A DNA stretch of 64,000 bases, taken from assembly GCA_017558145.1 (NCBI GenBank), contig JAFYWF010000063.1:1-64000 (forward strand), read 5' to 3'. Of the stretch, positions 1-64,000 are shown piece after piece. Position 1 is the stretch's first letter; each line of letters opens with the position of its first letter. The notes beneath the pieces were generated by a model. That model was not told the DNA's origin, searched no databases, and was given only the letters and a program-made list of their open reading frames with translations. The DNA comes from Lachnospiraceae bacterium (GTDB lineage: Bacteria; Bacillota; Clostridia; Lachnospirales; Lachnospiraceae). The position numbers and the translations under genes were made by a program.

Positions 1-1
1 C

Positions 2-469
2 GATAAAGTTGAAATCGTTGGTCTTAAAGAAGAATCTCAGAAATCTGTTGTAACAGATATCGAAATGTTCCGTAAATTATTAGACGAAGCTCAGGCTGGT
101 GACAACATCGGTGCTTTACTTCGTGGTGTTCAGAGAACAGAAATCGAAAGAGGACAGGTTCTTTCTAAACCAGGTAGCGTAAAATGTCATACAAAATTTA
201 CAGCTCAGGTTTACGTATTAACAAAAGAAGAAGGTGGACGTCATACTCCATTCTTCAACAACTACAGACCACAGTTCTACTTCAGAACAACTGACGTAAC
301 TGGTGTTTGTAACTTACCAGCAGGTACAGAAATGTGTATGCCTGGTGACAACATCGAAATGACTATCGAACTTATCCATCCAATCGCTATGGAACAGGGT
401 CTTACATTCGCTATCCGTGAAGGTGGACGTACAGTAGGTTCTGGTAGAGTTGCTACTATCATCGAATAA
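2..469 (+). CDS. tuf: Elongation factor Tu, C-terminal part (5' truncated by window edge)
   Basis: EF-Tu brings aminoacyl-tRNA to the ribosome as a GTP complex. The open frame runs in from the left edge without a stop, so only about 155 C-terminal residues are visible, covering the end of beta-barrel domain 2 and domain 3. Recognisable family stretches are [10 protein letters not shown], the conserved [14 protein letters not shown] block and the final [11 protein letters not shown] strand. Codon use is strongly biased (GAA, GGT, AAC, CGT), as expected for a very highly expressed gene. The GTP-binding domain lies outside the window. A strong intrinsic terminator follows 35 bases after the stop. 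Identification is near certain. Confidence 0.98.
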
Positions 470-503
470 TTTCGAGTGATAGTTCACAAACCTAATAAAA
501 TCA

Positions 504-536
504 AGGCTTCCGAGAGAAATCTCGGGAGCCTTTTTT
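504..536 (+). terminator. Intrinsic terminator of tuf
   Basis: A GC-rich perfect 11-bp stem (GGCTTCCGAGA pairing with TCTCGGGAGCC) around a GAAA loop is followed by TTTTTT. This is a classic rho-independent terminator that isolates tuf from the accessory genes downstream. Confidence 0.95.
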
Positions 537-575
537 GAATTAAAGTCACTTTAATGGAATAAAGTAAAAGGTGTG

Positions 576-596
576 TTGGCTCTAAATTGGCTCTAA
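576..596. repeat. Tandem 10-bp direct repeat downstream of tuf
   Basis: TTGGCTCTAA occurs twice with an 11-base period, in the non-coding gap between the tuf terminator and the AbiE operon. A shorter match, GGCTCTA, lies at 2210-2216 on the other side of the AbiE genes. It could be a scar of integration, but the match is too short to be firm. Otherwise the 537-680 stretch shows only a 6-bp inverted repeat (ACTTTA/TAAAGT, 546-563). Confidence 0.35.
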
Positions 597-682
597 TAAA
601 TAAATAATCAGAATTGAAAGCAATAAAATAAAAGAATAAATATTTATGAGAACGAGTGCAATATATTTTGGAATTTGGCAAC

Positions 683-711
683 AATACACACAAGTTTATC
701 TAATGTGTATT
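683..711. promoter_or_regulatory. Operator-like inverted repeat 1 upstream of abiEi
   Basis: Perfect 8-bp arms AATACACA (683-690) and TGTGTATT (704-711) are separated by 13 bases. The same arm sequence recurs in a second inverted repeat 80 bases downstream, just before the antitoxin gene. AbiEi antitoxins are known to repress their own promoter by binding paired inverted repeats, so these two sites are the natural candidates. Binding itself is inference. Confidence 0.7.
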
Positions 712-762
712 TTTACTTAAATGTTGACTGAATAATAAAAGGATGTTAATATTTAAGCAACA

Positions 763-789
763 ATACACATAAGCTGGAATGATGTGTAT
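763..789. promoter_or_regulatory. Operator-like inverted repeat 2 upstream of abiEi
   Basis: Perfect arms ATACACAT (763-770) and ATGTGTAT (782-789) surround an 11-base spacer. The left half is preceded by CAACA, exactly as at repeat 1, so the two sites are direct copies of one operator. The site lies 27 bases before the abiEi start codon, a position suited to autorepression. Confidence 0.7.
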
Positions 790-815
790 AAATACTTGAT
801 AAGAGTTGGTGGATT

Positions 816-1358
816 ATGATTTTGACTTATAAGCAATGTATGGAGAAATATGGTAGTGATTATATGTTAAAAAAAGAAATAGCAGAGGGAAACATATTTC
901 AAAAAGAAAAAGGGATATATTCTTTAAGTAGAACTTGTTATGAGTTGGAAATAATTTGTGCAAAATATCCTAAAGCGGTATTTACCGGAGATAGTGCTTT
1001 TTACTATCATAACTTAACAGATGTGATTCCTGATTATTATCATTTGGCAACTATCAGAACTGATGCTAGGATAAAAGATGTGCGAGTAAAGCAAACATTT
1101 ATAAAAGAAGATATTTTTGATATGGGTATAATTAAAATGTCATATCATAATACCGAGATTTGTATTTACAACTTGGAGAGGATGTTGATTGAATTGGTTA
1201 GATTTCGAGGGAAACTACCATTTGATTATTATAAGGAAATTATTGGGTCATATAGGAATCGTGTGGATAATATAGATTTTACAAAAGTGGAAGAGTACGC
1301 AGCTAGGTTTAAATACTCGGATAAAATGATGCAGATTATTGAACTGGAGGTATTATAA
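816..1358 (+). CDS. abiEi: AbiEi-like antitoxin / autorepressor
   Basis: This 180-residue protein is the antitoxin partner of an AbiE-type (type IV) toxin-antitoxin system. Members have an N-terminal winged-helix DNA-binding part and a C-terminal domain that neutralises toxicity. Residues 1-60 fit the short wHTH, and the motif YPKAVFTGDSAFYYHNLTD in the middle is typical of the family. The ribosome site is weak (GGTGG). The stop overlaps the start of the next gene by one base (TAATG), giving translational coupling to the toxin. Two matching inverted repeats upstream are the likely operators. Assignment rests on sequence resemblance and gene order. Confidence 0.85.
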   Translation: MILTYKQCMEKYGSDYMLKKEIAEGNIFQKEKGIYSLSRTCYELEIICAKYPKAVFTGDSAFYYHNLTDVIPDYYHLATIRTDARIKDVRVKQTFIKEDIFDMGIIKMSYHNTEICIYNLERMLIELVRFRGKLPFDYYKEIIGSYRNRVDNIDFTKVEEYAARFKYSDKMMQIIELEVL

Positions 1359-2155
1359 TGAACTTGTTGGATGAAGTAGATAAAATAAAAAAAGACGGAT
1401 ACAGTGAAGCAAATGCAGAAGCAAAACTGTGTCAGGACATTATTATAAAGGCAATTTCGCAGAGTAGTCTGAATAGAAATGTTACCATTAAGGGCGGTGT
1501 TGTTATGCGTAGTCTGTCCAAGAATGCAAGACGAGCTACACAGGATTTGGACTTGGATTTTATTCGATTTTCTATATCGGAAGAATCTATAGGCGTATTT
1601 ATTGAAAAGTTGAATTGTATAGATGGGGTACGACTACGAATGTCAGCACCCATAGAGGAATTAAAACATCAGGATTATAAAGGCAAGCGTATTCATATCG
1701 AGATATTAGATGATTACGAAACTGTGCTTTCTTTAAAGATGGATATTGGTGTACACAAAGATTTGGATATTGAGCAGGAAGAGTATTGTTTTGATGTGTG
1801 TTTTCAAGAGGATTTTGCAAGTGTATTAATTAATTCATGTGAGCAGATGATTACAGAAAAATTAAAATCTTTGATGCGTTTTGGAATCCGATCTACCAGA
1901 TACAAAGATGTGTTTGACATTTGTTATTTGTCTGATTTGGCAGATATGGAGAAATTTAGATTCTGCATACAAAAGTATATATATGCAGACACAACAATTG
2001 ATGTATATGATGCGGATGAAATTAGAAAAAGAGCAGAGAGAATTTTTACCAGTAATACATACAAAAAGCAGGTGGAGCGTTCCAAGAAAAATTGGCTTGA
2101 TTGGTCAGTAGATGAAGTGTTAAAAAAGAATTTGGAATTTCTGTATAAAATATAA
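1358..2155 (+). CDS. abiEii: AbiEii-like nucleotidyltransferase toxin
   Basis: A 265-residue member of the AbiEii/AbiGii toxin family, a DNA-polymerase-beta-like nucleotidyltransferase fold. Visible family motifs are KGGVVMRS at residues 45-52, the metal-binding TQDLDLDF at 61-68, and the later EKLKSLMRFG...RYKDVFDICYL block near residues 168-190, which corresponds to the conserved lysine and D-x-x-D motifs. All expected motifs are intact, so it is probably active. AbiE systems block phage propagation and stabilise DNA by a bacteriostatic mechanism. The start overlaps the antitoxin stop by one base. Base composition is more AT-rich than tuf, consistent with acquired DNA. Confidence 0.88.
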   Translation: MNLLDEVDKIKKDGYSEANAEAKLCQDIIIKAISQSSLNRNVTIKGGVVMRSLSKNARRATQDLDLDFIRFSISEESIGVFIEKLNCIDGVRLRMSAPIEELKHQDYKGKRIHIEILDDYETVLSLKMDIGVHKDLDIEQEEYCFDVCFQEDFASVLINSCEQMITEKLKSLMRFGIRSTRYKDVFDICYLSDLADMEKFRFCIQKYIYADTTIDVYDADEIRKRAERIFTSNTYKKQVERSKKNWLDWSVDEVLKKNLEFLYKI

Positions 2156-2305
2156 TGGTGTATTAACTTGTGTGTATATGCGAATTAAATTATAAGAAGG
2201 GGTTATGGTGGCTCTATTTATAATGATAAACCTTTTTTATGAAAAAAAAGAGAAAATATAGTGAATATAATACATAGAAATATCTAATAAACTGTATCCA
2301 AGATA

Positions 2306-2419
2306 GTGGACAATCAGAATAAACCCATTACTAATAGTCAAATACAAGATTTAATTTCCAAGATGCGTGGGGGTGTAAGAGATACTAATACGAAATACAG
2401 GAAAATAGCAAATATATAA
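2306..2419 (+). CDS. Possible small ORF (37 codons), unassigned
   Basis: A short frame starting at GTG encodes a polar peptide beginning VDNQNKPITNSQIQDLISK. Its composition looks protein-like, but there is no clear ribosome site, the frame opens only 15 bases earlier after a stop, and I recognise no family. It could be a genuine small protein, a leader of the next gene, or the remnant of a longer one. The rest of the 2156-2432 gap shows nothing else beyond AT-rich sequence. Confidence 0.2.
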   Translation: MDNQNKPITNSQIQDLISKMRGGVRDTNTKYRKIANI

Positions 2420-2432
2420 GGGACAGGAGGAT

Positions 2433-3728
2433 GTGATTATTTTGACAAACTTATTAATTGATAATGAAAAGTTGCTTGCTGATTGGAATTATGACGGAAA
2501 TCAAAATGTTGATATTAATAATGTAACCATAGGTAGTAATAAAAAATTTTCTTGGAAATGTCATGTATGTTCTTATGTTTGGATTACTAGTCCTAATAAT
2601 CGTAACCAAGGTAGAGGATGTCCTTATTGTGCAGGGAAGGTTGTATGGCCAAGACATAATGATATTTGCACTACAGATCCCGCTATTGCGGCAGAATGGA
2701 ACAAAGAAAAAAATGGTGATTTGACAGCCAATGATGTAGCACCAATGAGTAATCGTGCATTTTGGTGGAAATGTAGTATTTGTAATTATGAATGGCATGC
2801 AATTGTAGGTAATCGTGTTAAAGGAAGAGGATGTCCTAATTGTGCTCATATACATCAGACATCTATACCAGAACAGATTGTTTATCATTATGTAAAACAA
2901 AGATTTGATGATGCCATAAATGGATATGTATCAGAATTGATTTCACCGTATAGTATAGATATTTTTATACCCTCTCTAAATATTGGAGTAGAATATGATG
3001 GTGAAAGATGGCATAAAGATGTTAAAAAGGATATGAGAAAAAGTATTCGTATAAAAGAAGCGGGAATTAAGTTAATTCGGCTTCGAGAAAAAGGATGCTT
3101 TTTTTTGAATGATAATTCAATTCAGATAAAAGTAAATAATCCTGAGTATAAATCATACGAATATTTAAACAGTACAATAATCGAATTGTTTGATGTGATA
3201 TCAAAAATGTTAGGGGAAAGGATATGCATTGAACCAGATTGTGCGGATATTAGTAGAAGAATCACATCAGTGTATAAAGATAATATGATAGAAAATTCTT
3301 TGGGAGAGAAAAATAAACAATTAGCTGCAGAATGGGATTATGAAATGAATGGTACATTAACACCATATCATGTAAAGTTAAAAAGTAATAAAAAAGTGGG
3401 ATGGATATGTCATAAATGTGGGGGGCAATGGATGACTACTATTTGTGATAGAACTGAAGGGAAAGGTTGCCCTGTATGTGCCGGGAAACGAGTTATGGTG
3501 GGATATAATGACTTAAAGACAAAAAATCCTAGTGTCGCAAGAGAGTGGAATTATAGGAAGAATGCACCATGGAATCCAGAAGAATTTACTTGTGGAAGTT
3601 CAAAAAAAGTTTGGTGGATTTGTTCAAAATGTAATAATGAATGGCAAGCTAATATTAGAAACAGAGCAGTCTTGCATTCAGCTTGTCCTGAGTGTTCTAG
3701 AAAAAAGCGTAAACAAGTCAATAACTAA
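2433..3728 (+). CDS. Zinc-ribbon repeat protein with Vsr-like nuclease domain
   Basis: A 431-residue protein built from four copies of a zinc-ribbon/treble-clef module (W-x-C-x2-C ... W ... NR ... GCPxC, as in DUF4379): two at about residues 10-66 and 75-136, and two at about 290-425. Between them, at about residues 145-225, sits a PD-(D/E)XK fold of the very-short-patch-repair type: SIDIFIPSLNIGVEYDGERWH followed by KEAGIKLIRLRE, with the acidic residues in place. This suggests a DNA-binding nuclease in defence or DNA processing; the substrate is unknown. AGGAGG at 2425-2430 lies only 2 bases from GTG 2433, so TTG 2442 may be the true start. It neighbours AbiE in an accessory patch. Confidence 0.75.
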   Translation: MIILTNLLIDNEKLLADWNYDGNQNVDINNVTIGSNKKFSWKCHVCSYVWITSPNNRNQGRGCPYCAGKVVWPRHNDICTTDPAIAAEWNKEKNGDLTANDVAPMSNRAFWWKCSICNYEWHAIVGNRVKGRGCPNCAHIHQTSIPEQIVYHYVKQRFDDAINGYVSELISPYSIDIFIPSLNIGVEYDGERWHKDVKKDMRKSIRIKEAGIKLIRLREKGCFFLNDNSIQIKVNNPEYKSYEYLNSTIIELFDVISKMLGERICIEPDCADISRRITSVYKDNMIENSLGEKNKQLAAEWDYEMNGTLTPYHVKLKSNKKVGWICHKCGGQWMTTICDRTEGKGCPVCAGKRVMVGYNDLKTKNPSVAREWNYRKNAPWNPEEFTCGSSKKVWWICSKCNNEWQANIRNRAVLHSACPECSRKKRKQVNN

Positions 3729-3805
3729 TTTTAAAAATAGAAATATTTTTAGTATATATCTGTTTAAAGATATAAAATATCTCCCTTTGAGAGTGAAAAT
3801 ATTAT

Positions 3806-3840
3806 AGCCAATACATATCTAATTCTAATATGTATTGGCT
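3806..3840. terminator. Perfect stem-loop between convergent genes
   Basis: Thirteen-base perfect arms AGCCAATACATAT and ATATGTATTGGCT surround a 9-base loop. There is no proper U-tract on either side, so termination is uncertain. Its place between the zinc-ribbon gene and a convergent gene remnant fits a bidirectional terminator or a leftover mobile-element end. Confidence 0.5.
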
Positions 3841-3859
3841 ATTGATGTTTAATATTTAA

Positions 3860-4045
3860 CTAGTCAGCATTATTGTAATTTCGCGTTTTTTCTGCCTGAT
3901 TCAAAGCATGCTCTCTTGCCTTTTCTTTATACTCAGGATGATCTGATTTATATTTCTCAATTAATCTTCTCAATTCCAATCCCCATGTATATTGTGATTC
4001 AACATCAGCATCAGCCGGATAAGGTCTAAAATCTGATTTTATGGT
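3860..4045 (-). pseudogene. Gene remnant, 3' end only
   Basis: On the minus strand an open frame reads FRPYPADADVESQYTWGLE and continues with a charged helical tail rich in Lys/Glu (LRRLIEKYKSDHPEYKEKAR), ending at a TAG at 3860-3862. The composition is clearly protein-like. There is no ATG, GTG or TTG start: going upstream the frame meets a TGA inside the end of the SGNH hydrolase gene. I read it as the C-terminal piece of a lost gene. I do not recognise the family. It marks a deletion or insertion boundary between the accessory patch and the SGNH gene. Confidence 0.5.
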
Positions 4046-4062
4046 AAAGAGGGGACTTGTTA

Positions 4063-5073
4063 TTATTCTTCAACTCCAAAGAAATATCCAAATCTATCAG
4101 CGATAGCTTGAATTCCGGCTTCGTTTAAATGATATTCATCTCTTAAATACTGGTCTTTGTTTTCAACAGTAATAACACCATAGTAATTATCAATGTAAGA
4201 AACACCGTTAGCAAGGATTACATTCATCTGATAATTCAAGTAATCAGGAAGTGTTCCGTTTCCTAAATTCTGTTTATCACCATCAAGGTAAAATCCATCT
4301 ACAGTAATGCCGCAAGCCGGTGTGGAAAGAACCACAGTACGAATATGCGGATAGGTTTTTTCAAGCAATTCTAAAGAGGCATTTAAAGAACCGGTCCAGG
4401 TAATAAGATCGTTAGGATCGGTAGCACTATACAGTGGACGATTATGTCTGTAATCACTTAAATCGTACATGATGACTAACATATCAATGGTTTTATAGTC
4501 TAAAGATTTTAGCATATTTACTGTCTCGATTTCAGTTTCAGTCATGGTGTTGGCAACATGTTCCACTAAAGAAAAATCTCCGGTACAAATAGCTTCTACA
4601 ACAGGGTATAAGCTTAATCCATCGGGCTTATAAGCTTCATCAAATGTTTCTTTGTATAATGTTTGGAAACTTCCTGCGAAAGAACCATCATATGCAACGC
4701 CATTCACTTCTTTTGCTAAAGCATCAGCAAGACCACCCTCTCCTTTATTGTCGGCAAAAGGAGAATTACCTAAGCATAAAATGCTAGTGATACCATCATC
4801 TACAGCGCCTTCCAAACGGGAGCTTTCCATTGGTTGGATGTGATCCATGGTTTCTACATCAAATTCGGTGGTGATTTCATCAGGATCATATCCTGATGAT
4901 TCGCCCTTGTTCCATACCAAAAACTTAATAATGGCAAAGATAAATAGAACAATTACTACAGCAAAAAAGATTACATGATAATTGAATTTTTGTAGTGTTT
5001 TCTTTTTAATATTTTTTTTCTTTACTTTTTTCTTCCCGGAGGGAATCTGTTTTTTCTTTATTTCTTTTTCCAT
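4063..5073 (-). CDS. Membrane-anchored SGNH/GDSL-like hydrolase
   Basis: About 336 residues: a very Lys-rich cytoplasmic N-terminus, one transmembrane helix at about residues 32-54, then an extracellular SGNH-fold domain. Block I appears as CLGNSPF near residue 100 and block V as DEYHLNEAGIQA near residue 320, giving the catalytic Asp/His pair; the nucleophile Ser is that of GNS. Members are esterases or acyltransferases acting on polysaccharides or lipids; the substrate is not evident. I prefer the second ATG (5073), because AAAGGA sits at the right distance from it and directly abuts the first ATG at 5082. It is divergent from the small transporter genes. Confidence 0.75.
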   Translation of the reverse strand: MEKEIKKKQIPSGKKKVKKKNIKKKTLQKFNYHVIFFAVVIVLFIFAIIKFLVWNKGESSGYDPDEITTEFDVETMDHIQPMESSRLEGAVDDGITSILCLGNSPFADNKGEGGLADALAKEVNGVAYDGSFAGSFQTLYKETFDEAYKPDGLSLYPVVEAICTGDFSLVEHVANTMTETEIETVNMLKSLDYKTIDMLVIMYDLSDYRHNRPLYSATDPNDLITWTGSLNASLELLEKTYPHIRTVVLSTPACGITVDGFYLDGDKQNLGNGTLPDYLNYQMNVILANGVSYIDNYYGVITVENKDQYLRDEYHLNEAGIQAIADRFGYFFGVEE

Positions 5074-5082
5074 TTTCTTCAT

Positions 5083-5483
5083 CCTTTTTATATCTAGGTT
5101 AGAGTTATAAAATTTCTTGATTAGAATTTAAACTTAAGATAGTATACATAGTAGGAATTCAATTCATAAAAATTGAATTATTGTTTTATATCTTATAAGT
5201 TTATGCTTCTATATATTTAATCATACATACTTGGCTACTATACATGAAGCGAAAATAAAAATCCAGTTTTTCATGTATTTTTAAGAAAAACTTCATAAAT
5301 CCTTTTTTTATAAATTAAGTAAATTGCATAAGGTTTATAAAACTAGAGTATCACTAATATTGGGAAAAAGCAAATAAGGATGGAAGTGTAAAGGGGAAAA
5401 GTAGCATAGGAAGTTTAGACAGAAATTAGATGAATTTACATAAAAAATAGGATGAGACGATAAAAATGGAAGGAAAAGTAAAA
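5083..5483. other. AT-rich divergent intergenic region
   Basis: About 400 bases separate the divergent SGNH and EamA genes. The only structured element I see is a 9-bp inverted repeat, ATACATGAA (5240-5248) with TTCATGTAT (5270-5278), which could be an operator or hairpin. No gene is supported here. Confidence 0.4.
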
Positions 5484-5846
5484 ATGAAAAAAATAGGAAT
5501 GAAACAAATATTATTGCTTCAAGCAATTATTGTTATCTATACCATCTCCGGTATTATGGCTAAATTTGCTTCTGCAGGGGAGACAATAGAAAAAATTATT
5601 TTATTTTTTGGATTAGATTTATTGTTTCTTGGAATTTATGCAATTTTATGGCAACAAATGATAAAAATATTTCCATTATCTGTGGCATATGCCAACAGAG
5701 CCATGGCTCTGTTGTGGTCAGCAGTTTGGGCGAGAATCATATTTGGGGAACACATTGGCCTAAAACAAATGTGTGGGATAATTTTGGTGATTATCGGGAC
5801 AGTTATCATTAATACAGATCAACAGGAGGAACAAGTAAATGAATAG
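5484..5846 (+). CDS. Small EamA/DMT-type transporter subunit A
   Basis: A small four-helix membrane protein (120 residues from ATG 5484, 126 from ATG 5466) of the drug/metabolite transporter superfamily. Helices can be read at about residues 6-28, 38-60, 66-86 and 90-110. Single four-helix subunits of this type act as dimers, for example ArnE/ArnF, which move an undecaprenyl-phosphate-linked sugar, or multidrug pairs. The next gene encodes a homologous subunit and overlaps by 8 bases, so the two very likely form a heterodimer. ATG 5484 has the better-placed AAGGA. Substrate unknown; the nearby polysaccharide genes make a lipid-linked sugar plausible. Confidence 0.75.
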   Translation: MKKIGMKQILLLQAIIVIYTISGIMAKFASAGETIEKIILFFGLDLLFLGIYAILWQQMIKIFPLSVAYANRAMALLWSAVWARIIFGEHIGLKQMCGIILVIIGTVIINTDQQEEQVNE

Positions 5847-6177
5847 CGTTTTTTTTTTAGTTGCTCTTTGTTCTGTAACGATTGCTTCGTTTTCTCAAGT
5901 ATTATTAAAAATGGGGGCCGGAAAAACGTATGCGTCCAAAATTCGGGAATATTTGAATTTCTTTGTAATCACCGGTTATGGGATGTTGTTTTTGTCCATG
6001 GTGCTGACTATTGTAGCATATAGCCACTTATCCTATCTAAGCGTTCCTGTGGTGGAAGCAGTGGGATACGTGTTGGTTCCTGTGTTAAGCTATTTTATTT
6101 TTAAAGAAAAGCTTTCCAAAAGAAAAATTTTAGGAATTGTTTTCATTTTGGCAGGAATTATTATTTATTATTTGTAA
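5839..6177 (+). CDS. Small EamA/DMT-type transporter subunit B
   Basis: A 112-residue partner of the preceding gene, again with four hydrophobic segments and the family pattern of a conserved glycine- and proline-containing third helix (SVPVVEAVGYVLVPVLSYFIFKEKLS) followed by the typical amphipathic EKLS linker and a last helix. The start overlaps the upstream stop by 8 bases, indicating coupled translation and equimolar subunits. The end overlaps a convergent small gene by 48 bases. The function is inferred from family only. Confidence 0.75.
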   Translation: MNSVFFLVALCSVTIASFSQVLLKMGAGKTYASKIREYLNFFVITGYGMLFLSMVLTIVAYSHLSYLSVPVVEAVGYVLVPVLSYFIFKEKLSKRKILGIVFILAGIIIYYL

Positions 6178-6414
6178 ATCACGGTACCATTTACAGTATT
6201 TATACATACGGTAGGTGGTACTGATTTTATGTAAAGCAGTTTCGTTATTGCACATATCAAGAAGCCTTTGACGTTGCTCTCGATTCATAGAAACATAATC
6301 AAGGTATGATATTTGTAATTCAGTTAAGGAATGAGCGCATCCAGGGCAAGTCAATTTGTGTCCGTTCAGTAAATGAATACGATTACAATTTTTACAAAAG
6401 TGTAAGTACATCAT
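6130..6414 (-). CDS. Small zinc-ribbon protein, function unknown
   Basis: Ninety-four residues starting MMYLHFCKNC, with C-x2-C (residues 7-10) and CPGC (23-26) flanking a HLLNGHKLT turn, a clear zinc ribbon. The remainder is charged and helical, with many Tyr and Arg. GAGG lies 9 bases before the ATG. It overlaps the 3' end of the convergent transporter gene. I do not recognise a named family; the zinc ribbon and basic tail would suit nucleic-acid or protein binding. Confidence 0.55.
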   Translation of the reverse strand: MMYLHFCKNCNRIHLLNGHKLTCPGCAHSLTELQISYLDYVSMNREQRQRLLDMCNNETALHKISTTYRMYKYCKWYRDLQIINNNSCQNENNS

Positions 6415-6574
6415 GGCGTGTTACCTCAGTAGATAATAATTTATTGTAAATATCAGTAATGATTTTGAGATTATTTTATTATTGTATGTATCGATTGGTA
6501 AAAGGAATTTATTATGTAGTTAGAATTGTGTCATATCCGGTAGAAAATGGCAATTTGTATAGAACGATGTTTTC

Positions 6575-6603
6575 TTGTAAAAAACGACAAAAAGTGATAT
6601 AAT
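6575..6603 (+). promoter_or_regulatory. Sigma-A-type promoter of the GH25/Ig-like gene
   Basis: TTGTAA (6575-6580) and TATAAT (6598-6603) are separated by exactly 17 bases and lie about 130 bases before the coding start, leaving a long leader. I see no other structured element in the 6415-6735 gap. Confidence 0.65.
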
Positions 6604-6735
6604 AATACGATTTTGTAAGTGTTTAAGCGATATTTGAAAAAACATTATGTTGGATGTTCTGAAACATGAATAAGATATGTGATAAATGAAACAAAACATT
6701 AAAGATGAGTTATTGTATAGAGTTTGGAGGAAAGA

Positions 6736-9675
6736 ATGAAAAGTTTTTTTAACAGACATGAGGAAGAAATAGAAGAATTGCTGGAAGAAGAGGATGATCT
6801 TGATATTATTGATTTAGATGATACAGCAGAATGGTCCAGATTGGATATTGCAGAAGAACTGGCAAAACAGCAGGCGGAAAATCTAATGGAAGAAATTGGA
6901 GATGAACTGGCTATTATTGATGTAGTAGAAGATGATGTGGTAATTAAAAAGCCGGAACATAACGATGAAGACATAGAATATTTATCTTCTGATGATGAAG
7001 ACATGGAATACATAGTGGAAGCTGATGAAGAAGATGATATTGAGTATATGTCTGCTGATGAAGAAGATGGTATTGAGTATATGTCAGAAGAAGAGGACGA
7101 TGAGGAGGAATACGATGACGCTTCACCATTTGCATTTTTTGAAAATATAGGTGAATGGTTTAGAAGATGGACAGTATTGGATAAGGTGGTTGCGGCGACC
7201 GGAGTATTGGTTTTAGTAGTAGCTATTTTTACAGCAGTTGTTTATGCAGGAAATCGTGGCTTGAATAAACAGATAGAGGCTTTTGCCCCCATTGGTCAGC
7301 AGCTGGAGACTGTGGGAGTTGTAGGAAGTGACAAGCTTCTTGCGGTGGCAGATGCGAAAAAAGCAATGTTAGAAGCTATGCAGTTGGAAGCAGAGTTAAA
7401 CCAGGAGTATCAAGAAAATGAATTGTCTACAGAAGTAAAGGTCATTATGAAAATGACTTCTGTGCAAAAAGACTTGAAAATTAAATTTGTAAATAAGAAA
7501 TCAGGGAAGTTGGTAGGAAATATTCCTTTCGAGGTAGAAATTAAGGATTCAGAAAATAAGACCTATAGTAAAATAGATGAGGACAAAGATGGTATTATTT
7601 ATTTGACTAATATTGTACCTGGAAATTATCAAGTTTCTATGGTGGAGCTTGATGAATTGCAAGGATATAGTTTTAGCACTTCCGTAGAAAAAATAAAAGT
7701 AAAAGAAAATATTGCTTATGAAAAAATCGATGTCTCAGAAGAAATTAAAAATCAAAATGAAGTAGATGTTTCCAAAGAAGATACAGCGAAGAAAACAGAG
7801 ACAGAAGCTGTGTTAGCAGATACTGTAGAATGGGTGGAATCCAGCAAGAAAGAATCTAATTCTCAAGAGAGCTATACAAAGGTAGACAAAGCAACCATTG
7901 CAGAACCATCTTTAAGTGCATCTTTAAATTTTAACGTTGGTATTTTACGAATCATGCAACAAAGCATGTTAGGTATTGATAAGATTGCAACTATTGATGG
8001 GGAGGGATCCGATGAAACATCAAGTACTAATCCGGAAGAGGCGGCAAAACCCAAGGTTACTGCGGTAAGTTTGAATCAAAGTTCAGCCAGCTTAAATATT
8101 CAGGATACTTTGACATTAGAAGCAACAGTGACAGCAGAAGAAGGTGCTGATAAAACGGTAACTTGGAGTAGTAGTGCTCCGGAGGTGGCAAAGGTTGAAA
8201 ACGGAACTGTTACCGCTTTAGCAGACGGGACGGCAACCATTACAGCAAAGGCAGGAGGCGTTTCTGCGACCTGTATTGTTACGGTGAATAAAGCAACTGT
8301 ATCCGTAACTAGTGTTAGCTTAAATAAAAGTGAGTTGATATTAACAGAAGAGGCTACAGAAAAATTAACGGCAACGGTAGCACCGGAAAATGCATCAGAT
8401 GCTTCTGTTTCTTGGTCTTCTTCTGATGAAAAAGTGGCAACGGTAGATGGAGAAGGTAATGTTAAGGCGTTGAAAGAAGGAACAGCAACCATTACAGCAG
8501 TTACCAAGGATGGCAATTGCAAGGCTACCTGTGCCGTAACGGTAAAAGCAAAGGTGGCACAAACAACCATCACTCTTGATAAAACTTCAGTAACTTTAAA
8601 AACAGGCGAAACCCTTACCTTAAAAGCGACAGTGACACCAAGTGGAAAAACGGTAAGCTGGACGAGTTCTAATGAAACAAAAGCAACCGTTGACAGTAGC
8701 GGAAAGGTTACTGCAATCGCAGATGGTGAAGTAACGATTACAGCTACTGTGGATTCGAAAACAGCTACTTGCAAGATTACAATTTCTAAAGCCTATGATC
8801 CTAAAAAAGATACCACCAAAGCTTTAAAAGATAAAAGTGGTAATCAGATGTATAAATTAGAAAACGGCAAATATGTAGAGGCTAAAGTAGCTGATTATTA
8901 CAATGATAGTATTACCTTTTATAAAAAAGAAAAGGTATCTCAGTATATTTATACAGGATGGCAGAACTTGGATGGAAAAACTTATTATTTTGATAAAAAT
9001 GGTAATAAGGTGACTGGAGAACAGGTAATTCAAGGAGCAAAGTATAATTTTAATAGTGATGGCACCTTAAATACAGGTTCCGGAATTTTAGGAATTGATG
9101 TTTCAACCTGGAATGGTAATATTGATTGGAATAAGGTGAAAAACTCCGGTGTTTCTTATGTTATTATTCGTACCGGATTTAGAGGATCAACTCAGGGATC
9201 CTTGGTAGAAGATAACAGATTCAGACAAAATATCCAGGGAGCTACGAATGCTGGTTTAAAAGTAGGTGTATATTTCTTCAGTCAGGCTGTGAATGAGGTT
9301 GAGGCTGTGGAAGAAGCATCGATGGTTCTTGGCCAGGTAAAAGGCTACAAACTTACCTATCCGGTATTTATTGATGTGGAACCAAGTGGTGGGCGTGCAG
9401 ATAAGTTGTCCAGCGGAGAAAGAACCAAAGTAATCAATGCTTTTTGTCAAACGATTCAAAATGGTGGATTGAGAGCGGGAATATATGCCAACAAAACATG
9501 GCTTAGTCAGAAAATGAATGTAAGTGCATTAAGCGGCTACAAAATTTGGTTGGCACAATACAATAGTAAGGTTACTTACAGTGGCCGATATGATATGTGG
9601 CAATATTCAGATAAAGGAACAATCCCCGGAATTCCTGAAAAAGTGGATATGAATTTAAGCTATTTAAGTTACTAG
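6736..9675 (+). CDS. Membrane-anchored GH25 lysozyme with Ig-like repeats
   Basis: About 979 residues in order: a strikingly acidic cytoplasmic N-terminus (1-135, Glu/Asp repeats around IEYMS), one transmembrane helix (about 148-170), a SpaA/prealbumin-like strand domain (about 230-335), three bacterial Ig-like (Big_2) repeats (about 440-685), a wall-binding-repeat-like segment (GWQNLDGKTYYFDKNGNKV), and a C-terminal GH25 domain (about 787-979). GH25 landmarks are GIDVSTWNG, YPVFIDVEP with the acidic catalytic residues, and WLAQY. GH25 enzymes are N-acetylmuramidases. The enzyme is displayed on a tethered stalk rather than secreted. ATG 6736 with GGAGG is preferred over upstream TTG 6724. It precedes the rfb genes and resembles the lysozyme at 11860. 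Confidence 0.92.
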   Translation: MKSFFNRHEEEIEELLEEEDDLDIIDLDDTAEWSRLDIAEELAKQQAENLMEEIGDELAIIDVVEDDVVIKKPEHNDEDIEYLSSDDEDMEYIVEADEEDDIEYMSADEEDGIEYMSEEEDDEEEYDDASPFAFFENIGEWFRRWTVLDKVVAATGVLVLVVAIFTAVVYAGNRGLNKQIEAFAPIGQQLETVGVVGSDKLLAVADAKKAMLEAMQLEAELNQEYQENELSTEVKVIMKMTSVQKDLKIKFVNKKSGKLVGNIPFEVEIKDSENKTYSKIDEDKDGIIYLTNIVPGNYQVSMVELDELQGYSFSTSVEKIKVKENIAYEKIDVSEEIKNQNEVDVSKEDTAKKTETEAVLADTVEWVESSKKESNSQESYTKVDKATIAEPSLSASLNFNVGILRIMQQSMLGIDKIATIDGEGSDETSSTNPEEAAKPKVTAVSLNQSSASLNIQDTLTLEATVTAEEGADKTVTWSSSAPEVAKVENGTVTALADGTATITAKAGGVSATCIVTVNKATVSVTSVSLNKSELILTEEATEKLTATVAPENASDASVSWSSSDEKVATVDGEGNVKALKEGTATITAVTKDGNCKATCAVTVKAKVAQTTITLDKTSVTLKTGETLTLKATVTPSGKTVSWTSSNETKATVDSSGKVTAIADGEVTITATVDSKTATCKITISKAYDPKKDTTKALKDKSGNQMYKLENGKYVEAKVADYYNDSITFYKKEKVSQYIYTGWQNLDGKTYYFDKNGNKVTGEQVIQGAKYNFNSDGTLNTGSGILGIDVSTWNGNIDWNKVKNSGVSYVIIRTGFRGSTQGSLVEDNRFRQNIQGATNAGLKVGVYFFSQAVNEVEAVEEASMVLGQVKGYKLTYPVFIDVEPSGGRADKLSSGERTKVINAFCQTIQNGGLRAGIYANKTWLSQKMNVSALSGYKIWLAQYNSKVTYSGRYDMWQYSDKGTIPGIPEKVDMNLSYLSY

Positions 9676-9766
9676 AACTAATATTTCATATTGTTATTTA
9701 GCTATATTCAAACCTAAAAATATATGTTACAATTCAATTAATTATGAGAAATTGGAGGATTATGCC

Positions 9767-10852
9767 ATGAGAACTTATTTAGTAACAGGTGGAGCTGGAT
9801 TTATCGGATCCAACTACATTCATTATATGTTTAAGAAATATAACAACGACATCCGTATTATTAACGTAGATGTGCTTACCTATGCAGGTAACCTTGAAAA
9901 TTTAAAAGATTTAGAAGACAGAGATAACTATACTTTTGTAAGAGCAGATATCTGTGATAAAGAAGCTATCGCTAAAATTTTTGCAGAAAATGATATCGAC
10001 AGAGTTGTTCATTTTGCAGCAGAAAGTCATGTAGACAGAAGTATCAAAAACCCGGAAGTTTTCGTACAGACTAACGTACTTGGTACAGCAGTTATGCTTA
10101 ACTGTGCAAAAGCAGCTTGGGAACTTCCAGATGGAACTTTTAAAGAAGGTAAAAAATTCCTTCACGTTTCTACAGACGAAGTATATGGTTCTTTGCCAGA
10201 TGATGAAAATGCTTTCTTCTATGAAACAACACCATACGATCCACATAGCCCATACTCTGCAAGTAAAGCATCTTCAGATATGTTAGTAAAAGCTTATATG
10301 GATACTTATAAATTCCCAGCGAACATTACAAACTGTTCTAACAACTATGGACCATACCAGTTCCCTGAAAAGTTAATTCCACTTATCATTAACAATGCAT
10401 TACAGGGCAAAAAACTTCCTGTATACGGTGATGGTAAAAACGTTCGTGACTGGTTATATGTAGAAGATCATGCGAAAGCAATCGATATGGTTCAGGAACA
10501 GGGAAGATTATTTGAAACATACAACATTGGTGGTCATAACGAAAAACAGAACATCGAAATCATTAATATTATTATTGAAACATTACAGGAAATGTTACCA
10601 GAAGGTGACCCGAGAAAGACTCAAGTTTCTACAGACTTAATCACATATGTAGAAGACAGAAAAGGTCACGATAGACGTTACGCAATTGCTCCTGACAAGA
10701 TCAAAGCTGAAATCGGTTGGGAACCGGAAACCATGTTCAAAGAAGGTATCAAACTTACCATCAAATGGTTCTTTGAAAACGAAGACTGGATGAAAAACGT
10801 AACAAGTGGTGACTATCAGAAATACTACGAAGACATGTACAGTGGTAAATAA
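9767..10852 (+). CDS. rfbB: dTDP-glucose 4,6-dehydratase
   Basis: The second step of dTDP-L-rhamnose synthesis, converting dTDP-glucose to dTDP-4-keto-6-deoxyglucose with bound NAD+. The 361-residue protein starts with the Rossmann motif TGGAGFIGSNY, has HFAAESHVDRSI, STDEVYGSL (catalytic Asp/Glu) and the YSASKASSD Tyr-x3-Lys pair, all typical of RmlB. ATG 9767 is chosen because GGAGG lies 8 bases upstream. Codon use is as biased as in tuf, suggesting high expression. It heads the rhamnose gene set. Confidence 0.97.
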   Translation: MRTYLVTGGAGFIGSNYIHYMFKKYNNDIRIINVDVLTYAGNLENLKDLEDRDNYTFVRADICDKEAIAKIFAENDIDRVVHFAAESHVDRSIKNPEVFVQTNVLGTAVMLNCAKAAWELPDGTFKEGKKFLHVSTDEVYGSLPDDENAFFYETTPYDPHSPYSASKASSDMLVKAYMDTYKFPANITNCSNNYGPYQFPEKLIPLIINNALQGKKLPVYGDGKNVRDWLYVEDHAKAIDMVQEQGRLFETYNIGGHNEKQNIEIINIIIETLQEMLPEGDPRKTQVSTDLITYVEDRKGHDRRYAIAPDKIKAEIGWEPETMFKEGIKLTIKWFFENEDWMKNVTSGDYQKYYEDMYSGK

Positions 10853-10919
10853 AAATAGTAACAATAGATAACAGGCATATGCATTTACTGCAGATGCCGT
10901 GAGAAAGAGTTTGTAGTGC

Positions 10920-10964
10920 ATGCAAAAATCCCATTGCGTAGCAATTTAAGATGGATTTTTGCAT
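10920..10964. repeat. 12-bp inverted repeat between rfbB and rfbA
   Basis: ATGCAAAAATCC (10920-10931) pairs perfectly with GGATTTTTGCAT (10953-10964) around a 21-base loop that itself holds TTGC/GCAA. There is no U-tract after the stem. It could attenuate or stabilise the transcript between rfbB and rfbA. Confidence 0.5.
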
Positions 10965-11000
10965 CCTTACTATGAACGTAGTGAAAAGTGAGGAACCTCT

Positions 11001-11870
11001 ATGAAAGGTATTATTTTAGCCGGCGGAAGCGGCACTAGATTATATCCATTAACAAAAGCAATTTCAAAGCAGATTATGCCGGTTTATGACAAACCAATGA
11101 TTTACTATCCATTATCTACTTTGATGTTGGCTGGAATTCGTGAGATTTTAATTATCTCTACACCAAGAGATTTACCGGTTTTTGAAGATTTATTTGGTAC
11201 AGGAGAACAGCTTGGTTTGAAATTGAGCTATGCCATCCAGGAGGAACCAAGGGGACTTGCAGAAGCTTTTATTATCGGTGAAGAATTTATCGGTGATGAT
11301 AATGTTGCATTAGTTTTGGGTGATAATATTTTCTATGGACAGAGTTTCTCCAAACTTTTAAGAGAAGTAGCGTCTAGAGAAGAAGGCGCGACTATCTTTG
11401 GATATTACGTAAGAGATCCAAGAGAATATGGAGTAGTAGAATTTGATGAAAATGGAAAAGCTATTTCTATTGAAGAAAAACCAGCGAATCCAAAGAGTAA
11501 CTACGCAGTACCGGGACTTTATTTCTATGATAACGATGTTGTAGAAATTGCTAAAAATGTAAAACCATCTGCTCGTGGTGAAATTGAAATCACAGCAGTA
11601 AATAATGCATATCTTGAAAAAGGCAAACTTCGTGTAGAAACTATGGGACGTGGTTTTGCATGGTTAGATACGGGAAATCATGATTCCTTATTGGAAGCTG
11701 CTAACTTTGTAGAAGCATTCCAGAAGAGACAAGGATTGTACGTATCTTGTATCGAAGAAATTGCATACAAGAGAGGCTTCATTACAAAAGAACAGCTTTT
11801 GAAATTGGCAGAGCCTTTGATGAAGACAGAATATGGACAGTATTTAGTAGAGGTTGCGAATGGACTCTAA
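11001..11870 (+). CDS. rfbA: Glucose-1-phosphate thymidylyltransferase
   Basis: The first step of dTDP-L-rhamnose synthesis, joining glucose-1-phosphate and dTTP. At 289 residues it has the family's usual length. The nucleotide-binding signature [11 protein letters not shown] is at residues 8-18, with [27 protein letters not shown] and the catalytic [21 protein letters not shown] region intact. RBS GAGG precedes the ATG. The 3' end overlaps the next gene (GH25) by 11 bases in another frame. Confidence 0.97.
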
Positions 11871-13446
11871 GTTCTTGCGGGTGACTTTGCTGGTGTCTCT
11901 TTTGTTTATGTTTACTATTTTTTTTGTAGTATTGTACGCCAATGGTGTAGGGCCGGGACAAAAAGAAGAAGCAGTAGAAAATGTGGAAGAGACAAAAGAT
12001 GTTATTGTATCCGGTCAAATTGGAAATGACTTGTACGGCTGGATGGAGGATGAAAATTTCTTCGATAAGGCACAGGTTCAGGAAGTAGTGGAAGAAGGTG
12101 TTGTGAGACTTAATTTGATTGCTACTTCTGTGGAGAAAGATTTACGTGTTATGATAGCAGATCCGGAAGGAAAGCCGGTAGAAGGTCAATTTTTTAAGAT
12201 AACAGTCAACGAAAGAGATAAAGAAGAAAAAGACGAATACAAAGATTTGGATCGAGATGGTATCATTTATGTGGCTGATTTAAGTGCTGGTGATTATCAA
12301 GTGGTTTTGGAAGATCAGGCGGGGTTTGTAGTACCTGCCAGTCCATTGCCGGTGAAGGTAAAAGCCAGAGTGGAATATGTGGCCATTAATGATATATCTT
12401 GGATGATTAAAACAGAAGAAGAAGTGGATGCTATGGCTGAAGATGCCGGAAGAGTTATGGAGACTTCGGATTCTAATGAGCCAACCGATTTAAGAACTTC
12501 AGCAAACGCGAACTTAGGAATTGATGTTTCCAGATGGAATGAAGAAATCAATTGGAATAAGGTTAAGGATGCCGGTATTAAATATGCAATTATTCGTGCT
12601 GGATATCGTGGAAGTGTCAGCGGAACTTTGGTGGAAGATTGTTTTTTAAAAAAGAATGCAGAAGGTGCTACTGCAGCAGGGCTTCCGATAGGAATTTATT
12701 TCTTCACACAAGCGACGACAGAAGTGGAAGCGGTAGAAGAAGCCAGTATGGTAATTTCTTTGTGTAAGGATTACGATATTACATATCCTATTTTTATTGA
12801 TACGGAAGGTGCCGGTGGAGACGGAAGAGCAGATGAGCTGGATACTAAAACAAGGACAGCAATATGTCAGGCATTCTGTGAAACTATTCGAAGTGCCGGA
12901 TACCAGACAGGGATTTATGCAAGCAAAAATTGGTTCAATAACAACATTGACACCTCTGTTTTAAGTGATAATACTTACATTTGGCTTGCAGAGTATGGTG
13001 ATGGCGTAACTTATGATGGAAAATACCATATGTGGCAATATACATCATCAGGGCGAGTGTTGGGAATTGAAGGTCGAGTAGATTTGAACTTGAGCTTTAT
13101 AGAACCGGAAATGAAAAAAGATGTGAAATATGGAAGCGGACCAGAAGAGGAAAGTGATTTGAAATATGGAAACGCACCGGAAGGTGATGTAAAAGTGACT
13201 GATGCTAAAAAGACAGAAAATAGTTCTAATGTAGATAAGAAAAATACTTCTGTAAATGAGAATAAAACATCAGAAACTAAGAATATTGCTGAAAGCAATA
13301 AGTCCTCTGAGAATAAAAAAACATCTGCAAATAAAACAAATGATAACAAAAATCAGAATAAACAAGCTACAGATAAGGAACTTCAGAGCGAGGACCCGGG
13401 AAAGAGGACGAATAAGGATGGTACCGGAGAATCTGTAGAAAATTAA
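11860..13446 (+). CDS. Membrane-anchored GH25 lysozyme, second copy
   Basis: About 528 residues: a single N-terminal transmembrane helix (residues 7-28), a SpaA-like strand domain (about 85-185), a GH25 muramidase domain (about 215-410; [28 protein letters not shown]), then a low-complexity Lys/Asn/Ser/Thr tail to the C-terminus. It shares the strand-domain plus GH25 plan with the large lysozyme at 6736 but lacks the Ig-like repeats and acidic head. The start (ATG 11860, TAGAGG six bases before) lies inside rfbA, so its translation is coupled to rhamnose synthesis, which argues for a role in attaching or remodelling wall polymer. Confidence 0.9.
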
Positions 13447-13547
13447 AGATTAGTATTAATTTTGAAATGTAGAATATAATACTAAAATTAGTGAATTGAT
13501 AAAATGATTTTGAAATTAGAAATATAAAATAAAAAGGAAACAAGAAA

Positions 13548-14099
13548 ATGGGTAAAATAACAGTTGAAACATGCCATATTGAAGGTTTAAAAGTAATTAC
13601 ACCACAGGTTTTTGGAGATGCCAGAGGTTATTTCATGGAAACCTATAACTATAATGATTACAAGGAAGCAGGAATTCCTGAAGTATTTGTCCAGGATAAT
13701 CAGTCTGCGTCTAAAAAAGGTGTGCTTCGTGGACTTCATTTCCAGAAAAACTTTCCACAGGACAAATTGGTTCGTGTGGTAAGCGGAGAAGTATTTGACG
13801 TGGCCGTAGATTTGAGAAAAGATTCTCCTACTTTTGGCCAGTGGTATGGAGTTGTTTTGAGTGCAGAAAATAAGAAACAGTTCTTTATTCCTAAGAATTT
13901 TGCACATGGATTTGTTGTTTTATCCGATTATGCGGAATTTGCATATAAATGTACTGACTTCTATCATCCGGATGATGAAGGCGGTTTATTATGGAATGAT
14001 CCGGAGATCGGAATTGAATGGCCAATTTCAGAGGATATGGAATTAACCTTATCTGAAAAAGATACAAAATGGCCAGGAATTGCTTCTTTTGGAAAGTAG
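13548..14099 (+). CDS. rfbC: dTDP-4-dehydrorhamnose 3,5-epimerase
   Basis: The third step of dTDP-L-rhamnose synthesis. This 183-residue cupin has the RmlC landmarks FGDARGYFMETYN, QDNQSASKKGVLRGLHFQ (with the catalytic His), VFDVAVDLRKDSPTFG and the FAHGFVVLSD block. RBS AAAGGA precedes ATG. The fourth enzyme, RfbD reductase, is not found in this window and must be encoded elsewhere, if present. Confidence 0.96.
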   Translation: MGKITVETCHIEGLKVITPQVFGDARGYFMETYNYNDYKEAGIPEVFVQDNQSASKKGVLRGLHFQKNFPQDKLVRVVSGEVFDVAVDLRKDSPTFGQWYGVVLSAENKKQFFIPKNFAHGFVVLSDYAEFAYKCTDFYHPDDEGGLLWNDPEIGIEWPISEDMELTLSEKDTKWPGIASFGK

Positions 14100-14109
14100 G
14101 GAGAACACT

Positions 14110-15105
14110 ATGAAGCAAAAGAAATTTACCTTAACAAAATTTCAAGGGATTACATTATTTACAGTTGCCATGTTAATCATGGCAGCTGTTATTGTGTTTT
14201 ATCGCAACCCTTTAGCAAACCCTGCAGAAGAGACAATAAAAAAAGCAATAGCTTGTGCTTTAATCCTTGTCAGTATTTTAGTATTTGCGAAATGGTACGA
14301 TAAATTTACACAGCTTCCGGTAGAACTTTTTCAGAGCAGACATTTGATTTGGAAACTTGCAAAAAATGACTTTAAGAAACGTTATGCAGGATCTTACTTA
14401 GGTGCTGTTTGGGCTATGGTACAGCCGGTCGTTACGGTAGTAATGTACTATATTGTATTTGAAGTCATTATGGGAAGTGGAAGACCTATGGCAAATGATG
14501 AAATTCCATATGTGTTGTTCTTAACAGCAGGTTTGGTGCCATGGTTTTATTTTAATGAATCTCTTCAAAACGGAACCAACTCCATGTTGGAATACAATTA
14601 TTTAGTAAAAAAAGTAGTATTTAAAATTAGTATTTTACCGATCATTAAAATTATTGCAGCTACTTTTATTCATGTATTTTTTGCAACCATTCTTTTAGTG
14701 ATTGCAGCAATTTACGGATATTTTCCAAGTATTTATACCATTCAGCTTGTATATTACAGTTTTTGCATGTTTATTTTGGTATTAGGTATGTGTTATACAA
14801 CCTGTGCAGTTATGGTATTTTTTAAAGACTTGGGCCAAATTATTAATATTGCTTTACAGATTGGTATGTGGGCTACCCCAATTCTTTGGGATATTAATAG
14901 CATTGGACCAAAAGCACAAATGCTGGTTAAAATTAATCCATTAGTTTACATTGTAAATGGGTACAGAAGTACGATTTTTGAGAAAACATGGTTCTTTGAA
15001 GATTTTTACTCTACCATGTATTTTTGGATCTTTACGGTAGTAATTTTTGGTATTGGTGCTTTGGTATTTAAACGTTTGAAAGTACATTTTGCTGACGTTT
15101 TATAA
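14110..15105 (+). CDS. ABC-2 polysaccharide export permease (Wzm/TagG-like)
   Basis: A 331-residue integral membrane protein. The C-terminal 260 residues form the ABC-2 export domain with the signature FKKRYAGSYLGAVWAMVQPVVTVVMYYIVFEVIMG and about six helices, ending in VNGYRSTIF, typical of lipid-linked polysaccharide exporters. Unusually, two extra N-terminal helices (about residues 15-35 and 45-63) precede it. The start at 14110 has GGGAGA nearby and lies 10 bases after rfbC. The partner ATPase is the next gene. Confidence 0.92.
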   Translation: MKQKKFTLTKFQGITLFTVAMLIMAAVIVFYRNPLANPAEETIKKAIACALILVSILVFAKWYDKFTQLPVELFQSRHLIWKLAKNDFKKRYAGSYLGAVWAMVQPVVTVVMYYIVFEVIMGSGRPMANDEIPYVLFLTAGLVPWFYFNESLQNGTNSMLEYNYLVKKVVFKISILPIIKIIAATFIHVFFATILLVIAAIYGYFPSIYTIQLVYYSFCMFILVLGMCYTTCAVMVFFKDLGQIINIALQIGMWATPILWDINSIGPKAQMLVKINPLVYIVNGYRSTIFEKTWFFEDFYSTMYFWIFTVVIFGIGALVFKRLKVHFADVL

Positions 15106-15135
15106 GGCCGGCAATTTTGAAAAGATATTTATCAA

Positions 15136-15154
15136 GGTATAAAAGTTTTATACC
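15136..15154. promoter_or_regulatory. Perfect palindrome between permease and ATPase genes
   Basis: GGTATAAAA and TTTTATACC flank a single central base. A 9-bp arm with almost no loop suits a protein-binding site better than an RNA hairpin. No regulator can be assigned. Confidence 0.4.
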
Positions 15155-15174
15155 GAAAGGAATACAAACAAATT

Positions 15175-16533
15175 ATGGAAGAAAGACAACTTGCAATCAG
15201 TGCAGAACAGATTACAAAAGTTTATAAATTATATGACAAACCATCAGACCGTTTAAAAGAGGCCTTAGGTTTAAAACGTGGTCAGCTTCATAAAGAGCAT
15301 TACGCTCTAAAAGGTGTGGATTTATCCATTTACAAAGGAGAAACCGTAGGGATTATTGGTACCAATGGTTCCGGTAAATCTACAATTTTAAAAATTATTA
15401 CGGGTGTATTAAATCCAACAGGTGGGAATTTAAAAGTAAATGGTAGAATTTCAGCTCTTTTGGAACTGGGTGCCGGTTTTAATATGGAATATAACGGTAT
15501 TGAAAATATTTATTTAAACGGAACCATGATGGGATTTTCAGAAAAAGAAATTGATGCTAAGTTGCAGAATATTTTGGATTTTGCAGATATTGGTGATTTC
15601 GTTTATCAGCCATGTAAAACATATTCCAGTGGTATGTTTGTTCGTTTGGCTTTCGCGGTAGCAATCAACATTGAGCCTGAGATTTTAATTGTAGATGAAG
15701 CCCTTTCTGTAGGGGACGTATTCTTCCAGGCAAAATGTTATCATAAATTTGAAGAGTTTAAACAAATGGGTAAAACCATTCTTTTCGTAAGTCATGACTT
15801 AAGTAGTATTGCAAAATATTGTGACAGAGTTGTTCTTTTAAACAAAGGAACAAAGCTGGGCGAAGGTACTCCAAAAGAAATGATAGATGCGTATAAGCAG
15901 GTATTGGTTGGACAATATGAAATTCCGGATGAAGAAGAATCTTTATTGCAGGATGAAGAATTAAATGATTTAGCTGCCAAAAGTGCGGATGGAAAAGTGG
16001 TAAAAGCAACGAAAGATTCTGCTGGTGGAAAGGGTAGCTCTAAATCCGGCGGAGAAAAGAAGCTTTCTGCAGAAGTATTGGGTATTAATGAAAAAGCCTT
16101 AGAATATGGAACCAAAGATGGGGAAATCACTGAGTTTTATGTAACAGATAAAAAAGGAACAAAAACCAGTGCTATTATCAAAGGGGAAGAATTTACCCTT
16201 CATATGAAGGTGAAATTTAACAACCCAATACCGGCACCAATTTTTGCTTTTACCTTAAAAGATAAACATGGAACAGAAATTACAGGAACCAATTCTATGA
16301 TTGAAAAAGCTTTCTTAGATTCTGTAAAAGCAGGAGATGAAAAGGAAGTTACCTTTACCCAGAATATAGATTTACAGGGAGGAGAATATTTAATTTCTCT
16401 TGGTGTTACAGGGTACGAAGGAGATAAGTTCCAGGTATACCATAGATTATATGATGTGTTAAATCTTACTGTTGTATCAGATAAAAATACGGTAGGCTAC
16501 TACGATATGAATTCAAAAGTAGTCGTGAAATAG
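15175..16533 (+). CDS. ABC export ATPase with C-terminal glycan-binding domain (Wzt/TagH-like)
   Basis: A 452-residue ATPase partner of the permease. Residues 1-235 carry Walker A GTNGSGKST (about 62-70), the YSSGMFVRLAFA signature (about 150-161), Walker B LIVDEALSVGD (about 170-180) and the switch His in FVSHD. After a Lys/Ser-rich linker, residues about 300-452 form a beta-sandwich resembling the Wzt C-terminal carbohydrate-binding domain, which in Gram-negative systems recognises the modified end of the finished chain before export. The adjacent methyltransferase/kinase-like gene is the obvious candidate for making that end. Confidence 0.92.
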   Translation: MEERQLAISAEQITKVYKLYDKPSDRLKEALGLKRGQLHKEHYALKGVDLSIYKGETVGIIGTNGSGKSTILKIITGVLNPTGGNLKVNGRISALLELGAGFNMEYNGIENIYLNGTMMGFSEKEIDAKLQNILDFADIGDFVYQPCKTYSSGMFVRLAFAVAINIEPEILIVDEALSVGDVFFQAKCYHKFEEFKQMGKTILFVSHDLSSIAKYCDRVVLLNKGTKLGEGTPKEMIDAYKQVLVGQYEIPDEEESLLQDEELNDLAAKSADGKVVKATKDSAGGKGSSKSGGEKKLSAEVLGINEKALEYGTKDGEITEFYVTDKKGTKTSAIIKGEEFTLHMKVKFNNPIPAPIFAFTLKDKHGTEITGTNSMIEKAFLDSVKAGDEKEVTFTQNIDLQGGEYLISLGVTGYEGDKFQVYHRLYDVLNLTVVSDKNTVGYYDMNSKVVVK

Positions 16534-16635
16534 AATTCGAAAAAGATAAAATATGGATGTAAATTCATATAAAACAAAAGAAGCGTTGTTGTTTTGAATC
16601 CCGGGACAACAAAGGAAAGGAAACAAAGTAATCTT

Positions 16636-18687
16636 ATGACAGAACAGGTTGGAAAAATTACCTTAGATTATACTTATTATCCAGGCGAAGATTTTTATTG
16701 TGATGGTGTAGTAGAACAGGAAATCTTGGAAATTGCAAAGAAATATTCTCCTTTGGAATTTCCAAAGATTATTGAAGAAAGAAAATCATGGCCGGTTCTT
16801 TACCATTTATCAGAACTTCGAGAAAATATTGTAGATTGGCTTCCCATGGACAAGTCCATGAAGGTTTTGGAAGTAGGTAGTGGATGTGGTGCTATTACAG
16901 GAGCTTTGGCGAGAAAAGCTGGAGAAGTAACTTGTATTGATTTATCCAAACAGAGAAGTATGATTAATGCTTATCGTCATGCGGATTGCGATAACGTTAC
17001 CATAAAAGTAGGTAATTTTCAGGACATTGAACCACACCTTCCTTGTGATTATGATTATGTTTGTCTGATTGGCGTTTTCGAATATGGACAAAGTTATATC
17101 GGTGGTGAAACTCCCTTTGAAGATTTTTATAAAATAATTAAAAAGCATGTAAAACAGGGTGGCAAATTAGTGATTGCCATTGAAAATAAATTTGGTCTTA
17201 AATATTGGGCCGGATGTAGAGAGGATCATTTGGGAACTTTCTTCTCTAGTATTGAAGATTATCCGGCAGGTGGTGGAGTACGTACCTTTTCCAGAAAAGG
17301 TTTAGAAGACATTTTCAAGAAGTGTGGAGAAAGTGACTATACTTTCTATTATCCATATCCGGATTATAAATTTATGACTACACTCTTTTCTGATAGACGA
17401 CTTCCAATGGTAGGAGAGTTGTCTGATAATATGCGTAATTTTGACCGTGATAGAATGGTTTTATTTGATGAAAAAAATGTATTTGATTCGCTCATTAAGG
17501 AAGAAATGTTTCCATTCTACTCTAATTCTTATATGGTTGTAATTGGGGATGAACCAGAGCTTACTTACTGCAGATATTCTAATGATCGAAATTTGCAAAC
17601 TTGTATTAAGACGGAGATTGTAGAAGTAAATGGTGTGAAAAAGGTGCGAAAACATGCCTGCAACGAATTTAGTGCGGATCATATTCGTCATATTTACAAA
17701 TCTTATCAGAACCTAAAAGAACGTTACAAAGGAAGCAAACTTTCTATCAATAAGTGTAAACTATTTGATCAGGAGTTACCTTATGTAGAATTGGAATATG
17801 TTCAAGGTGTTGCTTTGGCGGAAATGTTTGATGAGTTTTTGAAAAAAGATGATTTAGATGGTTTCCATGCTTTGTTTGAAGAATATGTAAAAAGAATTTC
17901 TTATGGCGAAGAAGTAAGAGTGGCCGATTACGATATGATTTTTGCTAATATCTTAGTAAATGAAAAAAAATGGACAGTTATCGACTATGAATGGACCGTG
18001 GAAGCTAGAGTAGACACTAAGGAAATTGCCTTCCGTAGTTTGTATTGTTACCTTTTGGAAAATGAATGGAGAAACAAATGCGATGTTTCCAGAGCTCTGG
18101 ATTTTCTTGGAATTAAACCGGAAGATATGCCGGATTACCAGGGAAAAGAAATTAATTTCCAAAAACAGGTTATGGGAAGACGTATGTCTATGTCTCAGAT
18201 TCGTGAATTGTTAAATCAAGGAACTTTTGCTCCGGTAAAATGGATGGGTAAAATTGAAGAAAGTGCCGGAAAGGACAGAGTTCAGATTTATGAAGATAAC
18301 GGCACAGGTTACAGTGAAGAAACCTCTTATTTTGTAGAAGATGCTTATGTAGGTGAGCATCATTTGGAAGTTTCCATAAAAGTAGCAGGTGATGTGAAGC
18401 ATTTAAGAATAGATCCTTCTATGGATTCTTGTGTATGCCGTATCAAAGAGTTAACCTTAAATGGGGAAGAAATTCCATACACAAATCGTAAAGCCATTAC
18501 TATCAATGGCCGTATGGCTGGAAGTAGTATGGTATTTGCAACTACAGATCCTAACATTAATCTTCACTTAGAAAATATGAATATGAAAGCAGAAAACGAA
18601 GTATTCCTTTCTATGGAAGTAAATCGCATGCCTACCTCTATTTGTGAAGATTTAGAAAATGAATTAAAGAAAAAAATTCGTTTTTAA
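16636..18687 (+). CDS. SAM methyltransferase fused to kinase-like domain (possible chain terminator)
   Basis: About 683 residues. A class I SAM methyltransferase spans roughly 60-260 (motif I VLEVGSGCGAITG at 76-88). A kinase-fold domain spans roughly 330-540, with a catalytic-loop-like DYDMIFANILV near 431-441 and metal-loop-like VIDYEWT near 447-453. A beta-rich C-terminal domain (about 560-683, LRIDPSMDS) resembles accessory domains of rhamnan-type glycosyltransferases. The combination and position beside a Wzm/Wzt pair recall WbdD, which caps E. coli O8/O9a chains by phosphorylation and methylation. The HxD histidine is not evident, so kinase activity is uncertain. ATG 16636 is the first suitable start. 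Confidence 0.75.
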   Translation: MTEQVGKITLDYTYYPGEDFYCDGVVEQEILEIAKKYSPLEFPKIIEERKSWPVLYHLSELRENIVDWLPMDKSMKVLEVGSGCGAITGALARKAGEVTCIDLSKQRSMINAYRHADCDNVTIKVGNFQDIEPHLPCDYDYVCLIGVFEYGQSYIGGETPFEDFYKIIKKHVKQGGKLVIAIENKFGLKYWAGCREDHLGTFFSSIEDYPAGGGVRTFSRKGLEDIFKKCGESDYTFYYPYPDYKFMTTLFSDRRLPMVGELSDNMRNFDRDRMVLFDEKNVFDSLIKEEMFPFYSNSYMVVIGDEPELTYCRYSNDRNLQTCIKTEIVEVNGVKKVRKHACNEFSADHIRHIYKSYQNLKERYKGSKLSINKCKLFDQELPYVELEYVQGVALAEMFDEFLKKDDLDGFHALFEEYVKRISYGEEVRVADYDMIFANILVNEKKWTVIDYEWTVEARVDTKEIAFRSLYCYLLENEWRNKCDVSRALDFLGIKPEDMPDYQGKEINFQKQVMGRRMSMSQIRELLNQGTFAPVKWMGKIEESAGKDRVQIYEDNGTGYSEETSYFVEDAYVGEHHLEVSIKVAGDVKHLRIDPSMDSCVCRIKELTLNGEEIPYTNRKAITINGRMAGSSMVFATTDPNINLHLENMNMKAENEVFLSMEVNRMPTSICEDLENELKKKIRF

Positions 18688-18766
18688 AAAAGGATATAAC
18701 TATGACTGATAATAGTAATGAAAAAGGTCAGTTAATGAAATACATCTAATTCCAAAAAGGAGATTT

Positions 18767-20968
18767 ATGTCGGTACTTAGTAAAGTAAAACAGAATATCA
18801 GAAATTATCTTACAACTAAATATGATGCACAGTATCTTCAGGAATTAGAAAGTCAATTTACCTCTTATGATGATTGGATTTGGGAACAGAACAATTCCAA
18901 GAAAGAAACAACAGAGGAACTTATTTTAGATTTAGGAAAAGAAGAGAAGGAAAAACAGCAGAAGAGAAGTTTAGCAACTAAGCTTTCTTATTCACAGTTA
19001 AGTATTCTAAAAAAAGAAGACTTTTTAAAAGAAACAGTGTTGGAACATGGTTTTGGTGATATGTCCGAGAAAGAAAATCTTTTGGAAAAAGGAACTATAA
19101 TCAACAGACTTTGGGAAGATAGAAAAATTGTTATCTTAGCTGAAGATGCGAATCGTATCACACCGGATGCAGTAGATAAAATAGTGCAGGTATTTTGCGA
19201 ACATCCGGAAGTGGAAGTTTTGTACACAGACGAGGATGAACTGAGTCATGAAGAAACGGTTCGTATGAATCCATGGTTTAAACCGGATTATTCTCCTGAT
19301 ACTTTACTTTCTTATTTTTATTTTGGAAGTTTGGTGGCTATGAGTCAGCAAGCTTTTGAGAGTGCCATAGGCAATGTATTTTCTAAAAAAGAAATAAGTA
19401 AGCTGTTAGAACAAAGAGAAATATCAACAGATTGCAAAAATAAGGATAATTTAAAAATTAATCATATTCAAAGCAGAAAAAATTTATATCTTCTGATATT
19501 AGAGGCGTGTTCTACTTTAAGAAGAGAGCAGGTATATCATCTGAAAAAAGTACTTTATTCTTCTCATAGCATTATCTATTGGGGATTTGAAAAAGAGTAC
19601 AACGAAATCAGAGAATATTACAATAATTTAAGAGAAAGGGAAGAAGCAAGGGGGGTTTCTATTATCATTCCTTCCAAAGATAATCCTTTTGTTTTAGATA
19701 GATGTTTGCAGTCCATAATAAAATGGACGTTAGATTTTCCTTACGAAATCATTGTTGTGGACAATGGAAGTAACGAGGAAAATAGAGAAAAACTGGAAAT
19801 GATGCAAAAAGCAAACGGTTTTACATATCTTTATGAAGCAATGGAATTTAATTTTTCTAAGATGTGTAACATTGGCGCAGCAAATGCAAAATATGAATTA
19901 TTGTTGTTTTTAAACGATGATTGTGAGGTACGAGGATCCAAATGGTTGTCACATATGGCATCTTTGGCAAGGGTAAAGACAACAGGTGCTGTGGGGGCAA
20001 AATTATATTATCCTGAAAGCAAACGTATTCAACACTGTGGAATTTACAATATTCATGTAGGTCCGGTTCATAAGTTACAGTTTAAAGAAGATATTAGACC
20101 ATATTATGATAGACGAAATTTAGATGTAAGAAATGTGCTTGCAGTAACTGCTGCATGTCTTATGGCGAGAAAGTCTATTTTTGAAAAAATAAATGGGTTT
20201 GATGTAAATCTACAAGTAGCATTTAATGATGTAGATTTTTGCTATAAATTATATGAAGCAGGATACAACAATGTAGTAGACAATACGATTCATCTTTGGC
20301 ACCATGAATCCTTAAGTCGTGGTAGTGATGAAAGTCCTGTAAAATTAAATCGTTTGATGCAGGAAAAGAAAAAGTTATATCAAAAACATACCAAGTTGTG
20401 GGAAGAGGATCCATATTATCATCCGGGATTTACAACGGATATTTTAGATACCAGTTATTCCTTTGATTATGAGTATCCACATCATATGCACCTTGCAGTA
20501 GAACATCCAACGTTATTACAAGCATTGCCAAAAGGAACTAGAGAAGATCAATGTGTGGCACCTATGGTGGAATATGCGGGCGATTTACAGGGATGGTTTT
20601 TGGAAGATGATTTGATTACCAAAATCGAAGGCATTATGCAAACTAAGAATGCTGCATATTTACAAGGAAATGTAGTAGTGTTGGGATCTGATAATGCTTG
20701 TTTTGATAAGAAGTTGGTGTTACGTCATGAAACTTCAGGTGATATATATGAGATTTCTCCAGAATGGTTTTATCGTCCTGATGTATTCACCAATTTACAG
20801 GATCAGATTAATGTAGCTTTAAGTGGTTTTGCATGTTTGTTAAACATGGAGGCTATGCCTATAGGCAGATATGAAGTAGGAATTTTGGTAACAGATATGA
20901 TATCGAAACAATCGTTACTTCGAGTAACCACTAGAAGTGTAGAAAGATGCCATAACGGGAAGAACTGA
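18767..20968 (+). CDS. Large GT2 glycosyltransferase
   Basis: A 733-residue cytoplasmic enzyme. The C-terminal half carries a full GT-A/GT2 domain from about residue 296 (GVSIIIPSKDNPFVLDRCL) with the DxD-like LFLNDDCEVR near 383 and the later NDVDFCYKLYEAGY and HHESLSRG acceptor motifs. The N-terminal half keeps fragments of another GT2 domain (VEVLYTDEDELSHEE, NPWFKPDYSPDTLLS) but lacks a clean nucleotide-binding start, so it looks degenerate. The last 120 residues form a beta-rich domain. RBS AAAAAGGAG fits. It most likely adds rhamnose or another sugar to the polymer; the linkage cannot be predicted. Confidence 0.88.
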   Translation: MSVLSKVKQNIRNYLTTKYDAQYLQELESQFTSYDDWIWEQNNSKKETTEELILDLGKEEKEKQQKRSLATKLSYSQLSILKKEDFLKETVLEHGFGDMSEKENLLEKGTIINRLWEDRKIVILAEDANRITPDAVDKIVQVFCEHPEVEVLYTDEDELSHEETVRMNPWFKPDYSPDTLLSYFYFGSLVAMSQQAFESAIGNVFSKKEISKLLEQREISTDCKNKDNLKINHIQSRKNLYLLILEACSTLRREQVYHLKKVLYSSHSIIYWGFEKEYNEIREYYNNLREREEARGVSIIIPSKDNPFVLDRCLQSIIKWTLDFPYEIIVVDNGSNEENREKLEMMQKANGFTYLYEAMEFNFSKMCNIGAANAKYELLLFLNDDCEVRGSKWLSHMASLARVKTTGAVGAKLYYPESKRIQHCGIYNIHVGPVHKLQFKEDIRPYYDRRNLDVRNVLAVTAACLMARKSIFEKINGFDVNLQVAFNDVDFCYKLYEAGYNNVVDNTIHLWHHESLSRGSDESPVKLNRLMQEKKKLYQKHTKLWEEDPYYHPGFTTDILDTSYSFDYEYPHHMHLAVEHPTLLQALPKGTREDQCVAPMVEYAGDLQGWFLEDDLITKIEGIMQTKNAAYLQGNVVVLGSDNACFDKKLVLRHETSGDIYEISPEWFYRPDVFTNLQDQINVALSGFACLLNMEAMPIGRYEVGILVTDMISKQSLLRVTTRSVERCHNGKN

Positions 20969-21034
20969 AGAATTTTTAAATAAGCTCTGAATAGTTATGA
21001 CAATCTTATAATAAGAAACGAAAGGAAGTCGGAT

Positions 21035-23014
21035 ATGACATTAATTCCGGAAGAAATAAATTATAAAGAAGCCTATGAAAAAGAACATTTAAAGAGTGCA
21101 CAACTTGCCAGTCGTGTGGCTGAGTTGGAAGAAAAGAATGATTTGTTAGAATTTAAATTAAACAGAATTAAAACAAATCCTCTTTGGGTGCATACTACAG
21201 GACTTCGTAAAGTAATGCATGCAGTATTACGACAGACCACCAGAGTAAAAAATTGTGGTGGTGTAAGAGGTGTGCTTGCAAAAGTAGATTACAAAAAAAG
21301 GGAAGCAGAAGCAAAAAAACAGTTTGGTACTGATAGCTTTCCAACAGCAGAAGAGAGAAAATTTCAAGAAGAATCTGTGTTTGAACGCATGGTAAAAATC
21401 AGTATTTTAGTGCCATTGTACAATACACCAAAAGATTTCTTAAATGAAATGATTCAGTCTGTAACAACACAGACTTATGGCAATTGGGAATTGTGTTTAG
21501 CAGATGGTTCAGATGCCGAACATTCCTTTGTAGGTGATATTTGTAAAGAGTATGCAGCAAAGGACCCTAGAATTGTATATCATAAATTGGAAAAGAACGA
21601 AGGTATCAGTGGTAATACTAACGCTTGTTTAAAATTAGCGACAGGCGAATATATTGCTCTTTTTGACCATGATGACATCTTACATCCAAGTGTACTTTAC
21701 GAATATGTTAAAGTAATCAATGAAAAGAATGCAGATTATATCTATTGTGATGAAACTACTTTTAAAGATGGTGACATCAATAAAATGTTAACTCTTCATT
21801 TTAAACCGGATTATGCACCGGATAACTTACGTGCGAATAATTATATTTGCCATTTTAGTTGTTTTAAGAGAACTTTATTAGATGGTACAGAGCTTTTTAG
21901 AACTAAGTTTGACGGTAGTCAGGATCATGATATGATTCTTCGTCTTACAGATATGGCAGAAAATGTAGTACATGTACCTAAGTTAATGTATTATTGGAGA
22001 AGTCATGCAGGTAGTGTTGCTAGTGGAATTGATGCCAAGTCTTATGCTATTGAAGCAGCTAGAGGTGCAGTAGCAGAGCATTTGAAAAATCACGGTTTTG
22101 AACATTTTAAGATTACCAGTACAAGAGCATTTGAAACTATTTTTAAAGTTTCTTATCAGATTGTAGGAAATCCAAAGATTAGTATTGTAATTGCCAATAA
22201 AGATCACGTGGAAGATTTGAGAAGATGTATTTCTTCTATTTTAGAAAAATCCACTCATGATAATTTTGAAATTGTAGTAGTAGAAAATAACTCTACAACA
22301 AAAGAAATTTTTGATTATTACAAAGAAATTCAGGAAAAAGACAGTCGTGTGAAAGTAGTAACTTACACAGGTGATTTCAATTATTCTGCAGTAAATAACT
22401 TGGGAGTAAAACATACAACAGGTGACTATATTTTACTCTTAAATAATGATACCGAAGTTATTACTGTAAACTGGATGGAAGAACTCTTAATGTACGCACA
22501 GCGTGAAGATGTTGGTGCTGTAGGTGCGAAATTATATTATGCAAATAAGACCATTCAGCATGCAGGTGTAGTTATTGGACTAGGTGCACATAGAACTGCA
22601 GGACATACGCACTATGGTCAATCTAGAGAGAATTTAGGTTACATGGGAAGACTTTGTTATTCTCAGAATGTAACTGCAGTAACAGGAGCATGTCTTTTAG
22701 TAAAGAAATCTCTTTATGAAGAAGTTGGTGGCTTGGACGAAAGCTTTGTAATCTCTTTAAACGATGTAGACTTCTGTTTGAAATTGAGAGAAAAAGGATA
22801 CTTAAATGTATTTACACCATTTGCAGAGTTATATCATTATGAATCTATTTCTAGAGGTTTAGATGATCAGGGAGAAAAAGCACAGCGTTACAACGAAGAA
22901 TCTGAAAGATTCCGTAACAAATGGAAAGCGCAGTTAGAAGCTGGAGATCCTTACTACAATCCAAACTTTTCTTTGGATAGAAGTGATTTCTCTTTAAAAA
23001 TTAAAAAGGCTTAA
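21035..23014 (+). CDS. Bifunctional glycosyltransferase with two GT2 domains
   Basis: A 659-residue protein with an N-terminal coiled-coil segment (about 20-45), a first GT2 domain from about residue 120 (ISILVPLYNTPKDFL, LFDHDDILHP at about 210) and a second from about 382 (ISIVIANKDHVEDLRR, LLLNNDTEV at about 468, then TGACLLVKKSLYEEVGG and NDVDFCLKLREKGY). Both DxD motifs look intact. Such tandem enzymes in rhamnan-type gene clusters build repeating disaccharides. It has an AAAGGAAG ribosome site and follows the previous transferase by 66 bases in the same operon. Confidence 0.92.
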   Translation: MTLIPEEINYKEAYEKEHLKSAQLASRVAELEEKNDLLEFKLNRIKTNPLWVHTTGLRKVMHAVLRQTTRVKNCGGVRGVLAKVDYKKREAEAKKQFGTDSFPTAEERKFQEESVFERMVKISILVPLYNTPKDFLNEMIQSVTTQTYGNWELCLADGSDAEHSFVGDICKEYAAKDPRIVYHKLEKNEGISGNTNACLKLATGEYIALFDHDDILHPSVLYEYVKVINEKNADYIYCDETTFKDGDINKMLTLHFKPDYAPDNLRANNYICHFSCFKRTLLDGTELFRTKFDGSQDHDMILRLTDMAENVVHVPKLMYYWRSHAGSVASGIDAKSYAIEAARGAVAEHLKNHGFEHFKITSTRAFETIFKVSYQIVGNPKISIVIANKDHVEDLRRCISSILEKSTHDNFEIVVVENNSTTKEIFDYYKEIQEKDSRVKVVTYTGDFNYSAVNNLGVKHTTGDYILLLNNDTEVITVNWMEELLMYAQREDVGAVGAKLYYANKTIQHAGVVIGLGAHRTAGHTHYGQSRENLGYMGRLCYSQNVTAVTGACLLVKKSLYEEVGGLDESFVISLNDVDFCLKLREKGYLNVFTPFAELYHYESISRGLDDQGEKAQRYNEESERFRNKWKAQLEAGDPYYNPNFSLDRSDFSLKIKKA

Positions 23015-23111
23015 TGAAATTACGTAAGAAAAGTTTTAAAGATTAACTAATATAGTTAGCAACAAGGATAATGTATTTGAAAATATATTCTAAGGAAAAG
23101 AAGTAAACAAG

Positions 23112-24446
23112 ATGGCAAAAAGTTTCAATATGACCAATTTGAAAAAAACATATTATTACTTGAAACGTAATGGCGTAATGCCAACAATAGGTGCCGCACT
23201 GGAAAGAGTGCAGGCGCCTTATTTTGCTGATTATAAATACGAAATGCCATCAGAGAAACTCTTAGAGCTACAAAAGAATACTGTATTTGAACAACCAATT
23301 CTTTTTAGCGTTGTTGTTCCAGCATATGAGACAAAGGAAGAATTTTTAAAGGTTGTAATAGATTCTCTTCTTCAGCAGACATATCCACACTTCGAACTTA
23401 TCATTGCAGATGCAAGTAGTTCTGATAAAGTAAAAGTACAATGCGAAAAATATGTGGACACTAGAATACGTTATGTAAAATTGCAGAAGAATGCAGGAAT
23501 CAGTGAAAATACGAATCAAGGAATTGCAGAAGCATCCGGAGACTATATTGGACTCTTGGACCATGATGATTATTTAACGCCAGATGCTTTATATGAAATG
23601 GTTACGGCTATAAAGAAAGGAAAAGAAAAAGGAAGAGATTACGGTTTCCTTTATTCTGATGAGGATAAATGTGATGAAACAGGAAAACATTTTTATGATC
23701 CTCATATAAAAACAGATTTTAATTTAGATTTGTTTTTAACCAATAACTATATATGTCATTTCTGTGTAATGAAAGCAGATTTGATGAAAAACTTGCAGTT
23801 TAGAAAAGAATATGATGGCGCACAGGATTATGATATATGCTTAAGAGTAGTAGCGAAACTTTGGGAAGTGAATCCAAAGGTGGAAGAATGTATCTGTCAT
23901 ATTCCTAAGGTGTTATATCACTGGAGATGTCATAACGATTCTACAGCAGCGAATCCACAGAGCAAACGTTATGCGTATGATGCAGGAAAGAGAGCATTGC
24001 AAGACTTTGTAGATAAAAAAGGCTGGGAGGCTACCGTAGAGGAAATGCCACATGTGGGATTTTATAAAGTGGTTTATAACGGTGGTGTATTAGCTCAGAG
24101 AGATGATGTGGCAGCCGTTGGTTATAAACGGATTCGAAATGGGAAAGTGATTTCCGGAATCTATGACAAAGATGGCAAACAATTATATGAAGGTTTGCCA
24201 TTCTGCTATAGTGGATACATTCATAGAGCAGTGTTGGCACAGAATGCGATTTATATGAATATGAATCATTGGAATTTGAATCCGAAATTGAAACAGGACG
24301 TAGAGAAGTTTTTGCAACAAATAGATTCTGACAAAGATGTGGCAGAAGATAAGAAGCAAAAAGAAGTATGTGATTATTTGATTGAAAAAGGATATCGATT
24401 GTTCTGGGATCCTTCTTCGAAATCAGAACTACACAAGAAGAAGTAG
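23112..24446 (+). CDS. GT2 glycosyltransferase
   Basis: A 444-residue transferase. The GT2 domain begins at about residue 63 (FSVVVPAYETKEEFL) with the metal-binding LLDHDDYLTPD at about 148-158, the YSDEDKCDE loop and the QDYDICLRVV acceptor motif. It closely resembles the first domain of the preceding bifunctional enzyme, suggesting duplication and a related donor. The C-terminal 130 residues are charged, without membrane helices. RBS AAGGAAAAG precedes the ATG. Confidence 0.9.
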   Translation: MAKSFNMTNLKKTYYYLKRNGVMPTIGAALERVQAPYFADYKYEMPSEKLLELQKNTVFEQPILFSVVVPAYETKEEFLKVVIDSLLQQTYPHFELIIADASSSDKVKVQCEKYVDTRIRYVKLQKNAGISENTNQGIAEASGDYIGLLDHDDYLTPDALYEMVTAIKKGKEKGRDYGFLYSDEDKCDETGKHFYDPHIKTDFNLDLFLTNNYICHFCVMKADLMKNLQFRKEYDGAQDYDICLRVVAKLWEVNPKVEECICHIPKVLYHWRCHNDSTAANPQSKRYAYDAGKRALQDFVDKKGWEATVEEMPHVGFYKVVYNGGVLAQRDDVAAVGYKRIRNGKVISGIYDKDGKQLYEGLPFCYSGYIHRAVLAQNAIYMNMNHWNLNPKLKQDVEKFLQQIDSDKDVAEDKKQKEVCDYLIEKGYRLFWDPSSKSELHKKK

Positions 24447-24528
24447 CAATCGTGACAAGAAGCATTGGTGAAATATTTTTTCTAAAAAATGATTTAAGAA
24501 TGTATAAACTTTTATAGGTAACAAATAG

Positions 24529-25497
24529 ATGAAAAGTACAGTGATTATCCCCAATTTCAATGGAATGAAGTATATAGAAAACTGCATGAAGGCTTTGGAA
24601 AAAGAAACATCCACCAAGTACCAGGTTTTGATTGTGGATAATGGCTCTACGGATGGCTCCAGACAGTGGATAGAAGCAAACTGCCCGGAGGTGGAGCTTA
24701 TTGCAATGGGAGAGAATACTGGCTTTTGTGGTGCGGTTAATGCAGGAATCAAAGCGGCACAAACACCTTATATTATTTTGTTAAATAACGATACAGAAGT
24801 AGAATATGGGTTTGTAAAGGCATTGGAAGATGCCTTAGAATCGGAAAAGAAAAGTTTTTCAGTCTCTGCTAAAATGGTAGATTTAAAAAATCCGGAAGTT
24901 TTGGATGGAACCGGGGATTTGTATTGTGCTCTTGGTTGGGCATTTGCATTAGGAAAAGGAAAAGAAGTAAAAGGCAACTACGAAAAGGCATCAGAAGTAT
25001 TTTCTGCTTGCGGTGGTGCTGTTATTTATAGAAAAGAAGTTTTGGATAAGATTGGGATTTTTGATGAGAATCACTTTGCTTATCTAGAAGATTGTGATCT
25101 TGGCTATCGAGCACAGATTTTTGGTTATCGTAATTATTACACACCTAATGCAGTGGTGAAACATGCAGGTAGTGGTGTTAGCGGATCTATGCACAATGAA
25201 TTTAAGGTAAATCTTTCTTCGAAAAACAGTGTTTATTTAATATATAAAAATATGCCACTTTTGCAGATTTTATTGAATCTCCCATTTTTAATTCCGGGAT
25301 TTTTAGTAAAATATCTTTTCTTTATGAAAAAAGGTTTGGGTGAAACCTATAGAAAAGGGGTTTGGAAAGGAATTCGTCTCTGTATGAGCGAAGGCGGCAA
25401 GCAAAAAAAAGTTTTATTTTTATGGAAAAACCTTCCTAATTATGTACGCATTCAATGGGAACTTTGGTGGAATATTTTACGTAGAATTACGGGCTAA
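24529..25497 (+). CDS. GT2 glycosyltransferase, WbbL/rhamnosyltransferase-like
   Basis: A 322-residue transferase that starts directly at its catalytic domain: STVIIPNFNGMKYIENCM at residues 3-20, VDNGSTDGS, ENTGFCGAVNAGI, LLNNDTEVE near 84-92, and the conserved EDCDLGYRAQIFGY. The C-terminus has a hydrophobic and amphipathic stretch (about 235-290) for membrane association. This WbbL-like group often adds a rhamnose to a lipid-linked primer, so it may begin or extend the chain. The ribosome site is weak (AGG 12 bases upstream). It is the last gene of the long transferase run. Confidence 0.9.
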   Translation: MKSTVIIPNFNGMKYIENCMKALEKETSTKYQVLIVDNGSTDGSRQWIEANCPEVELIAMGENTGFCGAVNAGIKAAQTPYIILLNNDTEVEYGFVKALEDALESEKKSFSVSAKMVDLKNPEVLDGTGDLYCALGWAFALGKGKEVKGNYEKASEVFSACGGAVIYRKEVLDKIGIFDENHFAYLEDCDLGYRAQIFGYRNYYTPNAVVKHAGSGVSGSMHNEFKVNLSSKNSVYLIYKNMPLLQILLNLPFLIPGFLVKYLFFMKKGLGETYRKGVWKGIRLCMSEGGKQKKVLFLWKNLPNYVRIQWELWWNILRRITG

Positions 25498-25627
25498 GTG
25501 ATTGTTTGCAAAGTGATTTGGATAAGTATTTTCATGTTTTTTAGTATATGAGAATATACTTGAACGTAAGACTAGGAAGTGCTAATATATAATTGTACTT
25601 AAAAAAGAACAATAAGGGGGATTTCTC

Positions 25628-27352
25628 ATGAAAAAGAAAAAAGGACTTGGGGTTCGTAGTTTTCGAACAGAATTATTGCTGATTTGTATTGTACCTTTAG
25701 TTGCGTTGGTAATCATTATTATTTCCGTTGCAGCATCCAGTATGAAGGAAGGGATGCAACAGCAGGCAATTCAGTCTTTGCAAGCATCTGCAACAGCTGT
25801 GAAAGCCTCCTATTCAAGTATGAATGATGGGGATTTTTATGTAGATAACAATGGTAACTTTATGAAAGGTGATTATAATATCACCAAGAATATGGAAGAT
25901 ATAGATGAATACAGCAGAGGTTTAGCTACAGATGTTACCATATTCTTTGGAGATACCCGTATGGCAACTTCTCTTTTAGATACCTCAGGAAATCGTATCA
26001 TCGGAACACAAGCCAATGAACAGGTGGCACAGACAGTATTACATAAAGGCGAAATATTTACATCCTATAGTACTACGATTAATAACCAAAATTATTATTG
26101 CTATTATCTCCCATTAGAAAATCCGGATGGAAGTATCGTTGGTATGGTTTTTGCAGGTCAGCCTAGTGAAGAAATTGATGCTTTTATTGTTTCCAAAACA
26201 TCTGCTGTAAGTGTTATTGCAGTAATATGTGCAGTTGTAATTTCCATTGCTGCTATTCTGATTGCCGGTAGGATTGTAAAAATTGTAATTGGAATTGAAA
26301 CTGTGTTGGATGATCTTGCGGAAGGAAATTTGGTTTCTAATATTGATGCCAAAATTTTAAAACGTAAAGACGAATTTGGTTCCAGTGCGAAAGCAATGGA
26401 TAAATTGCAAAAAGAATTGAGAAAAATTATCGGAAATATTCAGGTTTCAGCGGGAGAAGTGTTGAAAGATGGAAATAAATTAGAGTCCATTGCAGTTCAG
26501 ACCAATACCACAGCCGAGGAAGTGAGTTCTGCAGTAGAGGATATTTCTAAGGGAGCTCAGTCACAGGCAGAAGATACCGAGAATGCAACCATGCAAGTGG
26601 ATCAGATGGGTAAATTGATTCAGGCTATTGTTGAAAATGTGGAAAATTTAAATACTACTTCATTAGCTATGAAAAAAACAGGGGAAGCTTCTGCAAACAC
26701 TATGAGGGAACTGAGTGAATATAATGATAAAACAGCAGAGGCTATTTATAAAGTTTTCGAAAATGTTAAGGCAACGGATGATTCTGTAAAAGATATTTCA
26801 ACGGCGGTTGATTTGATTACTAATATTGCAAGTCAGACAAATCTTTTGTCTCTAAATGCATCCATTGAGGCCGCCAGAGCGGGAGAAGCAGGTAGAGGAT
26901 TTGCAGTGGTGGCAACCGAGATATCAAAACTTGCTGACGAATCGAATGAATCTGCTAAGAAAATTCAGGAGATTATTCAGGTATTGGCTAATGATTCCAA
27001 GAATTCCATGCGATTAATGGAAGAGGTGAAAGAAACTTTAGCACAACAGCAAGAAAAACTTGCAGCAACTAAGGATCAATTCGAAGATGTTATCCGAGAT
27101 ATTGAAATATCAAGGAAAGATACAAATATGATTAATGAGCAATCAAAAGAGTGTGACGATGCCAGACAGAATGTAGTAGGTATTATTGAAAATTTATCTG
27201 CAGTATCAGAGGAAAATGCTGCAGCTACGGAAGAAACAACAGCTTCTATGCAGGAATTGAATGCTACAATTAGTTTAGTGGCAGAATCTGCGGTAACATT
27301 AAAGGATTTAGCAGTTTCTTTAGATGAAGAAATTAAATTTTTTAAATTATAA
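25628..27352 (+). CDS. Methyl-accepting chemotaxis protein
   Basis: A 574-residue chemoreceptor: transmembrane helix 1 at about 15-37, an extracellular Cache-type sensor (about 40-195), helix 2 at about 197-220, a HAMP linker, then the long cytoplasmic coiled coil with the highly conserved tip [20 protein letters not shown] near residue 400-420 and a final [14 protein letters not shown] methylation-type segment. It would bind CheW/CheA. No che genes are adjacent, so its ligand is unknown; it sits alone inside the polysaccharide region, with its own AGGGGG ribosome site and terminator. Confidence 0.96.
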
Positions 27353-27364
27353 AGAGGATCAGAT

Positions 27365-27394
27365 AAAAAACCACAGTTTTTCTGTGGTTTTTTT
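27365..27394 (+). terminator. Intrinsic terminator after the chemoreceptor gene
   Basis: AAACCACAG pairs with CTGTGGTTT around a five-base loop, preceded by an A-run and followed by Ts. A textbook rho-independent terminator, possibly acting in both directions. Confidence 0.93.
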
Positions 27395-27469
27395 GTAAGT
27401 GAAAAATAGGTTGTTTTTTTTGTAATAATATTGTAAAATATTAGCTATGTATAGAATTGGGTGGCTAAT

Positions 27470-28879
27470 ATGATTAAAGACAACCAAAAGTATTTTAATG
27501 GATTACATGTTTTTTTGGATGCCCTTGCGATTGCAGGCTCATATCTGCTTGCATGGTATCTGAAATTCGAAGGACCTTTTGTAACAGAGGGTGCAGGAGC
27601 TCTTCCGATGAGCTTCTATTTAAGTGCTCTCTATTTTTTGGTGCCGGGATATTTAGTTTTATATTATTGGTTTAAATTATATACTCCAAAAAGATCACAG
27701 ACGTTGGAGAAGGAAATCTTAGATATTATCAAGGTAAACACCATAGGTGTTGCATTTTTCTTAATGGCGATTACCGCTTTTAAGTTAGGTGATGGTAACT
27801 TTTCCCGTATTTTGATTGGTTTGTTTTATGTAATTAATGTTGTAATTACCTTATTATTTCGTATTGTTCTTCGTACCTCTCTAAGGTATTTTAGAAAAAA
27901 AGGATATAATCTAAAACATATCTTGTTGGTAGGTTATTCCAGAGCGGCAGAAGAATATATTAATCGAATTAATGCAAATCCTCAATGGGGATATGTGGTA
28001 AGGGGAATTCTGGACGACCATGTACCGGCAGGAACTCAGTATAAAGGTGTAAAGGTGATAGGAACCATAGAAAATTTGGAAGTGGTTCTGCCTTTAAGTC
28101 ATTTAGATGAAATCGCAGTAACACTGGCTTTGTCTGATTATGATATTTTGGAACAAATTGTAAGTTTATGTGAAAAATCAGGTGTGCACACTAAGTTTAT
28201 ACCGGATTATAACAGTTTGATTCCGAACAAACCATATACAGAAGATTTGAATGGTCTTCCGGTGATTAATATTCGATATGTACCGTTAACCAATACGATT
28301 AATAAAATGGCAAAGCGTTTGGTGGATATTATTGGATCTGCTTGTGGTTTGATTATTCTTTCACCATTACTTTTAGTGTTGGCAATTTTAGTAAAAGTAA
28401 CCAGCAAAGGACCTATTATTTTTAAACAAGAAAGAGTTGGTCTTCATAATAAAAAATTCAACATGTATAAGTTTCGTTCTATGAAGGTGCAAACGGAAGC
28501 GGAAGAACGAAAAGGATGGACGGTGAAAAATGATCCTCGAGTTACCAAAATTGGTGCATTTATGCGAAAAACCAGTTTGGATGAACTTCCACAGTTATGG
28601 AATATTTTTGTAGGAGACATGAGTATCGTTGGGCCAAGACCGGAGCGTCCGCAGTTTGTTGAAAAGTTTAGGGAAGAAATTCCAAGATATATGATTAAGC
28701 ATCAGGTGAGACCAGGACTGACTGGTTGGGCACAGGTAAATGGCTACCGAGGTGATACTTCTATACGAAGAAGGATTGAATGTGATTTATATTACATTGA
28801 AAACTGGAGTATGGTTTTAGATATAAAAATTATGTTTATGACTGTGTTCAAAGGTTTCGTAAATGAAAATGCGTATTAA
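27470..28879 (+). CDS. Polyprenyl-phosphate sugar phosphotransferase (WcaJ/CpsE-like)
   Basis: The enzyme that starts polysaccharide assembly by moving a hexose-1-phosphate from a nucleotide sugar to undecaprenyl phosphate. The 469-residue protein has four N-terminal helices (about 12-130), a Rossmann-like CoA-binding-type domain (about 145-260) and the bacterial sugar transferase domain (about 281-469) with KRLVDIIGSACG, KFRSMK, KTSLDELPQLWNIFVGDMSIVGPRPE and VRPGLTGWAQVNGYRG. All catalytic motifs are intact. ATG 27470 with GGGTGG is preferred over GTG 27461. It very likely primes the polymer made by the upstream transferases. Confidence 0.95.
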   Translation: MIKDNQKYFNGLHVFLDALAIAGSYLLAWYLKFEGPFVTEGAGALPMSFYLSALYFLVPGYLVLYYWFKLYTPKRSQTLEKEILDIIKVNTIGVAFFLMAITAFKLGDGNFSRILIGLFYVINVVITLLFRIVLRTSLRYFRKKGYNLKHILLVGYSRAAEEYINRINANPQWGYVVRGILDDHVPAGTQYKGVKVIGTIENLEVVLPLSHLDEIAVTLALSDYDILEQIVSLCEKSGVHTKFIPDYNSLIPNKPYTEDLNGLPVINIRYVPLTNTINKMAKRLVDIIGSACGLIILSPLLLVLAILVKVTSKGPIIFKQERVGLHNKKFNMYKFRSMKVQTEAEERKGWTVKNDPRVTKIGAFMRKTSLDELPQLWNIFVGDMSIVGPRPERPQFVEKFREEIPRYMIKHQVRPGLTGWAQVNGYRGDTSIRRRIECDLYYIENWSMVLDIKIMFMTVFKGFVNENAY

Positions 28880-28992
28880 ACGGTTTGTTTCATATGATTT
28901 TATGCACACAAGTGATTTTATCACTTGACGTATATGTCCTTGAAAGTGAGTGCGGGGACTATAATTTACTTAGATGAGAAGGAAGAAAGAAA

Positions 28993-30093
28993 ATGGCGAC
29001 TAAGAAAGTACAACCAACGGCGAAGAAAAAGAAAAGAAAAAAAGCACAGAAAAATAACAAACGAATTATTCTTTTTGTGGTAGAAATGATCGTTCTTGTT
29101 ATTTTGCTTGTGGTTTTATACATGGTGTTAAAAGCAGACAAGGTTAATAAAGTTACGATTGACAGGGAAAATATTGTAGTGAACGAAACAGTAGAAAACA
29201 ATGTTGCATTAAAAGGATATCGTAATATTGCGTTATTTGGTGTTGATGCCAGAGATAAATCTTTAGGTAAAGGGAATCGTACTGACACTATTATGATAGC
29301 ATCTATCAATCAGGAAAATGGTGAAGTAAGATTGGTAAGTGTTTATCGTGATACTTACCTGAACCTTGGTAATGACAGTTACAACAAATGTAATGCTGCT
29401 TATGCTAAAGGTGGTCCTGAACAGGCAATCAATATGTTGAATATGAACCTGGACTTAAATATTGAAGACTATGTTACCGTAGGTTTTACAGGATTAATTG
29501 AAACTGTAGATGCCTTAGGTGGTGTTGAAATCGAAATTTTAGAAGAAGAAATCAGACACTTGAATAACTATCAGATTAGTATGGTGGGAACCAGTACTGA
29601 TGGAAAAACATTTACAGCAACAGAAGGAAAAGATTATATTGCTGTAACTCATGCAGGAAAACAGACCTTGAATGGTCTTCAGGCAACTGCTTATTGTCGT
29701 GTACGTCAGGTTGGGGATGACTTTATGCGTGCTCAGAGACAGAGAGATGTTTTAAGTGCTATTATGGAAAAGGCAAAAGAAGCTTCTCCTGCAACTTTAA
29801 ACAAAATTTTAGACAAAGTATTGCCTTATGTATCTACTTCTCTTGATGTGGATGAAATGGTAGGAGTTCTTGGTGAAGTAAACAAATATAGTATTGTTGC
29901 AAAAGATGGTTTCCCATTTGCACAGTATCGTGATACAGGAAACTTAGGAAGTAAAGGTAGTTGTGTATTTCCTGTTGACTTAAAAGCTAATGTTGTTGAA
30001 CTTCACAATTTCTTATTTGAATCTGAAGAATATGAAATTTCTGAAGAAGTTAGATCCTATAGCCAGAAAATTTCTGCTGATACAGGAAGATAG
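28993..30093 (+). CDS. LytR-CpsA-Psr family wall-polymer ligase
   Basis: LCP enzymes transfer finished polymers from the lipid carrier to peptidoglycan. The 366-residue protein has a Lys-rich cytoplasmic start, one transmembrane helix (about 25-47) and an extracellular LCP domain: YRNIALFGVDARD (about 76), NRTDTIMIASI (about 95), VSVYRDTYL (about 114) and the arginine-rich RVRQVGDDFMRAQRQR block. It directly follows the priming transferase, fitting the last step of the same pathway. Upstream is an AAGTGA/TCACTT hairpin and a TATAAT at 28960-28965. Confidence 0.95.
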   Translation: MATKKVQPTAKKKKRKKAQKNNKRIILFVVEMIVLVILLVVLYMVLKADKVNKVTIDRENIVVNETVENNVALKGYRNIALFGVDARDKSLGKGNRTDTIMIASINQENGEVRLVSVYRDTYLNLGNDSYNKCNAAYAKGGPEQAINMLNMNLDLNIEDYVTVGFTGLIETVDALGGVEIEILEEEIRHLNNYQISMVGTSTDGKTFTATEGKDYIAVTHAGKQTLNGLQATAYCRVRQVGDDFMRAQRQRDVLSAIMEKAKEASPATLNKILDKVLPYVSTSLDVDEMVGVLGEVNKYSIVAKDGFPFAQYRDTGNLGSKGSCVFPVDLKANVVELHNFLFESEEYEISEEVRSYSQKISADTGR

Positions 30094-30122
30094 TATTCGA
30101 ATCTAATATATTACTAAAGTAT

Positions 30123-30165
30123 ACGGGTTGTTGTTAGTGTGGTTGCGAATTTAACAACAACCCGT
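30123..30165 (+). terminator. Stem-loop terminator after the LCP gene
   Basis: Fourteen-base arms ACGGGTTGTTGTTA and TAACAACAACCCGT enclose a 15-base loop. The following bases (GTTTATG) are only moderately T-rich, so termination may be partial. Confidence 0.7.
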
Positions 30166-30221
30166 GTTTATGTATAATAAAAAATGATAAATAGTATAAT
30201 TCTAGAAGCAGAGTAACGAAA

Positions 30222-31151
30222 ATGGAAAAAAAGATAGATGTTATAATTCCTATTTATAAACCTAATAAAGATTTTATAGATGTAATTGAAAAGTTACAAA
30301 ATCAGACCGTGAAGCCGAATAAAATTATTCTAATGAATACAGAAGAAGAGTTTGCCAGAAAGTTTCTGGAGGCGTCACAAATATTAATTAAATATGATAA
30401 CGTTGAAATATATCATGTTTCTGAGACAGAATTTGATCACGGCAAAACTAGAGATATGGGAGTACAATATTCAAATGCACCTTATTTTTTGTGCATGACC
30501 CAGGATGCCATTCCGGCAGATGAATTTTTGATTGAAGAATTGTTAAAGGTATTGGAACAAGAGGGAATTTCTTCTGTTTATGGACAGCAGTTAGCAAGAA
30601 AAAATGCACATTTGTTAGAAAATTTCACAAGGAAATTTAATTATCCGAACGAAAGTCGTATCAAAAGTAAAGAGGATTTACAAGAGCTTGGAATCAAAAC
30701 ATATTTTTGCTCTAATGTTTGTGCAGCTTATAAAAGAGATATATATGACAGTATGGGTGGATTTATTAAGAAAACTATTTTTAATGAGGATATGATTTAT
30801 GCGGCGGCAGTCATTCATGCAGGTTATAAAATAGGCTATGTAGCCAAAGCACAAGTGATACATTCTCATTATTATACCGGAAAGCAGCAGTTTCACCGTA
30901 ACTTTGATTTAGGAGTTTCCCAAGCGGATCATCCTCATATTTTTGAAAATGTACCTTCAGAAAAAGAGGGTGGAAAATTAGTTTCTAACACATTGAAATT
31001 TTTGGTAGAGGAAAAGCATTTAGGACTGATTTTTCCGTTTGTTTATCAGTGTGGATGTAAATATTTGGGGTATCGAATGGGAAAAGCATATAAAAAAATC
31101 CCTATGTGGCTTATAAAAAAATGCAGTATGAATCGAAACTACTGGAAATAA
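30222..31151 (+). CDS. GT2 rhamnosyltransferase-like glycosyltransferase
   Basis: A 309-residue GT2 enzyme. The N-terminus IDVIIPIYKPNKDFIDVI, the SETEFDHGKTRDMGV motif (residues 68-82) and TQDAIPAD as the metal-binding DxD equivalent match a branch usually annotated as rhamnosyltransferases. FNEDMIYAAAVIHAGYKIGY contains the conserved ED acceptor motif. A Lys/Tyr-rich amphipathic C-terminus may touch the membrane. It lies after the LCP gene's terminator, so it could be separately expressed, but it clearly belongs to the polysaccharide pathway. Confidence 0.9.
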   Translation: MEKKIDVIIPIYKPNKDFIDVIEKLQNQTVKPNKIILMNTEEEFARKFLEASQILIKYDNVEIYHVSETEFDHGKTRDMGVQYSNAPYFLCMTQDAIPADEFLIEELLKVLEQEGISSVYGQQLARKNAHLLENFTRKFNYPNESRIKSKEDLQELGIKTYFCSNVCAAYKRDIYDSMGGFIKKTIFNEDMIYAAAVIHAGYKIGYVAKAQVIHSHYYTGKQQFHRNFDLGVSQADHPHIFENVPSEKEGGKLVSNTLKFLVEEKHLGLIFPFVYQCGCKYLGYRMGKAYKKIPMWLIKKCSMNRNYWK

Positions 31152-31358
31152 TATTCTTATGTGGAAGAGTAAAAAACTATGATAGTATCCTTATTTTATG
31201 AATTGTAATTTTTATAAAATTACAAGAATTACGACACAAAATAGACACAATTAAAAGATATACTGTTAACGAAAATAAGGAAAAGTGAAAGTAAAAATGT
31301 TATATATATCATTTTTCAAACAGTTATTTTAAAAGTAAAAAGAAAAGGATGTGTTTTT

Positions 31359-32696
31359 ATGTATAATAATCAGGAAAATAGTTATAGCACAGGAGGAAAT
31401 TATTCTTCAGGATATCAGGGATACAATTATGGAGAAAATCGTAGTTACAATTATTATGAAACCCCACGTCCGAAGAAGAAAAAGAAAACAGGAAAGATAA
31501 TATTTATTATTTTTGTATTGTTTCTCGGTTTTGGCGGCAGTGCAGTGGCAGGATATTTTTTAGGAAATAATTATTTTTCAAAAAATGTGACTTCAACATC
31601 AGTAGTAGAGGAATTACCACCTGTTGAAGAAGTAGAAATTCAAAAACCTGAGATTAGTGAATCCGGAATTGAAAGTACTCAAATAGTGACAGCAGTAGTA
31701 ACAGATGTTACCAATGTAGTGGAGGAGGTTATGCCATCTGTAGTTTCTATTACCAACACTTCTGTCATTACTCAGAATTTTTGGGGACAGCAGTTTCAAA
31801 GTGAAAATCAGTCCAGTGGATCAGGCATTATTGTTGGAGAAAATGATACAGAGCTTTTAATCGTAACCAACAACCACGTTATTTCAGATGCTACAGAATT
31901 GAAAGTGCAGTTTATTGATGGAAGTATTGCGGATGCTAAAGTGAAAGGAACGGATGTCAATATGGATTTGGCAGTCATAGCAGTTTCTTTAGAGTCCTTA
32001 GAACGTGAAACTATTTCGAATATCTCTATTGCAGTATTAGGTGATTCTGAAAGTCTGAAAGTGGGAGAACCGGCTATTGCGATTGGAAATGCTTTAGGAT
32101 ATGGGCAATCAGTAACCACAGGAGTGATTAGTGCTTTAAATCGTCAGATAGAAATGAGCGAAGATGGGGCAACTACAGGAACTTTGATTCAGACAGATGC
32201 GGCTATAAATCCCGGGAATTCGGGTGGAGCTCTTTTAAATGTAAGAGGCGAAGTAGTCGGAATAAATTCTAATAAAATCGGTGGAAGTACAATTGAAGGA
32301 ATGGGATATGCAATTCCAATTTCTAATGCGAAACCAATTATTGAAGAATTAATGAATCGTGAAACTAAGGATAAAGTTGCAGCAGCTAAAAAAGGATATT
32401 TAGGAATTTCAGGATTGGATGTAACCTATGAAGTATCTCAGATGTATGGAATGCCTATGGGGGTTTATGTAGCCCAGGTATATGATGGTGCAGCGGCTAG
32501 GGCAGGAATGTTAAAGGGTGATATTATTACTGCATTCGAAGGAAGCAGTGTGAATACCATGGAAGACTTACAAGGTTATTTGGAATATTATGAGGTAGGA
32601 GAAACGGTATTAATTACGATTCAAAGACCGGGAGCAGGAGCCTATATTGAAGAAAAGATTTCAGTAACTTTGGGAGCTCAAACACAAATTCCTTAA
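31359..32696 (+). CDS. HtrA/DegP-like membrane-anchored serine protease
   Basis: A surface quality-control protease of the S1C family, 445 residues. A Tyr/Asn/Gly-rich cytoplasmic start is followed by a transmembrane helix (about 47-70), the trypsin-like domain with catalytic His173 (TNNHVI), Asp203 (NMDLAV) and Ser288 (NPGNSGGAL), and one PDZ domain (about 350-435). All catalytic residues are present. The ribosome site is AAAAGGATG. Upstream, near 31200-31230, is a near-palindrome (TGTAATTTTTATAAAATTACA) that could regulate it. Confidence 0.95.
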   Translation: MYNNQENSYSTGGNYSSGYQGYNYGENRSYNYYETPRPKKKKKTGKIIFIIFVLFLGFGGSAVAGYFLGNNYFSKNVTSTSVVEELPPVEEVEIQKPEISESGIESTQIVTAVVTDVTNVVEEVMPSVVSITNTSVITQNFWGQQFQSENQSSGSGIIVGENDTELLIVTNNHVISDATELKVQFIDGSIADAKVKGTDVNMDLAVIAVSLESLERETISNISIAVLGDSESLKVGEPAIAIGNALGYGQSVTTGVISALNRQIEMSEDGATTGTLIQTDAAINPGNSGGALLNVRGEVVGINSNKIGGSTIEGMGYAIPISNAKPIIEELMNRETKDKVAAAKKGYLGISGLDVTYEVSQMYGMPMGVYVAQVYDGAAARAGMLKGDIITAFEGSSVNTMEDLQGYLEYYEVGETVLITIQRPGAGAYIEEKISVTLGAQTQIP

Positions 32697-32786
32697 AAGT
32701 CTGAAAAATGATGATTATAGTGTGAAAGACAGTAATTTTCACAATTGGAAAGGGCACCACTAGAAAATAGTGGAATGGAGATAATT

Positions 32787-34391
32787 ATGGCAGAAAATTT
32801 TGAAACAAAAAACACGGAAGATGGATATGAGGATATCTGTTTTTTGTGTCGCAGACCGGAAAGTAAGGCTGGAAAAATGTTTAAAATGCCAGGGAATATG
32901 ACGATTTGCATGGACTGTATGCAAAAAACAATGGAAACAGTAAATCAAATGGATTTTCAGAATATGTTTCATAATCCGGCATTTTTGGGAGGCTTTCCGC
33001 CTTTTGTGACTCCTTACCAACCTGATCAAGAAAAAGATTCAGAAGAACAAGATTTTGGAGAAATTTCCAAAGAAGTTGTGGAGTCATCGGTAGAAGACAA
33101 AGTGATAGAAAATGGGGATGAGGAAACTCCAACCAAAGAAGATACCGGGGAAGAGAAGGAGCAACCTACGAGTGGTCGCCCTTTCCCTAATATTCGATTT
33201 ATCAATTTGGCAGATATGCAGATGGATGGAATGTTTTCTAATAAACAAAAGCTGAAAAAAAGAAAAAAAAGTGACAAACCAATTTTAGATATAAAAAATA
33301 TTCCCCCACCACATAAAATTAAAGCTCAGTTAGATGAATATGTGATTGGACAGGAAAAAGCTAAAAAGGTGATATCGGTTGCTGTATATAATCACTATAA
33401 ACGTGTAGCCACCGGAACTATGGATGAGATAGAAATTGAAAAATCCAACATGTTGATGATAGGTCCAACAGGAAGTGGTAAAACGTATTTGGTAAAAACT
33501 TTGGCGAAGCTTTTAGATGTGCCTTTGGCTATTACGGATGCCACTTCTCTTACGGAAGCAGGCTATATCGGTGATGATATTGAAAGTGTAGTGAGTAAGC
33601 TTTTAGCAGCAGCAGATAATGACGTTGACAAAGCAGAAATGGGAATTATTTTTATCGATGAGATTGATAAGATTGCGAAAAAGAAAAATACCCATTCTCG
33701 TGATGTTAGTGGTGAGAGCGTACAACAGGGGATGCTCAAGTTATTAGAAGGAGCTGAAGTTGAAGTACCTGTGGGAGCCAGCAATAAAAATGCTATGGTG
33801 CCTATGACGACCATTAATACCAGAAATATTTTATTTATTTGTGGAGGAGCTTTCCCGGATTTATCTGAAATTATTAAACAGAGATTGAATAAACAAAGTT
33901 CCATTGGCTTTGGTGCAGATTTAAAGGATAAATATGACAAGGAAAAAAATATTCTGGATCGTGTCACGGTAGAAGATTTGAGAAAATTTGGAATGATTCC
34001 GGAATTTATTGGTCGTCTTCCGGTAATTTATACTTTGCAAGGTCTCACTAAGGAAATGTTGGTTCAGATTTTAAAAGAACCTAAAAATGCCATTTTAAAA
34101 CAGTATCAGAAGCTTTTGGAATTGGATGAGGTAAAATTAGAGTTCGATGACAGTGCGTTAGAAGCAATCGCTGAAAAAGCAATGGAAAAGGATACCGGAG
34201 CAAGAGCATTAAGAGCCATTATTGAAGAATTTATGCTTGATATTATGTACGAGATTCCCAAGGATGACAATATTGGTAAAGTAACCATTACCCGAGCCTA
34301 TATTGAAGGAACCGGTGGACCAATCATTGATATTCGTAATAATTTGGTAGGCAATGAAGAAAGAAATGCTTTGAAAGAAATCAGTGAGTAG
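32787..34391 (+). CDS. ClpX-like AAA+ unfoldase, paralogue with long acidic linker
   Basis: About 534 residues, some 110 longer than ordinary ClpX. The N-terminal C4 zinc domain is present (Cys18, 21, 41, 44) but diverged (ICFLCRRPESKAG). It is followed by an acidic Glu/Asp-rich linker of about 100 residues. The AAA+ core has Walker A GPTGSGKT near residue 227, pore loop GYIGDD (GYVGED in usual ClpX), Walker B IIFIDEIDKI, and SIGFGAD, the IGF-type loop that docks on ClpP. No clpP is adjacent. I take it as a second ClpX with its own substrate choice. ATG 32787 is preferred over TTG 32745 because GGAG precedes it. Confidence 0.85.
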   Translation: MAENFETKNTEDGYEDICFLCRRPESKAGKMFKMPGNMTICMDCMQKTMETVNQMDFQNMFHNPAFLGGFPPFVTPYQPDQEKDSEEQDFGEISKEVVESSVEDKVIENGDEETPTKEDTGEEKEQPTSGRPFPNIRFINLADMQMDGMFSNKQKLKKRKKSDKPILDIKNIPPPHKIKAQLDEYVIGQEKAKKVISVAVYNHYKRVATGTMDEIEIEKSNMLMIGPTGSGKTYLVKTLAKLLDVPLAITDATSLTEAGYIGDDIESVVSKLLAAADNDVDKAEMGIIFIDEIDKIAKKKNTHSRDVSGESVQQGMLKLLEGAEVEVPVGASNKNAMVPMTTINTRNILFICGGAFPDLSEIIKQRLNKQSSIGFGADLKDKYDKEKNILDRVTVEDLRKFGMIPEFIGRLPVIYTLQGLTKEMLVQILKEPKNAILKQYQKLLELDEVKLEFDDSALEAIAEKAMEKDTGARALRAIIEEFMLDIMYEIPKDDNIGKVTITRAYIEGTGGPIIDIRNNLVGNEERNALKEISE

Positions 34392-34425
34392 AATTTGGAT
34401 TGTTTCCTAAAAAAATATTGATAGC

Positions 34426-34476
34426 AAATCCCTTCGTTTTACATACTTTAGAGTAAGTAAACGAAGGGATTTTTTT
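34426..34476 (+). terminator. Strong terminator hairpin that buries the next gene's ribosome site
   Basis: AAATCCCTTCGTTT (34426-34439) pairs with AAACGAAGGGATTT (34459-34472), a perfect 14-bp stem followed by Ts right up to the ATG at 34477. It should terminate the ClpX transcript. The only Shine-Dalgarno candidate for the next gene (GAAGGGA, 34463-34469) lies inside the 3' arm, so the fold would also hide it from ribosomes. Confidence 0.85.
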
Positions 34477-36255
34477 ATGGATATAGGGGAAGAAATAAAT
34501 TCTTGCCGAGAGAAAATATTGTCTAATGACTATTCAGACTGGATTACAGATTTTGAACTCACCAGTGAGCTGATAAATCTAGATACTACGGAAGGGGATT
34601 ATTGTTATCGACAGGTTGATGATACGCTCGGATTGGTATTTACAAAAAGGGATTCCATGAATCCTATAGGATTGTTGAATTATTCTTATCAGCAATTACC
34701 AAGTTTATTTGGATTGCAGCAATTGACGACCAATGCCATAAATACGGAATTTGATTCCTCGCCATTGGTGGAAAGTGGAATTACAAGAGTCCAAAGAGAA
34801 CCTTTGAATTTATCCGGTAGAGGTACCGTTTTGGTATTTATAGATACAGGAATTGATTATACGAACCCGGTGTTTCGCAATTCTGACGGGAGCAGTCGAA
34901 TTATAGCAATTTGGGATCAGACAATACAAAGCGGGCAGCCACCAGAAGGTTTTTGGTATGGAACACAATATTTACGAGAAGAAATTAATCGTGCATTAGA
35001 AAATGAAAATCCTTATACCCTTGTTCCCACAAAAGATGAAAACGGACATGGGACCGCAGTGGCATCTATTGCATGTGGCAGCCGAATGTCAGATAGAACT
35101 TATTCTGGTGTAGCTTATGAAGCAGATATTTTAGTGATTAAATTAAAAGAATGTAAAAAATATTTGCGAGAATACTATTTGCTCCCGGAAGATGTACCGG
35201 CATATCAATCCACGGACATCATTATGGCTTTAGAGTATGCAGATGGATATGCCAGAAGTTTTGTCAGACCGGTTATTTTTTGTATGGCATTAGGAACGTC
35301 GTATGGAAGTCATAGCGGAACATCACCTTTGAGTAATTATATTAACCGTTTGGGTGAGAAAAGAAGCCGTGTCTTTGTCATTGGTGGAGGAAATGAAGGA
35401 AATGCAGCTCACCATTATCGGGGAGATCTTAGTCCTATCGGAAGTGAAGCCGGAAAAATGGAAGAAATAGAAATCAGAGTAGGGGATGGAGAGAAAGGTT
35501 TTTTGGCAGAAATATGGGGAAAATCACCTAATGTATTTTCTCTAGCGATTAGAACTCCCGGAGGGGAGGAAATTCCCAATACTGGGATTCGTATCGATCG
35601 GGGTGTGGAATATCAATTTGTATATGAAAAGGCCATGATTACAGTAAGTTACGCATTGGTAGAGGGAACCACAGGGGATGAGTTGATTACATTACGATTT
35701 CAGAATCCGACACCGGGAATTTGGACTATTTTGTTGCAAAATGAAAGTGGCTTGAAAAATGCACCGGTGCATTTGTGGCTTCCTATTTCGGAATTTTTAA
35801 GTGCAGAAACTTATTTATTGCGCCCTAACCCAGAGATTACCATGACGATTCCGGCTTATGCTCAAAGTGCAATTACCACAGTTACTTATAATTCTTACAA
35901 CAATAGTGTTTATGTGAGAAGTGGAAGAGGATTTTCAAGAGGAAGTGAGATTAAGCCGGATCTGGCAGCTCCCGGGGTGGAGATTTCCTCTATCTTCAGG
36001 GGACTTCCAGGTGAAGTGCGTGTGGGAAAGGTAACGGGAGCCGCCGCTTCGACGGCTATGATGACAGGGGCGGCCTCCTTGTTCATGCAATGGGCAGTGC
36101 CTGAGAAGAATGCTTCATATTTGAAAAGTAGTGAAGTGAAAAATTATTTTATTCGGGGAGCTATTCGGGAAGAAAACCTCACCTATCCTAATCGTTTGTG
36201 GGGATTTGGGAAATTGTCTCTAGAAGGAGTATTTGATTCTTTGGCGGGAATCTAA
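34477..36255 (+). CDS. Csp-like subtilase, probable pseudoprotease
   Basis: A 592-residue S8-family protein without signal peptide, resembling clostridial germination proteases (CspA/B/C): long insertion between catalytic motifs, jelly-roll-like middle and no prodomain cleavage site that I recognise. Asp123 (VFIDTGIDY) and His191 (NGHGTAVAS) are in place. At the serine motif, where relatives read GTSxAA, this protein reads VTGAAASTAMMTG, putting Ala523 at the nucleophile; Ser525 is two residues on. It is therefore probably catalytically dead, as in C. difficile CspC and CspA. Next to a SpoVAF-like gene, a role in spore germination is plausible but not proved. Confidence 0.8.
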   Translation: MDIGEEINSCREKILSNDYSDWITDFELTSELINLDTTEGDYCYRQVDDTLGLVFTKRDSMNPIGLLNYSYQQLPSLFGLQQLTTNAINTEFDSSPLVESGITRVQREPLNLSGRGTVLVFIDTGIDYTNPVFRNSDGSSRIIAIWDQTIQSGQPPEGFWYGTQYLREEINRALENENPYTLVPTKDENGHGTAVASIACGSRMSDRTYSGVAYEADILVIKLKECKKYLREYYLLPEDVPAYQSTDIIMALEYADGYARSFVRPVIFCMALGTSYGSHSGTSPLSNYINRLGEKRSRVFVIGGGNEGNAAHHYRGDLSPIGSEAGKMEEIEIRVGDGEKGFLAEIWGKSPNVFSLAIRTPGGEEIPNTGIRIDRGVEYQFVYEKAMITVSYALVEGTTGDELITLRFQNPTPGIWTILLQNESGLKNAPVHLWLPISEFLSAETYLLRPNPEITMTIPAYAQSAITTVTYNSYNNSVYVRSGRGFSRGSEIKPDLAAPGVEISSIFRGLPGEVRVGKVTGAAASTAMMTGAASLFMQWAVPEKNASYLKSSEVKNYFIRGAIREENLTYPNRLWGFGKLSLEGVFDSLAGI

Positions 36256-36278
36256 AGGATAAAGTATGGAGGAACAGT

Positions 36279-36309
36279 ACCGCTGTTAAGAAGGTTTACT
36301 AACAGCGGT
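36279..36309. terminator. Stem-loop between convergent subtilase and spoVAF-like genes
   Basis: ACCGCTGTTA and TAACAGCGGT form a perfect 10-bp stem around 11 bases. It lies at the junction of two converging genes and overlaps the last codons of the minus-strand gene. Likely a shared terminator. Confidence 0.65.
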
Positions 36310-37753
36310 GTTTATCTTCAGGTTGTGGTTGCACTTTATCTGTAGGGAAACGAAAAATAAGTCTGGAAAGAGCTTTTGGGCATAACGGATATAGTGGCCA
36401 TAGATAGTGAGAAGTAGAAAACACAGGAGTAGTGATGATGGAAATCAGAATTAATAATAAACCTATAGCAAATCCCCATTTGGCAAAAAATCCTGTCATT
36501 AAGATTAAAAATAAGCGAAATATTTTAACGGCATCTGCCAGCTCCACACTGGCGATTCCAAGAGAAGAGAGCAAGGTGGCTGCTCCATAAAAAATCACTT
36601 CTTCATTTGTCCATTGTAAAGAAATTGCCATGTCTCCAAGTAACAATCCACCTACAATGGCAAAGGCACCGGAGTAAGCATTAGAGGCATGAGCAGAAGC
36701 ATATTTAAATAAATCTAATCCCAATTCAACAAATAGTACGTACACAAAGATGGCGGTAGGTTGGAAGGTGTCAGGTATCATACCTTGTAAAAATCCTGGA
36801 AGTAATTCCGGCTGTAAGCAGAACAATAAAAATAAAGGCATGAGAAAAAGACTGATAAAAAAACAAACCAATCGAACCAGTCGTGTATAAGTGCCTACCA
36901 ATGGACTTTTGTAATAGTCTTCCGGACTTTGTGTAAATTGGAATAAATGGCAAGGAAGTACTAAGGCAAAAGGAGAAGTATCCACCATAAGCAGAATATA
37001 ACCTTCTGCCAGATAACTACAGGCTACATCCGGGCGGGCAGTAAGAAAGGCAGATGGCATAGGATGCAGCAATGATTTTTTGATTAACAATTCTTGTAAG
37101 CTATGAATCCCCATTGTGAGGGAGCTGGTGTTGATATTTTTCAATTGTTTTTGCAGTGTTTTTAAAAATTTATCATCACATTGATTTTCTAAATAAGCAA
37201 TCGCTACATCTGTGTTACTAAAGGTTCCGATTTGGGTGAGGGAAAAAGTAAGTCCCGGATAGCGGAGTCTTCTTCGAATTAAGTTACAGTTAGTTAAAAG
37301 CGTTTCAGTAAACCCATCTTTTGCTCCTTGAATTACGCGTTCTGTATCCGGTTCTTCTATACTACGTGTGGGATATTTGCGAGTATCAATAATTAGTCCT
37401 TGTTCATATCCATCCATCAATAGGATACAAGGACCACAAAGAAGGTTATGAAGCATTTCGGTAGGGGAACTAGAGAAGGTTATCTGAGCGTAGAAAAATT
37501 GATCTTTTACATATTGGGGTAAAGAGGATGTTTGTTTGGCGCCTGCCTGAAAATCGATTGCTTCAATATCAGCAAAAAGCCATTGAATTGTTTGAAGATC
37601 GCACATTCCGTTGATAGCCAGGAAATAACAAGAAGTAGAACCTAGTGTAATATCACGGGTAATGATATCGAAACTTTTTCCAATGGGAAGAAGTTGGTGA
37701 AACAATGCAATGTTCTTTTTGAGGCTTGGATATAGTTTTAATGGAATTGACAT
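36299..37753 (-). CDS. SpoVAF/GerAA-family spore germination protein
   Basis: A 484-residue inner spore membrane protein. Residues 1-270 form the two-part soluble domain of the GerA family (FDIITRDITLGSTSCYFLAINGM and PDVACSYLAEGYILLMVDTSPFALVLP are typical); residues about 285-455 hold five or so transmembrane helices with the conserved QPTAIFVYVLFVELGLDLFKYASAH and GGLLLGDMAI segments. The glycine-rich helix and lack of GerAB/AC partners favour SpoVAF or a solo GerA subunit over a complete nutrient receptor. The gene converges with the Csp-like subtilase and follows lspA on the minus strand. Confidence 0.85.
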   Translation of the reverse strand: MSIPLKLYPSLKKNIALFHQLLPIGKSFDIITRDITLGSTSCYFLAINGMCDLQTIQWLFADIEAIDFQAGAKQTSSLPQYVKDQFFYAQITFSSSPTEMLHNLLCGPCILLMDGYEQGLIIDTRKYPTRSIEEPDTERVIQGAKDGFTETLLTNCNLIRRRLRYPGLTFSLTQIGTFSNTDVAIAYLENQCDDKFLKTLQKQLKNINTSSLTMGIHSLQELLIKKSLLHPMPSAFLTARPDVACSYLAEGYILLMVDTSPFALVLPCHLFQFTQSPEDYYKSPLVGTYTRLVRLVCFFISLFLMPLFLLFCLQPELLPGFLQGMIPDTFQPTAIFVYVLFVELGLDLFKYASAHASNAYSGAFAIVGGLLLGDMAISLQWTNEEVIFYGAATLLSSLGIASVELADAVKIFRLFLILMTGFFAKWGFAIGLLLILISIITTPVFSTSHYLWPLYPLCPKALSRLIFRFPTDKVQPQPEDKHRC

Positions 37754-37774
37754 AGGTACCTCCTAAAGTCTCTG

Positions 37775-38227
37775 TTAAAAGTGTTCTGTTTTCAGTACCA
37801 CTAATAGTGTTCCGATCAAAATACAAAAGTCAGAAATATTAAATACAATACGATTAAACTTTTCAAAAGGAGTACAAAAAGAAAAATAATCAATAACATG
37901 ATTTCTGCTCAGTCGATCATAAGTATTGCTAAAAGCCCCACCCAAAAGTAGGGATAAGCCTAACTTTAAAATATAATTCCCTTTTTGAAATAAAGTAATC
38001 ATGAAGAAAATACCAATGAGACAAGTGAATAAAATAGATATTAAATGCAGTAATTTCCTTTGGTATTGCATGATATTCAAAAAAGCACCGGGATTGTGGT
38101 ATTTGCGAACACGGATTTTGTCATGAAATAAATAGGTTTGTTTTTTATCATCATAAACGGCCTCTATATAATTTTTTGTTTTCCATTCAAAAATAATAAT
38201 ACAAATAATAAGTAAAATAAAAATCAT
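37775..38227 (-). CDS. lspA: Lipoprotein signal peptidase II (divergent)
   Basis: A 150-residue, four-helix aspartyl protease that removes signal peptides from prolipoproteins. The catalytic pair is Asp104 in GGAFSNTYDRL and Asp133 in FNISDFC, and the HNPGAF motif (44-49) is also present, so it should be active. It is divergent: NTYDR replaces the usual NLIDR, and a basic segment follows helix 1. Its placement 21 bases upstream of the germination gene on the same strand suggests a sporulation-linked copy; the MetQ-like lipoprotein gene is divergent from it. Confidence 0.88.
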   Translation of the reverse strand: MIFILLIICIIIFEWKTKNYIEAVYDDKKQTYLFHDKIRVRKYHNPGAFLNIMQYQRKLLHLISILFTCLIGIFFMITLFQKGNYILKLGLSLLLGGAFSNTYDRLSRNHVIDYFSFCTPFEKFNRIVFNISDFCILIGTLLVVLKTEHF

Positions 38228-38430
38228 GACATGCTCCTTTAAAATAATTCTAATTCCATCAATACCAAGATAGATACATGGATTTAAGGAATAATTAACT
38301 TACAAATAGTATATCCCATTTTTCTTATTTCAACTATCGAATTCTAATGAAGTTAGTATACAAAATTTAAAATCTTTGGTACAATCTGAAAAGATATGAG
38401 TTTATAGAAAAGTTGGGAGATATATATAAT

Positions 38431-39474
38431 ATGAAAAAGAGATTTCAATATAGATTAACCTTGTTGATGTTGGGAGCCATTTTTATGACAGGATGTGCTG
38501 GTGCGAAGGAAACCAACGCAGAAACAAAGGAAGTTGTAAAAGAGGCGGTAGCATTTCCACAAGCTGGTGAAGGAAGTGAAGCATTTGTGGAGGGGGCAGT
38601 TGACGTAGAAAGTAATAGCGAAGAACAAATGCAGGCTTCAGAAAGTAGTGAAAATGAAGCAACAGTAGAAACAGGGAAAGAAGATTCTAAAAAGAATCAA
38701 AAAGCTACCAATGGTTCTATAAAAGTAGCAACCGTAGGAAGTCCTAATATAGAAATTTTACAGCAAGCAGGTGTTTTTTTAGCGGAGAAAGGATATCAGT
38801 TAGAGATAGAAGTTTGTGAAGATTATCTGACACCTAATCAAAAGGTAGTGGAAGGAGTCGTAGATTGTAATTACTATCAGCATGAAGCTTTTATGGAACG
38901 ATATAATATTGAGCATCAGACAACTCTCGCGGAAGTGGATAAGGTTTATTATGAACCGATGGTAATTTTAAGTAAGAAAATTGGAGATCTTACAGAAGTG
39001 GCTAAAGGAATGAAGGTTGCTGTTTCAAATAATCCAACAGCAGTGGCAAGAGCTCTTTGGTTATTGCAAGATGTAGAACTTCTTACACTGATGAGTGATG
39101 CAGATATGAATACGGTAAAAGATGATATTGCAGAAAATCCTAATGGATTGGAATTCGTTTTTGTAGATGAGAATCAGTTATTAGAACAATTAGATGTAGC
39201 AGATTTCGTAGTATGTGCAAAAGGATTTGCTATGCAAGAGGCGATAAATATTAGAGATATGTTGTTGGCAGAAGAAAAGAGTGACTCCATGATGGCGCAG
39301 AAACTGGCTCAGATTATTGTAGCAGCAGATGCCGGGAATCAGAAAGCAAAGGTACTAAAGGAAGTCTTAGAATCTGAGGAAATGAAGCAATTTATTGCAA
39401 CGAAATATCAAGGTAGTATTTGTGTAGTAGAAGAAGCTGTAGAAGAAAGTAAAGAGGCAGAAAATGCTGAATAA
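38431..39474 (+). CDS. MetQ/NlpA-like substrate-binding lipoprotein
   Basis: About 347 residues with a lipoprotein signal peptide ending FMTGC (Cys22), an acidic Ser/Glu-rich spacer (about 25-95), then a periplasmic-binding fold of the MetQ type: IKVATVGSPNIEILQQAG, VDCNYYQHEAFMERY, VAVSNNPTAVARALWLL. MetQ proteins feed D/L-methionine to the MetNI importer, but no metN or metI is present and the long spacer is unusual, so the ligand is open. ATG 38431 with GGGAGA is chosen over ATG 38413. The stop overlaps the next gene by 11 bases. Confidence 0.85.
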   Translation: MKKRFQYRLTLLMLGAIFMTGCAGAKETNAETKEVVKEAVAFPQAGEGSEAFVEGAVDVESNSEEQMQASESSENEATVETGKEDSKKNQKATNGSIKVATVGSPNIEILQQAGVFLAEKGYQLEIEVCEDYLTPNQKVVEGVVDCNYYQHEAFMERYNIEHQTTLAEVDKVYYEPMVILSKKIGDLTEVAKGMKVAVSNNPTAVARALWLLQDVELLTLMSDADMNTVKDDIAENPNGLEFVFVDENQLLEQLDVADFVVCAKGFAMQEAINIRDMLLAEEKSDSMMAQKLAQIIVAADAGNQKAKVLKEVLESEEMKQFIATKYQGSICVVEEAVEESKEAENAE

Positions 39475-41203
39475 AGTGAAAAAAAATTGGGTGATATATT
39501 TCATAATGGGTTTAGCATTGCTTCAGGTGCTAATGTTCACTTTGTGGGGAGAACATAGTTTTATTGCCATTCATGATAACTTAGATTTATTTGTAGCCCA
39601 TAATACACTTATGAAAAATCAGGGGATTTTCTTCGGAAAGGCAAAAGAAGCTTTTCTGGTGGGCGGTGTAAGCCGTAATCTCTTAGGAAGTGAATTTTCA
39701 TTTTATAATATTTTATATTATATATTTGCACCTTATACAGCGTATGTTATTGGTTACTTTTTGAAGTTAGGAATTGGTTTTTTCTCTTTTGTGGTTTTAT
39801 CGAAAGAAATCTGGGGAGAAAAGTTCGAAAATTATAAAAACTTAAATTATTTGGTAGCCGCAGCATTTTGTGTGATTCCGGTTTTTCCGGCATATGGATT
39901 AGCGTTTGTGTCGGTACCGTTGGTAGTATATTTATTAGTGAAAATATACCGTGAGCCAAAACCATTGTGGTATGGATTATTATTCTTGTATCCTTTGATT
40001 TCTTATTTTTCTTATTTTGGAATTTTTATTTTAGGATATATGATGCTGGCATTTTTGTATATGTGCATCAAGGAGAGAAAGATTTTATTTTCTTATGGAT
40101 TATCCATTGTTGTTTTGGCTGCAGGATATATTACATGGGAATACCGTTTGTTTATGGAAATTCTATTAAGCGACACTGTAACCATACGAGAAAGTATGGC
40201 TATGATGGATGTTAGCCTTGTACAGATGTTTGCGGACATGGTAAAAGTTATGGTAGATCCCGGATTTCATGCACAGGATTCTCACAGTTATTGGATTATG
40301 CCGGTAACAATTTTCATGTTGGTATTCATTAATTTTGAATTTGTGAAAAAGAAACAGTGGAGTAAAATTGGACAAAGTCCAATGAATTTTATATTTTTAT
40401 GTATTGTATTTAATTGTCTTGTATATGGATTATATGAGTTAAAAGTGGTACAGCAATTAGTAGAAACTTTGTTGCCACCATTAAAAGGTTTTCAGTTTAA
40501 CAGGACTATTTTCTTTAATCCATTTTTATGGTATTTCTTATTTTTCTTAATTTTAAAAGAGCTATATGACAGATATGCTAAAAATAAACTTAAAAATATT
40601 GGTATTTATGCTATAGCGGTGGGAGGAATTTTGGTATGTATGTTTTTCCCACAAGTTTATAATGACTTTTATAGCAATTGTTATCATCATGCTTTTGAAA
40701 TTTTAAAAGGAACACCAAGTACACAGCTGTCTTTCGAGCAGTTTTATTCCGAAGATTTGTTTGAAAAAATCAAAGAAGAGATTGATTATGATGGGCAATG
40801 GGCAGCAGCCTATGGCATGCATCCTGCGGTATTGCAGTACAATGGGATAGCAACCTTAGATGGTTATTTAGGATTATACAGTGAAGAATACAAACAACAA
40901 TTTGGAAAACTTATTGCACCTGCTTTAGATGGAAGTGAAGAATTTAGAACTACTTTTTGGGAATCAGGTATTCGCGCCTATCTTTATTCCGGTGCAGGCG
41001 AAAATACCTACCAGCCATTAAAAGAACTGAATCTTGTAGATGATAAATTATATATTGATGGTGATGTATTTAGAGAAATGGATGGAACCTATATTTTCTC
41101 CAGAATTGAAATTAGTAATGCAGATGAGCTTGGCTTAGAGTTAGTGGGAAAATACACGCATGAATCCTCTCCATATATCATATTTGTATATGGGAATAAG
41201 TAA
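39464..41203 (+). CDS. Polytopic membrane protein, DUF6044/YkoS-like
   Basis: A 579-residue protein with about ten to eleven transmembrane helices in the first 400 residues and a soluble extracellular C-terminal domain of about 170 residues. The early FIAIHDNLDLFVAHNTLM motif, just after helix 1, holds the acidic residues seen in GT-C-like and YfhO-like glycosyl-lipid enzymes, and I associate the whole with DUF6044 (YkoS). A lipid-linked sugar transferase is possible, not proved. It overlaps the MetQ-like gene, so the two are co-translated; why is unclear. Confidence 0.7.
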   Translation: MLNKVKKNWVIYFIMGLALLQVLMFTLWGEHSFIAIHDNLDLFVAHNTLMKNQGIFFGKAKEAFLVGGVSRNLLGSEFSFYNILYYIFAPYTAYVIGYFLKLGIGFFSFVVLSKEIWGEKFENYKNLNYLVAAAFCVIPVFPAYGLAFVSVPLVVYLLVKIYREPKPLWYGLLFLYPLISYFSYFGIFILGYMMLAFLYMCIKERKILFSYGLSIVVLAAGYITWEYRLFMEILLSDTVTIRESMAMMDVSLVQMFADMVKVMVDPGFHAQDSHSYWIMPVTIFMLVFINFEFVKKKQWSKIGQSPMNFIFLCIVFNCLVYGLYELKVVQQLVETLLPPLKGFQFNRTIFFNPFLWYFLFFLILKELYDRYAKNKLKNIGIYAIAVGGILVCMFFPQVYNDFYSNCYHHAFEILKGTPSTQLSFEQFYSEDLFEKIKEEIDYDGQWAAAYGMHPAVLQYNGIATLDGYLGLYSEEYKQQFGKLIAPALDGSEEFRTTFWESGIRAYLYSGAGENTYQPLKELNLVDDKLYIDGDVFREMDGTYIFSRIEISNADELGLELVGKYTHESSPYIIFVYGNK

Positions 41204-41273
41204 TTGTTGAGATGTGAAATCCAATTAAAAAAATAATAATACAAAATAAGTCACGATGATTTATAAGAGAATT

Positions 41274-41307
41274 AAAAAATGTTGAAGTATATGATTCAAC
41301 ATTTTTT
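41274..41307. terminator. Bidirectional terminator after the polytopic protein gene
   Basis: AAAAAATGTTGAA and TTCAACATTTTTT form a 13-bp stem with an 8-base loop. A-run on the left and T-run on the right make it a terminator on both strands. A second partial copy of the right arm (TTCAACATTTTT) follows at once. Confidence 0.85.
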
Positions 41308-41358
41308 AATTCAACATTTTTATATCTTAAAATGATATTTTGAATTATGAAATAAAAC

Positions 41359-41536
41359 AGGGCTGTTTGAAATGTATAAGCGTTCTTATAATTCCAACTT
41401 GTACGCCTTTGTGAGACATTGTCTGTAAGAAACGAACAATAGCTACTTGTAGCTAATTGTACGTAGCTTACAGACAATGTAACTCGCAAGAGCGAACAAG
41501 GGAATTATAAAACGCGACTACATTCAAAACAGCCCG
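41359..41536. repeat. MITE-like long imperfect inverted repeat
   Basis: About 178 bases fold back on themselves almost completely. The left end GGGCTGTTTGAA matches the right end (read in reverse) GGGCTGTTTTGAA, and inner blocks such as ACATTGTCTGTAAG, TATAATTCC and GAACAAT-type segments also pair, with AGCTACTTGTAGCT at the centre. There is no coding frame. It looks like a non-autonomous mobile element or an intergenic repeat family. It lies between converging genes. Confidence 0.75.
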
Positions 41537-41554
41537 TCCTTTAATCACTAACCC

Positions 41555-43135
41555 TTAATCAACTTCATTTCCTTCATTCTTTTCAGAGGAAGTTTCATGA
41601 TATTCTTTTTCTGTATTTACACTCCAAATATTATCCTTGTTTTTGGTACCGGATAAAATGTTTTTAACGGTTTCAAAAGAAGTACACATAGAGTGGTCGA
41701 TATTGTTGTAGCGATGCTGACCATTACGTCCAACACAATATAAATTATCAATAGATTTTAAGTAATCTACTAATGTGTCAATTTCGTCATATGTATCGAA
41801 GTAAGCAGGATATGCTTTCTTAACTTTTTCCATATGAGTATCAATGACTTCATCGGCACTGTCAATAAGACCTAACTTAATCATTTCTTCTACACCGAAT
41901 TTGGAGAACTCTTCTTCTGTCATATTCCAGAATTCGTCACCTTCAAATACGAAGTATTCCAAACCAATCCAAACAGTATTTTCCAAATCTTTGATCATAT
42001 AAGGAGACCAGTTGTTGTAAATTTGGAAACGACCTAATTTTACTTTTCTATCCTGTACATATACCCAACAGTCAGGAACAATGTTGCTTACTGTTTTTAA
42101 GTTGGTTTTATTTTCTAATTTAATCTTAGGAACTAAAACACCTAAGGTCATGTAATCACGATAAGGAAGTCCTTTAGCAATTCTTGCAGGATCTGCAGGA
42201 ACGTCGTTCATACCTGCTACTAAATCTTTTACAGGCATAGAGGAGATAATGTAATCACCTTCTACAGTCACTTCTTTACCATCTTTTTCATAAGTGAGAC
42301 CGGTTAGAACATTGTCTGCATTTTTATGAATTTTAGTAACTTTAGCGTTTTTGTAAATAGTACCACCAAGTTTTTCGATTTCATCTGCGGTTACTTCCCA
42401 CAACTGACCCGGACCTAATTTAGGATATTTAAATTCTTCGATTAAAGAGGTTTCTACCTTACGGTTTTTCTTGTTAAAGATTTTACCAAAGATATCTTTG
42501 ATAATTGCAACGATAGATAAACCTTTTACACGCTGAGCACCCCAGGAAGCATCGATTTCACGTGGATGACGTCCCCAAAGGTTTTCTGTGTAGTATTCAA
42601 AGAACATGGAATATAATTTACGGCCAAAACGATTGATGTAGAAATTTTCCAAATTATCTTCAGGTTTCTTGAAAATCATTGCCCATACGTAGCTGATACC
42701 TACCTGAATCGTTTTGATTAATCCCATATTTTTAAAGGTTTCCGGTTTTAAGGAAATTGGGTAATCATAAAATTTTTCATCAAAATAAATACGGGATACA
42801 CGACGACGCATTAACATAACACGATCTTCTTTTTCAGGGTCCGGTCCGCCTTTTACAAGAGGCATTGGACGGCTAAGAAGAATGTCGTCATAAGTAGGAT
42901 GTCCCTGCATTGGAAGCATTTCATCCCACCATTTATTTACTTCCGGAATTTTAGAGAAGAAACGATGTCCTCCCATATCCATACGGTTTCCGTTATAATT
43001 TACTGTTTTAGAGATACCACCGAATGTATCGCTTTCTTCAAAAACAATAACTTCGATGTCTTTTGATTGTTTTAACAATTCATAGGCTGCTGTCAGACCG
43101 GCAGGGCCACCGCCTATAATAAGCGCTTTCTTCAT
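41555..43135 (-). CDS. FAD-dependent oxidoreductase, UDP-galactopyranose-mutase-like
   Basis: A 526-residue flavoprotein of the amine-oxidase/protoporphyrinogen-oxidase-like superfamily. It begins with the dinucleotide-binding [17 protein letters not shown], followed by [14 protein letters not shown] and [10 protein letters not shown], and ends with a second FAD contact ([21 protein letters not shown]). The GGHRFF and RYNNIDHSM motifs resemble sugar-nucleotide mutases and related enzymes encoded near wall polysaccharide clusters, so a UDP-sugar substrate is plausible. ATG 43135 with AGAAAGGA is chosen over ATG 43219. It is transcribed toward the MITE-like repeat. Confidence 0.85.
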
Positions 43136-43341
43136 TGAGTATAAATCCTTTCTGTCTACGAATTCATTGCAAAATGATTTACGTACATAGTTAAAATATA
43201 GTTTAGCATAGCAGGGCATATTTTACAAATTTTTTCTTTCTCTTTCGTAGAAAAAAATAATAATAAAAAATAATAAAGAGAATAGTATTTTTTATACGTA
43301 TTTATAAAATCAGAAAATGAAGGGGATTAAGGGCTGTTTCC

Positions 43342-43370
43342 TTGCTTTTTAAAAAAAGCAGTGATATAAT
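43342..43370 (+). promoter_or_regulatory. Sigma-A-type promoter of ptb-buk
   Basis: TTGCTT (43342-43347) and TATAAT (43365-43370) are spaced by 17 bases, 75 bases before ptb. The remaining 43136-43444 gap between the divergent genes is plain AT-rich sequence. Confidence 0.75.
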
Positions 43371-43444
43371 TTTAACAATTGAGTTAGAAAACTCAAAATG
43401 AAAGCTTAAAAAATCATTAAGAAAAGACAATAAGGAGCGGACAA

Positions 43445-44362
43445 ATGAGCAAAGGTTTTGATGGATTAATTGAAAAGGTTAGCACCTGTGGCGTGAAAAA
43501 AGTAGCAGTAGCAGTAGCCCAGGATGCTCATGTTTTGGAAGCAGTAAGAGCAGCAAAAGAAAGAAAAATTGCAGAAGCTATTTTAGTAGGTAACAAAGTA
43601 AAAATCGAAGAAGTAGCAGCAAGCATTAACATGGATTTAACAGGATATGAAATCATCCATGAAGAAAATGATTATGAAGCGGCATTAAAAGCAGTATCTT
43701 TAGTAAGTTCCGGAAAAGCTGATATGTATATGAAAGGTTTAGTAGATACAAAATCTTTCTTAAAGAGTATCTTAGACAAAGAAGTTGGACTTCGTACTGG
43801 TAGACCATTATCTCACGTAGCAGTATTTGAAGTAAAAGGTTATGAACAGTTATTATTTTTAACAGACGTAGCATTTATGACATATCCAACTTTAGAAGAC
43901 AAAGCAAACATCATTGCTAACACAGTAGAAGTTGCACACGCATGTGGAGTAGAATGTCCTAAGGTTGCACCTCTTGCAGCAGTAGAAGTAGTAAATCCTA
44001 AAATGCCTGCGACAGTAGAAGCTGCAGAATTAACTAAGATGAATGAAGAAGGAAAAATCACAGGTTGTATCGTAGATGGACCATTATCTTTAGACCTTGC
44101 AATCGATCCTGAAGCAGCAGCACACAAAGGTGCAGAAGGCAGAAAAATTGTTGGTGATGCAGACGTTCTTCTTTTCCCTGATATTCATGCAGGTAATCTT
44201 GTTTACAAATGTCTTGTACACACAGCAGAAGTAAAGAATGGTTGTATTTTAACAGGAACTAAGGCACCGGCAATCCTTACAAGCCGTTCAGATTCTTTTG
44301 AAACAAAAGTAAATTCTATCGCTCTTGCAGCAGTTGTTGCAGAAGCAATGAAAGCAAACTAA
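43445..44362 (+). CDS. ptb: Phosphate butyryltransferase
   Basis: Converts butyryl-CoA and phosphate to butyryl-phosphate and CoA, the penultimate step of butyrate formation. The 305-residue length and motifs (GLVDTKSFLKSILD, RPLSHVAVFEV, FLTDVAFMTYPTLEDKANI, GCIVDGPLSLDLAI and FPDIHAGNLVYK) fit the Ptb branch of the phosphate acetyl/butyryltransferase family rather than Pta. Codon use is strongly biased, suggesting high expression. AAGGAG precedes the ATG and buk follows 111 bases downstream. Confidence 0.93.
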   Translation: MSKGFDGLIEKVSTCGVKKVAVAVAQDAHVLEAVRAAKERKIAEAILVGNKVKIEEVAASINMDLTGYEIIHEENDYEAALKAVSLVSSGKADMYMKGLVDTKSFLKSILDKEVGLRTGRPLSHVAVFEVKGYEQLLFLTDVAFMTYPTLEDKANIIANTVEVAHACGVECPKVAPLAAVEVVNPKMPATVEAAELTKMNEEGKITGCIVDGPLSLDLAIDPEAAAHKGAEGRKIVGDADVLLFPDIHAGNLVYKCLVHTAEVKNGCILTGTKAPAILTSRSDSFETKVNSIALAAVVAEAMKAN

Positions 44363-44473
44363 GATATTTTTAAGTACATAATATAGTTTGTGCAAATTAT
44401 TCATGTAAAATACAGCGTATGAAGAAGTAGGAAAAACGCTGAAAAGAAAATATATATTAAGGAGATAAGTATT

Positions 44474-45541
44474 ATGGCAATTAAAAGCTTAATTATTAAT
44501 CCAGGTTCCACATCTACAAAAATTGGTGTATTCGAAGACGAAACATTACTTTTTGAAAAAACATTAAGACATTCCACAGAGGAAATCGCGCAGTATGCAA
44601 CTATCGCAGACCAGAAAGATTTTAGAAAAGAAATCATTACAAACTGTCTTGCAGAAAATGATTGCGATATCAAATCTTTAAATATGGTAGTAGGCCGTGG
44701 TGGTATGTTAAAAGCAATTCCGGGTGGTACATATGAAGTAACTGACGCATTACTTGCTGATTTAAAAGTAGGTGTTCAGGGACAGCATGCTAGTAACCTT
44801 GGTGGTATGTTAGCAAGAGAAATTGGGGATGAAATCGGTGTTCCTTCTTACATCGTTGACCCTGTAGTAGTAGATGAATTATGTCCTGTAGCAAGATATT
44901 CCGGAGTTCCGGAACTCCCAAGAACAAGTGTATTCCATGCATTAAACCAGAAAGCGGTTGCAAAACGTTATGCAAAAGAAAATGGAAAAGCTTATGAAGA
45001 TTGCAACTTAATCGTTGTTCATATGGGTGGTGGTGTTTCCGTAGGTGCTCATACAGGCGGACGTATCATTGATGTATTTAACGCTCTTGATGGTGATGGT
45101 GCATTCTCTCCAGAACGTGCAGGTGGAGTTCCAACAGGTGCATTAATTAAAATGTGCTTCAGCGGACAGTATACACAGCAGGAAGTTTACAAAAAAATCG
45201 TAGGTAACGGTGGTTTCAATGCTTACATGGGAACTAACGATATGCGTGAAGTTGAAACTAAAGTAAATGCCGGTGATCCAAAAGCTACTGAAGTTTGTAA
45301 TGCATTTATTTTCCAGGTATCCAAAGACATCGGATCCATGGCTTGTGTATTAAAAGGAAAAGTTGATGCTATCGTTGTTACTGGCGGTATTGCTTATGAC
45401 AAAAACGTTATGCGTGGCTTAAAAGAAGCATGTGAATGGATTGCTCCAATGACAGTTTATCCAGGTGAAGACGAATTACTTGCTCTTGTACAGGGTGGTT
45501 TACGTGTTCTTAACGGAGAAGAAGCTGCAAAAGAATATTAA
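44474..45541 (+). CDS. buk: Butyrate kinase
   Basis: Completes butyrate formation by converting butyryl-phosphate and ADP to butyrate and ATP. The 355-residue ASKHA-fold protein has the acetokinase-family signatures [15 protein letters not shown] at 5-19, [20 protein letters not shown] in the middle and [16 protein letters not shown] near the end. Its length and pairing with ptb distinguish it from acetate kinase. Ptb-Buk marks the organism as one of the butyrate producers using the kinase rather than the CoA-transferase route. Confidence 0.96.
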
Positions 45542-45575
45542 AGTTAAGTAGTGTATCAGATATATTTTTTATTAT

Positions 45576-45615
45576 AAAAAAGTGCAAAAAAGATACCTTA
45601 CCCATAAAATACAAT
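45576..45615 (+). promoter_or_regulatory. GTGC-box promoter, site 1 (before FHA gene)
   Basis: AAAAAAGTGCAAAAAA at 45576-45591 is followed by GATACC and a -10-like TACAAT at 45610-45615, 28 bases after the G of GTGC. It lies 60 bases before the first FHA gene. The same arrangement recurs at the head of the other operons in this cluster. There is no usual TTGACA, so an activator or special sigma factor is implied. Confidence 0.7.
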
Positions 45616-45675
45616 AAGCTTGTTCATAAGAATTACATTCTATTGAAATAGAGAGATTTTTTAGGAGGAAGCGAT

Positions 45676-46326
45676 ATGAATCATGTATTAGTGTGGGTAG
45701 GGTATCTTTGTTTTGTTGTGGCAGGTGTGCAGGTGATTCGCTTGATAAAATTACATTATGAAGAAAAGGAAAGAAGTGAAAAAGAAGCAAAAAAATATGA
45801 ACAGGAAGCACAAAGGTTACAAGCGAAGGTTAGGTATTTAGAGGAAGAAGCCAAACGGAAGAAAATTGTGGAAGAAAAACGGAAATATTTACAAAAGAAA
45901 AAAGAGCAGCAAATCAAAAAGCAGAAATCTAATCAGCCAAACAAGGGAGTGCAGTACAAACATGGAAAGAGGAAAGACAAACACATAGATCAAAAGTACA
46001 AGGGCACTCCTGAGTTGTGGGGGGTGGCAGGAATTTATGCCAATACTTATATTACTTTAAAGAGAGAGATTTTATTTGGTAGAAGCTATAGCTGTAATTT
46101 AGTATTTCCGGAGGAAATGCCAAGAATCAGTCGAAGACATTGTTTGTTAAAATATGATAGAAACAAAGGAATGTTTTGTTTGACGGATTTGCAATCCAGC
46201 TATGGAACTTTTCTCGGAAATGGGAAAAAATTGAAGCCGGGAGAAAGTGTTTGGATGGCAGTGAATGAAGAATTTTGTTTGGGAAATGGAGAGCGATTCA
46301 GAGTAGGGGTTCGAACAGGTTCCTAA
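45676..46326 (+). CDS. Membrane-anchored FHA-domain protein
   Basis: A 216-residue protein: one N-terminal transmembrane helix (about 3-22), a long Lys/Glu/Gln-rich coiled coil (about 25-95), and a cytoplasmic FHA domain (about 125-213) with the phosphothreonine-binding residues intact: GRSYSCNLVF, ISRRHC and SSYGTFL. FHA domains dock onto threonine-phosphorylated partners, here presumably targets of the kinases at 60596 and 62111. Its FHA is very like that of the RDD-FHA protein at 53127. AGGAGG precedes the ATG, with GTGC-box site 1 upstream. It opens the signalling cluster. Confidence 0.88.
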   Translation: MNHVLVWVGYLCFVVAGVQVIRLIKLHYEEKERSEKEAKKYEQEAQRLQAKVRYLEEEAKRKKIVEEKRKYLQKKKEQQIKKQKSNQPNKGVQYKHGKRKDKHIDQKYKGTPELWGVAGIYANTYITLKREILFGRSYSCNLVFPEEMPRISRRHCLLKYDRNKGMFCLTDLQSSYGTFLGNGKKLKPGESVWMAVNEEFCLGNGERFRVGVRTGS

Positions 46327-46470
46327 GAGGGAATGAATCAGCAACTTAGAAGATAAGATGTACTATCCCCCTCTGTCAGCATATGATATAATCTTCGTAG
46401 TGTGACAAAATGATTTCGATCATTTATATATGAGGACAAAATCAGAGTATGGTTGCAGGGGGAAAAGCAC

Positions 46471-47817
46471 ATGGAAAAGATGAAAAAAGGGGATGCCAGA
46501 AGACAAAGTATCTTGAATGATCTTTTGAATCAGGATTGTTGTACCTATGAGTATCTAATGAATCATTATGGTATCAGTGAAAGAGCCATGCAAATGGATA
46601 TTAAGGAATTATGCAAGCAAGGATATAAGATTAAAGGAATCAAAGCCAAAAGAGGATATGTACTGACGCAGGAACAAGAGACTCCACTGACATACTATGA
46701 ATCTGCTGATTTACAAAAAATAAGAAAATTATTTATTCTTCAGATTTTGCAAAACAGCTATAATGGACATACTTTGAAGGAAATTGCTAAGTTGCTGGAG
46801 GATTATAACTGCAATGGAATTATGGAAACAGATCCTACAGTAATAGAAGGAAAGGGAAATCAGCCTCAAAAAGATTATAAGACCATTCAAAAAGCTTTGG
46901 ATGAATTGTTGGAAGCAAAGATGATAGCGGCAGTTCATGTGATGGATCCAACCAAAATAAAAGATAAAAGTGAAAAGGAAAAAAGAGGAAGAGAAGAGGA
47001 TTGGAAATACTTTATTGCTACCAATGCTCCTCTGCAGTTGGCGTTTTCGGAAGAGGAAGCGATGGAAGTTTTGAATCTTTTGGAAACCTGTTCCAAAGGA
47101 CATTATCATGAAAAAATTTTGAGTGAAATTCAAAACAAGTTAAAGATTGCACTGTGGTTCGATACCGAAGATGAGAAAACAACATCTTCGGCTTATGTTG
47201 TTTATAATAAAAGTTACGAAACAGCAAATAAATTAGATGAGTTACTTAAGGAATTAAATCGATATCCTTTTGAACATAAAGTATTGAATATTACTTACAT
47301 AAATCGGTTGAAACAAACAAATACCATTCCGTTTTCAGTAGGAGATGTGGTGTATTCTGTTGATAAGGATAAGTTGTATCTTTTAGGAGAAAGTAATGGA
47401 TATCCTTTGATTATTCAGTATTCTACGATTACAGGTGTGGAGGTCACCGAAGAAGCAAACAAAGTTTTTCGTAATGACTTTTATACCAATATGGTGAAGG
47501 ACATGCTGTCTGTTTCCATAGAAAAACCAGAATTTGTAAAAGTAGAATTTGATGATATTTTTGCCATCAAAGAAAAACTAAAACGATTGTTACATAATCG
47601 TCCGAAAGCAAAAATTTATGAAGAAGATGGAAAATTATATTATGAAGATTATATCAGTGGAATTCCTGATTTTGCAAATTATTTAAGACGTTATGGATTC
47701 AGTTGCAGAGCATTAGAGCCGCAGAGTTTACGTGAGTTGATGAAATCGTCTGCCTATAGGATTTTGGATAACTATGAACGCTTGGAGAAGGAACTTCAAG
47801 AAAAACAAAACGTATGA
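46471..47817 (+). CDS. WYL-domain transcriptional regulator 1
   Basis: A 448-residue regulator with an N-terminal helix-turn-helix (residues about 10-70: SILNDLLNQDCCTYEYLMNHYGISERAMQMDIKEL), a middle dimer region with a charged insert, and a degenerate WYL ligand-sensing domain (about 250-345) plus the WYL C-terminal extension (about 355-440, ending FANYLRRYGFSCRALEPQSLRELM). WYL proteins switch transcription in response to nucleotides or nucleic acids in several systems. ATG 46471 is chosen because AGGGGG lies 8 bases upstream. No GTGC box is visible before it; a TATAAT at 46387-46392 may be its promoter. It is co-directional with a second WYL gene. Confidence 0.85.
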   Translation: MEKMKKGDARRQSILNDLLNQDCCTYEYLMNHYGISERAMQMDIKELCKQGYKIKGIKAKRGYVLTQEQETPLTYYESADLQKIRKLFILQILQNSYNGHTLKEIAKLLEDYNCNGIMETDPTVIEGKGNQPQKDYKTIQKALDELLEAKMIAAVHVMDPTKIKDKSEKEKRGREEDWKYFIATNAPLQLAFSEEEAMEVLNLLETCSKGHYHEKILSEIQNKLKIALWFDTEDEKTTSSAYVVYNKSYETANKLDELLKELNRYPFEHKVLNITYINRLKQTNTIPFSVGDVVYSVDKDKLYLLGESNGYPLIIQYSTITGVEVTEEANKVFRNDFYTNMVKDMLSVSIEKPEFVKVEFDDIFAIKEKLKRLLHNRPKAKIYEEDGKLYYEDYISGIPDFANYLRRYGFSCRALEPQSLRELMKSSAYRILDNYERLEKELQEKQNV

Positions 47818-47836
47818 TAAGAGGGGACAGATTTCG

Positions 47837-48793
47837 ATGAGTAAAAATAATGAAAATGCAATTTATCGTTTGAATACGATTTTAACTTTATTTCAGGTAG
47901 AAGGAGTCAGTTACAGTGTGAAGGAACTGGCAGAACTTTTACAGATTCCGGCATCTGTTATTCGAAAGGATATTCTTATGCTACATACCCATGATGAGTG
48001 TGGAATTACTTTTTTTGCAGAAGAAGAGGATGGGCCGGAAGATATTGCAGAGGCGCTGAAAAGTGAAAAAGCAGATGATTTGATTCTTGGTGCTATTACG
48101 CAGTATGAGAATGAAGTGTATTTACCATTGACCGAATTGGAAATTTCCTGTTTAAATGATTTTTTGGACGGGAAACAATTAAGCGCCGGAAAGGTGAAAA
48201 AAAATTATACCATAAAGCCCATGTATAATCAGGCCCGTGCCAATATGCAGGTAAAGGTTAAAGAAATGTATGACGTAATCCAAAAAGGACAAAATATCCG
48301 CATCAAATATAAAACCCGTACCGGTGCTTTTTCAGAATGGCTGATTCGTCCCTTGGAGTTAATTCATAATGCCATGGATGATTTATATTATGTGGTAACT
48401 GTGAATCGAGGACGTATGATACCTTATCGATTGGATCGCATTCGCTCCTATCGAGTGGTAGAGGAAGACGTGGAAGTAGGAAATACGGAGGTATTAAAGC
48501 ATCTTCCTCATATGTGGGGAATGGAACTGGGTGAAAAGGTTCATGTAAAGATTAAGATTTTAAACGAAGCCAATGTGCAGTATAAGGTAAAAAGGGATTT
48601 GGCACAAAGAATTCACGGGACTTGGACACAGGTAGGGGATGACTTGTATTTTGAAGACGATGTCATTGGAATTTATAACTTTAAAAGTTGGATAAACAGT
48701 TACGGAAGTTCGGTACTGGTAGTAGAACCGGAAAGTCTCAGAAAAGAAATTATGGAAAGCGCAAGAAAACGAATTGCGTTTTATGAGGAATAA
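47837..48793 (+). CDS. WYL-domain transcriptional regulator 2
   Basis: A 318-residue regulator following the first by 19 bases. It has an N-terminal HTH (about 8-60: SYSVKELAELLQIPASVIRKDILML), a WYL-type domain (about 145-225, IRIKYKTRTGAFSEWLIRPLELIHNAMDDLYYVVTV, RLDRIRSYRV) and the C-terminal WCX-type extension ending SWINSYGSSVLVVEPESLRKEI. The canonical Trp-Tyr-Leu is DDLYYV here. Tandem WYL genes often work as hetero-oligomers. They are the only DNA-binding regulators in the 18-kb cluster and thus the best candidates to act on the GTGC box. ATG 47837 with GAGGGG is chosen. Confidence 0.87.
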   Translation: MSKNNENAIYRLNTILTLFQVEGVSYSVKELAELLQIPASVIRKDILMLHTHDECGITFFAEEEDGPEDIAEALKSEKADDLILGAITQYENEVYLPLTELEISCLNDFLDGKQLSAGKVKKNYTIKPMYNQARANMQVKVKEMYDVIQKGQNIRIKYKTRTGAFSEWLIRPLELIHNAMDDLYYVVTVNRGRMIPYRLDRIRSYRVVEEDVEVGNTEVLKHLPHMWGMELGEKVHVKIKILNEANVQYKVKRDLAQRIHGTWTQVGDDLYFEDDVIGIYNFKSWINSYGSSVLVVEPESLRKEIMESARKRIAFYEE

Positions 48794-48830
48794 AAAAGTG
48801 CAAAAAAATAGCTGTTGTGACAGATATACT
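48792..48830 (+). promoter_or_regulatory. GTGC-box promoter, site 2 (far upstream of TPR gene)
   Basis: AAAAAAGTGCAAAAAA begins at the stop codon of the second WYL gene and is followed by TATACT at 48825-48830, exactly 27 bases after the GTGC start. It lies within the 5' arm of the terminator hairpin that ends the WYL transcript, 109 bases before site 3. A transcript from it would run straight into that hairpin's 3' arm. Confidence 0.6.
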
Positions 48831-48873
48831 GAAAAATGTAATCAGTATTTGTTACAGCAGTTATTTTTTTGTA
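48806..48873 (+). terminator. Terminator of the WYL operon
   Basis: AATAGCTGTTGTGACAGATA followed by TACTG pairs imperfectly with CAGTATTTGTTACAGCAGTT plus ATT, then TTTTTT. The stem is about 22 bp with a few G-U pairs and a loop of about 11 bases. It overlaps GTGC-box site 2. Confidence 0.8.
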
Positions 48874-48900
48874 TAAAAATTGAAAGAAATTAGGGGAATG

Positions 48901-48940
48901 AAAAAAGTGCAAAAAAGTTCCTGTATGTGGCTGATAAGAT
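48901..48940 (+). promoter_or_regulatory. GTGC-box promoter, site 3 (TPR gene)
   Basis: AAAAAAGTGCAAAAAA at 48901-48916, then GTTCC, and a -10-like TAAGAT at 48935-48940 (GATAAT at 48938 is an alternative). It lies about 45 bases before the TPR gene's start codon and is probably its main promoter. Confidence 0.7.
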
Positions 48941-48985
48941 AATGATATCAACAAAAAACAACGTAAAACAAAAGGAGAAATTATT

Positions 48986-51145
48986 ATGAAAAACAAGAAA
49001 AGTAAAGTATTCAAACGAGTTACTGCAGGTATGATGGCAGGGATGTTACTTATAGGAAATATGGGAACTGTGTATGCTGCAGAAAGTGATGAGGTACGAA
49101 ACAAAGCAAAAGCGGCTTACGAAGAAAAAAATTATCAAGAAGCCAAAAATTATTATGAAGAATTAATTGCATCCAATGAGGCTACAGCAGCAGATTATTG
49201 GTATTCCGGTGCATCGGATACAAATTTAGGTTTTTATTATTTGGCAAAGGAAAAAATAGAAACAGCGCAAGAGTTAATGGAAAATGGAGATACTGCCGTA
49301 TCGGTAGCGGAACAGAGAATGAAATCCATGTATTATGCCGGTGACTATTGGTATGTAGAAAAAATTTATGAGGATGCAGTAAGAAAAGGAATTGTAAACA
49401 CATATCTCAAGTCCATGTATGCAGATAGCTTAGCAAATTGTAAGCAGTACTCAAAAGCAATAGGATTATACGAGGAACTTTTAAACGAATATGAAGGAGA
49501 TGAAATTTCCTACAAAACCACCTATTTAAATGCCATTGGGAACATGCATAAAAACATGGGCGAGTATGAAATTGCGAAACAGTATTATAATGACGCGTTA
49601 GCCTTGGATGGTAATCAGGCAGCTTATAGCGAAAAAATGTCCTACATGGAATTGGAAGGCAAATTAGAAGATGTAGAGCAGATTGTTACTTCCTATATGA
49701 GTGAAAGAAGCAATGAAGAAATTGCTGACGTTTTAGCAGAGAAAGGATATTACCAAGAAGCCCTTGATTACTATGAAAAGGCAACTCAAGAAAACGGGGC
49801 TGATGTAAGAACATCTATAGCAGATGCTTACTATGATTTTGGAATGGCCAAGGAAGCGGCTGCAATCTATGAGGAATTATTAGTAGAAAATCCAACAAAT
49901 ACTGCATATATGAATTCCTTGGGATCTATTTATTGTGATGGTTTGGGTAGATACGCTGAAGCCGAGGAACTCTTTAAGAAAGTAATGGAATTGAACCCTG
50001 ATGCAAATGGTACACTTTCCAATTTTGGAGTCATTACCAGAAAAGAAGGGGATTTAAATCAAACAGTAGAGGCTTATCAGAATGCCCTTGAGCAGTTCCC
50101 GGGATATACAAAAATATATAATTATAGAATTATGTATCAAAAAGACATTACGATAGAGGAAGCAAAAGAAATTTTTTCACAGTATCCGGGATGGCCTGAG
50201 GATGAAACAATGCAGGCTATGATGCTGATGGATACGATTGGTGATTCTGCATCAGATATTACCTTAGAAAGCTATCTTGATTATTATCGTCAGTTGTTAG
50301 CAGAAGATGGTGGAAACTATTATTTCTTAAAAACAGTGGCAGATTTGTTAAAATCCCAAGGAAATTATGAAGAAGCTTTAGAGTATTATCTTCAGGCAAA
50401 AGAAGTAGCAGGCATTTTATCCTACTATGCTGTGAATGGTTTAGGCGATTGTTACTTCTATTGTGGACAGTATGAAAATGCTGCAGCTTGCTATGAGCAG
50501 AATGCTATTGATTTTCATGCAACTAATCTCTTACGAAGCATGGCAGATTGTTACCTAATGTCAGGTGATGTGGAACAGGCAAAAGCAGCTTTGGAAAGAT
50601 ACAAAGCAGAAGGCGGAACAGGAAGCATTGCTTCATATAACATGTTGATTGCTTACCAGGAAAATGATTATGAAGCATTATTAGAAAATGCAACAAAAAC
50701 ATTGGAAGAAGCACCGGGAAATGTGAAAGCAAAAGCCTACAAAGCAGTGGCATTAAATGCACTTAAGATGGAAGGTGCCGATGAGGTTATTGCAGATATT
50801 GACAGTATCATTTATGCAGCAGGAAATCAGGATAAAATGATTGCCGAAAGTATCCTGGGACGATTGGATCAGGCAAGAAGAATCTATGGTGAAATGCAGC
50901 AGTTGTATCCGGTAGAGGCTCGTCAGGCAGTGTTTGATTATGAAATTCGCAATCTCCTTCAGGATCCTGAATTTTGTGAAATGGCAGGATTAGAAGTACC
51001 GGAAAGTAGTGTTGAAACTATGTTATCCGGAATTCCACAAGGTGAAGGTAATGCAACTTCTCCGATCATTCCGGTAGCGACAGGTGCAGGCGTGTTAGCT
51101 GTACTTGGAGGAGTCGTAGTCTTACTGAAAAAGAAATCAAAATAA
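48986..51145 (+). CDS. Extracellular TPR-repeat protein with C-terminal membrane anchor
   Basis: A 719-residue protein with a signal peptide (1-31, ending VYAAES), about 12 or more tetratricopeptide repeats across residues 35-640 (for example YQEAKNYYEELIA, YEIAKQYYNDALALD, YEEALEYYLQAKEV), and a C-terminal transmembrane helix (about 690-713) followed by LKKKSK. There is no LPXTG motif, so it is anchored by the helix, not by sortase. TPRs form protein-binding solenoids; outside the cell this could scaffold the VWA and transglutaminase proteins of the cluster. AAAGGAG ribosome site, GTGC-box promoter. Confidence 0.88.
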   Translation: MKNKKSKVFKRVTAGMMAGMLLIGNMGTVYAAESDEVRNKAKAAYEEKNYQEAKNYYEELIASNEATAADYWYSGASDTNLGFYYLAKEKIETAQELMENGDTAVSVAEQRMKSMYYAGDYWYVEKIYEDAVRKGIVNTYLKSMYADSLANCKQYSKAIGLYEELLNEYEGDEISYKTTYLNAIGNMHKNMGEYEIAKQYYNDALALDGNQAAYSEKMSYMELEGKLEDVEQIVTSYMSERSNEEIADVLAEKGYYQEALDYYEKATQENGADVRTSIADAYYDFGMAKEAAAIYEELLVENPTNTAYMNSLGSIYCDGLGRYAEAEELFKKVMELNPDANGTLSNFGVITRKEGDLNQTVEAYQNALEQFPGYTKIYNYRIMYQKDITIEEAKEIFSQYPGWPEDETMQAMMLMDTIGDSASDITLESYLDYYRQLLAEDGGNYYFLKTVADLLKSQGNYEEALEYYLQAKEVAGILSYYAVNGLGDCYFYCGQYENAAACYEQNAIDFHATNLLRSMADCYLMSGDVEQAKAALERYKAEGGTGSIASYNMLIAYQENDYEALLENATKTLEEAPGNVKAKAYKAVALNALKMEGADEVIADIDSIIYAAGNQDKMIAESILGRLDQARRIYGEMQQLYPVEARQAVFDYEIRNLLQDPEFCEMAGLEVPESSVETMLSGIPQGEGNATSPIIPVATGAGVLAVLGGVVVLLKKKSK

Positions 51146-51168
51146 GTAACAAAACAACCGTAACAATA

Positions 51169-51197
51169 AGATGCCGGGGAGAGAAACTCCGGCATCT
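51169..51197 (+). terminator. Stem-loop after the TPR gene
   Basis: AGATGCCGG pairs with CCGGCATCT around an 11-base loop. There is no T-run, so it may be a partial terminator or a processing signal separating the TPR and transglutaminase reading frames. Confidence 0.55.
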
Positions 51198-51249
51198 GTA
51201 ACGACAAACATAAAAATGTAAAATCTTAATCCGAGAAAGGAGGAAGAAG

Positions 51250-52278
51250 ATGATTCGAAATAAAATAAAACAAAGTCGTATACTTTTAACTTTATTTACC
51301 TTCCTTGCTATTGGAATCTTATGTATGAATAGGGAGATAGGAAGCTTTCCTATAGTAAATGCTACCGTAATCACAGAGCAGAAAGAAGAAAGCAAAGAAA
51401 AAGAAGAGTCAGAAGAAAGAAAAGCACCTGCTTCCTCCGTTTCTTATGAAATACCAAAGAAGCAAGACGTAGAAAAGGAAGTCCAGGCACAGCAGGAAAT
51501 AGAAAAGGAAATCGAGCTTCCAGGGGAAGTAGAAAAAGAACCACAGCCTCTTGGTTCAATACATATCCGGGCTTCCTGGCTCAATGTAAGAGAAACACCC
51601 AATGGAACAGTTGTCGGGAAAGTGGCAGCAGGGGAACAATATGATTATTACGAAGAACAAAATCAATGGCTGAAAATCAAGTATGAAGATTCTTACGGAT
51701 ATATCTTTGGAGATTATGGGGATATCTATGATATAGAAGGAAACTTAGTGACAGCAGCCAATATTCCAGAACCGGAACCTGAACCGGCACCGCAACAACC
51801 GGTGGAACAAGAACAGCCTGCAGCACAACCCCAGCAACAACCACAGAAAAATCCGCAGGACATGTCCACACCGGAATTATGTCAGTGGGTACTTGGTCAG
51901 ATTATTACACCGGATATGGATGATTTTGCTAAGGTACGAGCAGTAAATAAATATCTATGTGATCATATGACCTATGATTTGAATTATTATACAACCCGAG
52001 ATGCTATCTTATTGGGAAGAGGACGTTGTCAGGGATATACCAATGCATTTAAGAATTTGATGAATACCTTAGGGATTCCAACGGACTATGTTCGAGGCTA
52101 TGCCGGAAATGACCGAAGTGCTACTCACGCATGGAATCGAGTGTTAATCGGAGGAACCTATTATTATGTGGATGTTACTTGGAATGATAGTACAGGCTCA
52201 AATCAATATTTATTATTGAATGAGGCAGAATTTAACTATAACAGACAGGTGATTGGATATAATCCCAATAGTGAATAA
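51250..52278 (+). CDS. Secreted SH3b and transglutaminase-like protein
   Basis: A 342-residue surface protein: an N-terminal signal or membrane helix (about 12-37), a Glu/Lys-rich stalk, a bacterial SH3 domain (about 98-158, IRASWLNVRETPNGTVVGKV), a Pro/Gln/Glu-rich linker (about 172-210) and a transglutaminase/protease-like domain (about 213-342). The catalytic triad is intact: Cys260 in GRGRCQGYTNAF, His293 in THAWNRV and Asp308 in YYVDVTWND. SH3b commonly binds peptidoglycan, so the enzyme probably acts in the wall as a protease or cross-linker. GAAAGGAGG precedes the ATG; no GTGC box, so it is likely read through from the TPR gene. Confidence 0.88.
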   Translation: MIRNKIKQSRILLTLFTFLAIGILCMNREIGSFPIVNATVITEQKEESKEKEESEERKAPASSVSYEIPKKQDVEKEVQAQQEIEKEIELPGEVEKEPQPLGSIHIRASWLNVRETPNGTVVGKVAAGEQYDYYEEQNQWLKIKYEDSYGYIFGDYGDIYDIEGNLVTAANIPEPEPEPAPQQPVEQEQPAAQPQQQPQKNPQDMSTPELCQWVLGQIITPDMDDFAKVRAVNKYLCDHMTYDLNYYTTRDAILLGRGRCQGYTNAFKNLMNTLGIPTDYVRGYAGNDRSATHAWNRVLIGGTYYYVDVTWNDSTGSNQYLLLNEAEFNYNRQVIGYNPNSE

Positions 52279-52333
52279 AGGTTGGGAATCTATGTAAGAC
52301 ATGCTATTTTATTCTAAAGGTATAAAGAGGAAC

Positions 52334-52366
52334 AAAAGGATGACTGAAAAAAGGGTCGTCCTTTTT
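52334..52366 (+). terminator. Intrinsic terminator after the transglutaminase gene
   Basis: AAAAGGATGAC pairs with GTCGTCCTTTT (one mismatch) around an A-rich loop, followed by Ts and GTAT. It ends the TPR/transglutaminase unit. Confidence 0.75.
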
Positions 52367-52448
52367 GTATTGAAGGGGAAAAAATAGTATATTTTGTTGA
52401 AGGAGTTGGGGATAGGAAGAAAGCATGGTATAATGTTTCGAAGAATAC

Positions 52449-52487
52449 AAAAAAGTGCAAAAAATTTCCAACCACTACATATATAAT
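52449..52487 (+). promoter_or_regulatory. GTGC-box promoter, site 4 (DUF4145/RDD-FHA/VWA-FHA operon)
   Basis: AAAAAAGTGCAAAAAA at 52449-52464, then TTTCC, and a perfect TATAAT at 52482-52487, 27 bases after the GTGC start. This is the best copy of the shared promoter and serves as the reference. It lies 52 bases before the first gene of a three-gene operon. Confidence 0.75.
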
Positions 52488-52538
52488 GAATTTAACATTA
52501 AGAAGAGAGAAAATTCATTACATAGGAGATTGTAATAC

Positions 52539-53111
52539 ATGAGAACAAATTTTAATCATTTAAGAGAGTATCCTAAATATTTTGAAATCGCAAAAACTGC
52601 AGAAAAACAGATTTTAAATGCCAAGAATCAGGCAGAATTCAAGATGGCAGGAAATCTTATGCGTCAGTTGATGGAAGGATTGATTGGGGAACTTGTAGCT
52701 AAGCATGGACTGGAACCAAAAGATTTTGGTGATGCTTTGAAAAAATTAAAGCAGGGAAGGATTATGCATAAAGCAAGTATCAATCATTTATATAGAATCA
52801 AAGATTTGGGCAACATTTGTTCTCATCCTAAAGATACCATTTCCGAAGATGAACTTCATGAAATGTATTCCTTGGTGTATGAGGAATCTTATCGATTGGT
52901 GAAATATTATTTAACCGATCAAGCTGTGAATGATTATAAAAAAGCACAGCGGGAGGGGCAGATACAGAATCATGATTCAAAACAATCTTATCATAACCAA
53001 AATAAAAATGTTAACAATGAAAACCAAAATGCAGAAAGCAAGAGCGAAGGGTGGATCGCGGCACTCATTGGCATTGCTGTTGTGATAGTCTGTTTATGTT
53101 TGGTGTTATAG
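52539..53111 (+). CDS. DUF4145-like tail-anchored protein
   Basis: A 190-residue protein with a helical N-terminal domain (1-125) resembling DUF4145, a HEPN-related domain (LMRQLMEGLIGELVAKHGL, then LYRIKDLGNICSHPKD with the family's GN-x-x-xH ending), an Asn/Gln-rich linker (about 135-167) and a C-terminal transmembrane helix (about 170-189). The strict HEPN RNase motif R-x4-6-H is not present, so it is likely a binding rather than a cutting domain. It should sit in the membrane facing the cytoplasm. First gene of a GTGC-box operon with RDD-FHA and VWA-FHA. Confidence 0.7.
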   Translation: MRTNFNHLREYPKYFEIAKTAEKQILNAKNQAEFKMAGNLMRQLMEGLIGELVAKHGLEPKDFGDALKKLKQGRIMHKASINHLYRIKDLGNICSHPKDTISEDELHEMYSLVYEESYRLVKYYLTDQAVNDYKKAQREGQIQNHDSKQSYHNQNKNVNNENQNAESKSEGWIAALIGIAVVIVCLCLVL

Positions 53112-53126
53112 AGGAGGAAACGGTAG

Positions 53127-54023
53127 ATGAGAAAACAAGGGAAAATAGAAAATAGAATCATAGCAGGCATCGTAGATATTATAGTAACAGGGATGATAGC
53201 AATCGTTTTCATGTATGCGGCAGCGCAGGCTTTTTCTAAGAATGTACAAAGCTTTGAAATTATGATTCCTGTAGTTTATTTTGTGTATTTGTTAGCTATG
53301 GATTTGTTCCGTGAGGGTCAAAGCATAGGAAGAATTTTAGTAAAAGAACGTGTCATTGGAAAAGAGGAAAAAGCACCTTCCACCGTAGATTTTATTGTCC
53401 GTAACATTATAAAAACTATGCCGGTATTGATCATTTTCTTATTTCCAACACTTCGTATCTTGGCTCTTGGTATTGCAGTAGCTTACATACTGTTTCCTTT
53501 CTTTCATAAGCAACATTTGGCATTACATGACCTTGTAGGTGAAACAAAGGTGTGTGCAAATGCGTGGGAAAGTGTAGAAGAAAAAGTAGAATACTCACAA
53601 GAAAAGATAACTTTGAAGGAAGAAACTGCAGAGAATTCAATTAGCTTAGAAGAAGCAAAAGAAGATAACACAAAAAAACAAAAGCAGGAAGATAACCAAG
53701 CAGAAGTGGTGAAGCCCGGGCTCTATGGTGTATCAGGTGAGTATGAAGAAGCTTTTATTCCGCTAACCGGTGAGGTGGTTTTAGGAAGAGAATATAGTTG
53801 TAATCTGATTTTCCCGGGAGAAACTTTGGGAATCAGCAGACGCCATTGTATGGTGCAATATGACCAAGAAAATAAAATGTTTATTATTATAGATTTAAAT
53901 TCTACTTATGGAACCTTTTTGGGAGATGGCAGCAGAATTCCTGCAGGAGAGACAATGTATCTTAAAGAGGGCGAGGAATTCTACATAGGAAACAATGAGA
54001 GATTTCGTGTGGGAAATGAATAA
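53127..54023 (+). CDS. RDD membrane domain fused to FHA domain
   Basis: A 298-residue protein. Residues 1-140 form an RDD domain: three transmembrane helices with the family Arg/Asp positions (ENRIIAGIVDIIVTG, GQSIGRILVKERVIG, LALHDLVGETKV). A charged linker leads to a C-terminal FHA domain (about 205-297) with GREYSCNLIF, ISRRHC and NSTYGTFLGDG intact. Its FHA is nearly the same as that of the protein at 45676, indicating duplication. It would place phosphothreonine binding at a membrane channel-like platform. GGAGG ribosome site; 15 bases after the DUF4145-like gene. Confidence 0.9.
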   Translation: MRKQGKIENRIIAGIVDIIVTGMIAIVFMYAAAQAFSKNVQSFEIMIPVVYFVYLLAMDLFREGQSIGRILVKERVIGKEEKAPSTVDFIVRNIIKTMPVLIIFLFPTLRILALGIAVAYILFPFFHKQHLALHDLVGETKVCANAWESVEEKVEYSQEKITLKEETAENSISLEEAKEDNTKKQKQEDNQAEVVKPGLYGVSGEYEEAFIPLTGEVVLGREYSCNLIFPGETLGISRRHCMVQYDQENKMFIIIDLNSTYGTFLGDGSRIPAGETMYLKEGEEFYIGNNERFRVGNE

Positions 54024-54039
54024 TAGAAAAGAGGTACTT

Positions 54040-55596
54040 ATGAAAAAAACAGTGAGAAAATGGTTACTGGGATTTGGAATGATGGTAATCATGCTTTGTT
54101 GCCAGAATAACAAAGCAAGTGCAGCTGAAGTAAAAGAAGTAAATATAGAAGGATATCGATTGGAAGAAAATCGTATGCACGTCTATTTTAATACCGATGC
54201 GGCTACAGAGCCTACTAACCAAAACTTGAGCTTGTTTTTAGGGGATTGGAAATGTGAGGCAGTGAAGGTATCTTCTTTTGATTCCTTAGGAGAAGGAGTA
54301 TCATATCTGGTATTGGTGGATGTTTCAGGTTCTGTTACACAGTCAGATTTAGAAACAACGAAAGAAATTCTAAAAACATTGGTGGACTTAAAAACAAATA
54401 AAGATAATCTTTCCATTATGGAAATTAAAAATGAGATAGAATATACAGATTTTTCTTCTGATAAGGAACTTCTATTAGAACAGATACAAAACATTGAGCG
54501 TACTAAAGAAGATACGAATTTATATCTGGCTATACGGGAAGGCTTAAAACTTTTAGCGGAAGAAGAGGATTGTTTTGAAAAAAAATGTATGATCATTTTT
54601 TCAGACGGAATGGATGATCAGAAAAATGGAATTTTATTTGAAGATGTAAGAGATAGCATTAAAAATAGTAACGTACCTATTTGCACTCTTGCTATGCTCT
54701 TTAAAGGCAATGTAAAAGGAGAAGAAGCTCCTGACAAAGTAATGAAGAGTTTTACGGACAATGGGGCAGGTGGCCTTCATGTGCGTTTGGAAGATTCCGG
54801 GATGGAAGCAGAAGAAATAGCAACGCTTTTTTCACAATTTTCTCATAGCGGGCTGGTAGCGGAAGTTTCTTTAGAGGGATTTGAAACCAATGGTTCTCAA
54901 GTGGAATTAAATATAGGGATGAAAGCTGCCAATGAAAACATACAGTCAGATTCCTATACCATACCATCATATGAAATTGCTTCTGTATTAAAAGTTCCTG
55001 TGGAAGAAGTGGCAGAGGAAGTTTTGGAAGTGGAGGAAGAGACTAAGAATTCTAACTATTTGTTTGCTCTTCTTGCAGGAGGAATTTTTCTGGTAGTGGC
55101 AACCATTCTTGTTTTGATAAATAAGAAAAAAGAAGGAAAATCAGAAGTTATGGAAGAAGCAGAGGAAGAACAGACCGGAGCAGATGAGATAGAAGGGAAT
55201 CTGGCAAAAAAACAAAAACCTGACAATCTGCAATCACAAAATCAAGAAGAAACAGAAAATGGTACATCCATAGAAGCAGAAGTGCAAGAAGCTAAAAGCG
55301 TTTTAATCGAGCTTACGGAAATCGGACCAAACAGCAATAGAGTGTTGAAAAAACAATGTACAGATATGGTAACTATCGGGAGAAGAAAAAATGCAGATCT
55401 CGTGATTGCTGAAGATTTACAGGTATCCGGGCAGCATTGTAAGTTAATTCTGGATGGAGACGGTCTCTATATTCAGGATTTGGAATCTACTAATGGCACT
55501 TTTTTAAATGGGGTTCCCTTAATCGAAAAAACCCGATTATCACAGGATGACATCCTATTCATTGGATCCTTTGAATACCGAATTTCCTGGGAGTAA
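54040..55596 (+). CDS. Extracellular VWA domain fused across the membrane to cytoplasmic FHA
   Basis: A 518-residue protein with a signal peptide (1-28), an extracellular von Willebrand A domain (about 85-275) whose metal-binding site is intact (Asp94-x-Ser96-x-Ser98 in DVSGS), a single transmembrane helix (about 338-360), a Glu-rich cytoplasmic linker, and a C-terminal FHA domain (about 425-518; TIGRRKNADLVI, VSGQHCKL, ESTNGTFLNG). This layout links an outside adhesion or protein-binding domain to inside phosphothreonine recognition. ATG 54040 with GAGG is chosen over the upstream in-frame ATG 53995, which lies inside the previous gene. GTGC-box site 5 begins at its stop codon. Confidence 0.9.
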   Translation: MKKTVRKWLLGFGMMVIMLCCQNNKASAAEVKEVNIEGYRLEENRMHVYFNTDAATEPTNQNLSLFLGDWKCEAVKVSSFDSLGEGVSYLVLVDVSGSVTQSDLETTKEILKTLVDLKTNKDNLSIMEIKNEIEYTDFSSDKELLLEQIQNIERTKEDTNLYLAIREGLKLLAEEEDCFEKKCMIIFSDGMDDQKNGILFEDVRDSIKNSNVPICTLAMLFKGNVKGEEAPDKVMKSFTDNGAGGLHVRLEDSGMEAEEIATLFSQFSHSGLVAEVSLEGFETNGSQVELNIGMKAANENIQSDSYTIPSYEIASVLKVPVEEVAEEVLEVEEETKNSNYLFALLAGGIFLVVATILVLINKKKEGKSEVMEEAEEEQTGADEIEGNLAKKQKPDNLQSQNQEETENGTSIEAEVQEAKSVLIELTEIGPNSNRVLKKQCTDMVTIGRRKNADLVIAEDLQVSGQHCKLILDGDGLYIQDLESTNGTFLNGVPLIEKTRLSQDDILFIGSFEYRISWE

Positions 55597-55633
55597 AAAA
55601 GTGCAAAAAAATTTCGTTGCAAGATAATAAGAT
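55595..55633 (+). promoter_or_regulatory. GTGC-box promoter, site 5 (zinc-ribbon FHA / HEPN-kinase operon)
   Basis: AAAAAAGTGCAAAAAA begins within the VWA-FHA stop codon; ATTTCG and a -10-like TAAGAT at 55628-55633 follow, 27 bases after the GTGC start. It precedes a three-gene operon by about 75 bases. Confidence 0.7.
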
Positions 55634-55706
55634 AAGAATAGAAAGAAACGTAATTGCAAAGAGATGGTGCAGTTACAAGAACAAAGTAAAAGAGAGGTAT
55701 GAAATT

Positions 55707-56327
55707 ATGGCTAGAGAAATGAAAACATGTGAAAACGGACACTTATACAATCCACAGACATACGAAAGATGCCCATATTGTTATGGTGAAGATGCAAATA
55801 AACAGGTTAATGTTACTATGCCTGCAAAAGAAGAAGAGGAGGAAATTACTCCGACTGTGGCAGGAAACTATGGAGCATATGCTAAAGAAGAAAGAAGATC
55901 TTTCTATGAAGAAGAGGATGATGAAAGAACAGTAGCTGCTTACTTTAAGGAAACAGGAATTGATCCGGTAGTGGGTTGGTTGGTAGCATTAAATGGTCCT
56001 TATAAAGGAACGGATTACAGAATTCATTCTGACAACAACTATATCGGAAGAAGCAGAAGTATGAGTATTTGCATCCATGGAGATGATACGATTTCTAAGG
56101 AAAATCATGCAAGCATTGCTTACGAAACAAGAAGCAGAAAATTTTATTTTACACCGGGGACAGGAAGAAATATTGTACGTGTGAATGATAATGCAATTTT
56201 TGCTACCATAGAGTTAAAGGCGTATGATATAATTGAGCTTGGAGTAACCAGCTTTGTATTTATTCCGTTCTGTAGCGAGTCCTTTGATTGGAATCAGACT
56301 TTGGTGCAGGAAGGAGAGGTGCAATAG
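55707..56327 (+). CDS. Zinc-ribbon plus FHA protein (copy A)
   Basis: A 206-residue soluble protein with an N-terminal zinc ribbon (Cys8, His13, Cys23, Cys26 in CENGH and CPYC), an acidic linker containing DDERTVAAYF, and an FHA-type domain (about 85-190) with YIGRSRSMSICI and ISKENHASI; the usual NGT turn is replaced by GRNIVRVND, so specificity may be altered. It is clearly homologous to the protein at 58494 throughout, including the VVGWLV entry strand. ATG 55707 with GAGAGG is chosen over ATG 55617, which lies in the promoter leader. Confidence 0.88.
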   Translation: MAREMKTCENGHLYNPQTYERCPYCYGEDANKQVNVTMPAKEEEEEITPTVAGNYGAYAKEERRSFYEEEDDERTVAAYFKETGIDPVVGWLVALNGPYKGTDYRIHSDNNYIGRSRSMSICIHGDDTISKENHASIAYETRSRKFYFTPGTGRNIVRVNDNAIFATIELKAYDIIELGVTSFVFIPFCSESFDWNQTLVQEGEVQ

Positions 56328-56328
56328 C

Positions 56329-56703
56329 ATGTATAAAATACCAAACATTTCCATACCACCAATGATTCCCCTGGAAGAGCTGGCAATAGAAAATAATGGG
56401 TGGTGTTTGGAAGAAATTGCAGGACCACATGGAAATGTAGCAATGAAATGTGAACGTAGTCTTATCTTTGGGCGTAGTGCAAGGAATTGCAATGTAGTAT
56501 TTCCTACAGATACTAAAGGAGTCAGTGGTGTTCATTGTGAAGTGGTACCAATGAAGGATGGGTTACTTCTGAAAGACCTGAATTCAACCTATGGAACTTT
56601 TTTGATTGATGGAAGACGCGTTGAACCTAATCATGGGGTAATGTTAGAGCGTGGTGATGTATTCTATTTGGCTAGTAAGGAGGTTATGTTCAAGGTCGTA
56701 TAA
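56329..56703 (+). CDS. Small stand-alone FHA protein
   Basis: A 124-residue soluble protein, almost entirely one FHA domain (about 38-124): LIFGRSARNCNVVF, VSGVHCEV and NSTYGTFLIDG carry all phosphothreonine-contact residues. A Pro-rich N-terminus (IPPMIPLEEL) precedes it. The ATG comes one base after the previous stop, with GGAGAGG inside that gene's end. It could act as an adaptor between a phosphorylated kinase and the HEPN protein that follows. Confidence 0.88.
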   Translation: MYKIPNISIPPMIPLEELAIENNGWCLEEIAGPHGNVAMKCERSLIFGRSARNCNVVFPTDTKGVSGVHCEVVPMKDGLLLKDLNSTYGTFLIDGRRVEPNHGVMLERGDVFYLASKEVMFKVV

Positions 56704-56721
56704 TACAATAGGAGAAGGAAC

Positions 56722-58284
56722 ATGACCGAACCAAAGAATAATTATAAGATTAAACCTTATCGATCAGAAGAAGAAAACGAAAATCGTAATTTATATCGAA
56801 GCAAAGATAATATTCGTCGAAAATGGTTTTCTATTTGCAGTAATGTTAATGAGCATGACAATAAGGGGATTTATGAGAAGTGTCTTGTACAGGCATTTAA
56901 CCTGACGGAGTTTGTCATGGATAATTTTATTGAACAGCTTTTTGACACGGCAAAAAATCAAAACAATATTAAAAAAATAGAAAACACAAATCCGGATAAA
57001 AAAGAAGACAAATGGAAAAAAGGAAAGAAAGAAGAAAGTGGAACATATTTTTTTATTAAAGAAAATGTTACCATTGATTTTGATACACAATTTAAAAATG
57101 GATATTTTGGGAAAACCCAAATTTTAGAAAAACTTGGATATAAGCTTCCGCAGCATATTCATGAGGTACGTAAAAACAGAAATAAATATGCCCATGGTAC
57201 AGACACCTATAAAAATTCTATCAGGGACGAAGTAAATAACTTCGAAACCATCGTAAGATATATAAATACTATGGGTGAGCTGTTAGTAATGATGAAAAAA
57301 TTAGCACCTAATCAGGTAAATCCTTCCTATGAAGAATTAAAGCTTCAAGTAGGAAAAGCGGTGGGACATGAAGATAAATATGTGGCACTGACTTTGGTAA
57401 GGGAAGATGAAAAAGAGCGAGTTTTTTATGGAAAAGACAGCAGCAATCAAAGGGAAGTTTGTATTTATGAATTAATACCCCCAAAAAACATTTTAGATGT
57501 TTATCATCAGAGTAAGAAAGAACTTGTCAAGGTTGCGGGCAGTGGAATTGTAAGAACCGAGGAAGTTTTATTAAAAAATAAGACTTGTTATATTATCAAA
57601 GAAAAGATTCAAGGGGATACTTTGCCGCAATATTTGCGTAAGCAAAACAAGGATATAGATGTTAGAAAAGACATGTTGTATCAGGTGGAAAAAATTATTC
57701 GAAATATTTATAAATATCCCAATATTTCGACTTCACTTCGAGAAACAGATCTGATAGTGGATGGGCAGGGGGATTTATGGCTGACCCAATATGAATTGGG
57801 GAAAAAACAGATTTCACAGCAGGAGTTCGTTCGTCGTTATCGTTTGATTTTAGATATCCAAGAAGAAATTACAGAAATGCCACAGGTATCATTAGCTTCT
57901 CCGGAGTCAGATGACAAGGCACAAAAGGAATCAGTGATTCCACCAAAAGCAGAAGAAAAGAGAATTCCTGTATCGGAAAAAAATACAGGTTTTTATAAAG
58001 AAGTCAAAGAAGAGAAGATGGTAGAGCTGAAGCAAAAAACAGAGGTAAAGGCACCGGAAGTTTTTGGAGAACCTACAGTTCATGAAGTAAAAAAAGAAAC
58101 AGTCAGACAAAGCCAAGATAAAGTACAGAAAGAAAAATGTGCAGAGATAGAAAAAGTAACCGATGCTACAGTACAGATTGAGATAGGCAGTAATCCCAAT
58201 AATTGGGCTAAGCTATGGGGAACGCTGGGAGTTTGCAGTGGAATTCTTCTTATTTTGTGGGCTGTGTCAGGATTGCTTACATAA
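56722..58284 (+). CDS. Membrane-anchored HEPN-like and degenerate kinase protein
   Basis: A 520-residue protein. The helical N-terminal region (about 35-200) looks HEPN-like and has Arg153-NKYA-His158, a match to the R-x4-6-H RNase motif. The middle (about 225-385) resembles a protein-kinase C-lobe (KEKIQGDTLPQYLRKQ as hinge, TDLIVDGQGDLWLTQYELG where HRD and DFG should be) but lacks the catalytic Asp motifs, so it is a likely pseudokinase. A long charged linker leads to a C-terminal transmembrane helix (about 498-518). HEPN plus pseudokinase on a membrane tail is unusual; RNA cleavage is a hypothesis only. It ends the operon. Confidence 0.7.
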   Translation: MTEPKNNYKIKPYRSEEENENRNLYRSKDNIRRKWFSICSNVNEHDNKGIYEKCLVQAFNLTEFVMDNFIEQLFDTAKNQNNIKKIENTNPDKKEDKWKKGKKEESGTYFFIKENVTIDFDTQFKNGYFGKTQILEKLGYKLPQHIHEVRKNRNKYAHGTDTYKNSIRDEVNNFETIVRYINTMGELLVMMKKLAPNQVNPSYEELKLQVGKAVGHEDKYVALTLVREDEKERVFYGKDSSNQREVCIYELIPPKNILDVYHQSKKELVKVAGSGIVRTEEVLLKNKTCYIIKEKIQGDTLPQYLRKQNKDIDVRKDMLYQVEKIIRNIYKYPNISTSLRETDLIVDGQGDLWLTQYELGKKQISQQEFVRRYRLILDIQEEITEMPQVSLASPESDDKAQKESVIPPKAEEKRIPVSEKNTGFYKEVKEEKMVELKQKTEVKAPEVFGEPTVHEVKKETVRQSQDKVQKEKCAEIEKVTDATVQIEIGSNPNNWAKLWGTLGVCSGILLILWAVSGLLT

Positions 58285-58293
58285 AGAATCATA

Positions 58294-58374
58294 AAAGGAC
58301 TGTTGCAAAATGTTAGTAACGGATGGAAGTAGATACAAGAAGTCTTAAACGAATCATTTTTGCATCGGTCCTTT
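58294..58374 (+). terminator. Long hairpin terminator after the HEPN-like gene
   Basis: AAAGGACTGTTGCAAAATG pairs imperfectly with CATTTTTGCATCGGTCCTTT across a 42-base loop. A second small hairpin (TTTCTCTT/AAGAGAAA, 58372-58400) follows directly, just before GTGC-box site 6. Confidence 0.55.
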
Positions 58375-58404
58375 CTCTTATATTTAGGGTAAAAGAGAAA
58401 CAAG

Positions 58405-58443
58405 AAAAAAGTGCAAAAAAATTACCAGGGACATTGGTATGAT
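58405..58443 (+). promoter_or_regulatory. GTGC-box promoter, site 6 (FHA/PP2C/kinase operon)
   Basis: AAAAAAGTGCAAAAAA at 58405-58420, then ATTACC, and TATGAT at 58438-58443, 27 bases after the GTGC start. It precedes a four-gene operon (zinc-ribbon FHA, PP2C, PP2C-like, kinase). Confidence 0.7.
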
Positions 58444-58493
58444 AACTATAGATAAAAACAAGAGAGAACTTAAGAAAAGAGAGGGAATGAATT

Positions 58494-59081
58494 ATGGCAA
58501 GACCAGGAGATATTGTAACATGTAAAAACGGACATCACTATGATGTATCAAGACATACCGAATGTCCGGTTTGTAAACAGGAAAGAGAACGTAAAGAGGT
58601 AGGCGTTACCAGAGGCGACAACAGTATGTATGTAGCAAAGCCAAGATATGCAAGTCGTCCTATGAATACAGCAGCAGATATGGATGGAGAAGAGACCGTT
58701 GCTGCTGTTCAAGTAAAGATGGGATTTTCACCGGTAGTAGGCTGGTTGGTTAGTGTAGACGGAACTAACAAAGGAAAGGATTATCGTATTGTAAATGGTC
58801 GTAATTTCATCGGAAGAGAACGCACCATGGATGTTTGTATTCCGGGAGACAATACTATTTCACGCCAGCAGCATGCCATTATCAGCTATGATGACAGAGC
58901 AAATAAATATTATTATTCACCGGGCATGGCTAGAAGTATCGACCACATCAATGAAGAACCGGTTTTTGCAACTGTAGAATTAAAAGCAGGTGATCTGATT
59001 GAAGTGGGAACTACAAAATTGAGATTTGTACCTTTATGTAGTGCGAAGTTCAGATGGGAGGACTGGAATGAAGCAGAATAA
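58494..59081 (+). CDS. Zinc-ribbon plus FHA protein (copy B)
   Basis: A 195-residue soluble paralogue of the protein at 55707. The zinc ribbon uses Cys10, His14, Cys24 and Cys27; a linker with EETVAAVQV follows; the FHA-type domain (about 80-185) shows VVGWLVSVDG, FIGRERTMDVCI and ISRQQHAII, with the NGT turn again replaced (ARSIDHINE). The zinc ribbon resembles those at the N-termini of the two kinases, so these proteins may share a binding partner. The end overlaps the PP2C gene by 14 bases. Confidence 0.88.
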   Translation: MARPGDIVTCKNGHHYDVSRHTECPVCKQERERKEVGVTRGDNSMYVAKPRYASRPMNTAADMDGEETVAAVQVKMGFSPVVGWLVSVDGTNKGKDYRIVNGRNFIGRERTMDVCIPGDNTISRQQHAIISYDDRANKYYYSPGMARSIDHINEEPVFATVELKAGDLIEVGTTKLRFVPLCSAKFRWEDWNEAE

Positions 59082-59913
59082 ATGGAAGAAGCTTTGGGCT
59101 GGCTTGAAACATAAGATGACCAAAAAAGAAGAACCCATGAAATTGGAGGTAGATAATCTTCAGGGAATTGGCAAAAGGCATCAGCAGGAGGATAGCTTTT
59201 GTATGTCTGATTATACCAATGCAGAGCTGATGCAAGAAAAAGGATTTTTTGCAGTGGTGGCTGATGGTATGGGCGGTATGTTACATGGAGACAGAACCAG
59301 TGCCACCGTAACAGCAGCTGCCAAAGAATATTTTGATGCCTGTGTGATTCATAAAAATTCAGGATGTAATCAGATGTTAGATATGCTTGAGTTTATCGAT
59401 GAAAAGGTAAAAAAATTACAAAAGGAAGAGGATATTTACGAAAGCGGATCTACTTTAACAGCAGTATGGATTCGTAACCATATGATGCATTTTATGACGG
59501 TAGGTGACAGCAGAATCTACTTATTCAGAGGAGGCAATTTGTATCAACTGAATCGAGATCATAATTTGAAGAATAAATTAATTGAAAAAGTAATCCAGGG
59601 AGAAATGGATCGGGAAATGTATCATGATATGATGGGAAAATCCGGTCTTACAAGTTATCTTGGTAAGGAAGAAATTGATTTGGTGGATGTATCTGTAAGA
59701 CCATTTTTCTTAGAAAAAGATGATGTGATTTTGATGGCATCTGACGGAGTCTTTGGAACACTTTCAGATACGGAATTGATTGCCTTATTAAAACAGGATT
59801 TTGATTATGTGGCAGAAAATATGAAACTTGCTATTGAAAATGCCGGCAAGAAAAAACAGGATAACTACACAGCAATTATTGTGAAGTGTGTCAATGGGGA
59901 AGGAGAAGCGTAA
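59068..59913 (+). CDS. PP2C-family Ser/Thr phosphatase
   Basis: A 281-residue PPM-type phosphatase that would reverse the kinases' phosphorylation. Metal-binding motifs are intact: QQEDSF (Asp42), VVADGMGGM (Asp66-Gly67), VGDSRIYLF, LMASDGVFG and KQDNYTAII. A basic N-terminal segment precedes the fold; there is no membrane helix. ATG 59068 with GGGAGG is chosen over ATG 59026. Its start overlaps the zinc-ribbon FHA gene by 14 bases, suggesting coupled translation, and a PP2C-like pseudo-enzyme follows five bases downstream. Confidence 0.94.
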   Translation: MKQNKWKKLWAGLKHKMTKKEEPMKLEVDNLQGIGKRHQQEDSFCMSDYTNAELMQEKGFFAVVADGMGGMLHGDRTSATVTAAAKEYFDACVIHKNSGCNQMLDMLEFIDEKVKKLQKEEDIYESGSTLTAVWIRNHMMHFMTVGDSRIYLFRGGNLYQLNRDHNLKNKLIEKVIQGEMDREMYHDMMGKSGLTSYLGKEEIDLVDVSVRPFFLEKDDVILMASDGVFGTLSDTELIALLKQDFDYVAENMKLAIENAGKKKQDNYTAIIVKCVNGEGEA

Positions 59914-59918
59914 GATAG

Positions 59919-60503
59919 ATGAAAGCAGTAATAAGTGGCTGTGGCGGTCTTGGTGATTTAAGAAAAGATACAGACTATATAGTTCATAAAGGTGTTGCAG
60001 GTGGAATGATTATTGTTGCTGTAGATACTTCGGAAGCATTTGAAGACGGCATGGCGCAGGAAATTGCACAAAGAATTATTTATGAATGGGAAGGGGAACC
60101 ACAATTAAGTGAAGAACGCTTGCAAGAATGTCTGCAAGTGGGAACTCAGATTTCTTCAAAGATTTCTGTTACTATTTTGGTTTTGGATAAAAAAGAAATG
60201 GGCATTGCTCATAACGGAAATAATAAGATTTTTCATATTATGGAGGGACAAATTGATGATTTGACCATACCGGAGGAAGAAACGGGAATGGTTGATATTT
60301 ATGAATATACAGCAAAACCTGAGGATGCATTTGTAGTGATGACTGACGGATTTGCAAGTTATATTCAGGAACAAGAGGTTTTGATTGATTATACTAAGTC
60401 AAGGACGCCAAAAGATTTGATTTCTTATTTGAGTACCAGAGTGGGATTACGCCAGAAAGAATGTTTTGACAGTTATACGGCTATGGCTTTAATTTTTGAA
60501 TAA
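59919..60503 (+). CDS. Degenerate PP2C-like protein (probable pseudophosphatase)
   Basis: A 194-residue protein that keeps the order of PP2C strands while losing the catalytic groups. IIVAVDTSEAFEDG stands where PP2C has VVADGMGGMLHG, removing the metal-binding Asp-Gly; AHNGNNKIFHI replaces GDSRIYLF; FVVMTDGFASYI keeps the TDG of the third motif; DSYTAMALIF replaces DNYTAIIV. It also lacks the N-terminal RxxNED strand. I infer a regulatory, non-catalytic relative of the neighbouring phosphatase. It could be a divergent SpoIIE-type fold, but no such motif is seen. Confidence 0.7.
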   Translation: MKAVISGCGGLGDLRKDTDYIVHKGVAGGMIIVAVDTSEAFEDGMAQEIAQRIIYEWEGEPQLSEERLQECLQVGTQISSKISVTILVLDKKEMGIAHNGNNKIFHIMEGQIDDLTIPEEETGMVDIYEYTAKPEDAFVVMTDGFASYIQEQEVLIDYTKSRTPKDLISYLSTRVGLRQKECFDSYTAMALIFE

Positions 60504-60595
60504 AATGAATTGTTAAAAAAACAAAAGAAAATTTGAGGTGCAGATAGGAAGGAGTGAAAAGATTCTTTTTTAGGAAAGGAATCTTGAATTAGAAT

Positions 60596-61969
60596 ATGAA
60601 TGTAAATCAACTTTGTATGAATTGTATGATGGGAATGGTAGATGAAAAGGGTGTATGTGCTATTTGTCATAGCTCAAATGATAGCATCCGTAATACCGAC
60701 AGACATTTGCCTCTGGGCAGCATTCTTAGAGGAAAATATATAGTAGGAAGAGTTCTTGGAGAAGGAGGATTTGGAATTACTTATATTGGTTTAGATTTAG
60801 ATTTGCAAGCTAGAGTAGCCATTAAGGAATTTTGTCCCAGAGACAGTGTTTCCAGAGAAACCACTAATCATTTAACACTTCTTCCTTACGATAAGGAAAG
60901 CGAAGAATTTTTTGAAGAAGAAAAAGAGAAGTTCTTAAATGAAGCCAGACGACTTGGTAAGTTCCGTGGACAAGAAGGTATCGTTTCCGTAATGGATTAT
61001 TTTAAGGAAAACGGAACTGCCTATATTGTGATGGAATATATTGAGGGACTTAATTTAAAAAAATATTTAGGCTCCCTAGACAGCCGCATGAAGGTACAGG
61101 AAGTACTGACACTATTAAAGCCTGTTTTAAAAACCTTGAATATGATGCACGAAGAAAACTTGATACATAGAGATATTAGTCCGGATAACATTATGATTTG
61201 CAAAGATCAGAAGAGGGTATGTCTGATTGATTTTGGAAGCGCCAGAGAGGTGAATGGAGAACATTCACTATCTGTGTATAAAAAGGGAAGTTATACTCCG
61301 TTAGAACAGCAGAGTCGTAATGGCAAACAAGGTCCATGGACGGATGTATATGCTCTCTGTGCCATGATGTATTATTGTATTACAGGGCGCGATATACCGG
61401 AAGCCGTGGAAAGAACTATGGAAGAGAAACTGATTCCACCAAGTAAATTAGGTGTGGAAATTCCGGAACATGTGGAACAGGCTATTTTAAATGGATTAGT
61501 TTTAAATCCTTCTAATCGAACACAAAATGTGGGAGAATTGATGAAGGAATTATATGATTCTCAAGGAGCAGGAAAGGTTGCTGAAAAAAACCTAGCAACT
61601 CCTGTTATGGAAGTTGCTCCGGAGCCCAAGAAGGAAGAACAACAGAGGCAAGAAGTAGTACCACAGGAAGTGGTACAAAAGGATGCAATACAAACACCAC
61701 CGGTCAAGGAACAATCCAACGGTCTTTTGAAACTCGGAATTGTTATTGCCATTGTTTTTGTTATCTTTAAAGTGATTCAAGCAGCAATCATCCTTCCGCA
61801 GTATCAAGAGATGCAACAAAGACAAGAGCAATTTCAACAGGAATATGAAGCTACGAAACAAAGAATAGAAGCTACCAAACAAGAGGTACAACAACAACAA
61901 GAACAATTTCAAAAAGATTACGAGGCTAATAAAAAGAAGATTGAAGAGATGCAACAAAAGTTTAATTGA
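60596..61969 (+). CDS. Zinc-ribbon Ser/Thr protein kinase 1, membrane-anchored
   Basis: A 457-residue Hanks-type kinase. Residues 1-25 form a zinc ribbon (Cys7, Cys10, Cys21, Cys24). The kinase domain (about 45-320) is complete: GEGGFGITY, Lys77 (VAIKEF), HRDISPDN with Asp193, and DFGSAR with Asp212; HRD-I-S in place of HRD-x-K is typical of this bacterial subgroup. After a Glu/Gln/Pro linker comes a transmembrane helix (about 378-400) and a Gln/Glu-rich extracellular coiled coil (402-457). It probably senses something outside and phosphorylates targets read by the FHA proteins. No GTGC box precedes it; it is likely read from site 6. Confidence 0.95.
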   Translation: MNVNQLCMNCMMGMVDEKGVCAICHSSNDSIRNTDRHLPLGSILRGKYIVGRVLGEGGFGITYIGLDLDLQARVAIKEFCPRDSVSRETTNHLTLLPYDKESEEFFEEEKEKFLNEARRLGKFRGQEGIVSVMDYFKENGTAYIVMEYIEGLNLKKYLGSLDSRMKVQEVLTLLKPVLKTLNMMHEENLIHRDISPDNIMICKDQKRVCLIDFGSAREVNGEHSLSVYKKGSYTPLEQQSRNGKQGPWTDVYALCAMMYYCITGRDIPEAVERTMEEKLIPPSKLGVEIPEHVEQAILNGLVLNPSNRTQNVGELMKELYDSQGAGKVAEKNLATPVMEVAPEPKKEEQQRQEVVPQEVVQKDAIQTPPVKEQSNGLLKLGIVIAIVFVIFKVIQAAIILPQYQEMQQRQEQFQQEYEATKQRIEATKQEVQQQQEQFQKDYEANKKKIEEMQQKFN

Positions 61970-62027
61970 TTTTAGTAAAATATGTTGAGGAAAAAGTAGA
62001 AAGTGGTCTGTAGTGTTACATCCTTTT

Positions 62028-62066
62028 TAAAACGCAAAAAATTTCATGTTTTGTTATTATTATATT
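62028..62066 (+). promoter_or_regulatory. GTGC-box-like promoter, site 7 (kinase 2)
   Basis: A variant AAAACGCAAAAAATTTCA at 62029-62046 with a -10-like TATATT at 62061-62066. Compared with sites 1-6, GTGC is ACGC and the spacer is two bases longer. It shares the A-tract and TTTC part with site 8. Confidence 0.55.
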
Positions 62067-62110
62067 TTTAGAACACGAGAATAAACGAAAATACATAATG
62101 GAGGTCTTAC

Positions 62111-63880
62111 ATGAACGTAAATCAAATATGCATGAGTTGTATGAGCGAACTAAAAGGACAAGCAATATGTCCTAATTGTCAGACGGAAGATTCTTCTAAT
62201 AAAAATCAGAGCAGACACCTACCTATAAGAACAATACTTAGAGGGAAATATCTTGTAGGAAAAGTTTTGGGAGAGGGAGGCTTTGGGATTACCTATATTG
62301 GTTATGATTTGGATTTACAGATTCGGGTAGCCATCAAAGAATTTTGTCCTCGTTCTTATGCTGGAAGAGAAGTAACTGACCAAATAACCTTACTTCCTTT
62401 TGATGAAAAAGCAGAAGAAATTTTTGAAGCAGAAAAAGAGAAGTTTATTAATGAAGCCAGACGTCTTGCGAAATTTCGAGATGAAGATGGTGTGGTTTCT
62501 GTATTGGATTATTTTAAGGAAAATGGAACTGCTTATATTGTAATGGAATATATTGATGGAGTTACTTTAAAAAATTATTTAAAGACTCTGGATGAAAAAA
62601 TCAAAATTCAAGATGTACTGACATTATTACAACCTATCATGGTAGCCTTAAATATGATGCATAAGGAAAACTTGATACATAGAGATATCAGCCCGGATAA
62701 TATCATGATTCGAAAGGATCTAAAAAAAGTATATTTGATTGATTTTGGAAATGCCAGAGATGTTCATGGAGAGCATTCCATGTCTATATACAAAAAAGGA
62801 AGTTATACACCGATAGAACAACAGAGTCGTCATGGGAAACAAGGCTCTTGGACGGATGTATATTCCTTGTGTGCTACTATTTATTATTGTATTACCGGTA
62901 GGAATATTCCGGAAGCAGCAGATAGGATCATAGAGGATAATTTGATTGCACCGAGCAAGATGGGGGTAGAGGTTCCACAAAAGGTAGAAGAAGTACTATT
63001 AAAAGGATTGGTTATAAATCCTAATCAACGTATCCAGACCATGGAAGAATTGATGGAAGAACTATATCAAGATAATCCGGAGGAGAAAAAGATAACAGAC
63101 ATAACATCAGTTACAGAGAATACAGAAGAAAAGATAGAAATTATAATAAAGAACCAAGATGAATCCAAGGAAGATGACATGAAAGATTCTGTGGAAGATG
63201 GCAGAATAGAGGCAAAAAAGACATCGGAAAATAAAATATGGAGATGGTTAATAGGATTAGGAATTTTGTTTTTATGTGGTTACTGGTTAATTTGGAGTGA
63301 TGCGAATAAAACAACGGTAGTTTCACTTGAAGATGGCGGTACCCGTGAATGTGTGTATAAGGATGGAGGGATTGTTAGTCAGAAAGATTATTATCCGAAC
63401 GGTGAACTCAAGTCACATATATATATGGAAGATGGCAATAAATATGAAGTATATTATAGAAGAGATGAAAGTGGTAAACTTTTAGGAACATTCAATCATG
63501 TGAATGATGTTCTTTTAGATGAAACGTGGTATAGGGAAAATGGACATATTGTATATTACGTGTTCAAAGATGGTGATGAAAATAATTATACCGGTGTAGA
63601 AAGAAATGAAAGTGGTAAAATAGTATTTAAATTAGTAGTAGAAGATGGTAGTAATAGTAGTTCTGTAAGATATGACTATCCGAAGGAAGGCTGGGAGATG
63701 CATATTGCATATATAGAAAATAAACATTGTTATATCTATTATGATGAATATGCAAAACTTATTGCAAGTACAACGTATGTAGATGATGTTTATGTGGGCG
63801 GAGAAATTTATGATGAGACAAAGTGGAATTCGATAGATTGGGAAAAAGCAGACGAAGATTGGGAGAGTCGTGCCAACTAA
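62111..63880 (+). CDS. Zinc-ribbon Ser/Thr protein kinase 2 with MORN-like ectodomain
   Basis: A 589-residue kinase closely related to kinase 1 over residues 1-325: zinc ribbon (Cys7, Cys10, Cys20, Cys23), GEGGFGITY, Lys76, HRDISPDN with Asp192, DFGNAR with Asp211. After an acidic linker and a transmembrane helix (about 375-395), the outside part differs: instead of a coiled coil it has repeats of the MORN/YwqK type (KDYYPNGELKSHIYMEDG, YRRDESGKLLGTF, YRENGHIVYYVFKDGD), about 190 residues. The two kinases thus share an inside and differ outside, as expected for sensors of different signals. GGAGG ribosome site. Confidence 0.94.
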   Translation: MNVNQICMSCMSELKGQAICPNCQTEDSSNKNQSRHLPIRTILRGKYLVGKVLGEGGFGITYIGYDLDLQIRVAIKEFCPRSYAGREVTDQITLLPFDEKAEEIFEAEKEKFINEARRLAKFRDEDGVVSVLDYFKENGTAYIVMEYIDGVTLKNYLKTLDEKIKIQDVLTLLQPIMVALNMMHKENLIHRDISPDNIMIRKDLKKVYLIDFGNARDVHGEHSMSIYKKGSYTPIEQQSRHGKQGSWTDVYSLCATIYYCITGRNIPEAADRIIEDNLIAPSKMGVEVPQKVEEVLLKGLVINPNQRIQTMEELMEELYQDNPEEKKITDITSVTENTEEKIEIIIKNQDESKEDDMKDSVEDGRIEAKKTSENKIWRWLIGLGILFLCGYWLIWSDANKTTVVSLEDGGTRECVYKDGGIVSQKDYYPNGELKSHIYMEDGNKYEVYYRRDESGKLLGTFNHVNDVLLDETWYRENGHIVYYVFKDGDENNYTGVERNESGKIVFKLVVEDGSNSSSVRYDYPKEGWEMHIAYIENKHCYIYYDEYAKLIASTTYVDDVYVGGEIYDETKWNSIDWEKADEDWESRAN

Positions 63881-63900
63881 TTAGTAGGTGGTTTGCAATC

Positions 63901-63940
63901 AAAACCGCAAAAATTTTCCATACCATGTAGTTATTATATT
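63901..63940 (+). promoter_or_regulatory. GTGC-box-like promoter, site 8 (gene beyond the window)
   Basis: AAAACCGCAAAAATTTTCCA followed by TATATT at 63935-63940, matching site 7 almost base for base. A small hairpin (GCACATG/CATGTGC, about 63976-63993) and AAAGGAG at the very end of the window point to a start codon just outside, so the cluster continues. Confidence 0.55.
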
Positions 63941-64000
63941 CTTAGAAACAAGAAAACAAAAACACTAAAACACAGCACATGATTCCATGTGCCAAAGGAG

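Follow-up and report, generated by a model that had tools for sequence, protein, structure and literature searches.

A candidate species-private promoter class at phosphosignalling genes of a Lachnospiraceae bacterium, with a tandem WYL pair as its candidate activator

Introduction

Within a 64,000-nucleotide stretch of the genome of a Lachnospiraceae bacterium (the whole of which is called the window here), a single 16-mer, AAAAAAGTGCAAAAAA, recurs among genes for FHA-domain proteins, Ser/Thr kinases, and PP2C phosphatases. In a preliminary description of this DNA, it was proposed that the string belongs to a promoter that needs an activator or an unusual sigma factor and that it defines a private regulon. 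Two questions arise: is the 16-mer part of a promoter class of its own, and if so, which protein reads it?

Distribution of the 16-mer

The six exact copies first described in the window were all recovered, every one on the + strand (GTGC at 45582, 48798, 48907, 52455, 55601, and 58411). When up to two mismatches to AAAAAAGTGCAAAAAA are allowed, the window yields seven hits, compared with a mean of 0.77 and a maximum of 3 in shuffles. The first 45 kb had been thought free of the motif; the exact 16-mer is indeed absent there, and the sole hit with no more than two mismatches lies at 39470.

A search of the whole genome (120 contigs totalling 2.88 Mb; 88% completeness) gave nine exact copies: besides the six on the window contig (C21), three lie on another contig, C68, at 35393, 38099, and 42566. 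The reverse strand has no exact 16-mer anywhere in the 2.88 Mb, and the reversed control string has no match there. Ten exact genome copies are found for a shorter 14-mer, the tenth of which (C82:23760) has no -10 at +27/+28. The exact 16-mer heads eight gene sets, mostly for protein phosphorylation signalling, and is nearly absent elsewhere in the genome. Separately, two weak candidates in the same genome, C9:28127 and C33:1689, were excluded from the regulon.

Promoter anatomy

Each window copy had been reported to precede a -10-like hexamer, and the hexamers are as listed: counted from the G of GTGC and in the order of the copies, they are TACAAT (+28), TATACT (+27), TAAGAT (+28), TATAAT (+27), TAAGAT (+27), and TATGAT (+27). 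On C68, the hexamers are TAGAAT, TATGAT, and TAAAAT, every one at exactly +27. Because these sites were absent from the data on which the preliminary description was based, the same -10 register there provides independent confirmation of the promoter pattern. Overall, TANNAT is present at +27/+28 in eight of the nine exact copies (P ~6e-11 at a generous rate of 4%), and in these eight promoters, it lies at +27 in six and at +28 in two. As had also been claimed, the box promoters have no -35 hexamer.

Alignment of the eight promoters on GTGC reveals that all 16 of the 16 box positions are invariant. Between the box and the -10, a TTNCC-like block had been considered partly kept. Such a block is present, but it has a fixed register and is better written as (A/T)TNC at +11 to +14: all eight promoters have T at +12 and C at +14, and seven of the eight have T at +11. 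Identity among the eight is 1.00 in the box, 0.30 in the upstream flank, and 0.25 in the spacer, with 0.33 expected from composition. Since the flanks are at background identity while the box is invariant, the box itself is under constraint, rather than the product of a recent duplication. The GTGC-to-ATG distance is 79-106 nt (mostly 82-84), and several boxes are preceded by terminators. By PWM, the eight promoters score 40-45 bits; in the DNA stretches scanned, the next non-box match reaches at most 16 bits, and a reversed-sequence control reaches 14. Rfam gave zero matches in 43-64 kb, and a reading of the box as an RNA element was dropped. These features suggest that AAAAAAGTGCAAAAAA-N-(A/T)T-N-C-N12/13-TANNAT drives a species-private regulon comprising no fewer than eight transcription units, of which five lie in the window and three at a second locus, on C68; taken jointly with the assignment of the WYL1-WYL2 pair (below) as its activator, this reading is given an even chance of being correct.

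The ninth exact copy (48792..48807, GTGC at 48798), which lies at the WYL2 stop, had been included among the promoters. Its 16-mer and TATACT are as described, but its role as a promoter is doubtful: it supplies the left arm of a strong terminator hairpin after WYL2 (48796..48874; RNA MFE -38.7 kcal/mol, z -10), TATACT lies inside this hairpin, and within the (A/T)TNC block, position +12 is not T. For these reasons, the copy, whose PWM score is 29.7 bits, was not counted and is probably not a promoter.

Two variants had been noted as well, one before kinase K2 (62034) and one before the next gene (63907). The strings are real, but TATTAT is a better -10 in both than the TATATT originally chosen. 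The first, AAAACGCAAAAAATTTC..TATTAT, occupies 62030..62066, and the second, AAAACCGCAAAAATTTTCC..TATTAT, occupies 63902..63937, before a 106-aa protein (C21:63989-64309). Both keep GCAAAAA(A)TTT(T)C, with TATTAT at the equivalent of +26/+27, and both fall below the PWM threshold. They may be low-affinity sites, ancestral sites, or a separate class.

Genes behind the box

The window cluster, in which every feature lies on the + strand, is flanked by housekeeping genes, PTA/acetate-kinase-like genes on one side and a standard SecA on the other. Box 1 (45576..45591; -10 TACAAT at 45610-45615; PWM 40.5 bits) lies upstream of FHA1-WYL1-WYL2. FHA1 (45676..46326) is a 216-aa FHA-domain protein (Pfam FHA E 4.8e-15) with an N-terminal hydrophobic segment, and the candidate activators WYL1 (448 aa; 46471..47817) and WYL2 (318 aa; 47837..48793) follow. 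Box 2 (48901..48916; TTCC 48918-48921; -10 TAAGAT 48935-48940) precedes a 719-aa TPR-repeat protein (48986..51145) with a signal-like N-terminus and a C-terminal TM, beyond which is an SH3_3 plus transglutaminase-like protein (51250..52278). Box 3 (52449..52464; TTCC 52466-52469; -10 TATAAT 52482-52487) heads a 190-aa DUF4145 protein (52539..53111), an RDD plus FHA protein (53127..54023), and a VWA plus FHA membrane protein (53995..55596).

Upstream of FHA4-FHA5-U520 is Box 4 (55595..55610; TTTC 55612-55615; -10 TAAGAT 55628-55633). FHA4 (55686..56327) probably starts at 55707; it is followed by FHA5 (56254..56703) and by U520 (56722..58284), a 520-aa protein with a C-terminal hydrophobic segment, no Pfam family, and a weak kinase-like PADLOC match (PD-T4-6, E 4e-4). 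Box 5 (58405..58420; TTAC 58422-58425; -10 TATGAT 58438-58443) precedes FHA6 (58494..59081), a PP2C-family phosphatase (59026..59913), and a diverged PP2C-like protein (PP2Cb; 59919..60503) with a weak NCBIfam Stp1-type match (E 8e-4). The Ser/Thr kinase K1 (60596..61969) has no box of its own and perhaps belongs to the unit behind Box 5; a second Ser/Thr kinase, K2 (62111..63880), comes next.

On C68, the boxes lie before the Ser/Thr kinase genes K3-K4, which form a pair, a gene for a 120-aa protein, and a 189-aa orphan. The kinase pair bears out the expectation that further hits would fall on signalling genes. The box of the 120-aa gene lies ~20-28 nt past the K4 stop, and the next gene, 26 nt on, encodes a heavy-metal P-type ATPase and the one beyond it a MATE transporter; given the 26-nt gap, the 120-aa gene, the ATPase, and the transporter may share a transcript. 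The proposal that the regulon consists of FHA/kinase/PP2C/TPR genes is nearly right, but the DUF4145, 120-aa, and 189-aa genes have to be added.

Conservation among relatives

The preliminary description foresaw a box conserved upstream of orthologues, and this expectation failed. Six same-genus genomes have no comparable box, and a lone copy in one of them (G004) is not promoter-like. This same genome holds a related kinase-FHA-PP2C-FHA-PP2C-VWA/FHA gene set as a single operon, and another (G001) holds related VWA-FHA and PP2C genes beside a type VII-like system with WXG100 proteins and an FtsK-type ATPase. Neither has the box or the WYL pair that mark the cluster described here, and in G001, a LytTR regulator is found instead.

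A loose-pattern scan matched 94 GTDB stretches (~85,000 species) and 13 viral stretches. Among the matches listed (80 of the 94 GTDB stretches plus the viral ones), one has all three register features, and none is clustered or lies beside homologues of the cluster proteins; no related set of boxed genes was found in the ~85,000 species. A GTDB search for loci related by VWA-FHA found nothing. The absence of the box from congeners and from the ~85,000-species scan suggests that the regulon is private to this species or to unsampled sisters.

The WYL1-WYL2 pair as candidate activator

As had been observed, WYL1 and WYL2 are the only DNA-binding regulators inside the window cluster. The further claim that their own promoter lacks the box is half of the picture: a candidate separate promoter, with an extended -10 (TGATATAAT; 46384..46392), is box-less, but the pair also lies downstream of FHA1 and its box promoter. 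In Pfam, WYL1 scores for HTH_11 (E 5.6e-8) and WCX (E 3.7e-7), with its WYL unscored, and WYL2 scores for WYL (E 5.2e-6) and WCX (E 3.3e-7), with its HTH unscored; secondary structure in AlphaFold models of low confidence (pLDDT 45 and 41), whose quality was insufficient for fold searching, hints that HTH and WYL may be present in both proteins.

Among seven congeners, this genome alone has the WYL pair, and it is also the sole one with box promoters, although both absences are soft because the congener genomes are incomplete (72-89%). The tandem arrangement is kept in five of five genomes, this one and four from other genera, where the pair lies beside Cas13a (G010) or in unrelated surroundings (G180, G652, and G503). 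None of these four pairs has such a box nearby; consequently, a link between WYL and box is missing outside this genome, and the link within it is an inference. Even so, WYL1-WYL2 is the best candidate activator, given its position, its genus-level co-occurrence with the box, and the asymmetry of the site.

Alternative readers of the box

It is possible, if the less favored view, that a different, unlinked transcription factor acts on the box together with sigma-A and that the WYL pair is a mere regulon member or neighbor. The lack of a tie between WYL and box in other genomes fits this idea, as does the finding that the C68 boxes have no WYL gene with them, the sole HTH gene identified as adjoining being a member of a HipBA-type pair. 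However, the window cluster has no other DNA-binding regulator, and box and WYL pair are both limited to this genome among its congeners.

Another proposal is that an alternative sigma factor of the sigma-I or ECF type uses the box as its -35 element, since GTGC plus an A-tract resembles the sigma-I "region of specificity + A-tract"; the -35 of sigma-I consists of a specificity triad and then an A-tract (PMC6056542), and the genome has 16 Sigma70_r2 matches. This proposal is unlikely. Sigma-I requires CGWA at the -10 (PMC10575876), whereas TANNAT is found in 8/8 promoters here. There is no true SigI (the best score, 37.9 bits, falls short of the cut-off, 185), C21 and C68 carry none of the 16 Sigma70_r2 matches, and the congeners have similar sigma sets yet are box-less. 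The sigma-I version was rejected because of the wrong -10 and the failure to find SigI. A sigma factor with an altered region 4, or a regulator encoded elsewhere, could still be the reader.

Less likely again is that the box combines a strong UP element with phased A-tracts and needs no dedicated activator. The segment AAAAAAGTG fits the alpha-CTD proximal subsite AAAAAARNR and would lie at about -45 to -37 on the assumption of a start 7 nt past the -10; the proximal alpha-CTD site has been placed at -46 to -38 (cited in PMC2801614). However, an element this degenerate would scatter across an AT-rich genome, while the exact string with GTGC and the right A-tract occurs at two loci only, and the (A/T)TNC block is left unexplained. 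The left A-tract may nevertheless make an additional contact with alpha-CTD. Finally, recent copying and pasting of a promoter cassette, with no shared regulator, might account for the similar leaders past several -10s (ATAGAAACAAG...) and the near-constant GTGC-to-ATG distance, but it is very improbable and was rejected, since long alignable flanks would be expected and none is seen, the flanks and spacer being at background identity around a 100% identical box.

Proposed mechanism

If +1 is placed ~7 nt after the -10, the box would lie between about -45 and -30, with the (A/T)TNC block between about -28 and -25. Box and block would then occupy the usual -35 site of sigma-A region 4, and consequently housekeeping RNA polymerase would need a helper. 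In the WYL1-WYL2 model, this helper is a heterodimer, whose two different HTH domains would read the GTGC and (A/T)TNC halves; a site with two non-identical halves about one helical turn apart suits a heterodimer. Upon binding a ligand (a nucleotide or other molecule) in the WYL domains, the pair would replace the -35 contact, as PafBC does, and would switch on the FHA/kinase/PP2C network as well as its own expression via the FHA1 promoter. This full model, a box-promoter regulon activated by WYL1-WYL2, invites about as much belief as doubt.

PafBC, the regulator of the mycobacterial DNA damage regulon, recognizes tTGTCRgtg-8 nt-TannnT (PMC5656591, PMC6789036, PMC11804915) and acts as a heterodimer with SigA at a non-palindromic -26 motif (PMC11804915, PMC6789036). 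The system described here is like it in having a tandem pair of putative HTH/WYL/WCX proteins, no usable -35, and a motif that is not a palindrome and keeps a fixed spacing to a sigma-A-type -10. However, the motif here is built of A-tract/GTGC/A-tract/TTNC and ends 12-13 nt before the -10 rather than 8, and the regulon is species-private and concerns phosphosignalling rather than DNA repair. Nor is the WYL pair an orthologue by sequence: PDB sequence searches with WYL1 and WYL2 singly gave no match, and for PafB/PafC, the best PDB profile match is marginal and WYL-only (E 0.12). A PafBC-like "sigma adaptation" by WYL1-WYL2 is a plausible hypothesis.

Other systems share single features with this one. 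The site of DriD, a WYL activator of Caulobacter, also overlaps a poor -35 (PMC12340889), but DriD binds its palindromic site as a homodimer, in contrast to the asymmetric site and the candidate pair described here. At the Bacillus trxB promoter, where Spx acts with alpha-CTD, a GC-containing tetranucleotide and then poly-A lie just upstream of the core promoter (PMC2801614). However, the critical G at trxB is at -44, while the G of GC here is ~25 nt from the -10 start, ~7 bp closer; a Spx reading was rejected, as AGCA would be expected at -45 to -42 (PMC2801614) and GTGC lies at about -39 to -36. Sigma-I promoters likewise combine a specificity triplet and an A-tract in the -35 region, but differ in the -10.

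Significance

According to a 2025 paper, no heterodimeric WYL proteins other than PafBC and its orthologues had been reported (PMC11804915). A tentative wider view is that, outside Actinobacteria, a PafBC-like heterodimeric WYL pair redirects housekeeping RNA polymerase to a new class of promoters and so controls a whole eukaryote-like FHA/Ser/Thr kinase/PP2C/VWA network, with related pairs wired to other systems, e.g., Cas13a. A WYL pair encoded in tandem in a different phylum, with a strict promoter class to itself, would reveal whether such pairs act generally by sigma adaptation. In addition, the box identifies the genes of a phosphosignalling network that is otherwise uncharacterised, some of them at a second locus and without any other link to it.

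A very strong terminator hairpin lies 3' of WYL2, the second of the tandem WYL-type regulator genes (window 48796-48874), and most of one exact 16-mer GTGC box is contained within its left arm. Farther along the window, the two promoters at 62030-62066 and 63902-63937, which precede kinase K2 and a 106-aa protein, have in common the variant GCAAAAA(A)TTT(T)C ... GTTATTATAT ... TTAGAA and may represent a second promoter class. A string found in rumen Lachnospiraceae/Lachnoclostridium MAG contigs, GAAAAAAGTGCAAAAAA...AAAAAAAGTTGAAA...ATACCATTTTCCGAAATaATGTGCTACAAT, is conserved in three species (L089, L115, L132); its register is unrelated to that of the 16-mer box, and it is apparently a separate conserved promoter.

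Elsewhere in the source genome (G000), a box with one mismatch and TAAAAT at +27 is located upstream of a 308-aa membrane protein (L210, G000:C9:28127), and AAAAATGCAAAAAAATTTC plus TAGTAT is found upstream of a 202-aa protein (L223, G000:C33:1689). The genes behind these sites are possible additional regulon members.

Relatives of the cluster proteins occur in other settings. In a same-genus genome, VWA-FHA and PP2C genes adjoin WXG100 proteins, an FtsK-type ATPase (1472 aa), and a LytTR regulator; this is a type VII-like locus carrying phosphosignalling genes (L058 7170-18998, G001:C53). In another genus (L059 1273-10155, minus strand, G010:C54), homologues of WYL1 and WYL2 likewise form a tandem pair, here immediately downstream of the gene for a 1437-aa Cas13a and a putative DUF3800-like 746-aa gene, on a contig with repeat-like ORFs at both ends. 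That pair could possibly serve as type VI-A accessory regulators.

On the second box-bearing contig of the source genome (G000:C68), transcription from the box promoter ahead of the 120-aa gene may extend into the genes for a heavy-metal P-type ATPase and a MATE transporter (L034:6190-10461). The promoter of the K3 kinase gene there is adjoined by a divergent Cu/Zn superoxide dismutase gene, a tentative sign of a metal-related or oxidative connection.
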